Assembly (NCBI RefSeq): GCF_003946095.1
Contig: NZ_RHOD01000022.1
Location: 1 to 33,367, forward strand
Direction: 5' to 3'
Length of the DNA: 33,367 bases
DNA from: Levilactobacillus lindianensis
Lineage (GTDB): Bacteria; Bacillota; Bacilli; Lactobacillales; Lactobacillaceae
Under the pieces are notes generated by a model. The model made no database searches. It saw nothing but the letters and a program-made list of their open reading frames with translations, and was not told the DNA's origin. The position numbers were made by a program, and so were the translations under genes. Below are positions 1 to 33,367 of this stretch, in pieces (position 1 is the stretch's first letter; each line of letters starts with the position of its first letter).

Positions 1-15
1 GGGCTTTTAATTTAC
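1..15. mobile_element. Possible terminal remnant of an IS30-like element
   Basis: The first bases (GGGCTTTTAATTT) closely match the reverse complement of the presumed left end of the IS30-like element at the right edge of the window (about 33250-33273, AAATTAAAAAGCCC). The window may therefore begin at the right inverted repeat of a related copy. This rests on about 13 bases and is only a suggestion. Confidence 0.3.
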
Positions 16-95
16 AAAAAAATCCTGTTAATAGATTACCACTCTGGCAATCCATCAACAGGAAAAAGTATAGAACCAATTTAAGTTTGAATTTG

Positions 96-130
96 AAATG
101 CCATCCTTTCGGGGATGGCATTTTTGTTTT
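96..130 (+). terminator. Intrinsic terminator of a gene left of the window
   Basis: Perfect 11-bp stem (AAATGCCATCC with GGATGGCATTT) around a short loop, followed by a T-rich run. It would end a plus-strand transcript entering from outside the window. Confidence 0.75.
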
Positions 131-198
131 CATACTGGATTGTAAGCGCGACGTCTCCGGCCTATGCCTTAGATCCAGCATGACAATGACTTGAGGTA

Positions 199-241
199 TA
201 AAAACTGACCCTACTTGCTTAACAGCAGGCAGGGTCAGTTG
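199..241 (-). terminator. Terminator of the GNAT operon
   Basis: The arms AACTGACCCT and AGGGTCAGTT enclose a GC-rich inner stem. Read on the minus strand, the hairpin is followed by TTTTTAT. It lies just downstream of the GNAT stop codon at 294. Confidence 0.75.
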
Positions 242-293
242 GAGATAATGTGTGATTGTGCTTAATGAAGATGGATACATGGCGCCAAAATAA

Positions 294-866
294 TTATAGA
301 TTTGCATCAATCAGTTGTGCAATTTCAGGGATCGTCAATGCCATTTCTTGTTGACCTCTAGGATTTCTGGAGGCGTGTCTTTCGAAACTAAAATTTTGGG
401 TATAAAAGGGGACGGCAGTTTCTAGTGCTTGAACAGTGACTAAAGCAACACCAGTGTGCGTGATCACATTTTCATAGAGCATCGTTAACAAAGCCTTCAT
501 CAAGGCACTACCCAGTTGTCTTCTTTGATAATGCTTATCGATAGCAAAGTAAACGATATCAATGACAGGGTAGTTTGACGCGCCGTTTGTGATGATCTTT
601 TTTTCTTTTCGATAAGTGTTCTTGATGGTAGTCAAACTTGCTAATGTTGTAAAGAACCCTACAACGACGTTATCTTGGAGATAGACGAAAGTTTTAGCTA
701 GATTTCCAATATCAAAGTCATAGGCCTCGTTTACTAAAAATTGGTTGATACTCGTATAATCATTAAGTGCGGATTTAGTGGAACAAGTAGGTGGCACACA
801 ATCAAAAGTAGTTAAACATGATCTATCAATCAAATCTGAGATGGGATATAAGCCCGCTTTTCCCAC
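294..866 (-). CDS. GNAT acetyltransferase, toxin-like
   Basis: 190-residue GNAT-fold protein. The N-terminal half carries the pattern seen in acetyltransferase toxins of the TacT/AtaT kind: an FDC motif near residue 22, a predicted helix with AYDFD, then TFVYLQDNVVVGFFTTLAS. Motif A follows as IDIVYFAIDKHYQRRQLGSALM, the acetyl-CoA pyrophosphate loop (QRRQLGS). Toxins of this group acetylate charged tRNAs or ribosomal targets; that role here is inferred from shape only. The start is GTG at 866, overlapping the stop of the upstream small gene as TAGTG, so translation should be coupled. An ordinary GNAT enzyme is the alternative. Confidence 0.75.
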   Translation of the reverse strand: MGKAGLYPISDLIDRSCLTTFDCVPPTCSTKSALNDYTSINQFLVNEAYDFDIGNLAKTFVYLQDNVVVGFFTTLASLTTIKNTYRKEKKIITNGASNYPVIDIVYFAIDKHYQRRQLGSALMKALLTMLYENVITHTGVALVTVQALETAVPFYTQNFSFERHASRNPRGQQEMALTIPEIAQLIDANL

Positions 867-1030
867 TAATGAAACACCTTCAGCGTCGGTAGTGACTGAA
901 GTCGTTGCTTGGACCGCAACAGTTCCGATTTGCGTTGTGAGGTTAGGTTGCCATTAATTCGTCTGGTGAGTATTAGCTTTTCACTTGGTGTAAGGCTCAA
1001 TGGTTTCTTATGGCCGTCAATTGTAGACAT
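866..1030 (-). CDS. Small basic protein coupled to GNAT; possible antitoxin
   Basis: 54-residue, strongly basic protein. I chose ATG at 1030 because GGGGAGG sits seven bases before it; an upstream in-frame start at 1075 lacks such a site. The central part (SLTPSEKLILTRRINGN) is predicted helical and could bind DNA or the GNAT partner. It is shorter than the roughly 90-residue ribbon-helix-helix DUF1778 antitoxins that usually precede GNAT toxins, and I see no clear ribbon-helix-helix pattern. The stop codon overlaps the GTG start of the GNAT gene. Small size, gene order and overlap suggest an antitoxin or dedicated partner, but I do not recognise the family. Confidence 0.6.
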   Translation of the reverse strand: MSTIDGHKKPLSLTPSEKLILTRRINGNLTSQRKSELLRSKQRLQSLPTLKVFH

Positions 1031-1075
1031 GGTTGGTTCCTCCCCTTTGAAGCGTGATTGAACTGTCGTAAGCAT

Positions 1076-1417
1076 AGCACAAATGAACGACGGCTACTAA
1101 GAGGTTTCTCTCGTCAAAATGTTAAGTTTATCATGTCTAGTCATTGACTGATATTTATTGTTAACTAATGATTTTAGAATTTAAGAATATGGTAAATACT
1201 ATTTTTTATAAATTAACGTTATGCAAAATTGTATTCTTACATAAATCATTACCAAGGGGCGCAAATTGCCCGTTTAGCAGCGTTACCCGCTGATTTTATT
1301 TTGGGATAAAGTGGCTAAAAAATACCCTTGTTGCTGCATCCATTTGGCCCTATCATGCACTCGAGTAGCCAAGCAAATGACCACTCTGATAACTTCATTT
1401 CGTGGGGAGGATTTATT
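1076..1417. other. AT-rich intergenic region between divergent genes
   Basis: Holds the start regions of the GNAT operon (minus) and of the secreted protein at 1418 (plus). A TTGACT at 1144-1149 with AATGAT 17 bases on is a weak plus-strand promoter candidate. Two short hairpins are visible: GGGC/GCCC at about 1257-1271 and CAGCG/CGCTG at about 1278-1292, the second followed by an A/T run. I see no further gene. Confidence 0.4.
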
Positions 1418-2038
1418 ATGAAGAAAATCATGGGGTATGTCTTAGGGTTAGTTGCGACCTTAGGTGCCGCTGGTGCGATTGCAACCACTGCGAACGCTGA
1501 CGGGAGTAGTGCTGATGCGGATAGCGGTAGTGGTAGTGGGTCGGCAACCACTGCGAGTGCTGTGACGCCAGCAACGGGATCTAGTGAAGCTGGGTCGAGC
1601 GATGCAAGCTCCGCGGAGTCCGGGCCAAGTGACTCGGTATCGGCTGCGGCGGCTTCAAGTGACGCAACTTCCAGTGCCACGAGTTCTACTGGTGAAGTGA
1701 CACACGTTTGGTTCCGGTGGCCACATTTCTTCGCACGTCACCACGTTGACATGAAGAAGATTATGAGTGCCGAAGCTAAGATGCGGGGACACGACCACTA
1801 CTACGATGGTGAACGCATCATCAAGTTCAAGAAGGGCCGGAAGGGTGCTGAAGTCGTTCTTCGTAACCGCAGAGGTCGCGAGATCGAACGCTTCAGAGTT
1901 CGTCATGACGGTCGTTTTGAAATCAAACTCTCAAAGCGTGAAGCACGGGATCTCCGCAAGGGCGGCAAGTACTTCACCTTCACTGTCCACGAAAAGGGCT
2001 ATCGTCCATACACCGTTCGTTACGTTCTTTACAAATAA
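1418..2038 (+). CDS. Secreted Ser/Ala-rich protein with basic C-terminal domain
   Basis: 206 residues from the ATG at 1418, which follows GGGGAGG; an earlier in-frame start at 1328 would put about 30 residues before the signal peptide. Residues 1-27 are a signal peptide (KK, a hydrophobic stretch, then ANA cleavage). Residues about 28-95 are an acidic Ser/Ala/Asp/Gly-rich linker. Residues about 96-206 form a compact, very basic domain rich in His, Arg and Lys, starting HVWFRWPHFFARHH and ending in alternating aromatic strands (YFTFTVHEKGYRPYTVRYVLYK). No LPxTG motif or membrane anchor is present, so wall retention, if any, would be through charge. I do not recognise the C-terminal domain. Binding to teichoic acids or nucleic acid is only a guess. 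Confidence 0.75.
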   Translation: MKKIMGYVLGLVATLGAAGAIATTANADGSSADADSGSGSGSATTASAVTPATGSSEAGSSDASSAESGPSDSVSAAAASSDATSSATSSTGEVTHVWFRWPHFFARHHVDMKKIMSAEAKMRGHDHYYDGERIIKFKKGRKGAEVVLRNRRGREIERFRVRHDGRFEIKLSKREARDLRKGGKYFTFTVHEKGYRPYTVRYVLYK

Positions 2039-2229
2039 GATTGTGACGCGGGGTATTTAGTCGAGTGGTCCGAGGGGGCCGTTAAGCTGAGCTAGACGCC
2101 TAGGTCAATCGTTGGCTGGGTGTGGTTTGGCGGTAACCTGAAGACACCCGTTGTGCTCGAGTTAGCGAGCACACGCCACAGGAGGGTGGCGACGGGGATT
2201 GAGACCGGAAAACTACCTCCTGTGTTTGG
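2039..2229 (+). ncRNA. GC-rich, hairpin-rich stretch before a terminator
   Basis: Between the stop at 2038 and the terminator at 2230 the DNA has several local inverted repeats: GGGTGT/ACACCC, TGTGCTCG/GCGAGCACA around a five-base loop, and CACAGGAGG/CCTCCTGTG. It may be a structured 3' UTR or a separate small RNA. I see no clear promoter and it matches no RNA class I know (no RNase P, tmRNA, SRP or T-box signature). Confidence 0.3.
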
Positions 2230-2263
2230 AGAGACCGTGGTGTCGGCTACGGTCTCTTTTTTT
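2230..2263 (+). terminator. Intrinsic terminator
   Basis: AGAGACCGT pairs with ACGGTCTCT, followed by seven or more T residues. It ends transcription from the gene at 1418 or from a small RNA starting downstream of it. Confidence 0.85.
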
Positions 2264-2320
2264 GACCTCTACGCCCTAAGTCCATGTAGCTTTGATGATG
2301 GTTAAGGGCGTTTAAAGCCG

Positions 2321-2481
2321 CGCCTCACGGGCGTCAGCTAGGGGGCTGGAACGTGGTGGGCACGACTTGAAGCCTTTCAAAAAGCGAAAGTCTACAAGCT
2401 CGGCCTTGTTGTAACCGGGGAGGGGCACCCCGCTAACAACAACGTCATCACTGAGCCCCCTAGCTGACGCCCTCCGGCTGA
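2321..2481 (-). repeat. Structured repeat family, copy A
   Basis: A perfect 19-bp inverted repeat (2329-2347 with 2454-2472) encloses a core shared with the other copies. Read on the minus strand: a first hairpin with TTAGC opposite GGTTA, then a second hairpin with AGAC...GGCTT, then GTGCCCACCACGTTCC. The GCC-GGA/GTGA-GGC bases outside the arms form the conserved purine-rich internal loop. The arm sequence is unlike that of copies B, D, E and F. Confidence 0.75.
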
Positions 2482-2592
2482 GATTGGTCATCAAGTTTAC
2501 TGGGTGGGACTGGCGACAAGAGACAGGGGATGACCGTTACCGCTGTGGTGTGGCGTGACCGTTATTCAAGACGCGTGAGGTTTTCGTTGGAT

Positions 2593-2617
2593 TTTACAAT
2601 ATTAACGACGTTGTAAA
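2593..2617. promoter_or_regulatory. Operator-like inverted repeat
   Basis: Perfect 7-bp arms TTTACAA and TTGTAAA separated by 11 bases in an AT-rich patch about 400 bases before the membrane protein gene at 3011. Its size and spacing would suit a dimeric repressor. No regulator can be assigned. Confidence 0.3.
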
Positions 2618-2770
2618 TAACGTGATAGTCTATGACTTCTCGTTGATGCGTACCTACCCGTCAATTGATCACTGCCGACAACCTTGATCCCGATAATTAC
2701 TTGACGGGAAAAACGGGAACAATTGGAGTGTTGCCAGACCTCCTCTGTTTCCAGAGTGGCTAGTATTAGG

Positions 2771-2922
2771 CCTGGAGGGAGGTTCCGTACATGCTCAGTG
2801 GTGTCGTTCTCGTTGGCCGAGGTTTCTCACTCGGTTTACGAGAAGACCGGCTTTTGAGACGTCCCTTGGCTCAAAACCGTGTCCACTACGTTCCAGCATG
2901 TACGGAACCTCCCGGAAGGCGA
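2771..2922 (+). repeat. Structured repeat family, copy B
   Basis: Perfect 19-bp arms (2777-2795 with 2895-2913), sequence unrelated to copy A, around the conserved core: GTGTCGTT, first hairpin (TTCTCG...CGAGAA), AGAC...GGCTC second hairpin, then GTCCACTACGTTCC. Outside the arms, GCCT-GGA pairs with GGA-AGGC, keeping the GGA/GGA internal loop. It lies about 90 bases upstream of the gene at 3011. Confidence 0.8.
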
Positions 2923-3010
2923 GGATTTCTGCAACCAGATCGTTTAGCACCAACTTTATTTGATATTTCACTGCAACAACGCAACAGAGAAGAGATAGGG
3001 GAGAGGACTC

Positions 3011-4657
3011 ATGATTAAGTGGTTCAGAGACAAACTTCACGAGCGTAATCTGCAGGTACTGGGGCTATTTACGGTGATTGGGGCCTTTATCATGACCTTC
3101 TGTTCCTATACCTCACCGGCCTTTTATTTCGACACCTCACCCGACAACAATGCCTTCTTCACGGTGGGGAAGGCCATGATGCATGGCATCGTGCCCTACA
3201 AGGACATCTTCGAACAGAAGGGCCCCTATGTTTACCTGTTGCACGGGTTGGCTTATCTGGTGTCGTCACGAAGTTTCTTATTAATCTTTATTGTCGAAAT
3301 TATCACGCTAGTCGCCGCGATGTTTCTGGTCTACCGGTTGGCAGGTTTGTTGGGAACCCCGGCACTCCCAGCTCTATTGACGGGGATCCTGGTACCGAGC
3401 CTGTTGCTGTACCACCCCTACTATGATTACGGGGATACGGTGGAATTCTTCACGTTGCCGCTACTGATATCGTTGGTTTACTTCATGGTTAAGCTCGACC
3501 GGAACCAGCTAAATGGGAGCCGCGGTGGGTATGCCGCACAGGGGGCCATCGTTGGGGTGGTTCTGCTGTCAAAATATACCCTGCTAGGAGCGTGGATCGT
3601 CTTCTACCTCCTGTTGATGGGCCGGCTCGTCGTGACTAAGCGGTGGCGGGAGCTGGGCAAGCTGGTGGCGTGGAGTGCGATTGGTTTTCTTGCCACCACG
3701 TTGCCTTGGCTGATTTACTTCCTGGCGACCGGGTCGTTGGGGGCGTTCATCAACGTTTATGTATTGTTCAATACCCACGTCTACCTGACTTCATCGGTGG
3801 CCTTCTTTGCCAACCTGGTTCAGTCCACGACATTGGTTTCGCAATTCTATCTGAGTAACGTGATTTTCTTTGGCTTAGGCATTATCGGGACGTTGGTCGT
3901 GATGTTTCAACCGGCCATCTTCCACGATCCATTCATGCGGGGGACTTATCTATTAACCAATTTAGGTGCCGATCTGTTTGCCCTCTATGGCTACCAGGCC
4001 AACGCCGTTTATCAGTATTATCAATTGATTTATTTTGCGTTCTTCATTCTGCCCTTCGTTTACCTGTGTCAGTGGGCGTTTAAACGGGTGCCACTGCCGA
4101 CGGGGGATGCGCCGTTTCCGATTCTGGCGACGCTGGTATTTAGCCTTCTACTGGTGCTGGGGGTCAATAACAACGTGACGGATTCTAAGGTCTTCCCGAA
4201 TAATTCGGCAATTACGGAGGCCGCCACGACCCGGCCGCAACAGCCCGCGCAGGTGGTCTTTGGTCGTTTGATGCGAGCGGAGACACCGGCCGATACCAAG
4301 TTGACGCTGTTGAATTACGGGTCGATCGACATGGGCTTTTACACCGCGTCCGGCGCGGTACCAAACACCTACTATTTCCAGAATTACAACATCTCGCAGA
4401 GTGCGGCCCCACAGATTTTGGCGTCGCAACAGGCAGTCATTCGCGATAAAGACGTCGAGTGGGTCGTGTTAAACACGCCAGTAGGCAAGACCGTTAAGCA
4501 GTGGCCCGGCGTAGCGGGACGGATCAGCAGTGGTGATTTGAATCCCGGCACGGCCAAGATGGCTAAGATGCTCCTCAAGCGATACCGGCCCGTGGCCCAG
4601 CACTCCCAGATCTTTGAAGGGGTGAACGAAACCTATTGGCTGTTCAAACGGCGGTAG
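3011..4657 (+). CDS. Polytopic membrane protein, GT-C glycosyltransferase-like
   Basis: 548 residues with about ten to twelve hydrophobic segments over residues 15-385 and a soluble C-terminal part of roughly 150 residues. Early in the protein the stretch DTSPDNNAFFTVGKAMMHG, followed by VPYKDIFEQKGP, matches the first extracytoplasmic loop of GT-C enzymes (ArnT/PMT/GT39 group), where an Asp binds the metal or lipid-phosphate sugar. Such proteins move a sugar from a polyprenyl carrier onto teichoic acid, lipid or protein outside the membrane; the acceptor here is unknown. The ATG at 3011 follows GGGGAGAGG. The gene stands alone: repeat copy B is upstream and the guaB promoter downstream. I see no terminator directly after it. 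Confidence 0.7.
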   Translation: MIKWFRDKLHERNLQVLGLFTVIGAFIMTFCSYTSPAFYFDTSPDNNAFFTVGKAMMHGIVPYKDIFEQKGPYVYLLHGLAYLVSSRSFLLIFIVEIITLVAAMFLVYRLAGLLGTPALPALLTGILVPSLLLYHPYYDYGDTVEFFTLPLLISLVYFMVKLDRNQLNGSRGGYAAQGAIVGVVLLSKYTLLGAWIVFYLLLMGRLVVTKRWRELGKLVAWSAIGFLATTLPWLIYFLATGSLGAFINVYVLFNTHVYLTSSVAFFANLVQSTTLVSQFYLSNVIFFGLGIIGTLVVMFQPAIFHDPFMRGTYLLTNLGADLFALYGYQANAVYQYYQLIYFAFFILPFVYLCQWAFKRVPLPTGDAPFPILATLVFSLLLVLGVNNNVTDSKVFPNNSAITEAATTRPQQPAQVVFGRLMRAETPADTKLTLLNYGSIDMGFYTASGAVPNTYYFQNYNISQSAAPQILASQQAVIRDKDVEWVVLNTPVGKTVKQWPGVAGRISSGDLNPGTAKMAKMLLKRYRPVAQHSQIFEGVNETYWLFKRR

Positions 4658-4680
4658 GCATTTAACAAGTGACGCGAAGA

Positions 4681-4735
4681 GAACTATGATAGTTCAATGA
4701 GAGTCCTTGACCTGAGTGGCCTAGACTGGTAAATT
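4681..4735 (+). promoter_or_regulatory. guaB promoter with upstream inverted repeat
   Basis: TTGACC at 4707 and TAAATT at 4730 are separated by 17 bases, and TGG before the -10 makes it an extended -10 site. A perfect short inverted repeat, GAACTA-TGA-TAGTTC (4681-4695), lies just upstream of the -35 and could be an operator. I see no guanine riboswitch in the leader of about 60 bases. Confidence 0.6.
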
Positions 4736-4785
4736 TAAAAACAATATCTCCCAGGATTCCTAACCGAGCCTGAGACTAAAATTAA

Positions 4786-5943
<1,158 letters not shown>

Positions 5944-5954
5944 CTTGTTTTACT

Positions 5955-5988
5955 GGAACCGGCTCTTTAAGCGGGTTCCTTTTCTTTT
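5955..5988 (+). terminator. guaB terminator
   Basis: GGAACCGGCT pairs with AGCGGGTTCC (one mismatch), followed by TTTTCTTTT, just after the guaB stop codon. Confidence 0.85.
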
Positions 5989-6003
5989 AGTCTAAATTGG
6001 GCC

Positions 6004-6182
6004 GCCGCAGGTGGCCAAGGGTTCCGTCCTGTGGGGCACGGTGAAAGCCTGAGGGGCGGTCTCTCACCTCGCTTTAAGCCTCACCAAAAGCGTGAGTCTT
6101 AAAGTCGTCCCAGGCTGTAAGGCCGGAAGCCCACCGACCAAACAGCCTCGACACGGGACTCCACCCTTAGCTACCTGTGGCT
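6004..6182 (-). repeat. Structured repeat family, divergent copy C
   Basis: The arms (6004-6033 with 6152-6182) pair imperfectly over about 30 bases. Read on the minus strand, the core keeps GTGTCG, a first hairpin AGGCTG-TTTG...CTTA-CAGCCT, a second hairpin CTTTAAG-AC...GG-CTTAAAG, and then GTGCCC, so the architecture of the other copies is kept with other base pairs. It has one extra hairpin (TGAG/CTCA) before GTGCCC. The arms contain AAGGGT-GGA-GTCC opposite GGAC-GGA-ACCCTT, the same GGA/GGA internal loop. Confidence 0.65.
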
Positions 6183-6372
6183 AGAACTGGTCTTTGAAGG
6201 ATAGGTTTGCCAGAAGATCGGAACTCGCAAACCTATTTGGGGGAGCTGGTGATTTCGTCATGTTGTTGAGAAATTGGTATTTTCGGGAATGGGTAATATC
6301 AAGGACATTTGGACAGGGCAACTTAAGACTTTGACGCCAGACCACCAGAGTTCCCATAACGCACTGTGTCGC

Positions 6373-6525
6373 GCAACCTTTCGGCTGACAGGGCTCAGGT
6401 GTGTCGTTAGTCTTGGCCGGGTGGGTTTCCTGGCTTAGACTAAGGCCGAGCTTGTAGACTTTCGTTCTTTGAAAGGCTTCAAGTCGTGCCCACCCCGTTC
6501 CAGTCCCTGTCAGCTGAGAGGTTGC
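6373..6525 (+). repeat. Structured repeat family, copy D
   Basis: The outer arms (6373-6393 with 6505-6525) match at 19 of 21 positions. The core has GTGTCGTT, first hairpin TTAGTCT...AGACTAA, a second hairpin nearly identical to that of copy A (CTTGTAG-AC...GG-CTTCAAG), and GTGCCCACCCCGTTCCAG. No plausible gene overlaps it. Confidence 0.75.
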
Positions 6526-6716
6526 GGGGTTCTCGACCAACGCTGCCGATTTAAAAAGTTTAAGCGTCACTTCGGACCACTGGGTTGAAAAGACTTATCA
6601 AGGCCTTAAACAACGGGTTGGCGGAGGGCCGGTAAATAGTGTAAGATTAAGGAATGGTTAAGTGCCTTACGCCCGACTAAAGGTTCGGGTTTTGACGTCG
6701 CCTCGCGGGATATTTT

Positions 6717-6776
6717 TGCTAGAATAGACTTAAAGTACCCTTGGGGGGCAACTGCTAGTGACCTAACCTAGCTGTT
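6717..6776 (+). promoter_or_regulatory. Promoter and leader hairpin of the two-component operon
   Basis: Extended -10 site TGCTAGAAT at 6717-6725. A TTGACG occurs upstream at 6692 but 22 bases away, too far for a normal -35. Within the leader, AACTGCTAG (6750-6758) and CTAGCTGTT (6768-6776) form an inverted repeat with one mismatch just before the AAAGGAGAA ribosome binding site, so it may also affect translation. Confidence 0.5.
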
Positions 6777-6795
6777 AAAGGAGAATAAACCGAAT

Positions 6796-7485
6796 ATGAA
6801 AATTTTAGTTGTCGATGATGATAAGGAAATTGCACAGTTACTTGAAATTTACATTAAAAATGAAGGTTACGAACCCTTGACCGCATATAACGGGAAGGAA
6901 GCATTGACCAAGCTCCACACGACACCAGACATTGCCTTGATGATTCTGGATATCATGATGCCTGAGATGAGTGGGATTGAAGTTGTTAAGGAAGTTCGGA
7001 AGGACTCCCAGATTCCAATTCTGATCCTCTCGGCCAAGACCGGCGACATGGACAAGATTCAAGGGTTAATCACTGGGGCAGACGATTATGTTACCAAGCC
7101 GTTTAACCCCTTAGAAGTCATGGCTAGAGTGAAGTCGTTGTTGCGGCGGAGCCAAGACCAAGTGACCGATGATGCCCCAGATATCTTGGATATTGGGACG
7201 TTAACGATTAACAAGGATTCTCATGAGGTCAAGACGATTGCCGGTAAGACGATCTCTTTGACCGCGCTTGAATTTGGGATCTTGTATCTGTTGGCGAGTC
7301 ACCCGAACCGGGTCTTCTCCGCCGATGAGATTTTCGAACGCGTTTGGCGGCAAGAGAGTATCGTGTCGGCCAAGACCGTCATGGTACACGTGAGCCACTT
7401 GCGTGATAAGATCGAAGACGCCACCAACGGCGAGAAGGTCATTCAAACCGTTTGGGGTGTCGGCTACAAGATTGAGTCACACTAA
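6796..7485 (+). CDS. OmpR-family response regulator
   Basis: 229 residues. The receiver domain (about 1-118) shows the acidic cluster DDD at 7-9, phospho-acceptor Asp52 in ILDIMMP, Ser79 and Lys101 in TKPF. The C-terminal winged helix (about 128-228) contains LTALEFGILYLLASHPNRVFSADEIFERVW and ends VIQTVWGVGYKIE, typical of OmpR/PhoB DNA-binding domains. It resembles VanR/CroR-type regulators of cell-wall stress, though this cannot be fixed from sequence alone. It is first in a cluster with a histidine kinase and a D-Ala-D-Ala carboxypeptidase, so it probably reports on wall synthesis. RBS AAAGGAGAA before ATG. Confidence 0.93.
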   Translation: MKILVVDDDKEIAQLLEIYIKNEGYEPLTAYNGKEALTKLHTTPDIALMILDIMMPEMSGIEVVKEVRKDSQIPILILSAKTGDMDKIQGLITGADDYVTKPFNPLEVMARVKSLLRRSQDQVTDDAPDILDIGTLTINKDSHEVKTIAGKTISLTALEFGILYLLASHPNRVFSADEIFERVWRQESIVSAKTVMVHVSHLRDKIEDATNGEKVIQTVWGVGYKIESH

Positions 7486-7506
7486 TCAAGAAGATCGAGG
7501 ATAAGC

Positions 7507-7560
7507 ATGTTACAGTTTAAAAATTACCGTTTATCGGGACACGGGGAGGCGCGACCATGA
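7507..7560 (+). CDS. 17-codon ORF coupled to the histidine kinase gene
   Basis: An ATG at 7507, five bases after GAGGA, opens a 17-codon frame whose TGA overlaps the kinase ATG as ATGA. The product (MLQFKNYRLSGHGEARP) has no recognisable function. It may serve only to bring ribosomes to the kinase start, or be a relic of a longer kinase N-terminus lost by frameshift. Confidence 0.35.
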   Translation: MLQFKNYRLSGHGEARP

Positions 7561-8732
7561 AGCTAACCACCCGGGAGAAGAGTGCGCTCTTCATGGAAGG
7601 GGTCGTCACCGTGATTCTCCTGTTGATGCTGAACCTGGCGTTGCTGGTGCTCATCATCCAGGCCATTGAGACCAATCCCGGTTTGCGAGACGGGATCTTC
7701 ATTATTAAACGCTCCGTGATGTTTGGTCCTAACAACTTCCAGTTGTGGAGTTGGGAAAATCTATTCATTGGATTGATGCTGATTGCGGATGCCCTGGTTG
7801 TTTGGTGGCGTCTGATTCGGCGTTACCGGCAAATGCAGCTCCGTCATATCATTGGCGAACTTCATTACATCGCCAACGGTCACTTCGATCACCGGATTCC
7901 ATTTCGGGTGAGTGGTGACGTCCAACGGGTTGTGGATTCCGTCAACGCGCTGGTAGATTCCGTTATCAGTTCCATGGATGAGGAACGGGCGATCGAGAAG
8001 TCTAAGGACGAGCTGATTACCAACGTGAGCCACGATATCCGGACGCCATTAACGTCGATTATCGGCTATCTGGGGCTCATCGAGGACCAGCAGTATCACA
8101 GTGAGGAAGACCTCCTCAAGTACACGCACACGGCGTTTTTGAAGTCTAAACAGATGAAATCCTTGGTGGATGACCTCTTTGAGTACACCAAGGTCCGTCA
8201 GACCGATACGCCGCTCAGTATTACCAAGATTGATTTAGCCGCCATGTTGGAACAACTCGCCGCCAGTTTCGAGCTGGAGGGGAAGAAGAAAGCCATGACG
8301 GTGGGGGCGTCGAGCACGCCAGACACTCTGATGATGGAGGCCGACCCCGAGAAATTGGTGCGGGTCTTCAATAATCTGGTCGCCAATGCCTTGAAATATG
8401 GGACCGGCGGTAGTGAGATTAACCTGATTGCTAAGCAAGTCTCGCCCGACGAGTTGGAAGTCCGCGTGACCAATGATGGCCCGAAAATCCCGAAGGAATC
8501 TCTGGCTCTCATCTTCGAGCGGTTCTACCGCGTCGAGGAGTCGCGGTCCAAGGAGACCGGGGGAACCGGGTTGGGATTGGCCATTGCGCAGAGTATTGTG
8601 GCGCTTCACGGTGGCTACATTTACGTGGAGTCGGATGACCAGTTGACCAGCTTCGTGATTCATTTACCCGTCAAGCATGACCACCCGTTGGCCATTCCTG
8701 AACGGTTACGCACAGCAGAAAAGACAAAATAG
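7557..8732 (+). CDS. Membrane sensor histidine kinase
   Basis: 391 residues. TM1 is about residues 13-36, followed by an outside loop of only about 30 residues, then TM2 about 67-85. HAMP-like helices (about 90-145) lead to the H-box NVSHDIRTPLTSIIGYL with phospho-acceptor His159. The ATP-binding domain has the N-box NNLVANALKYG, G1 VTNDGPKIP, F-box FERFYRVEESRS and G2 GGTGLGLAIAQSI. The short sensor loop is typical of kinases that sense membrane or wall stress in the bilayer or through a partner, as in VanS-like and intramembrane-sensing kinases. GGGGAGG precedes the ATG. It is partner to the regulator at 6796. Confidence 0.92.
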   Translation: MKLTTREKSALFMEGVVTVILLLMLNLALLVLIIQAIETNPGLRDGIFIIKRSVMFGPNNFQLWSWENLFIGLMLIADALVVWWRLIRRYRQMQLRHIIGELHYIANGHFDHRIPFRVSGDVQRVVDSVNALVDSVISSMDEERAIEKSKDELITNVSHDIRTPLTSIIGYLGLIEDQQYHSEEDLLKYTHTAFLKSKQMKSLVDDLFEYTKVRQTDTPLSITKIDLAAMLEQLAASFELEGKKKAMTVGASSTPDTLMMEADPEKLVRVFNNLVANALKYGTGGSEINLIAKQVSPDELEVRVTNDGPKIPKESLALIFERFYRVEESRSKETGGTGLGLAIAQSIVALHGGYIYVESDDQLTSFVIHLPVKHDHPLAIPERLRTAEKTK

Positions 8733-8739
8733 TATCAGC

Positions 8740-8754
8740 GTCGGCCTGGCCGAC
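8740..8754 (+). promoter_or_regulatory. Small GC-rich hairpin between kinase and dacA
   Basis: GTCGGC-CTG-GCCGAC sits in the 53-base gap before dacA. There is no T run, so it is not a classical terminator. It may tune processing or read-through within the operon. Confidence 0.35.
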
Positions 8755-8785
8755 ACTACATAAGATAAGAGGAGTTTTAAATCTC

Positions 8786-10114
8786 ATGAAGAAACAGTTA
8801 CGGCAAGTTATGATTGGACTGGTGACGGCGGTGACGCTGGTTACCGGTGGGTTAAGTGGTTTGGGTGCCAGTGCACCGGTTGTGGCGCAAGCGGCAACGA
8901 GTGCGACCAGCACGGTGAACCTGCAGGCAAAGGCTGGAATTGCGGTCGATGCCAAGACGGGTCAGATTTTATATGACAAGAACAGCGACAAGGCCTTACC
9001 AGTGGCCTCGATGACCAAGCTATTGTCGATTTACCTGGTGCTCCAGGCCATTCACAATGGCAAATTAAAGTGGGACCAAAAGATTACCGTCAGCAAGGAC
9101 GTAGCCAAAGTGGCCAAGGATACCAAGTTATCCAACGTGCCTTTGCGGGCCGGTCACAGTTACACGGTCAAGTCCTTGTACCAAGCTTCCTTGATTTACT
9201 CGGCTAATGGGGCCGTTGAAGCCCTTGGGAGTGCCGTTGCTGGTTCCCCCCACGCCTTTGTCACGCAGATGAAGGCTCAAGCTAAGAAACTCGGGATGAC
9301 CAACGTTAAGATTTACAATGCCTGTGGGTTAACCAACAAGCAAGTTGGTAACCTCGGCTACTCAGATGTAGCGGGTTCTGCCGAAAACGAATGGTCCGCC
9401 GCCGACCAAGCCAAGTTGGCCGTGGCCTTACTGAACAAGTACCCCGAAGTCCTTGAAACCACGAAGATTGATAAGTTGTGGTTTGAGAAGGGCACCCAGG
9501 ATGCCACGAAGATGGACAACTGGAACTGGATGTTGAAGGGGCTTACCGCTTCTTACAGCAAGCTCCACGTTGATGGGTTGAAGACGGGGACGTCCGATGC
9601 CGCCGGTGCCAACTTTACCGGGACCTCCGATCATGATGGTAACCGGATTGTGACGGTGGTGCTGCATGCTTCCCACAAGTCCGAAACCGACCCAGCGCGT
9701 TTCCAACAGACGCAGAAGATGATGTCTTACGTTTACAATAACTTCAAGACGGTGAGTTACCAGGCCGGCGACCAGATCAAGGGTGCCAAGAGCATCAAGA
9801 CCAACGACGCCAAGGAAAAGACAGCCAAGACGGTCTTGGGCCAGGACGTTAAGCTCTGGATTCGAAACGACCAGGTTGCCAGCAACGTTTCCGCTAAGCC
9901 GCAATTAAAGGCTAAGTTGGAAAAGAACAAAGCATTGGAAGCCCCAGTCAAGAAGAATGCCACAATTGGGACCGCTAATGTTGCCATGAAGGGTGACCAA
10001 TTAGGGTTCTTGGGAAATACCAAGACCACTAAGGTGCCGCTGAAGGTCACGCAAGCCGTGGAAAAGGCCAATATCTTTGTCCGCGTCTGGCGGTCAATTG
10101 TTTCACTGTTTTAA
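8786..10114 (+). CDS. dacA: D-alanyl-D-alanine carboxypeptidase (PBP5/DacA type)
   Basis: Removes the terminal D-Ala from peptidoglycan pentapeptides outside the membrane and so limits cross-linking. 442 residues: a signal peptide (about 1-37), then the peptidase S11 domain with all three active-site motifs: SMTK (Ser75 nucleophile, Lys78), SAN (Ser139-Asn141) and KTG (Lys266-Gly268). A PBP5 C-terminal beta domain follows. The last about 18 residues (KANIFVRVWRSIVSLF) form the amphipathic helix that anchors this family to the membrane. It lies 53 bases after the kinase gene with no terminator between, so it is probably the third gene of the operon. RBS GAGGAG. Confidence 0.94.
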   Translation: MKKQLRQVMIGLVTAVTLVTGGLSGLGASAPVVAQAATSATSTVNLQAKAGIAVDAKTGQILYDKNSDKALPVASMTKLLSIYLVLQAIHNGKLKWDQKITVSKDVAKVAKDTKLSNVPLRAGHSYTVKSLYQASLIYSANGAVEALGSAVAGSPHAFVTQMKAQAKKLGMTNVKIYNACGLTNKQVGNLGYSDVAGSAENEWSAADQAKLAVALLNKYPEVLETTKIDKLWFEKGTQDATKMDNWNWMLKGLTASYSKLHVDGLKTGTSDAAGANFTGTSDHDGNRIVTVVLHASHKSETDPARFQQTQKMMSYVYNNFKTVSYQAGDQIKGAKSIKTNDAKEKTAKTVLGQDVKLWIRNDQVASNVSAKPQLKAKLEKNKALEAPVKKNATIGTANVAMKGDQLGFLGNTKTTKVPLKVTQAVEKANIFVRVWRSIVSLF

Positions 10115-10140
10115 CCCCAGCTAATCCTGAGATAAGTTTT

Positions 10141-10175
10141 ATCGCCGATCCCTACGGGGATGGGCGATTTTTTCG
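10141..10175 (+). terminator. dacA terminator
   Basis: ATCGCC-GATCC pairs with GGAT-GGGCGAT around a CTACG loop, followed by a T run. Confidence 0.8.
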
Positions 10176-10198
10176 GGTTAGAGATCGACATTTGTTGC

Positions 10199-10324
10199 AT
10201 GAGATTTAATGAAAAAAGGCTTTCATTTGCGAGAGAATGGGCGTTAGCTTTCAGTAAACTAGGCTGGATAAATCCCGATATTACAGACTTTTTAAGGTTA
10301 AAGTCTGATGAGTCTGTACTGTGA
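10199..10324 (+). CDS. Possible 41-residue ORF or gene remnant
   Basis: An ATG-to-TGA frame between dacA and the YhgE gene encodes a protein-like sequence, beginning MRFNEKRLSFAREWALAF and ending LRLKSDESVL, with even amphipathic spacing. There is no ribosome binding site and no clear promoter, so it may be the end of a lost gene. The rest of the 390-base gap holds only the dacA terminator and the next promoter. Confidence 0.25.
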   Translation: MRFNEKRLSFAREWALAFSKLGWINPDITDFLRLKSDESVL

Positions 10325-10417
10325 AACATTTTCTTTAATCGATCGCATAAGCCGTGAAAACCAGTAATGACAAGGGATAAGACCGATTTTAGGGATTGTC
10401 AATGGCCTGTTGCATTT

Positions 10418-10459
10418 TTGACAAGTCAAGCGTTATTGTGCGACTATGTTCTATAATAA
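10418..10459 (+). promoter_or_regulatory. Promoter region of the YhgE/Pip gene
   Basis: TATAAT at 10453-10458 is a consensus -10 with no good -35 at 16-18 bases. A short symmetric site, TTGAC-AA-GTCAA (10418-10429), lies upstream and could bind an activator or repressor. Confidence 0.4.
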
Positions 10460-10506
10460 TTAGCCCGTATTTTGAGGAATTTTAAAGGAAAAGGGAGTTG
10501 AAACTC

Positions 10507-13422
10507 GTGAAGATGATTAAAGGCGAATGGGATTACATTCGGCACAACCGGTTAATTTTGATTTCCGTGTTGGCCATTATGTTCATTCCGTTCCTCTACT
10601 GTATCTTCTTTCTAAAGTCAGTGTGGGACCCGTATGGTGAAACCGGTGAGCTACCCGTTGCGGTGGTTAACCAAGACAAACCGGTCACCTACCAAGGACA
10701 GAAGTTAAATGTTGGGGATCAAACGGTAACGAATTTAAAGAAGAATAAGCAATTGGGTTGGAAGTTCGTGTCGGCCAAGACCGCCGCGGACGGGTTGAAG
10801 CACCACAAGTATTACACGGTGATTACCTTGCCTAAGAACTTCTCGTCTAACGCCGCTACGGCGCTGAACAAGCATCCCAAGAAGATGACCTTCACGTACA
10901 AGACCAACGGTTCCGCCAACTACATCGCGCAAGTTATGAGTGAAGTTGGGTCGAGCAAGCTGGACAGTCAGATCCGTGCCAAAGTCACTAAGGCTTACGC
11001 ACAGGCGACGTTCAAGCAGATCTACACCGTGGGTCAAGGAATGAACAAGGCCGCCAAGGGTTCCGCCCAATTGAAGGACGGGACGGTCACGTTGACCGAT
11101 GGGTTAAACACTTACACCACCGGGGTTAAGACGCTGAACAATGGTCTGCAACAAATGAAGACCTCCGTGACGCCATTGGCTACCGGGATTCAACAGTTAA
11201 GCACGGGTTCGGCCACATTAGCTTCTGGACTCAGCCAATACACGGCCGGTGTCTCGAAGTTAAACAGCAACATGCCAACCTTACAGGCTGGGGCCGCTAA
11301 GCTGAATAGGGGGACTTATACCTATGTTGATGGGGTTTACAAACTCAACAGTGGGTTAGGCCAAATGAGCAGCAAGGTTGGACCTTTGGCTAGTGGGGTT
11401 ACGCAGTTGAAGACTGGGAGTAACTCACTGACTAAGGGACTGAAAAAGCTGGATAGTAATTCTAGTCAATTGACTAGCGGTTCAGCTACACTTGCAAGTG
11501 CGCTTAATTCCTTACCAGGAATGTTGTCTGGATTGCAATCTAGTGCCGCTTCTCTGTCAGGGTTAACGCCTAGTACTTTGAGTGATATGTCTAAATTACT
11601 TGATGCAATGCCAGAACTTTCGGATGACGAAAAGACTGCGTTACAAACAGCTCTTCCTCAGCTGGCGGCATTACCAACTTTTGCCAATACCTTAGGCGCT
11701 CAGGCGCAAGATGTTCAGGCGAAAATTGTAGCACTTTCGCAGACTACGCCACCAGCTAATACTGGAACGGACAATAGCGCTACTGTAGAGAGCGCTAATA
11801 ATGCTGCACAAGCTGCTGATGATGCAGCGGATAAACTTCAGGCGGCTATTGCAGCTAGTGCTGATAGCTCTACAATCAGTACTGATGCAAGTAATGTTAA
11901 AGAAGCTACGCAAGCTTCTAAGGCAGCAACTAAAGCTGTAAGTGCCAACAAGGTAGCTTCTACCGACACTGACACTTCAGATTACGCCACTAAGTTGAAA
12001 GAGCTTACTGATAGCTTTACAACTTTAGCTGGAAGCTTAAAACAAATGCAGACATTAGCTGCGGTAGCACCGATTTTAACCAAGGTGGAGCCAGCCATGA
12101 ACGGCATGCTAGCTGTTTCTCCAGCTGAAATCCAAGCTTTGCAAACAGCGATGCCTGGACTGCAGGGTGCCTTACAAGCACTTAATGGTCTGAGTGGAGC
12201 CTCTACACAGCTTGACAAGTTATTAGCAGGTGCAAACCAGCTTAATGACGGCGTCACGCAGTACACGGCTGGTGTTCACACCGCACTTGATGGTTCACAA
12301 CAAGTGACGACTGGTTTAAACACGCTTAACTCGAACATCCCAGCCTTAACTTCCGGAGCCTCCCAATTATTAGACGGGAGCAACACGTTAGCTAAGAAGG
12401 GGTCTGAACTCACAAGTGGGACGTCATCACTCAACTCTGGGATTGGCCAAGTTGCTAGTGGGGTTTCCCAATTGAACGGCAACTCTGCTAAATTAAACAG
12501 TGGTGCTGGCCAACTCAGCAGTGGTTTATCAACCTTAAATGGTAAGATTCCAACGCTGACCAGTGGGGTTAACCAACTGGCTGACGGGTCCGCTAAGCTG
12601 GACGCCAACAGCAACAAGCTGATGCAAGGTACCAACAAGCTCAGCAAGGGTTCCGGGACTTTGGCTAAGTCGCTGAAGTCAGGGGCTGACCAGATTAACG
12701 CACAACCATTGACCAGCAAGACGGCCGATATGTTTGCGGCACCAACTCATTTGAAGCACGAAAGCTACAGCTACGTGCCTAACTATGGGCATGCCTTAGC
12801 ACCTTACGTGCTTTCCGTGGCGTTATACGTTGGGGCCTTGGTCTTCAACTTTGCCTTCCCAATTCGGAAGGTCTCCATGGCTGGCGGTTCCGCTTCAGGT
12901 TGGTTCCTGAGCAAGCTGTCGATTGGTGCGGTTGAAGGGTTAGCAATGGGGGTCATCGAGCCATCACTGATGATGCTCGCGGGCTTATCCGTTGATCACC
13001 CAATGCAGATGATTCTGATTTCCGTCTTGTTTGCGGAGGCGTCGATGTTCATTGTCATGTTCCTGTCGATGCTCCTGGACAACCCAGGACGGTTCATCGC
13101 CATGGTTCTCCTGATGCTACAACTTGGGGGTTCCGGTGGGACGTTCCCAATGGAAGTCACGAACCACTTCTACAACGTTGTGCACCCATTCTTACCAATG
13201 ACTTACTCCATCTTAGGCTTCCGTGAGGCGATTACCTCAGGGATGTCTGGCATGGTTGGCTTGGCAACTTGGGTCCTGCTACTGTTCACTGTTATCGCCA
13301 TTGCCTTACTCTGGCCAACGATGTGGTGGTTACAAAAGAAGCATTTAATGGGCGTTTCCCAATTGGACGATAACCAAAAACTCCAAGAGGTCGAAGACCC
13401 AAATACAAATAGTCATTCTTAA
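10507..13422 (+). CDS. YhgE/Pip family membrane protein
   Basis: 971 residues from GTG at 10507, nine bases after GGGAG; an in-frame TTG at 10498 lies too close to that site. One N-terminal membrane helix (about 13-35) is followed by the YhgE/Pip N-terminal domain (VAVVNQDKP). Next comes a very long outside region of LxxG-type repeats (QLxxGxxxLxxGLxxYTxGV), predicted coiled coil, and five or six C-terminal helices of the ABC-2 membrane fold (about 755-955). Relatives include the lactococcal phage infection protein Pip and the SPP1 receptor YueB, and EsaA of type VII secretion. A phage-receptor or secretion role is inferred. Nucleotides about 11400-12240 have different codon use from the flanks, with many A/T-ending codons, and few LxxG repeats, suggesting a recombined segment. 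Confidence 0.88.
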   Translation: MKMIKGEWDYIRHNRLILISVLAIMFIPFLYCIFFLKSVWDPYGETGELPVAVVNQDKPVTYQGQKLNVGDQTVTNLKKNKQLGWKFVSAKTAADGLKHHKYYTVITLPKNFSSNAATALNKHPKKMTFTYKTNGSANYIAQVMSEVGSSKLDSQIRAKVTKAYAQATFKQIYTVGQGMNKAAKGSAQLKDGTVTLTDGLNTYTTGVKTLNNGLQQMKTSVTPLATGIQQLSTGSATLASGLSQYTAGVSKLNSNMPTLQAGAAKLNRGTYTYVDGVYKLNSGLGQMSSKVGPLASGVTQLKTGSNSLTKGLKKLDSNSSQLTSGSATLASALNSLPGMLSGLQSSAASLSGLTPSTLSDMSKLLDAMPELSDDEKTALQTALPQLAALPTFANTLGAQAQDVQAKIVALSQTTPPANTGTDNSATVESANNAAQAADDAADKLQAAIAASADSSTISTDASNVKEATQASKAATKAVSANKVASTDTDTSDYATKLKELTDSFTTLAGSLKQMQTLAAVAPILTKVEPAMNGMLAVSPAEIQALQTAMPGLQGALQALNGLSGASTQLDKLLAGANQLNDGVTQYTAGVHTALDGSQQVTTGLNTLNSNIPALTSGASQLLDGSNTLAKKGSELTSGTSSLNSGIGQVASGVSQLNGNSAKLNSGAGQLSSGLSTLNGKIPTLTSGVNQLADGSAKLDANSNKLMQGTNKLSKGSGTLAKSLKSGADQINAQPLTSKTADMFAAPTHLKHESYSYVPNYGHALAPYVLSVALYVGALVFNFAFPIRKVSMAGGSASGWFLSKLSIGAVEGLAMGVIEPSLMMLAGLSVDHPMQMILISVLFAEASMFIVMFLSMLLDNPGRFIAMVLLMLQLGGSGGTFPMEVTNHFYNVVHPFLPMTYSILGFREAITSGMSGMVGLATWVLLLFTVIAIALLWPTMWWLQKKHLMGVSQLDDNQKLQEVEDPNTNSHS

Positions 13423-13436
13423 TAACGACTCGCTGA

Positions 13437-13473
13437 GAAGCGACGTGAGACCGCTGGTTTCGCGTCGCTTTTT
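13437..13473 (+). terminator. Terminator of the YhgE/Pip gene
   Basis: AAGCGACG pairs with CGTCGCTT, with an inner GAGACC/GGTTTC stem, followed by TTTTT. Confidence 0.85.
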
Positions 13474-13476
13474 GCG

Positions 13477-13482
13477 TATAAT
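13477..13482 (+). promoter_or_regulatory. -10 box of the GNAT gene at 13512
   Basis: Consensus TATAAT immediately after the preceding terminator; no clear -35. A transcript starting about seven bases on would leave the ATG at 13491 almost leaderless, which supports ATG 13512 as the true start. Confidence 0.5.
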
Positions 13483-13511
13483 AAAGGGGTATGAGAAAAG
13501 GGGACTTTAGA

Positions 13512-14018
13512 ATGAGTATCCAATTTCGGCAAGCCAAACGCGCCGATTTATCATTGATTGTGGCTATTTATAATGAAGCGGTGACCACCAAACAAAGCAC
13601 GGCGGATGTTCAGCCGGTGACGGTGGCACAACGTGAAGCTTGGTTCACGAGCTTTAATCCATTGCGCTTCCCACTGTGGATGATTGAAAACGAGGGCCGA
13701 GTCGCGGGATTCGTCGGCTTAGAGCCCTATAGCGACCGCGCTGGTTACCGGCACGTGGCTGAGTCGGCACTCTACCTGGCTAGCGACCAACAAGGCCAGC
13801 ACATCGGCTCACAGGCTGTTGACTGGATTGCCCGACAAGCCCCTAAGCTGGGACTGACAACGGTGATTGCCCGCATCTTTGGTCACAATACAGCCAGTCG
13901 GAAGCTCTTCACAAAGGCCGGTTACGCGCAGTGGGGCCATTTGCCTGAAATTGCCGAAATGCCAGGATTTACAGCCGATCTGGAAGTGTACGGGCGTCAT
14001 TTCACGACGACAGATTAA
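13512..14018 (+). CDS. GNAT N-acetyltransferase, PAT-like
   Basis: 168 residues from the ATG at 13512, preceded by AGGGGA; the ATG at 13491 is the other option. The layout matches phosphinothricin/methionine-sulfone-type acetyltransferases (PAT/YwnH group): IRQAKRADL-like start, IYNEAV at residue about 20, then WMIENEGRVAGFVGLEPY, ESALYLASDQQGQHIGSQ with the acetyl-CoA loop (QQGQHIGS), and ARIFGHNTASRKLFTKAGY near the end. These enzymes acetylate small amino compounds using acetyl-CoA in the cytosol; the substrate here is unknown. It appears to be monocistronic. Confidence 0.85.
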   Translation: MSIQFRQAKRADLSLIVAIYNEAVTTKQSTADVQPVTVAQREAWFTSFNPLRFPLWMIENEGRVAGFVGLEPYSDRAGYRHVAESALYLASDQQGQHIGSQAVDWIARQAPKLGLTTVIARIFGHNTASRKLFTKAGYAQWGHLPEIAEMPGFTADLEVYGRHFTTTD

Positions 14019-14228
14019 AAAGCAATGAAAGTTATGAAAACTTGCTGGGTAACTTCACAAACGATTCATAGATCCTAGCTGGATCAGGGATAACCCTTGA
14101 TAAATATCATAGATGTTATATGAAAATGGTCTGAAACATGTTAAAATATCATCGTGTGGTTTTACGCGTAAGTGGTAAATCCATTAACGTGCTTCATATC
14201 TCAGAGTATTCGACGGAGGCAGACATTC

Positions 14229-15032
14229 TTGAATAAACGACGGCCAAACCCCAAGCAGGTGCCAGACCCCACAGAACCAATGTGGCGGTCGACCTTGCGG
14301 GTAGCCATGCCCCTTAACTTGAGTTACATACCTATCGGGCTGGCTTGTGGGATTTTGCTACACGCGGCAGGGTTTAATACATTCCTTACTGGATTAGTTT
14401 CACTGCTGGTCTTTTCTGGTGGGGGTCAATTTTTAATTGCCACGATGTTGACTATTAATTCCCCATTACTTTCAATTGTTTTAATGCTGTTTTTCTTGGA
14501 ACTTCGGTATGCACTACTAAGTTCGAGTCTATCGCCTTACTTAAAGGGCCAATCCAACCGCTTTCTCTTTATTTTTGCGGTTTCGTTAAACGATGAAAAT
14601 TATGCGATTAATTACTTAAAATTCGCCACGGATAAGAAGTGGACGGTGCGAGAGGCCTTAGCGGTCGAGCACTACTCGCTACTTTTTTGGGCGACGAGTA
14701 ACGTTATCGGGAGTCTGATCGGTAGCGCATTGAAGATTGATTTGACTGTTGTGCATTTTGCACTGACGGCTTTGTTCCTCTACATGATTGTGATGCAACT
14801 CAAGAGTCATTTGACCCTATTGATTTGCTTCATCTCGGCAATTTTAGCGGCCGCTTTCATGATGATTACCAAGAGTACCTTGGGCCTCGTGATTGCGACG
14901 GTTGTCTCATCCTTGATTGGGTTTGCTTTAGAAGAATTCATTCAGAGAAAGATGCCGGACAGCCATTGGTTACGCCGGATACACAGTCCCGGATCAAAGA
15001 AATCAGCCGTGGAACATTCAGACGCTAATTAG
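14229..15032 (+). CDS. azlC: AzlC family amino-acid exporter, large subunit
   Basis: 267 residues from TTG at 14229, nine bases after GGAGG; the frame is open upstream to 14172 but without a ribosome binding site. AzlC with AzlD forms the branched-chain amino-acid (and azaleucine) exporter of the LIV-E family. Visible are about seven hydrophobic segments and the family motif region SYIPIGLACGILLHAAG...SLLVFSGGGQFLIATML, followed by ELRYALLSSSLSPYLK. The C-terminus is basic and cytosolic. azlD follows 17 bases downstream. The exported substrate cannot be told from sequence. Confidence 0.88.
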   Translation: MNKRRPNPKQVPDPTEPMWRSTLRVAMPLNLSYIPIGLACGILLHAAGFNTFLTGLVSLLVFSGGGQFLIATMLTINSPLLSIVLMLFFLELRYALLSSSLSPYLKGQSNRFLFIFAVSLNDENYAINYLKFATDKKWTVREALAVEHYSLLFWATSNVIGSLIGSALKIDLTVVHFALTALFLYMIVMQLKSHLTLLICFISAILAAAFMMITKSTLGLVIATVVSSLIGFALEEFIQRKMPDSHWLRRIHSPGSKKSAVEHSDAN

Positions 15033-15049
15033 GATGCAAGGAGAGCTAT

Positions 15050-15394
15050 ATGAGTGCAGTTAATAACTGGAACAGTACGCAACATTTTTGGCTAATTATT
15101 TTTGGATTTGTTGTCGCCTTCATTCCACGTTTCGTGCCGCTGATGTTATTCACCAAGCAGGCCATTCCCGAGTGGTTTAACGAATGGATGAAGTTTGTGC
15201 CGACGTCATTGTTTACGGCGCTAGTGGTTAAGGACATCTTTATCGATAGTTCCAGCTATGCTTTGATTCTGAATAATTACGCGCTGATGATTTCAGCAGT
15301 AATGGTTATCTTCGTTGCTTATCGGACACGGTCGATGGTCGTTTCCGTTATTGTTGGGCTGGCTGGGGTATTCCTCCTGTCGATGTTCCTTTGA
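15050..15394 (+). CDS. azlD: AzlD family small subunit
   Basis: 114 residues with four hydrophobic helices, the usual size for AzlD. The PRFVPLMLFTKQAIPEWFNEWMKFVPTSLFTALV stretch is the conserved core of the family. AAGGAG precedes the ATG and the gene follows azlC by 17 bases, so the two are co-transcribed and form one exporter. Confidence 0.88.
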   Translation: MSAVNNWNSTQHFWLIIFGFVVAFIPRFVPLMLFTKQAIPEWFNEWMKFVPTSLFTALVVKDIFIDSSSYALILNNYALMISAVMVIFVAYRTRSMVVSVIVGLAGVFLLSMFL

Positions 15395-15419
15395 CACTAA
15401 TTTAACGAATAAATCAGAT

Positions 15420-15452
15420 GAGGTTTGGCAGTTATGCTGGGCCTCTTTTTTG
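15420..15452 (+). terminator. azlCD terminator
   Basis: GAGGTTTGGCA pairs with TGCTGGGCCTC using several G-T pairs, followed by six T residues. Confidence 0.75.
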
Positions 15453-15674
15453 ATCTGGTATACGATAAAATCAGTTTAAAATATAATTATCATTGTTATT
15501 AGTTTTGAATCGAAACCATTTGAATTGGCTCAACTATAACACGTTCTGTCTGGCAGGGATACTAGAGATGAAAATCAGGAACAATGGTTAAGTGGCTCGT
15601 CAGTTTGGTCGACAGAAGTGTTGTGATCAAGGTGGAAGTGCAGTAAGTATTTGATTGCAGTAGAAGAGGTTTTC

Positions 15675-15903
15675 ATGGCACAACCGATTTCAATCAAACT
15701 CGATGACGAGATAGATCGGCTACTCACAGCCTATACGCAGGCGCACGGAATCACTAAGTCAGCTTAAAGTGGTTTCAACTAACTTAGAGGATTGGATGAC
15801 GGTCCAATCCGCCGACGAAACCTATCAATCCTGGAAAGCCGATAATTTTAAGACTAAGCCTTGGCTGGAAATGTTGGCGATGTTGGAACGAACCGACAAA
15901 TAA
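15675..15903 (+). pseudogene. Frameshifted ribbon-helix-helix antitoxin remnant
   Basis: From ATG 15675 (AGAAGAGG upstream) the frame reads MAQPISIKLDDEIDRLLTAY, then TQAHGITKSA and a stop at 15765. This is the N-terminal half of a RelB/DinJ-like ribbon-helix-helix domain. A second frame (15766-15903) continues with LEDWMTVQSADETYQSW and ends LEMLAMLERTDK, like the C-terminal, toxin-binding part. A frameshift near 15762 splits the two. No toxin gene follows: a terminator and the convergent cfa gene come next, so the system looks dead. The stretch 15453-15674 before it holds nothing I can name. Confidence 0.7.
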
Positions 15904-15915
15904 AAATTCAGATCA

Positions 15916-15962
15916 AAAAAGCATCACTCACCTGGTGATCAATCCAGGTAGGTGATGTTTTT
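15916..15962. terminator. Bidirectional terminator between azl side and cfa
   Basis: A long stem, GCATCAC-tc-ACCTGG with CCAGGT-a-GGTGATG, has A residues on the left and T residues on the right, so it can end transcription from both sides. It serves cfa on the minus strand. Confidence 0.85.
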
Positions 15963-16001
15963 AAGTCGGTCGAATGATCCGCGGTCATTCTGGCCAGTTG
16001 A

Positions 16002-17204
16002 TTAGTCCGTTACTTTTGATTTATCGTGGGTCTCATCGTACATGTAGTCCCGCGTCATTGGTAACATCCGGGCTGAAGGGCCCTTTGAGATCAAATACTG
16101 AATCACGTCAATATTACCAGACTTGAACGATGCTGCGCAAGCCTGAAGATAAAGATCCCACATCCGAACGAAGCGCTCGTCAAACATCTTGGCAACTTCA
16201 TCACGGTGTTCGTTAAAGTTCTTATCCCAAATTTCTACCGTCTTTTGGTAGTGACGGCGAAGGGGTTCCATATCATCGATCTGCAAACCATTCTCGATGA
16301 TGTGGGTGGTGTTTTCAATCAGGCCAGGCACGTAACCACCTGGGAAGATCCATTTGTTTAACCAACCATTGTTGGCGCCACCCTGTTGACGGGTAATCCC
16401 GTGGATTAAAGCGACACCGTCGTTCATCAGATACTTTTGAACACACTTGAAGTATTGGCCTAGGTTTTCCTGACCAACGTGTTCGAACATCCCCACGGAG
16501 GTGATGTAGTCCCACTTTTCGTTACCAATTTCACGGTAATCTTCCAACCGGACTTCGGCGACGTCTTGGAGGCCAGCTTCTTTAATGCGAGCATTCACGT
16601 AGTCGTATTGTTCCTGGCTCAGGGTAATTCCGGTGACGTGCAGGCCATATTCCTTGGCCGCCGTCAGCATCAGAGTTCCCCAACCACAACCAATATCGAG
16701 AAGTGTTTTACCCGGTTGGGGGTTCAGCTTCTTGATGATGTGGTGAACTTTATTAACCTGTGCGGTATACAAATCATCATCGGGTGATTCAAAGTAGGCA
16801 CAGGAATAAGTCATGGTGTCATCCAGCCATAACTTGTAAAAGTTATTCCCAATATCGTAATGGTCTTGCACGTCGGACTTGCTTTCCTTGACCGTGTGCT
16901 TTTGTTTTGGCAGGAAGTGGATAAACTTCTTGTTATGGAAGAAGGAATCCGTGTTTTCGTAGGCCGCAGTGATCAGGTCTTCGATGCTGCCGTCGACTTC
17001 AATTTTACCGTCCATGATGGCTTCGCCCAACGCAATCGAGGCGTTGCTGGAGATTTCCTTGATCGGAATCGCTTCGTGGAAGGTAATGGTGATGTCGGGA
17101 GTGCCAGTCCCATAGACATCGCTGGATCCGTCCCAATAGTTGACGCGGACGGGGATGTTAAAGGTGTGGCTTAGAAACGTCTTGTAGAATGTTTTTTCAA
17201 GCAT
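16002..17204 (-). CDS. cfa: Cyclopropane-fatty-acyl-phospholipid synthase
   Basis: Adds a methylene group from S-adenosylmethionine across the double bond of membrane phospholipid acyl chains, as in acid and stationary-phase adaptation. 400 residues from ATG at 17204, preceded by AAAGGA; the frame extends to 17234, inside the palindrome, with no ribosome binding site there. An N-terminal lipid-binding domain (about 1-100) is followed by [25 protein letters not shown] and the SAM-binding loop LLDIGCGWG (DIGCGWG at 170-176), with the bicarbonate/active-site region VGMFEHVG and GGYVPGL further on. It converges with the azlCD side and diverges from the gene at 17417. Confidence 0.95.
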
Positions 17205-17221
17205 GACAGGGGTCCTTTCCG

Positions 17222-17249
17222 GTTTTTCTACCATATATGGTAGAAAAAC
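17222..17249. promoter_or_regulatory. Perfect 28-bp palindrome in the cfa leader
   Basis: From GTTTTTCTACC to GGTAGAAAAAC, centred on ATAT, every base pairs with its mirror position. On the minus strand it lies between the cfa -10 box (17264-17269) and the cfa ribosome binding site, at roughly +10 to +37 of the transcript. It may be a repressor operator that blocks the polymerase, or an RNA hairpin that controls translation or stability. Confidence 0.65.
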
Positions 17250-17263
17250 AAAATTACCTTTTT

Positions 17264-17269
17264 ATTATA
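17264..17269 (-). promoter_or_regulatory. cfa -10 box
   Basis: TATAAT on the minus strand; a weak TTACGT lies 18 bases upstream as -35. A stress or alternative promoter is possible but not visible. Confidence 0.5.
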
Positions 17270-17344
17270 CGCCTTTCACCTAGGATGACGTAAGGAAAGG
17301 ATTCGGATGAAAACGGTTAATCGGGATTTTGGTCGGGTGGACTC

Positions 17345-17383
17345 GGTAAAATTGACCGATTTACCCGCTAAGCATGGTATAAT
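17345..17383 (+). promoter_or_regulatory. Promoter of the gene at 17417 with inverted repeat
   Basis: Extended -10 TGGTATAAT at 17375-17383; TTGACC lies 20 bases upstream of the -10. An inverted repeat GGTAAA...TTTACC (17345-17364) brackets the TTGACC and could be an operator. Confidence 0.55.
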
Positions 17384-17416
17384 GAGGCTACAATTAACCA
17401 GCGGAGGTCTTTCATT

Positions 17417-18292
17417 TTGAAAAAATGGGTATGGGTCGTAGCGACAGTCGTTGTGGCACTGCTGATTGGTGGTTACGCTTATTCAAATCATCATGCGACA
17501 GCTAAGGAGTACCAAGCAGCGATGGCCAATGGCCGGACTGCTATTCAAAGTAAGCATTATACGCAAGCAGAGAGCTATTTCCAAAACGCCCTCAAGCGGC
17601 GTTTGAATGACGAGTCAGCGCAGACGTATCTGACGCAGACGCAGCGGTTCGTTTCCGGGGAAAATGCATTGGATGCACGGCACTTTACGACGGCTCGTAA
17701 GCATTATGAAGCCGTTAAGGATACCAAGAAAGGCTCGTCGGTCCTGGTGACGCGGGCCACGGCGAAGGTCAAGCAAGTTAAGGGTATTTTGGCCAACGTT
17801 AAGGAATTCAAGAAGATTTTGACCAAGGCCACGGGTGAGAATCAGGCCCTGAACTATGGTCAGTCGAATACAACCTTGGACGAATTATTTAACAACGCGA
17901 AGTTCCGTCAGAAGTATTACCAGAACCTTTATGACCAGGCCTTGGCATTACGGAAGTCGAACAACGCAGGTCAAGCGGCTAACACGAGCTCTTCAACGAG
18001 TGCCTCGTCGAGTGACAGCACCGCCAATAGCTCTAGCGCGTCCCTGACGTCGTCCGAACAGGCGGCCGCAAGTAATTACTCCGGAAGTAACGAATACACC
18101 GTCACACAGAAGCAGAAAGAGGTTAACGGTAAGTTGATTACCGCCGCCCAGATTGCTAATGCTAGAAAGACGATCAGCGCGGCCGGTGGCCATTCAGATG
18201 CCATGAGTGACCAAGACGTGCGGGTTGCCATCCAACAAGCCAGCAAGCAAAAGATTTCGTTGGCACAATACACCCAACAGAACTTAAAGTAA
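17417..18292 (+). CDS. Membrane-anchored helical (TPR-like) protein
   Basis: 291 residues from TTG at 17417, nine bases after GGAGG. An N-terminal membrane anchor (about 4-22) leaves the rest outside. Residues about 30-105 show TPR-like helix pairs (GRTAIQSKHYTQAESYFQNAL, then GENALDARHFTTARKHYEAV), a pattern of protein-protein contact. A helical stretch follows to about 180, then a Ser/Ala-rich linker (about 183-223) and a conserved-looking C-terminal module (VNGKLITAAQIANARKTISA...SDQDVRVAIQQASKQ) of about 65 residues. I do not recognise a named family. The build suggests a surface scaffold or lipid/wall-linked adaptor. Confidence 0.65.
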   Translation: MKKWVWVVATVVVALLIGGYAYSNHHATAKEYQAAMANGRTAIQSKHYTQAESYFQNALKRRLNDESAQTYLTQTQRFVSGENALDARHFTTARKHYEAVKDTKKGSSVLVTRATAKVKQVKGILANVKEFKKILTKATGENQALNYGQSNTTLDELFNNAKFRQKYYQNLYDQALALRKSNNAGQAANTSSSTSASSSDSTANSSSASLTSSEQAAASNYSGSNEYTVTQKQKEVNGKLITAAQIANARKTISAAGGHSDAMSDQDVRVAIQQASKQKISLAQYTQQNLK

Positions 18293-18299
18293 ACGATAT

Positions 18300-18334
18300 G
18301 AGAACCCAGACGATAGTGTCTGGGTTCTTTTTTT
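18300..18334 (+). terminator. Intrinsic terminator
   Basis: Perfect 11-bp stem AGAACCCAGAC/GTCTGGGTTCT, then seven T residues, right after the stop at 18292. Confidence 0.9.
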
Positions 18335-18442
18335 CGCGCATATAATATGGTGGGGCGTGACTGGAAGTCTTCTAGGTGACGCCTTGCGGATAACATAGTG
18401 GTTGGTTATCACAATATCAAAGCATTTGAGGTTAGCTGCGTT

Positions 18443-18596
18443 AGCCGGAGGTCGGTTCTGGAAATGCTCAGTGGTGTCGTTGTCCTTAGCGGAGTGGTCT
18501 GCTCCGGTTAGGACAAGGCCGCTCGGGGAGACCGCTCTTTGGCTTCCCGACGTGCCCACTACGTTCCAGCGTTTCCAGAACCGACCGGGAGGCGAG
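18443..18596 (+). repeat. Structured repeat family, copy E
   Basis: 154 bases from AGCCGGAG to GGAGGCGAG. The arms GGTCGGTTCTGGAAA and TTTCCAGAACCGACC pair perfectly. The core has CAGTGGTGTCGTTGTCC, first hairpin with TTAGC opposite GGTTA, second hairpin (TCGGGGAG/CTTCCCGA), and GTGCCCACTACGTTCCAG. Copy G on the other side of the ROK gene differs at only about five positions, in the same direction. Confidence 0.85.
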
Positions 18597-18913
18597 AACC
18601 AACGACTAACTAGCAGAAAAAATTGCCGTATGCGAGTCAAGCTGATCGATTTGGTAGGAAAACTTACCATATCTATCCAAACAGTCTTAAAACTTGACAT
18701 GATGGTAAGGTTAGCAAACAAATAAGTTAGTAAGTTAATTACTTTACCTGCGGGATATCTAGGTAAATTAATTGTCCTAATCGCCGTCGTTTCGGTATTT
18801 CTGATAAGATTGTGAACTCAAAACTTCGAATATTTCACAAGTCATTATTTACACTAAATTGGTAAGGGTGTCTTACTATATAGATAGAATCAGAAATCTA
18901 CAAGGGGGGTAGA

Positions 18914-19023
18914 GCAACGCTGCCTCTGAAAATAGCTGGGTGAGCACCGATCTTGGGGGATAGGGCGACCTGAACTGATTTGATTCCCAAATCACCACAA
19001 GGCTATTGGGGACGTGGCGTTGC
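18914..19023 (+). promoter_or_regulatory. Possible structured leader of the ROK regulator
   Basis: Nested helices can be drawn: GCAACGC (18914-18920) with GCGTTGC (19017-19023), inside it AATAGC (18931-18936) with GCTATT (19002-19007), and inside that a hairpin TGATTTG/CAAATCA (18976-18994). The closing strand ends ten bases before the likely start ATG, which has no strong ribosome binding site, so the fold could control translation. I do not recognise a riboswitch class. The preceding stretch 18597-18913 holds TTGACA (18694), AT-rich DNA and short GGTAA/TTACC inverted repeats but no clear gene. Confidence 0.4.
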
Positions 19024-19032
19024 CAGAAAATT

Positions 19033-20217
19033 ATGATTATCAACAAACATATCATGCGTACGACGAATGAAAAGCAAGTTTTACAACAGATTGTCAACGC
19101 TGGTCCGATTTCGCGTAGTCAAATTTCTCGTAATCTGAGTTTAAATAAAGTGACGGTCTCTGATATTTATAGCCAGTTACTGCATGAAGGGTTGATCCGT
19201 GAGGTTGGTCACGGTGTCAGCACGCGTAACGGTGGACGGAAACCAGTCATGGCATTACTAAACGTGGGGTATGGTTATGTCATCAGTATTAACATTTTGC
19301 GGTCACGGTTCTCGATGATCACCAGTCGTTTGGACGGTCGTTCTGAGAATTACGCGAGCGTCTCAACGCGTGGTGTGGATTTAACCACGGTACTCGACAT
19401 GATTGATGAGAAGATCGCGGCGACGGTCTCCGATAGTGATACTCGGCTCTTAGGGATTTCGTTCGGGTTGGATGGTACTATCTACGACAACCAGATCCTA
19501 GATTCCACGTTGAAGGGCTTCAAGAACTTTGATTTGGCGAAGTACTTTAGCGATAAATTCCAAGTTCCCGTTGTCCTGGAAGATTTGGCTAATCAGTCAG
19601 CGATCTTCGAACGGGACTTCTCCGGCGAAGGTGTTTACCGCAACTTAATTTCTGTGACGATTAGAGATCAAGTGAGTGCCGGAATTATCACCGAAGGCCA
19701 CCTGTATCGCGGCCACAATGGTGAGGCCGGAAACATTGGGACTTGTCCGTTAGCCGACCGTTACCAGGAGGGCAATTCCGAAACCGTCAACCACTATGTG
19801 GCAGAAGGCACGGTGCTCCAACGCATCATGGCTTACCAGAAGATTGACCGGGTCGATGTTAACCGGATTCGTCGGGATTACTTGGGTCACCGGCCAGAAT
19901 TGTTGGCCATTCTCGACGAGTTTGCCTACTACCTGGCTAAGGTTTTAGGGAACCTGTCCAACACGTTTGCCCCAGATGCCATCATCGTCAATGCTCCAAT
20001 CCTGGAGTTGTTGCCAGAAATGATGGATACTGTGCGGAACTACGTGGACCAATTGGCCATTGTTCGCAAGGCGCCACTCCTGTTGACTAAGAACTCACGG
20101 GAAGCTTCCTTAAAGGGCGGGGCTTCGGCGATTATTCACCGGGCCTTGGCGCTGGACGACTTGCAATTGACCTTCACCAATGAACGGACCACCGTTCTCG
20201 AAGGTGTGGAGTCCTAA
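19033..20217 (+). CDS. ROK-family transcriptional repressor
   Basis: 394 residues if the start is ATG 19033; the frame is open from TTG 19006 and ATG 19051 is also possible, none with a strong ribosome binding site. The N-terminal winged helix (about 10-75, ISRSQISRNLSLNKVTVSDIY then NGGRKP) precedes a ROK sugar-kinase fold: LLGISFGLDGTI, VVLEDLANQSA, and GHNGEAGNIGTCPLAD in place of the usual GExGH region with the CxCG zinc site. The zinc motif is degenerate and the catalytic Asp context altered, so it is a sensor, not a kinase. XylR/NagC-like sugar-responsive repression is likely; the sugar and targets are not shown by the neighbours. Confidence 0.85.
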   Translation: MIINKHIMRTTNEKQVLQQIVNAGPISRSQISRNLSLNKVTVSDIYSQLLHEGLIREVGHGVSTRNGGRKPVMALLNVGYGYVISINILRSRFSMITSRLDGRSENYASVSTRGVDLTTVLDMIDEKIAATVSDSDTRLLGISFGLDGTIYDNQILDSTLKGFKNFDLAKYFSDKFQVPVVLEDLANQSAIFERDFSGEGVYRNLISVTIRDQVSAGIITEGHLYRGHNGEAGNIGTCPLADRYQEGNSETVNHYVAEGTVLQRIMAYQKIDRVDVNRIRRDYLGHRPELLAILDEFAYYLAKVLGNLSNTFAPDAIIVNAPILELLPEMMDTVRNYVDQLAIVRKAPLLLTKNSREASLKGGASAIIHRALALDDLQLTFTNERTTVLEGVES

Positions 20218-20233
20218 ACAAAATAGATTTTAG

Positions 20234-20259
20234 AAAGCGTGGATGCGGCCACGCTTTTT
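20234..20259 (+). terminator. Terminator of the ROK gene
   Basis: AAAGCGTGG pairs with CCACGCTTT around ATGCGG, followed by T residues. Confidence 0.9.
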
Positions 20260-20289
20260 ATTTTGCCTTCAGGTTTTTGTCGGGGTCAG

Positions 20290-20445
20290 TGCCTCCCGGA
20301 AACCAGCCAGGAGGCTGGAACGCAGTGGGCACGACTTGGGGCCTGTAAACCGGTCTTCAAGCTCGGCCTTTCCGTAACCCGAGAAAGACCACTCGACTAA
20401 TGGAAACGACACGGCTGAACCTCCTGGCTGGTTTTCTCCGGCTCA
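20290..20445 (-). repeat. Structured repeat family, copy F
   Basis: The arms 20300-20316 and 20418-20434 pair with one mismatch and differ from those of copies E and G only 70-100 bases away. On the minus strand: GTGTCGTT, first hairpin TTTCC...GGAAA with TTAGT opposite GGTTA, AGAC second hairpin, GTGCCCACTGCGTTCCAG. Opposite orientation to E and G. Confidence 0.75.
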
Positions 20446-20509
20446 CTCTATCCTATCTTGTCAAAGTAGGATGGCTCATCTTCATGATTTGATAGGTTAT
20501 GACTATGTT

Positions 20510-20663
20510 AGCCGGAGGTCGGTTCTGGAAATGCTCAGTGGTGTCGTTGTCCTTAGCGGAGTGGGTTACTCCGGTTAGGACAAGGCCGTTCGGGGAGACC
20601 GCTCTTTGGCTTCCCGATGTGCCCACTACGTTCCAGCGTTTCCAGAACCGACCGGGAGGCGAG
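20510..20663 (+). repeat. Structured repeat family, copy G
   Basis: 154 bases, about five differences from copy E, in the same orientation. Three changes cluster in the first hairpin loop and two are C to T in or beside the second hairpin. It ends about 30 bases before the -35 of the next gene. Confidence 0.85.
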
Positions 20664-20691
20664 GTTGACGGCCAGCTTGTCGGGGAAAGTG

Positions 20692-20720
20692 TTAGGGATT
20701 TTCAGTCAATGCGGTATAAT
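20692..20720 (+). promoter_or_regulatory. Promoter of the AI-2E family gene
   Basis: TATAAT at 20715 with TTAGGG 17 bases upstream. The -35 is weak. Confidence 0.5.
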
Positions 20721-20750
20721 GAAAAGAAGATGAAATGGGAGGAATGACGT

Positions 20751-21857
20751 TTGAGTATTTGGCAACGATTTATCGACAATGTGCGGCTACGACGCTTCGT
20801 TATCCTGGCACTGTTGATCTTTGTGCTGTGGCTGATTCGAAGCGAAATGAACATGATTTTATTAACGTTCATTTTTACTTTCTTGGTGCTCCAACTAGTC
20901 AAGGCTGTGCGGCGATTTGTGAAGGTGCCACCGGCATTGATTGTGACGGTAACCTATGTGGCGGTGTTGGGTGGCCTGTATTGGGCCATCACAGCCTACC
21001 TACCAACGATTGTCACGTCGTCGTTGCGGGGAATTGAGGGGCTCATTAATTTCTATGAGAACCCAGCTAACGAAAATAGTGAAATTATTCGCTGGATCTC
21101 CGGCTATATTAGTAATTCGAATATCGTCGCACAGGTTCAGAGTAGCGCCAAACTTGTACTGAACTACCTGTCGACAATCGGGTCATTTGGATTCACGGTA
21201 TTTATGTCGATGATTCTGAGTTTCTTCTTCACGATTGAATCGAAACAGATGACGGCCTTTTCCAAACGGTTCCTCACGAGTACGTACGGTTGGTTCTTCC
21301 AGGATATTAACTTCTTTGCCACGAAGTTCGTCAATACTTTCGGGGTTGTGTTAGAGGCGCAGTTCTTCATCGCCCTCTGCAACACCGTGATTACCACGAT
21401 CATTCTGGCAATCATGCAGATGCCCCAGTTGGCCACGTTGGCCATTATGATTTTCATTCTGAGCCTGATTCCCGTGGCCGGGGTGATTGTCTCGGTGATT
21501 CCACTGACGATCCTAGGGTACACGGTGGGTGGTTTCCGCTACGTCGTTTATATTCTCGTGATGATCGTCGTGGTTCACGCGCTAGAAGCCTACGTGTTGA
21601 ATCCTAAGTTCATGTCCAGTCGAACAGAATTGCCGATTTTCTACACCTTCGTGGTGTTGTTGGCCGGCGAAGCCTTGTTCGGCGTTTGGGGCCTGATCGT
21701 CGGGGTGCCAATCTTCACCTTCTTCCTGGATATTTTGGGTGTCCGGCCGGTGCATGGCTTGCATCAGGCGCCCCAGCTGGAAAAGTTGCGTGAAATTCGC
21801 CGCAATTATAATCAGGGTGAGGACGAAGATAACGATAGTGATAGTGACCAGAAATAG
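20751..21857 (+). CDS. AI-2E family transporter
   Basis: 368 residues from TTG at 20751, eight bases after GGAGG. About eight membrane helices: two near the N-terminus, one near 65-85, an extracellular helical region, then the conserved C-terminal block (MPQLATLAIMIFILSLIPVAGVIVSVIPLTILG...LEAYVLNPKFMSSRTELP...FGVWGLIVGVPIFTFF) that defines the family (TqsA, YdbI). Members export autoinducer-2 or act as Na+(Li+)/H+ antiporters; the substrate here is not decided. The acidic tail (EDEDNDSDSD) is cytosolic. Monocistronic, between repeat copy G and a strong terminator. Confidence 0.88.
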   Translation: MSIWQRFIDNVRLRRFVILALLIFVLWLIRSEMNMILLTFIFTFLVLQLVKAVRRFVKVPPALIVTVTYVAVLGGLYWAITAYLPTIVTSSLRGIEGLINFYENPANENSEIIRWISGYISNSNIVAQVQSSAKLVLNYLSTIGSFGFTVFMSMILSFFFTIESKQMTAFSKRFLTSTYGWFFQDINFFATKFVNTFGVVLEAQFFIALCNTVITTIILAIMQMPQLATLAIMIFILSLIPVAGVIVSVIPLTILGYTVGGFRYVVYILVMIVVVHALEAYVLNPKFMSSRTELPIFYTFVVLLAGEALFGVWGLIVGVPIFTFFLDILGVRPVHGLHQAPQLEKLREIRRNYNQGEDEDNDSDSDQK

Positions 21858-21859
21858 TG

Positions 21860-21898
21860 AAAAGTCAATTTGGCCGAGGGGGCTGAATTGACTTTTTT
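21860..21898 (+). terminator. Intrinsic terminator
   Basis: AAAAGTCAATT pairs with AATTGACTTTT, followed by more T residues. Confidence 0.9.
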
Positions 21899-21945
21899 AA
21901 TTAACAGCCCGATTAACTGAGGTCGTAAATGGCTAATCGATTAGT

Positions 21946-22010
21946 AGAAAACGATTACATTGTTTGGACGGCACAATTAAGCTGAAATTTAGGGTCAGAT
22001 GGTGTAAAAT
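21946..22010 (+). promoter_or_regulatory. gpmA promoter with upstream cre-like site
   Basis: AGAAAACGATTACA (21946-21959) fits the CcpA cre consensus TGNAANCGNTNNCA at all fixed positions but the first. The promoter is CTGAAA (21982) and TAAAAT (22005) with 17 bases between. The cre centre would lie near -64, a position from which CcpA activates glycolytic genes. Confidence 0.5.
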
Positions 22011-22046
22011 GACAAGGTATTCTACAACAGAAAGAGGTTATCAGTG

Positions 22047-22739
22047 ATGGCAAAATTAGTATTGATTCGCCACGGACAAAGTGAATGGAACTTAGCTAAC
22101 AAGTTCACCGGCTGGGTTGACGTTGACTTAAGTGAAAAGGGTGTTGAAGAAGCCAAAGCCGCTGGTCAAAAGATCAAGGAATCTGGCATGAAGTTCGACT
22201 ACGCCTACACGTCAGTTCTGAAGCGTGCGATCAAGACGTTACACTACGTTTTGGAAGAATCCGACCAACTTTGGATTCCAGAAACCAAGACTTGGCGTTT
22301 GAACGAACGTCACTACGGTGCTTTACAAGGCCTGAACAAGAAGGAAACCGCTGAAAAGTACGGTGACGACCAAGTGCACATCTGGCGTCGTTCCTACGAT
22401 GTTTTGCCTCCACTTTTGGATGCAGACGCTGAAGGTTCAGCTGTTAAGGACCCACGTTACGCTAACTTGGACCCTAACATCGTACCCGGTGGCGAAAACT
22501 TGAAGGTTACCCTGGAACGTGTAATGCCTTTCTGGGAAGACCAAATCGCACCTAAGTTACTCGACGGCAAGAACGTCATCATCGCAGCCCACGGTAATTC
22601 ATTACGTGCCTTAAGCAAGTACATCGAACGGATCTCCGACGATGACATCATGAACCTCGAAATGGCAACCGGTGAACCAGTTGTCTACGACTTTGATGAC
22701 AAGTTAAACATGACTAACAAGACGAAGTTGGGTAAGTAA
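22047..22739 (+). CDS. gpmA: 2,3-bisphosphoglycerate-dependent phosphoglycerate mutase
   Basis: Interconverts 3- and 2-phosphoglycerate in glycolysis. 230 residues from ATG 22047 (AAAGAGG nine bases upstream; the GTG at 22044 is less likely). [10 protein letters not shown] carries the phospho-histidine His9 (RHG). [45 protein letters not shown] and the second catalytic His in [10 protein letters not shown] are all present. Length matches the dPGM family. The codons are of the high-expression type, rich in AAC, AAG and GGT. Terminator at 22754. Confidence 0.96.
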
Positions 22740-22753
22740 TTCCAACGGACTCG

Positions 22754-22785
22754 AAGCCGCCTCGGTGTTTAGGGGCGGCTTTTTC
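22754..22785 (+). terminator. gpmA terminator
   Basis: AAGCCGCC pairs with GGCGGCTT, followed by TTTTT. Confidence 0.85.
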
Positions 22786-22846
22786 GTGGCCTGAAACTGG
22801 CTACCAGCATTGATAATTAGCAACTTACTTTAAGAGAGAAAAGAGA

Positions 22847-23098
22847 TTGAATTTGGCAGACAAAGAAGTTACCCAGGTTGAAATGATGAAGATTATTGGT
22901 TTATTCCGCAAAGCAGGGTTTACTGGCGAGTACGAGACTTTCCAACGCGTCAGTGGCACCGATCGGGAATTCTTTGTGGTGATGAGTAACGAACAGGGGA
23001 TCAAGGCGTTGTTTAAGGCTAGCTTGATGTTGAACGCCGTTGAGTTCCAGTATGTGTTGGATGACAAGCATACGTTTGTGACAGAAAAAGCTGAATAG
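22847..23098 (+). CDS. Small hypothetical protein
   Basis: 83 residues, probably from TTG 22847; TTG 22853 is an alternative, and both have only a purine-rich AAGAGAGAAAAGAG as ribosome binding site. The acidic, soluble protein has a predicted alpha-beta pattern (VEMMKIIGLFRKAGF, REFFVVMSNEQGIKALFKASLML, VEFQYVLDDKHTF) that looks like a small regulatory fold. I do not recognise it. It stands alone between the gpmA terminator and its own terminator. Confidence 0.6.
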   Translation: MNLADKEVTQVEMMKIIGLFRKAGFTGEYETFQRVSGTDREFFVVMSNEQGIKALFKASLMLNAVEFQYVLDDKHTFVTEKAE

Positions 23099-23108
23099 TC
23101 AGCAATGT

Positions 23109-23149
23109 AAGGTGACTAGCTCTTATCAATGGAGCTAGTCACCTTTTCT
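23109..23149 (+). terminator. Intrinsic terminator
   Basis: Perfect 14-bp stem AAGGTGACTAGCTC/GAGCTAGTCACCTT, then TTCTT. Confidence 0.9.
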
Positions 23150-23180
23150 TGAGCTTCTTTGAAAAGTACGTGATTTTCTC

Positions 23181-23211
23181 TTGCTATGGAGCGCACTCCA
23201 TAGGTTATGAT
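23181..23211 (+). promoter_or_regulatory. MerR-type promoter and operator
   Basis: TTGCTA and TATGAT are 19 bases apart, the long spacer that MerR activators untwist. The palindrome CTATGGAG-CGCA-CTCCATAG (23184-23203) fills that spacer. It controls the regulator gene at 23238 and the reductase-like gene behind it, so the operon is very likely autoregulated. Confidence 0.85.
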
Positions 23212-23237
23212 GTAATCAGAAATGAAGGTGAGTGTAA

Positions 23238-23621
23238 GTGAAAAGTAGCGATGTTGCCAAGAAATTTGATGTCTCGATTGATTCTCTTCGATATTGGGAG
23301 AAAGCAGGTATGATTCCCAAAGTTCCACGGAATTCGCGTGGGTACCGTAACTACACACAAAATGAAATTGAATGGATTGATTTTGTTACTTGTATGCGGA
23401 GCTCAGGCATCGGTATTTCAACGTTGGTCACCTATTATCAGTTGTTCGAGGATGGTGCTGCAACAAAACGAGAACGTCAAAAACTGTTAGAAGGCCAATT
23501 GGTCGATATGGCCCAACGGATTAAGGATATGCAGAAAGCATATGCGAGACTAGAAGAAAAGTTGACTCACTATGATGATCATGTTGAAGGAGTCTTTACA
23601 AAACAGGAGGACAAAAAATGA
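23238..23621 (+). CDS. MerR-family transcriptional regulator
   Basis: 127 residues from GTG 23238. The N-terminal winged helix has the MerR signature: SDVAKKFDVSIDSLRYWEKAGMIPKVPRNSRGYRNYT, then the second helix pair NEIEWIDFVTCMRSSGIGISTL. A coiled coil (about 80-115, MAQRIKDMQKAYARLEEKL) provides the dimer. There is no metal-binding cysteine cluster or large effector domain, as in NmlR/AdhR-like members that answer to aldehydes or electrophiles. The stop overlaps the next start (ATGA). The downstream enzyme may remove the inducer. Confidence 0.9.
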   Translation: MKSSDVAKKFDVSIDSLRYWEKAGMIPKVPRNSRGYRNYTQNEIEWIDFVTCMRSSGIGISTLVTYYQLFEDGAATKRERQKLLEGQLVDMAQRIKDMQKAYARLEEKLTHYDDHVEGVFTKQEDKK

Positions 23622-24571
23622 AGATTGTTGTTATTGGTGGTTACGGTCATATTGGTTCTTATTTGGTTCCTAAATTGGTGAAATTAGGAAATGAAGTCAT
23701 CGTAATCAGTCGGCATGAACGCCATCCTTACGTTGATGACTGGGCTTGGCAAAGTGCAAAGTTCGTTGCACTAGATAGAAATGATACGAAGACTTTCACG
23801 CAAAAGCTGATTGAACTGGATGCTGATGTTGTGATTGACTTGGTGAACTTCAAGTTTGAAAATACCAAGGAAATTGTGACAGCCTTGAAGGAAACCAAGC
23901 TCAGCCATTATTTGTTTTGCTCTTCCGTTTGGGCACATGGCAGGGCTCAAGTCTTGCCAGTTAATCCCAATGGAGTGAAAGCACCATTAGATGATTACGG
24001 AAAAAACAAATACCAGAGTGAACAGTACTTGAAGGAAGAGTATCGTCAGAATGGTTTCCCGGCAACCGTGATTATGCCAGGTCAAATTTCTGGTCCAGGT
24101 TGGGATATTATTAATCCTGAGGGTAATCAAAACATGCAGGTCTTCCAAGATATTGCTGATGGGAAGCAAATCACATTACCTAATTTTGGTATGGAGACAT
24201 TGCATCATGTGCATGCCAGCGATGTAGCCCAACAGTTCGTAGATGCTGTCCAACATCGGAATCAGGCCCTAGGTGAAAGCTTTCATGCAGTTTCGTCGAA
24301 TTCGATTACCTTGTATGGTTATGCTCAGGTGATGTACCACTTCTTCCATCAAAAAGCTAAGATTGACTTTTTACCATGGCCTGACTGGGTCACAAAGCTA
24401 GATAGTCCGGTTGATAGTGACAAGACGTACTATCACATCGCACGTAGCGGTCAGTATAGCATTGAGAACGCAAAGAAACTCATTGGTTATCAGCCACAAT
24501 ACTCGGTAGAAGAGACTATCGAGTTGAGTATTCAAGGAGCTGTGAACCGTGGCGTTATCAGGGTGAAGTAG
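23618..24571 (+). CDS. NAD-dependent epimerase/dehydratase-like SDR
   Basis: 317 residues, extended SDR. The nucleotide-binding loop is VIGGYGHIGSYL near the N-terminus (GGxGxxG). CSSVWAHG supplies the active-site Ser region, but the Tyr-Lys pair appears as YGKNKYQSEQYL near residue 128-139, as in atypical members close to the isoflavone-reductase/NmrA and epimerase groups. TVIMPGQISGPG and HVHASDVAQ are further family motifs. The substrate is unknown. It overlaps the MerR gene by four bases and is under the same operator. Both genes use more A/T-rich codons than gpmA or uvrA nearby, so the pair may have been acquired. Confidence 0.85.
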   Translation: MKIVVIGGYGHIGSYLVPKLVKLGNEVIVISRHERHPYVDDWAWQSAKFVALDRNDTKTFTQKLIELDADVVIDLVNFKFENTKEIVTALKETKLSHYLFCSSVWAHGRAQVLPVNPNGVKAPLDDYGKNKYQSEQYLKEEYRQNGFPATVIMPGQISGPGWDIINPEGNQNMQVFQDIADGKQITLPNFGMETLHHVHASDVAQQFVDAVQHRNQALGESFHAVSSNSITLYGYAQVMYHFFHQKAKIDFLPWPDWVTKLDSPVDSDKTYYHIARSGQYSIENAKKLIGYQPQYSVEETIELSIQGAVNRGVIRVK

Positions 24572-24614
24572 AATTTAAACTGAAAAGATAGCTATTTTTA
24601 TAATTTCAAAAGAG

Positions 24615-24652
24615 CATTCGGCAAGTAATTAAGTTCGCTGGGTGTTTTTTTT
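24615..24652 (+). terminator. Terminator of the merR-SDR operon
   Basis: CATTCGGC pairs with GCTGGGTG using G-T pairs, followed by eight T residues. Confidence 0.75.
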
Positions 24653-24662
24653 GACTCCCCCC

Positions 24663-24766
24663 AATCTCCCCAAACTTCTCACCGGGGATTTGGGGGAGAT
24701 TAGGGAATGAATTTAGACTTGTATACAGGAAAAATAACGGGAGATACCGGAAGATGCCGGGAGATA
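24663..24766. repeat. Inverted repeat and 10-bp tandem repeat
   Basis: AATCTCCCCAAA (24663-24674) pairs with TTTGGGGGAGATT (24689-24701), with one base bulged. Thirty bases on, three 10-base units follow each other at 24737-24766 (ACGGGAGATA, CCGGAAGATG, CCGGGAGATA). The shared GGGAGAT word links the two. I see no gene in this gap. Confidence 0.5.
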
Positions 24767-24886
24767 GAAATGATCTATCAGATAATCGTACCTTTACGAT
24801 GACTCCGGTGCCAAGCCGATTTTAATTATGTGTTGGCATGTACATTAACTTGTTTGACTAAAGATATAAGAAAACGTCATAGAACC

Positions 24887-24920
24887 CTAAAAGTCGTTCC
24901 AGTTTGTGGGGCGATTTTTA
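24887..24920 (+). terminator. Weak hairpin, possible terminator
   Basis: CTAAAAGTCGTTCC pairs with GGGGCGATTTTTAG with G-T pairs; the T run is inside the 3' arm. It may insulate the promoter at 25012. Confidence 0.4.
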
Positions 24921-25011
24921 GTGCTCGTGATTAACGGTTGATTTTACCCGGTAAACTGTAGGGAAACAGAGATACCAACCAAGAAAAACAACTAGTTTTC
25001 AACCCCCAGAC

Positions 25012-25042
25012 TTGACTGTAACGTTACAGGAGGGTTTAAAAT
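25012..25042 (+). promoter_or_regulatory. MerR-type promoter of the UvrA paralogue
   Basis: TTGACT (25012) and TAAAAT (25037) are exactly 19 bases apart. The perfect palindrome CTGTAACGTTACAG (25016-25029) lies across the spacer. This is the layout of promoters activated by MerR-family drug or stress sensors. The operator differs from that at 23184, so the local MerR protein is probably not its regulator. Confidence 0.8.
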
Positions 25043-25052
25043 AGCAAGTATC

Positions 25053-25088
25053 ATGAACGGAACTAAAGGCAAAGGTGGGCAAGTATGA
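25053..25088 (+). CDS. 11-codon leader ORF before the UvrA paralogue
   Basis: ATG 25053, only a few bases after the expected transcription start, opens MNGTKGKGGQV, and its TGA overlaps the next ATG as ATGA. The transcript would be nearly leaderless here. It may couple or attenuate translation of the next gene, or be chance. Confidence 0.3.
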   Translation: MNGTKGKGGQV

Positions 25089-27625
25089 CAACGAGTGAAA
25101 AACAACGTGAACATATTAGTGTACGAGGTGGGAACGTCCACAATTTAAAAAATATTGATGTAGACATTCCGTTGAATCAGTTTGTGGCAATCTCAGGTCC
25201 CTCGGGCTCCGGGAAGAGTTCGCTGGCCATGGGAATTTTATATGCGGAAGGGTCGCGGCGGTACCTGGAGGCGCTATCCACCTACACTAGACGGCGAATC
25301 GGTCAAAGCAAACGGTCACAGGTCCAGGAAGTTCGGCATATTCCCTCCGCTATCGCCCTGCGGCAACGGCCGGGCGTCCCTTCCGAGCGCTCAACGGTGG
25401 GGTCAATGAGTGAGTTGTTTAACGTCGTACGCCTCATCTTCTCACGTCTCGGCTCGATGGTTTGTCCCAACGGGCATCGGATTGCCCCCAGTTTGAAGGT
25501 GGCTCAGGCCATGGATCTCCCGGGTGGCGCCGACAGCAAGATGGGTTACGTAACCTGCCCAGAGTGTGGCGTCGAGTTCATGGCGAGATCTGCCGAGGAC
25601 TTTGCCTTCAATTCCGGCGGGGCCTGCCCTGAATGTCATGGGACGGGGACGGTTCAGACCTTAGACGAAGATAAATTGATTGGCGATGAGAACCTCAGTC
25701 TGTCTGAGGGCGTCGTGGCTTCCTGGCATTTGCCTGGCCGAAACTTTATGCCGACGGTGGCGGAGACACTAGGCGTGCGCGTTGACGTGCCCTACAAGGA
25801 CCTCACCGACCAGGAGAAAGACATTGTCCTCAATGGTGCCAAGAAGCAGTATCCCGTGGACTTTCGGACGTCGACTGGACGGGTTTTCCATACCGACAAT
25901 ACGTTGTATGAGAATGCCCATGAAGCCGTCTACGATTCTCTGAAGACGGTGAAGAGTGATCGCGCGATCAAGAAGGTCAACGAATTTTTCCACTTTTCTG
26001 TCTGCCCGACCTGCCACGGGACGCGGCTGAATCCAGAACTCTTGACGCAACTAGTTGGGGGTAAAAATATTGCGGAAGTGTCCGACTTGACTCTGGGATC
26101 GTTAGCCGGGTGGCAAGCGGCGGCGAAGGAAGAGTTGCCGACTGAGATGAAAGCCATGGCTGATGTGCTCTTCAAGAATCTGACGGATACGTTGCGGCCT
26201 TTGCTGGAACTGGGATTAGATTACCTGACCTTATCGCGAAACGGCAATACGCTGTCGACCGGAGAACTCCAACGACTCCAACTCGCCAAGACCATTCGGA
26301 CGGAGACGACGGGTGTTCTGTACGTCTTGGATGAACCCTCCATTGGCTTACACCCCGATAACGTTAAGGGACTCATCCGTATCTTTCGAGAACTGATTGC
26401 CCAAGGAAATTCTTTGGTTGTGGTTGACCATGAAGTCGACATCATTTCAGCAGCCGATTGGGTGATTGAGATTGGCCCTGGGTCGGGGGATGCCGGTGGT
26501 CAAATCATTGCCGAGGGCACACCCCAAGACCTGGTGGGAAATCCCCAGTCACTGATTGGGCCTTACATTTCCGGGCAAGCCAAGATCATGCATGACAAGG
26601 TACCCGCTAGCTCAAAGGCCAGCGAGCTCACCACGCAGTTTGAGGTGCAGAATTACTTTAATCTACACGACGTGGCCGTGACCATTCCTGGAAATGAGAT
26701 TACGGCGGTCACTGGATTCTCTGGTGCGGGTAAGACGAGTCTGATTTTGGATAGCCTAGTCCCGGCCATTCGAGCCGCGAATGCCAAGGCCGCCCTGCCG
26801 AAACAGGTGACGACCCTGAAGACCCATTTGAAAGATGTGGTATCTGTGGATGCCAAGCCGATTGGGAAGAATGCCCGCTCGACGGTGGCTACCTATACCA
26901 CCATCATGGATAATCTGCGGCGGCTATTTGCCAATCTACCAGAAGCGAAAGCCAAGAAATTTAGTCTCGCTTACTTCTCGTACAATAACAAGCAAGGGGC
27001 TTGTGAACAGTGTGGCGGACTGGGTACCATTACCCTGGATATTCAATATTTGCCGGATATGGAGGAGGTCTGCCCTTACTGTCACGGCGCGCGGTATAAG
27101 GACAAGATTCAACAGATCCGTTGGCACGGCTACAACATTGTCGACCTACTGAACTTATCGGTCCGTGAGGCGTTAGGCGTCTTTGAAACGGTCCCTAAGA
27201 TTGAGAAGCAGCTTCAGTTGCTGGATGAAATGGGGCTGGGTTACCTGCATTTGGGCGAAAGCACGCCGAGCCTGTCTGGTGGGGAAGCCCAACGGCTAAA
27301 GCTCATGAGCCACTTGAACAAACGCCAAGCCAAGACCTTATTTATCTTCGATGAACCTTCCGTCGGCCTGCACCCCCAGGACGTACAAACGCTGCTGGGT
27401 GTGATCAACAGCCTGAAGGCTAAGGGCGCCACGGTTATCATCATCACGCATGACCTTGACCTGATGGCGAACGCTGATTACCTGATTGACCTCGGCCCCA
27501 AGGGTGGGCAATCCGGTGGCCAGTTGATGGCGAGCGGTGAACCACAACAGCTGATCAAGACGACGAAGAGTCTGACGCTGGATTATTTGAAGGCACATTT
27601 TGAAAAATTTCATTTAGTTGATTAA
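25085..27625 (+). CDS. UvrA paralogue (UvrA2-like ABC ATPase)
   Basis: 846 residues, about 100 shorter than housekeeping UvrA (about 940). Both ABC cassettes are whole: Walker A SGPSGSGKSS and TGFSGAGKTS, signatures LSTGELQRLQLAK and LSGGEAQRLKLM, Walker B LYVLDEPSIGLHP and LFIFDEPSVGLHP. Zinc-type cysteine pairs are present (CPECG...CPECHGTG, CPTCHGTR, CEQCGGLG...CPYCHGARY). The shortening falls in the first part, where UvrB-binding and insertion domains lie, as in UvrA2/DrrC-type proteins tied to resistance against DNA-binding drugs. A DNA-damage or drug-protection role is therefore more likely than general excision repair. Its promoter is of MerR type. Confidence 0.88.
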   Translation: MTTSEKQREHISVRGGNVHNLKNIDVDIPLNQFVAISGPSGSGKSSLAMGILYAEGSRRYLEALSTYTRRRIGQSKRSQVQEVRHIPSAIALRQRPGVPSERSTVGSMSELFNVVRLIFSRLGSMVCPNGHRIAPSLKVAQAMDLPGGADSKMGYVTCPECGVEFMARSAEDFAFNSGGACPECHGTGTVQTLDEDKLIGDENLSLSEGVVASWHLPGRNFMPTVAETLGVRVDVPYKDLTDQEKDIVLNGAKKQYPVDFRTSTGRVFHTDNTLYENAHEAVYDSLKTVKSDRAIKKVNEFFHFSVCPTCHGTRLNPELLTQLVGGKNIAEVSDLTLGSLAGWQAAAKEELPTEMKAMADVLFKNLTDTLRPLLELGLDYLTLSRNGNTLSTGELQRLQLAKTIRTETTGVLYVLDEPSIGLHPDNVKGLIRIFRELIAQGNSLVVVDHEVDIISAADWVIEIGPGSGDAGGQIIAEGTPQDLVGNPQSLIGPYISGQAKIMHDKVPASSKASELTTQFEVQNYFNLHDVAVTIPGNEITAVTGFSGAGKTSLILDSLVPAIRAANAKAALPKQVTTLKTHLKDVVSVDAKPIGKNARSTVATYTTIMDNLRRLFANLPEAKAKKFSLAYFSYNNKQGACEQCGGLGTITLDIQYLPDMEEVCPYCHGARYKDKIQQIRWHGYNIVDLLNLSVREALGVFETVPKIEKQLQLLDEMGLGYLHLGESTPSLSGGEAQRLKLMSHLNKRQAKTLFIFDEPSVGLHPQDVQTLLGVINSLKAKGATVIIITHDLDLMANADYLIDLGPKGGQSGGQLMASGEPQQLIKTTKSLTLDYLKAHFEKFHLVD

Positions 27626-27696
27626 ATCTAGTGACTCAAAAAATACTTTATGTAGGGCTTTGATTGCCAGTAACGAATGCCCTCAGGGTGAATTGG

Positions 27697-27728
27697 AGTC
27701 GTCTCACACAGTGGGGCGGCTTTTTTTG
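27697..27728 (+). terminator. Terminator of the UvrA paralogue
   Basis: AGTCGTCTCAC pairs with GTGGGGCGGCT using G-T pairs, followed by seven T residues. Confidence 0.8.
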
Positions 27729-27865
27729 TCACGGACAAATTTACAATTGGAATGCAGCATCTTACCAGATGGTTAGAGTCAACGACCAATTAATGTCGAA
27801 ACAAGTTACCGGATAGACACAGTATAAATTGTTAATAACATATAGAAAATTCAAATGGATTTCGA

Positions 27866-27946
27866 TATACTGAAGTCAGTTCATAACAGTTGAGCAATTA
27901 TTACTATTCTGTGGTAATCAGTGGCGTCCAGCAACCATTACCACAG
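27866..27946 (+). promoter_or_regulatory. Promoter and leader stem-loop of the first LRR protein
   Basis: TATACT at 27866 is a probable -10 without a good -35. In the leader, CTGTGGTAAT (27909-27918) pairs perfectly with ATTACCACAG (27937-27946), ending five bases before AGGAGG. It could protect the mRNA, control ribosome access, or be a DNA operator. The rest of the gap from 27626 holds only the terminator. Confidence 0.5.
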
Positions 27947-27964
27947 GTTTAGGAGGCGTTTGAC

Positions 27965-29998
27965 ATGCATTGGGGAGCAGGAGTCAGTCGATATCAAGCT
28001 ACACGACACTTTAAAAGCTGGATGGTCACCGCGGTTATTTTAACTGAAATTGGTGGGCCGCTCATCACACCGGTGAGGGCACTAGCGGCGACCACGACGG
28101 CTGAACAGGCGTCGGTTGGATCGGACGTCGATCGGTCAGGGGAGGCGCTCTTGGGGAGTGCGTCTTCAACGGATAGTTCGAGCGAAGAGAGTCAAAGTGA
28201 ATCCAAAGCACCGGCGTCAGGAGGTACCGGGTCCGCGACGGCTGTGTCGGATGCTGTGGCAACTCATGAAACAGTGACCGCGCCAGAAGCCGGGAGCAAG
28301 CCAGAGAAGTCAAAGGTGCCGAAGCCCGCTACGGCTAAGGTTGACCGACCACGTGCGACGAGTAGACAGGCCACCGAGTCGATTGATCAGTGGATGCCGA
28401 ATAAGCGGCTCCAACGGGCAATCTTTTATCAATTAACCCATCTCATTCCAATTCCGGATGATGATAAGACTTGGCAGTCAACCGCTGATATTACGAAGGA
28501 TGATATGAAACGGTTAAAGGCCTTATTTATTGGTTATTTCGGCGGTGAGAATGGCGAGTCGACCTACAATCCGGGTGGCGAAGAATACCGGCTAGATGGT
28601 CTGGAGTACGCCACTAATCTAGAAGTCCTCATGATGGGTGGTGGGGGCAAGAATGCGGCGCCTTATCAAAATTTCGGTAATATCGAGAACGTGTCGCCGT
28701 TAAATAATTTGACACAACTGAAAAAGTTATGGTTGAGTAATAACCGAATTAGTGATGTGTCGCCATTGGCGGGGCTAACCAATCTCACGGAGTTGCGGCT
28801 GCATGATAATTTTATCGCGGATTTTTCAAGCCTGAAAAACATTCCGGCTGATGTCAGTGACAATGACATGTTTCAGTACATCTTTCCGGATCCCATCAAG
28901 GTTAACTCGTGGACGCGTCACGCTCACCTGACAGTTCCGATTCACTTACAAAACGGTGAGTTAGTCACGGGCGTCGACCAACAACTTGAGGATATGTATT
29001 TGAACCACCATTATGTGGGTGGTGCCTTTGGTTACGGTGGTGAACCCGTTACCTTTTGGTACACCCAAGGAGGTGAGGTCACCGAGGATGGCCAGGGTGG
29101 GCTCGATTTTACGAATATTCGTGACCAGGCGGCGTTCCCTCCAGGTGGCGATCAAACGGGTAATTACTATTTCTTAATTGCAAAGTATGTGATAGACAAA
29201 TACTCTTTTTGGATTGTCCAGAGGTACGATATCGGCGAGGCTGCCAAGCCGGTCACGGTGAACTATCAGGATGAGCAAGGCCATGAACTGGCGGCCAGTC
29301 AAACTCTGAATGGGGATATTGGTGATGATTATCGGACGGAAGCTGCCAAGATTCCCGGCTATGAGCTGACAAGAACGCCCGTCAACACGCAGGGAAAATT
29401 TGGCGATGAGGCGATCACGGTAACCTATGTCTATCGTAAACTAGCTCCGGTGTCACCAGTTACCCCGCCGATACCGAATCCTACCCCAGCCCCGGGACCG
29501 ACCCCAACCTTGCCGGCTATTAAGCAAGGTCGTGTGACGGTGCACTATCAGACCGCTGAGGGGATGCCGGTTCACAGCGATACCAGTGTTGTCGGTCAGG
29601 TGGGGAGTATTTATCAGACGCAACCACTGTCACTGCCAGGTTACCAGGTCGTTGGCCAGCCGACGAATGCCGTCGGGATCTTTGGTGAGCAGCCGGTGGA
29701 CGTGACTTACACCTACGCACCTAATGTGGTGAGTGGCGGTCAGGGGGATGGGTCTGAGCCAGCCAAGCCATCCGTACCCGTCGGCAACGAGACGGCAACA
29801 GGTAACAGTCAGACTGGTCAGCCAACTACGACGTTGCCGCTCCATACTGGGAGTGCGTTTGCGACCGCAACGAAGCCTGAGAAACCATCGGTGGCCTTGC
29901 CTGCGACGAATGAACGGGTCACGTCGATTCGTTGGTTAGGTTGGGTCGTCTTGGTGGCCGGCCTTGGTGGCTGGTGGTTTAAGCGACATCGACAGTAG
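27965..29998 (+). CDS. LRR-MucBP cell-wall protein with LPATN sorting signal
   Basis: 677 residues, ATG after AGGAGG. Signal peptide about 1-41 (ending VRALA), then a Ser/Ala/Lys-rich linker to about 135. SIDQWMPNKRLQRAIFYQL begins an internalin-like LRR module with repeats NVSPLNNLTQLKKLWLSNN and VSPLAGLTNLTELRLHDN. Two MucBP-type domains follow (about 425-490 and 521-585: VTVNYQDEQGHEL, VTVHYQTAEGMPV), split by a Pro-rich spacer. The C-terminus has LPATN (645-649), a hydrophobic segment and KRHRQ: a sortase signal with Asn instead of Gly. Such proteins bind mucin or host/plant glycans at the cell surface. Paralogue of the next gene. Confidence 0.88.
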   Translation: MHWGAGVSRYQATRHFKSWMVTAVILTEIGGPLITPVRALAATTTAEQASVGSDVDRSGEALLGSASSTDSSSEESQSESKAPASGGTGSATAVSDAVATHETVTAPEAGSKPEKSKVPKPATAKVDRPRATSRQATESIDQWMPNKRLQRAIFYQLTHLIPIPDDDKTWQSTADITKDDMKRLKALFIGYFGGENGESTYNPGGEEYRLDGLEYATNLEVLMMGGGGKNAAPYQNFGNIENVSPLNNLTQLKKLWLSNNRISDVSPLAGLTNLTELRLHDNFIADFSSLKNIPADVSDNDMFQYIFPDPIKVNSWTRHAHLTVPIHLQNGELVTGVDQQLEDMYLNHHYVGGAFGYGGEPVTFWYTQGGEVTEDGQGGLDFTNIRDQAAFPPGGDQTGNYYFLIAKYVIDKYSFWIVQRYDIGEAAKPVTVNYQDEQGHELAASQTLNGDIGDDYRTEAAKIPGYELTRTPVNTQGKFGDEAITVTYVYRKLAPVSPVTPPIPNPTPAPGPTPTLPAIKQGRVTVHYQTAEGMPVHSDTSVVGQVGSIYQTQPLSLPGYQVVGQPTNAVGIFGEQPVDVTYTYAPNVVSGGQGDGSEPAKPSVPVGNETATGNSQTGQPTTTLPLHTGSAFATATKPEKPSVALPATNERVTSIRWLGWVVLVAGLGGWWFKRHRQ

Positions 29999-30010
29999 AA
30001 ACTAATGACC

Positions 30011-30042
30011 GAGGTATCCGCGACGATAACGGATGCCTTTTT
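30011..30042 (+). terminator. Intrinsic terminator
   Basis: GGTATCCG pairs with CGGATGCC, followed by TTTTT. Confidence 0.8.
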
Positions 30043-30220
30043 GCCATATTTGGAAATGTGTGAAGCTGGTTTTGTAGACTTTTGAGTGAATTTTTTTAAA
30101 AATGTCACTGGCCTAAGCGCCTGTACTTGGGCGATCACAGAAATGATTACGATTGAATTTCCCTTGTCTGACTAACAAAGTGTTTCGTGGTATGACCTAG
30201 TATTTTTCTGGTTTAGTCGT

Positions 30221-30226
30221 TATAAT
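30221..30226 (+). promoter_or_regulatory. -10 box of the second LRR gene
   Basis: TATAAT with only a weak AGTATT at the -35 position. It implies a leader of about 90 bases. Apart from this and the terminator at 30011, I see nothing in the 325-base gap. Confidence 0.5.
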
Positions 30227-30323
30227 GGAACTAGTTAATACGAAACATTATTACATAGTCAATAAATTTCCAAATGACAACTAGACCGTTTAACTAGGAA
30301 CCGCCAGTGAGGAGCGATAAATC

Positions 30324-32372
30324 ATGAAGCCTTTGGATAATAGTAAACGTCACTACAAGATGTACAAGCAGGGAAAATTCTGGGTATTTGCCGGAATTGT
30401 AAGCGCTACATTGGCATTTGGCGTTCCAGTGACGGCCAACGCCGCCACTGATGGGCCGGCAGATCAGGTACCTGTTGCCCAAAAGGCACCCGATTCGGAA
30501 CAGCCAGAACAGCCGGCGGCTCCTGTCGCTAAGGTCGACGATGGCGAAGAGAATCTGCCAACCGGTGAAGAACAAAATAATCCTGCGCCAACTGTCACGG
30601 CCGATGATAAAGAGACGAACGATGATAATGATGTGGATAAGGATAACCAAGCGGACCACATTGTAGCTCCCGTTAAAAGGGTGGAAACAACATCCAAGCG
30701 AACCCTCAGAGATTATGCACCGGAACCGACAGCCGCCCCAATCGCTGATACACCTGCGCCAGTCGCTAAGGCGGACCAGTCTATCGATGAATGGATGCCT
30801 AACAAACAATTACAACTGATTGTGCTCTATAACATTCAACAAGAATTACCTGACTTGGATCTGACCAGTGTTGATCAGATTACTCAGGACAACATTAAAC
30901 AATTAACCAAGTTAGAAGCGGTTGGTGGCAATCAAACGCATAAATTGGATACCTATATTGATGGCAAGACCGCGTTCTCACTGGAAGGGCTACAGTACGC
31001 TACCGGGTTGACCTGGATTAATTTAAAGACAACGTTTGGCCTGGGCTCCAGCAAGTATCGTGGCGATATTGTGGATCTCTCGCCATTAGCTCATCTGACC
31101 AATTTGGAAACTTTAGACGTCCAACATAACCGTATTCAAGACCTTTCGCCACTAGAAACCATGACCGGACTAAAAGAAGTATACGTAAATTTCAATAGTA
31201 TCATGGACTTCTCGCCAGTCATTGGCCGGGCATTTACGGCGTCGGCCGCAACCTTTGGCGACTATAACCAGGTGGTGGTCTTACCGACAATTAAGATTGA
31301 CCCGAGCAACCCCACGGCAACTCTCAAGGTTAAGGTTGTCACTAAGAATGGCGAAAGTGATGCGCTCCAAATCCCTGGCGATGTCATGGTGGTTAATGAC
31401 TCGAACTACAATGATGGTCAAGATGATCTGTTCAATATTTACTACCAGGGTGGGACGCCAACAGCGAATGCTGATGGGAGCCTAACCTTTAACGACATCA
31501 AGGCTCAGGAGCCCGGTGTCACCAGCTATAAAAATTTCAGAGTGACACCATTAGCCAATAAGTATTATTTGACGGCGAAGGTTCAATCTAAAGACAACTA
31601 CAACAATTTCCAAATCATTCAGCCCTATGAAATGGCTACCGCAGCGGCACCGGTCAGCGTGCATTACGTGGATGATAAGGGGGCCACGATTCATGTCGAC
31701 ACCCAGGTGAATGGGATGGTTGGGGACGCCTATACCACATCGCCATTGACGATTGACGGCTACAAGCTGAAGACCACACCAGAAAATGCCGCCGGGACCT
31801 TAGCGGCTACGGCAATTGACGTTACCTACGTTTACACGGCCGATGCTAAGCCAGTCACGCCAGTCGATCCAACACCCGACGCGATGGGGACTGTCACAAT
31901 CGTGAGTGTTGACACAGACGGCAACGTGTTGACACAATCCGTGAAATCAGGAAAGGTCGGCGATACCTACAACGTTGCCGCACCAACGATTACTGGATAC
32001 AAGGTGGTTGGCGATACGACTGCCAACGGAACTTTTACCGCTAATAATCAAACGGTTATCTTTACCTACGCTGAGGTTGATAATGGTGGGGATGCCGCCA
32101 CGGTAGACCCCACGACCCCGGCTAAACCAGGAAAGGTACCTGATAACGCGGGAGATAAGGTAGCGGACAAGCCCGTGGCTAAACCAATCGTCCTGAAGAC
32201 CCATGGTCAAGGCGCCAAGATTACCAGTCATGCCCCGGTTAAACTGGCTGCTAAGTCAGCTAACCAGGCCACGACTCTTCCACAAACCGGTGACAAGTCC
32301 GTTTCTCCGTTGGCCGGCTTGGCAGTGTTGATTGGGAGCTTGGGCACGTTGTTATTCCGGAAGCGGAACTAA
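30324..32372 (+). CDS. LRR-MucBP cell-wall protein with LPQTG anchor
   Basis: 682 residues, ATG after GAGGAGCG. The signal peptide carries the KxYKxGKxW motif (KMYKQGKFW, 12-20) and ends near residue 40 (ANA). An acidic, Pro-rich linker precedes SIDEWMPNKQLQLIVLYNI at about 153, the same start of the LRR module as in the gene before. LRRs: LSPLAHLTNLETLDVQHN, LSPLETMTGLKEVYVNFN. Two MucBP-like domains follow (about 440-510 VSVHYVDDKGATI; about 520-590 VTIVSVDTDGNVL). The wall anchor is canonical: LPQTG (652-656), hydrophobic stretch, RKRN. Adhesion to mucus or similar surfaces is inferred. The gene has its own promoter and terminator, so the two paralogues are separately expressed. Confidence 0.92.
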   Translation: MKPLDNSKRHYKMYKQGKFWVFAGIVSATLAFGVPVTANAATDGPADQVPVAQKAPDSEQPEQPAAPVAKVDDGEENLPTGEEQNNPAPTVTADDKETNDDNDVDKDNQADHIVAPVKRVETTSKRTLRDYAPEPTAAPIADTPAPVAKADQSIDEWMPNKQLQLIVLYNIQQELPDLDLTSVDQITQDNIKQLTKLEAVGGNQTHKLDTYIDGKTAFSLEGLQYATGLTWINLKTTFGLGSSKYRGDIVDLSPLAHLTNLETLDVQHNRIQDLSPLETMTGLKEVYVNFNSIMDFSPVIGRAFTASAATFGDYNQVVVLPTIKIDPSNPTATLKVKVVTKNGESDALQIPGDVMVVNDSNYNDGQDDLFNIYYQGGTPTANADGSLTFNDIKAQEPGVTSYKNFRVTPLANKYYLTAKVQSKDNYNNFQIIQPYEMATAAAPVSVHYVDDKGATIHVDTQVNGMVGDAYTTSPLTIDGYKLKTTPENAAGTLAATAIDVTYVYTADAKPVTPVDPTPDAMGTVTIVSVDTDGNVLTQSVKSGKVGDTYNVAAPTITGYKVVGDTTANGTFTANNQTVIFTYAEVDNGGDAATVDPTTPAKPGKVPDNAGDKVADKPVAKPIVLKTHGQGAKITSHAPVKLAAKSANQATTLPQTGDKSVSPLAGLAVLIGSLGTLLFRKRN

Positions 32373-32414
32373 CAGGTTCTAAATAAAGTTAAGTCGAAAA
32401 CGCAAAAGATTATG

Positions 32415-32446
32415 AAAAACCACTTCCAAAACGGAGGTGGTTTTTT
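32415..32446 (+). terminator. Intrinsic terminator
   Basis: AACCACTTCC pairs with GGAGGTGGTT around AAAAC, followed by six T residues. Confidence 0.85.
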
Positions 32447-32540
32447 GAGTGAAGTTAAGTATTCGAAAGCGCTACGAGGTTATCTCGATGTTGAATACAT
32501 AGAGTTCCAGTAGGTAAGTAGCGAAGTAGCACAACAGTAA

Positions 32541-32579
32541 TAAAAAAGTGGCGATGCCTGATTGAAAAGGCATCGCCAC
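32541..32579 (-). terminator. Terminator of the Cys-rich operon
   Basis: Perfect 11-bp stem GTGGCGATGCC/GGCATCGCCAC. On the minus strand it is followed by TTTTTT, ending the transcript of the two genes to the right. Confidence 0.85.
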
Positions 32580-32639
32580 GTCTGTGTGTCGAGCTTAAAT
32601 TTTGACGCCAAAATTAATAATCCTCGTCACCAGCAGTTA

Positions 32640-32816
32640 CTAGTGCTTCGGGACGCCACAGAAGCCATCACAGGCACACTTACGGTCAGAGATCATTGGG
32701 CAGTGGCAGATCCCATCGGCGCTCGCACAGCCGCAGCCAGGGGCACAGGTCATCCCCGCATGACAGAATGGATTATCCGCTGTCTTTGTTTCGTTCTTTT
32801 TAACATTTTCAGTCAT
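32640..32816 (-). CDS. Cysteine-rich 58-residue protein, metallothionein-like
   Basis: ATG at 32816 with GAGG eight bases upstream; stop at 32640. After a polar N-terminus (MTENVKKNETKTADNP) come nine cysteines in 36 residues: Cys18, 24, 28, 30, 37, 39, 47, 49 and 53, including three CxC motifs (CGC, CHC, CAC), with His19 and His38 next to cysteines. There is no signal peptide, so the cytosol is likely and metal binding more plausible than disulphides. Bacterial metallothioneins (SmtA/PmtA) have a similar size and CxC content but a different spacing, so this may be a separate type. It lies 25 bases after the gene at 32842 and before a strong terminator. Confidence 0.8.
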   Translation of the reverse strand: MTENVKKNETKTADNPFCHAGMTCAPGCGCASADGICHCPMISDRKCACDGFCGVPKH

Positions 32817-32841
32817 TGTGATTACCTCGAATTCAGTATTT

Positions 32842-33126
32842 TTAGCAGCTTTCCAAGCCGTCCGTGCTGGTTAACGTGAAACCTTCATCAAGTTTCTGGG
32901 TCAATTGCACATGTTCTGATTCAGTCAATGTGGCCGGTTCACTCCCCGCGGCGGGATGCGTGAAGACTTGGCGGTACAATTCGGCTTTGGCGTCCGCTGA
33001 ACTGTCAGCTTTCACCGTTACCGCGACGTCAAGTCCAGCGCCAGTATCGATGTATGCGGTACCGTTGTTGACGATAAAACCAGTTGCAAAATATTCCTGA
33101 TGATTAACAAGAAAATACGCAGTCAT
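32842..33126 (-). CDS. Hypothetical protein co-transcribed with the Cys-rich gene
   Basis: 94 residues, ATG at 33126 after GAGGAGG, an excellent ribosome binding site. The sequence (MTAYFLVNHQEYFATGFIVN, then AYIDTGAGLDVAVTVKADSSADAKAELYRQVF) suggests a small alpha-beta fold without membrane segment or signal peptide. I do not recognise the family. It is the first gene of an operon with the CxC-rich protein, 25 bases downstream, so a role in the same metal or redox response is possible. A weak promoter, TTGTTT and TACACT 16 bases apart, lies near 33170-33200 on the minus strand. Confidence 0.7.
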   Translation of the reverse strand: MTAYFLVNHQEYFATGFIVNNGTAYIDTGAGLDVAVTVKADSSADAKAELYRQVFTHPAAGSEPATLTESEHVQLTQKLDEGFTLTSTDGLESC

Positions 33127-33249
33127 GATTGGTTCCTCCTCGACGAAAAGCTTGATGTCTCCCTTAAAGTGTACTAGCCGGCGTTAATAAAACAACATGG
33201 TGGCTGAAGTTGACTATTCCTATGGCAAATTCTATAATTAATCCGAACA

Positions 33250-33367
33250 GAAATTAAAAAGCCCAAAGCAATCACTTACAATGGTAGTAACTAATTCCAA
33301 CCAATATAGGGAGTGATTACTTTGGGTACATCTACTTTATCACGTTTTCAACGTGGCGCACTAGCAC
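33250..33367 (+). mobile_element. Left end of an IS30-family insertion sequence
   Basis: The element appears to begin near AAATTAAAAAGCCC and runs off the window. It contains the start of a transposase gene. The exact left boundary cannot be fixed from one end. Confidence 0.55.
33322..33367 (+). CDS. IS30-family transposase, N-terminus only
   Basis: TTG at 33322, nine bases after GGGAG, opens MGTSTLSRFQRGALA, cut by the window edge. This opening resembles IS30-family transposases common in lactobacilli, whose N-terminal helix-turn-helix binds the terminal repeats. An in-frame GTG at 33313 overlaps the ribosome binding site and is less likely. With only 15 residues the family call is tentative. 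Confidence 0.6.
   Translation, partial: MGTSTLSRFQRGALA

Follow-up and report, generated by a model that had tools for sequence, protein, structure and literature searches.

BIMEs are thought to function at transcription-unit boundaries. The EFAR elements of Enterococcus faecalis are mostly ~170 bp long, contain two stem-loops and integrate at hairpin-forming targets; their termini retain parts of the target stems. Published excerpts on BIMEs and REPINs describe intergenic, high-copy elements whose palindromic parts stand in alternating or paired orientation and whose mobilisation in trans is suspected (PMC3116915, PMC2817692). A section of another source gives the length of REPs as 20-40 nt and names EFAR, of enterococci, among the bacterial MITEs (PMC3733652), and in passages of PMC10969869 these MITEs (RUP, NEMIS, CREE, QMITE and others) are non-coding, share common inverted ends, have many intergenic copies and form stable folds. 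The element described here is an abundant, non-coding, paired and hairpin-rich intergenic family of Lactobacillaceae, met in a window of 33,367 nt (the whole stretch of DNA that was analysed) from Levilactobacillus lindianensis. No published description of it was found in the open-access literature, subscription papers being outside the scope of that search.

The seven copies first proposed for the window (A to G) are all real and lie within a few bases of the positions given, and the modelled copy C starts near 5996-6004. They are not independent: A/B, C/D and F/G form (-)(+) pairs. The features of the window are as follows.

2322..2477, (-) strand: copy A, two-hairpin half, left of pair A/B, with its outer end at 2322 and its inner end at 2477 (R1 match of 149.4 bits at 2323-2477; arms 19/19)
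2478..2770, no strand: spacer of pair A/B (85% identity to the sister species G013, halves 95%)
2771..2920, (+) strand: copy B, two-hairpin half, right of pair A/B (R1 match of 138 bits at 2772-2919; arms 19/19)
5996..6188, (-) strand: copy C, three-hairpin half, left of pair C/D (R1 match of 34.9 bits at 6004-6180; alignment with other three-hairpin copies, the additional hairpin being AGACC...GGCT)
6189..6370, no strand: spacer of pair C/D (84% identity to G013, halves 94%)
6371..6528, (+) strand: copy D, two-hairpin half, right of pair C/D, with diverged outer ends (R1 match of 119.3 bits)
18445..18592, (+) strand: copy E, two-hairpin half, now solo (R1 match of 159.8 bits; three-species alignment)
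20292..20441, (-) strand: copy F, two-hairpin half, left of pair F/G (R1 match of 137.3 bits)
20442..20511, no strand: spacer of pair F/G (74% identity to G013, halves 94%)
20512..20659, (+) strand: copy G, two-hairpin half, right of pair F/G (R1 match of 157.4 bits; direct repeat D1)

The original prediction held that the outer arms are complementary within a copy and unrelated between A, B, D, E and F. The first part stands, far beyond chance, with 19/19 complementary positions in copy A (2329-2347/2454-2472), 88% over 26 nt in copy B (2770-2795/2895-2920, including one 19/19 stretch) and 95% over 19 nt in copies E and G. The second part does not extend to all copies: E and G are 97% identical, and arms are shared within sub-families. 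The core motif GTGCCCACNNCGTTCC (at most one mismatch) occurs six times in the window vs 0.04 expected in shuffles, in A, B, D, E, F and G, whereas C is a divergent form that lacks the motif and has a third hairpin. At the locus of the solo copy E, the three-species alignment displays a full pair in G013.

A typical unit consists of two halves of ~150-190 nt placed back to back, first (-) and then (+), with a variable spacer between them. This orientation was found for 21 of the 22 neighbours less than 700 nt apart in the own genome and for 70/77 close neighbours in three relatives combined (48/50 in G018 and, with starts within 850 nt, 19/24 in G032 and 3/3 in G034). Many halves are nevertheless solo, with just 42 of the 71 matches in the own genome belonging to pairs. 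Numerous units in G018 have the common outer ends CGCCTTACCGG / CCGGTAAGGCG, the former occurring 130 times there vs 3 times for the reversed control. Among 52 close pairs from the window and from fetched stretches of G018 and the own genome, TIR-like motifs were located at both ends in 23 and not in 29; seven of these 23 are 398-401 bp long. Short units combine two halves of different types. The interior of long units was considered as a remnant gene and rejected, given that none of nine had an open frame through it and that three interior translations had no match in Pfam. Neither the arrangement of halves back to back, nor the inverted outer ends that units have in common, nor the three-hairpin form was part of the original prediction.

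In each half (148-193 nt), an internal loop is closed by a stem of ~19 bp; next come a short stem and a multi-branch junction that carries two or three hairpins, a fold maintained through compensatory changes. In a set of 137 matches, 94.5% of cells were paired, 49 of 52 pairs had changed on both sides, and the covariation score was 0.617, compared with 0.174 after shuffling and no more than 0.113 with partners slid, in agreement with the earlier claim that pairing is kept while the sequence changes. Covariation was assessed by these shuffles and slid partners instead of R-scape, and the signal is overwhelming. Complementary arms might also be kept by template switching, i.e. palindrome correction, rather than by selection; two-sided changes greatly exceed one-sided ones at most pairs and some patches have several bases changed together (by eye). 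We regard this as quite improbable, for it leaves unexplained how slowly paired sites change in place (see below), the conserved loop and junction motifs and the G-U excess across copies. This excess amounted to 255 G-U vs 31 A-C pairs in the best 95 of 137 rows. However, changes among orthologs comprised 12 G-U vs 11 A-C, and strand specificity is not claimed because the excess is weakened by them.

The original guess of a structured RNA or hairpin mobile element survives in both parts. At curated cut-offs, neither the window nor a 60-kb portion of G018 contains an Rfam match, in keeping with the earlier remark that no named family with this plan is known. A relaxed search returned three unrelated animal families for one stretch (E 0.47-3.4) and nothing for the other, and Rfam membership was rejected with no family reaching its cut-off in the stretches searched.

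A covariance model built from the window copies was used for genome searches, the lactobacillus survey envisaged in the original prediction. With at most 150 candidates scored in each whole-genome search, it found 71 matches in the L. lindianensis genome at E <= 1, and the element is thus genome-wide and not local to the window. Matches were present in 33 of the 35 genomes of the genus and, with far fewer candidates scored, in 93 of 301 genomes and 13 of 40 genera of a family sample. In an order sample with the same reduced scoring, 22 of 395 genomes matched, all 22 from the own family. Levilactobacillus brevis has five matches within one 21-kb stretch. Copy number, spread over genera, conservation in place and an origin-centred distribution are likewise observations that go beyond the original prediction.

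Twelve units, chosen among sites that could be matched to G013, were compared with this sister species, where 10 were retained and two replaced by other copies; among the solos, E, L178 1548 and L178 14541 (the last partly deleted in G013) did not belong to this choice. In the 10 retained units, halves were 95.0% identical and spacers 81.1%, each of eight spacers being less conserved than its own halves, and four-fold degenerate sites had identities of 74% and 78%. One solo outside the 12-unit set was 90% identical to its ortholog (15/155 positions differ). Across 13 ortholog pairs (excluding halves with three hairpins, both replaced sites and any repeat comparison of a row), 3.7% of paired and 11.9% of unpaired sites had changed, and double changes kept the pair in eight cases and lost it in one. 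Since the rate of change at paired positions is one third of that at unpaired ones, the structure seems to be under selection in place. Conservation of the fold in place among these close relatives points to a cellular role that has so far gone unnoticed. Most comparable sites are common to three sister species, and the copies are therefore old.

The same data bear on two further explanations. The halves could be a divergent pair of small structured RNA genes, each started in the spacer with its sense strand pointing outward, which would fit the strong covariation, the surplus of G-U relative to A-C pairs that the outward strand shows when copies are compared (in the best 95 of 137 rows) and the conservation of paired sites in place. 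However, the spacers that would hold the starts fall below the halves in conservation in 8/8 units, a consensus scan detected no promoter-like sites in spacers A/B and C/D, ortholog changes have no G-U excess, and the counts of matching halves, 71 in one genome and 134 in another (at most 150 candidates scored each), would be high for one RNA gene. We consider this explanation rather unlikely. Alternatively, the units may be purely selfish MITEs whose halves are the recognition ends of a transposase and whose structure is kept solely by selection at transposition. Common outer inverted ends, a recurrent unit length, 96% identical units with different flanks and the replacement of copies at two sites all speak for it. 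Yet neutral drift would then be expected after settling, while conservation of the halves far exceeds that of spacers and four-fold sites and paired sites are the slowest of all, which weakens this explanation and makes it unlikely.

Several observations are consistent with past mobility. Two G018 units at 347,891 and 380,683 are 96% identical with flanks that differ by eye, and at two sites where sister genomes have different copies the identity ends at a terminator T-run (by eye). No autonomous partner with the same ends was found; the one inverted pair of TIRs 2 kb apart that was opened in G018 encloses an ORF resembling a membrane protein. Inspection of 19 G018 units by eye revealed no target duplication, although the ends of long units extend past the TIR and leave the true edge uncertain. 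The search for empty sites in relatives proposed earlier gave several differing sites, but none of the three opened was a clean empty site, with two internal deletions and one ambiguous case. A plasmid or phage origin was rejected, copy E being without a match in plasmids or phages; one plasmid match, of 58 bases (E 4e-3), was obtained for a long G018 unit, and the core pattern occurred in three viral contigs, none with a model match. Hairpin-bearing halves that form inverted pairs in intergenic DNA, in many copies, also recall REPIN-type elements, moved by RAYT or another IS200-like Y1 transposase. Across the 35 genomes, however, Y1_Tnp presence does not track that of the element: Y1_Tnp had no match in the copy-rich G018 and G020 and was present in the copy-free G012 and G024. 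The link to IS200/RAYT is therefore unsupported and, with halves of ~150-190 nt instead of 20-40 nt, a REPIN-type origin is extremely improbable, contradicted by the transposase distribution unless the enzyme was lost after the spread.

The units lie between genes, often beyond a gene's 3' end. Among the 79 units for which both neighbours had been called, a single one overlapped an ORF, and flanking genes were tandem in 42, convergent in 25 and divergent in 12 cases; before counting, ORFs up to 450 nt with >30% unit overlap were discarded, and ORFs <80 aa were not called. Solos in tandem regions had their outer end toward the gene 3' end in 15/18 cases, but a scan detected a terminator at only 35 of the 82 outer ends that face a gene 3' end. 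In three genomes, units crowd around the replication origin. G032 nevertheless has 16 units in the most dnaA-distant fifth (113 of 119 matches used; one on C5 dropped and five not listed). This origin bias may be a consequence of gene content.

Taken together, we favour, with a probability of roughly 60%, a MITE-like mobile repeat in a giant-BIME organisation whose folded halves are now maintained by the host. Such units would have arisen and spread as non-autonomous mobile DNA, probably mobilised by an enzyme acting in trans, and may have settled preferentially beyond gene 3' ends. By analogy with BIMEs, what keeps them in the genome today might be a function of the folded halves at transcription-unit borders, as RNA structures within read-through transcripts or, alternatively, as extruded DNA structures at points of accumulating supercoiling. 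A stronger version, which we hold only tentatively, is a new class of host-maintained chromosome element of mobile origin, in which as many as a hundred or more folded, paired structures at transcription-unit borders, centred on the origin, are selected for their single-strand structure as RNA 3' modules or as DNA organisers or insulators. In any case, many lactobacilli contain an abundant structured element that is without an Rfam match. The service that dispersed palindromic repeats render to the host is an old question that becomes testable here because structure is conserved at individual settled copies, and dozens of natural units with known loci, together with natural solo and decayed variants, are available for deletion or comparison.

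Among known systems, the element resembles Rfam structured RNAs in its conserved secondary structure with covariation and differs in having no match at any curated cut-off in the stretches searched. It has terminal inverted repeats like MITEs (CGCCTTACCGG, 130 vs 3 reversed in G018) and, like them, no coding capacity, but neither a target duplication nor a parent transposase was observed, and its structure is conserved in place with compensatory change. EFAR, set apart by description only, differs in that the element has variable arms inside conserved ends. With BIMEs and REPINs it shares inverted pairs of palindromic units between genes, many copies and suspected mobilisation in trans. In contrast to these, its halves measure 148-193 nt and adopt a covarying multi-branch fold where REPs have 20-40 nt, its presence does not follow Y1 (RAYT) transposases, and the two halves of its short units are of different types.

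The seven intergenic copies (A to G) that the original prediction placed in the window are all present, and they belong to a new, abundant, paired and structured repeat family of lactobacilli whose structure is conserved at settled copies. Its building block is a half, a folded element of about 150-190 nt. Read in the + direction, the typical two-hairpin half starts with an end GCCGGAG or similar, a 5' arm of ~19 nt, CTCA and GTGGTGTCG, continues through hairpin 1 (TTAG opposite GTTA), AAGGCCG and hairpin 2 (AGAC opposite GGCT), and closes with GTGCCCAC, CGTTCC, the 3' arm and an end GGGAGGC or similar. Copy C and some other copies have an additional, third hairpin, of the AGACC...GGCT type. 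The window contains six instances of the core motif, where shuffled sequence would give 0.04.

Blast placed the family at 12 sites in the own genome, and a covariance model made from 14 two-hairpin copies found 71 matches there (E up to 1). These are distributed very unevenly, with 29 of the 71 on one 157-kb contig of the 2.33-Mb genome. The covariance search showed the family to be genome-wide and present in other lactobacilli: 33 of 35 genomes of the genus have a match at E <= 0.001, among them G004 with 10, and G012 and G024 have none in that search. The nearly closed relative G018 has 134 matches. In a family sample 93 of 301 genomes, spread over 13 of 40 genera, had matches, as did 22 of 395 genomes of an order sample, all 22 from the same family as the host; these counts are lower bounds, because few candidates were scored per genome. 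Named loci include Levilactobacillus brevis, L. angrenensis and L. enshiensis as well as four Companilactobacillus species, Lactiplantibacillus fabifermentans and Lapidilactobacillus gannanensis. No convincing trace of the element appeared in viral contigs or in records of phages and plasmids, and Rfam gave no match in the window or in 60 kb of G018, in keeping with the earlier statement that no named family is known to have this plan.

The covarying arms noticed originally stand out far above shuffled controls. Across 137 matches, in an alignment fitted to the model and thereby favouring structure, 94.5% of cells pair, versus 67.6% when shuffled and at most 47.6% with partners slid; two-sided changes occur at 49 of 52 pairs, and the covariation score is 0.617 versus 0.174. 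When 14 copies are aligned with MAFFT instead, the result is alike (96.3% paired; 0.596 versus 0.198). G-U outnumbers A-C across copies (255 versus 31 in the 95 best rows), but ~121 of the 255 come from two columns with standing G-U and the ratio among ortholog changes is 12 to 11, so RNA over DNA is not claimed.

Close neighbouring halves are mostly arranged back to back. Of the 22 pairs of neighbours less than 700 nt apart in the own genome, 21 are (-)(+), accounting for 42 of the 71 matches, and the same orientation holds for 48 of 50 close neighbours in G018 (one (--), one (++)) and, with starts within 850 nt, for 19 of 24 in G032 and 3 of 3 in G034. The 48 G018 spacers measure 45-70 nt (25) or 107-314 nt (23). 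Sixteen aligned short units combine two halves of different types, in both unit orientations. Many units carry the outer ends CGCCTTACCGG and CCGGTAAGGCG; G018 has 130 occurrences of the end motif and 3 of a reversed control. Such motifs flank both sides of 23 close pairs out of the 52 present in the window and stretches examined, with lengths of 398-401 bp (seven), 393, 393 and 409 bp, and 509-696 bp (13). Long-unit interiors are mutually related and non-coding, and long units share some similar sequence immediately beyond the inverted ends.

Some long G018 units contain, by eye, a hairpin and T-run resembling an intrinsic terminator (e.g. L164 7311-7814). The drifting A/B spacer (window 2478-2770) includes ~66 nt that are identical in the window and the sister species G013 and contain the inverted repeat CCCGTCAA...TTGACGGG. 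At G018:C1:334458-336466 (L157 14459-16467), two inverted end motifs 2.0 kb apart surround an ORF of ~420 aa that by eye looks AT-rich and membrane-transporter-like, a candidate for a gene acquired within a decayed unit. At G000:C1:34541-36759 (L014 1542-3760), (-) and (+) halves lie 1.9 kb apart around an aldehyde-dehydrogenase-like gene (480 aa, named by eye), either enclosed by a pair or flanked by two solos by chance.

Among the 82 units in the stretches examined, 79 lie between two called genes (simple longest-ORF calling), and one of these overlaps an ORF, short ORFs within units having been discarded beforehand. Their neighbourhoods are tandem (42), convergent (25) or divergent (12), compared with 225, 83 and 89 of all regions over 30 nt, a preference for convergent over divergent regions (p 0.009). 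Solos, some of which may have a partner missed by the model, point their outer end toward a gene 3' end in 20 of 27 cases, and by 15 to 3 in tandem regions (p 0.008). Where outer ends face a gene 3' end (82 in all), a terminator was detectable before 35 of them, 7-55 nt away in 26 of the 35.

Other genes of the window are:
1328-2038: ORF of 236 aa without NCBIfam family
3011-4657: ORF of 548 aa without Pfam or NCBIfam family
17417-18292: ORF of 291 aa without Pfam or NCBIfam family
27965-29998 and 30324-32372: adjacent large surface-protein-like genes, leucine-rich-repeat matches far under curated cut-offs; in the second, KxYKxGKxW signal and LPXTG anchor matches exceed them
IMP dehydrogenase/GMP reductase-domain protein: 93-94% identity to the three Levilactobacillus hits, which makes a Levilactobacillus the probable host

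From dnaA to the opposite point, units per fifth number 26/29/17/12/0 in G018 (KS p 2.5e-8), 24/36/12/1/16 in G032 (p 3.3e-7), the exception in the farthest fifth, and 10/11/8/3/1 in G034 (p 0.003); as genomes of one genus, these are not independent. The region 0.93-1.72 Mb of G018 has no model match and two of the 100 end motifs listed out of 130. Gene content could be an alternative cause of this origin bias.

Most comparable sites are common to the three close species (own genome, G013 and G020). The same copy is kept in 10 of 12 chosen orthologous units versus G013, a count that leaves lone halves aside (E differs from its ortholog at 5 of 148 positions, L178 1548 at 15 of 155). Halves of the 10 retained units are 95.0% identical over 2857 positions; for the eight spacers the figure is 81.1% over 1291, and every spacer is less conserved than the halves it separates. 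The 200-nt flanks, which include both coding and intergenic sequence, reach 91.5% for all 12 units, and four-fold degenerate sites of 12 window genes 74.3% (G013) and 77.6% (G020). Over 13 non-overlapping ortholog pairs of halves, 50 of 1341 paired and 73 of 613 unpaired sites changed (Fisher p 4e-11), with 31 single changes at pairs and double changes that preserved pairing 8 times and broke it once. Paired sites change less and double changes mostly keep pairs; the structure is thus conserved where copies sit.

From a purely selfish element, recognised only on moving, one would not expect such conservation in place. Mobility itself is suggested by shared ends, recurrent length, turnover and similar copies with different flanks (96%; E and G, 97%); against it, no autonomous relative was found, no target duplication was seen by eye in 19 G018 units, and no clean empty site turned up. 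The presence of an IS200-like transposase, considered as a link, does not track the element. Two of the 12 sites hold different copies in G013 and G020 (71-72% identity); judged by eye, left-side identity there reaches only as far as the T-run in the terminator of the upstream gene. The E locus has a full pair in G013, the right half only in the window and a short remnant-like stretch in G020. Three further differing sites show internal deletions at two, the third being unclear, and the empty sites proposed as a check did not materialise in clean form at the three differing sites opened.

Of the alternatives first offered, a structured RNA or a hairpin mobile element, a structured and a MITE-like nature are thus both supported, the RNA form not being claimed. 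Inverted pairs of palindromic repeats as such are already known, and the literature searched held no description of the size, the heterotypic multi-branch halves or the in-place selection seen here. The family is best read as having a MITE-like origin and a BIME-like organisation.
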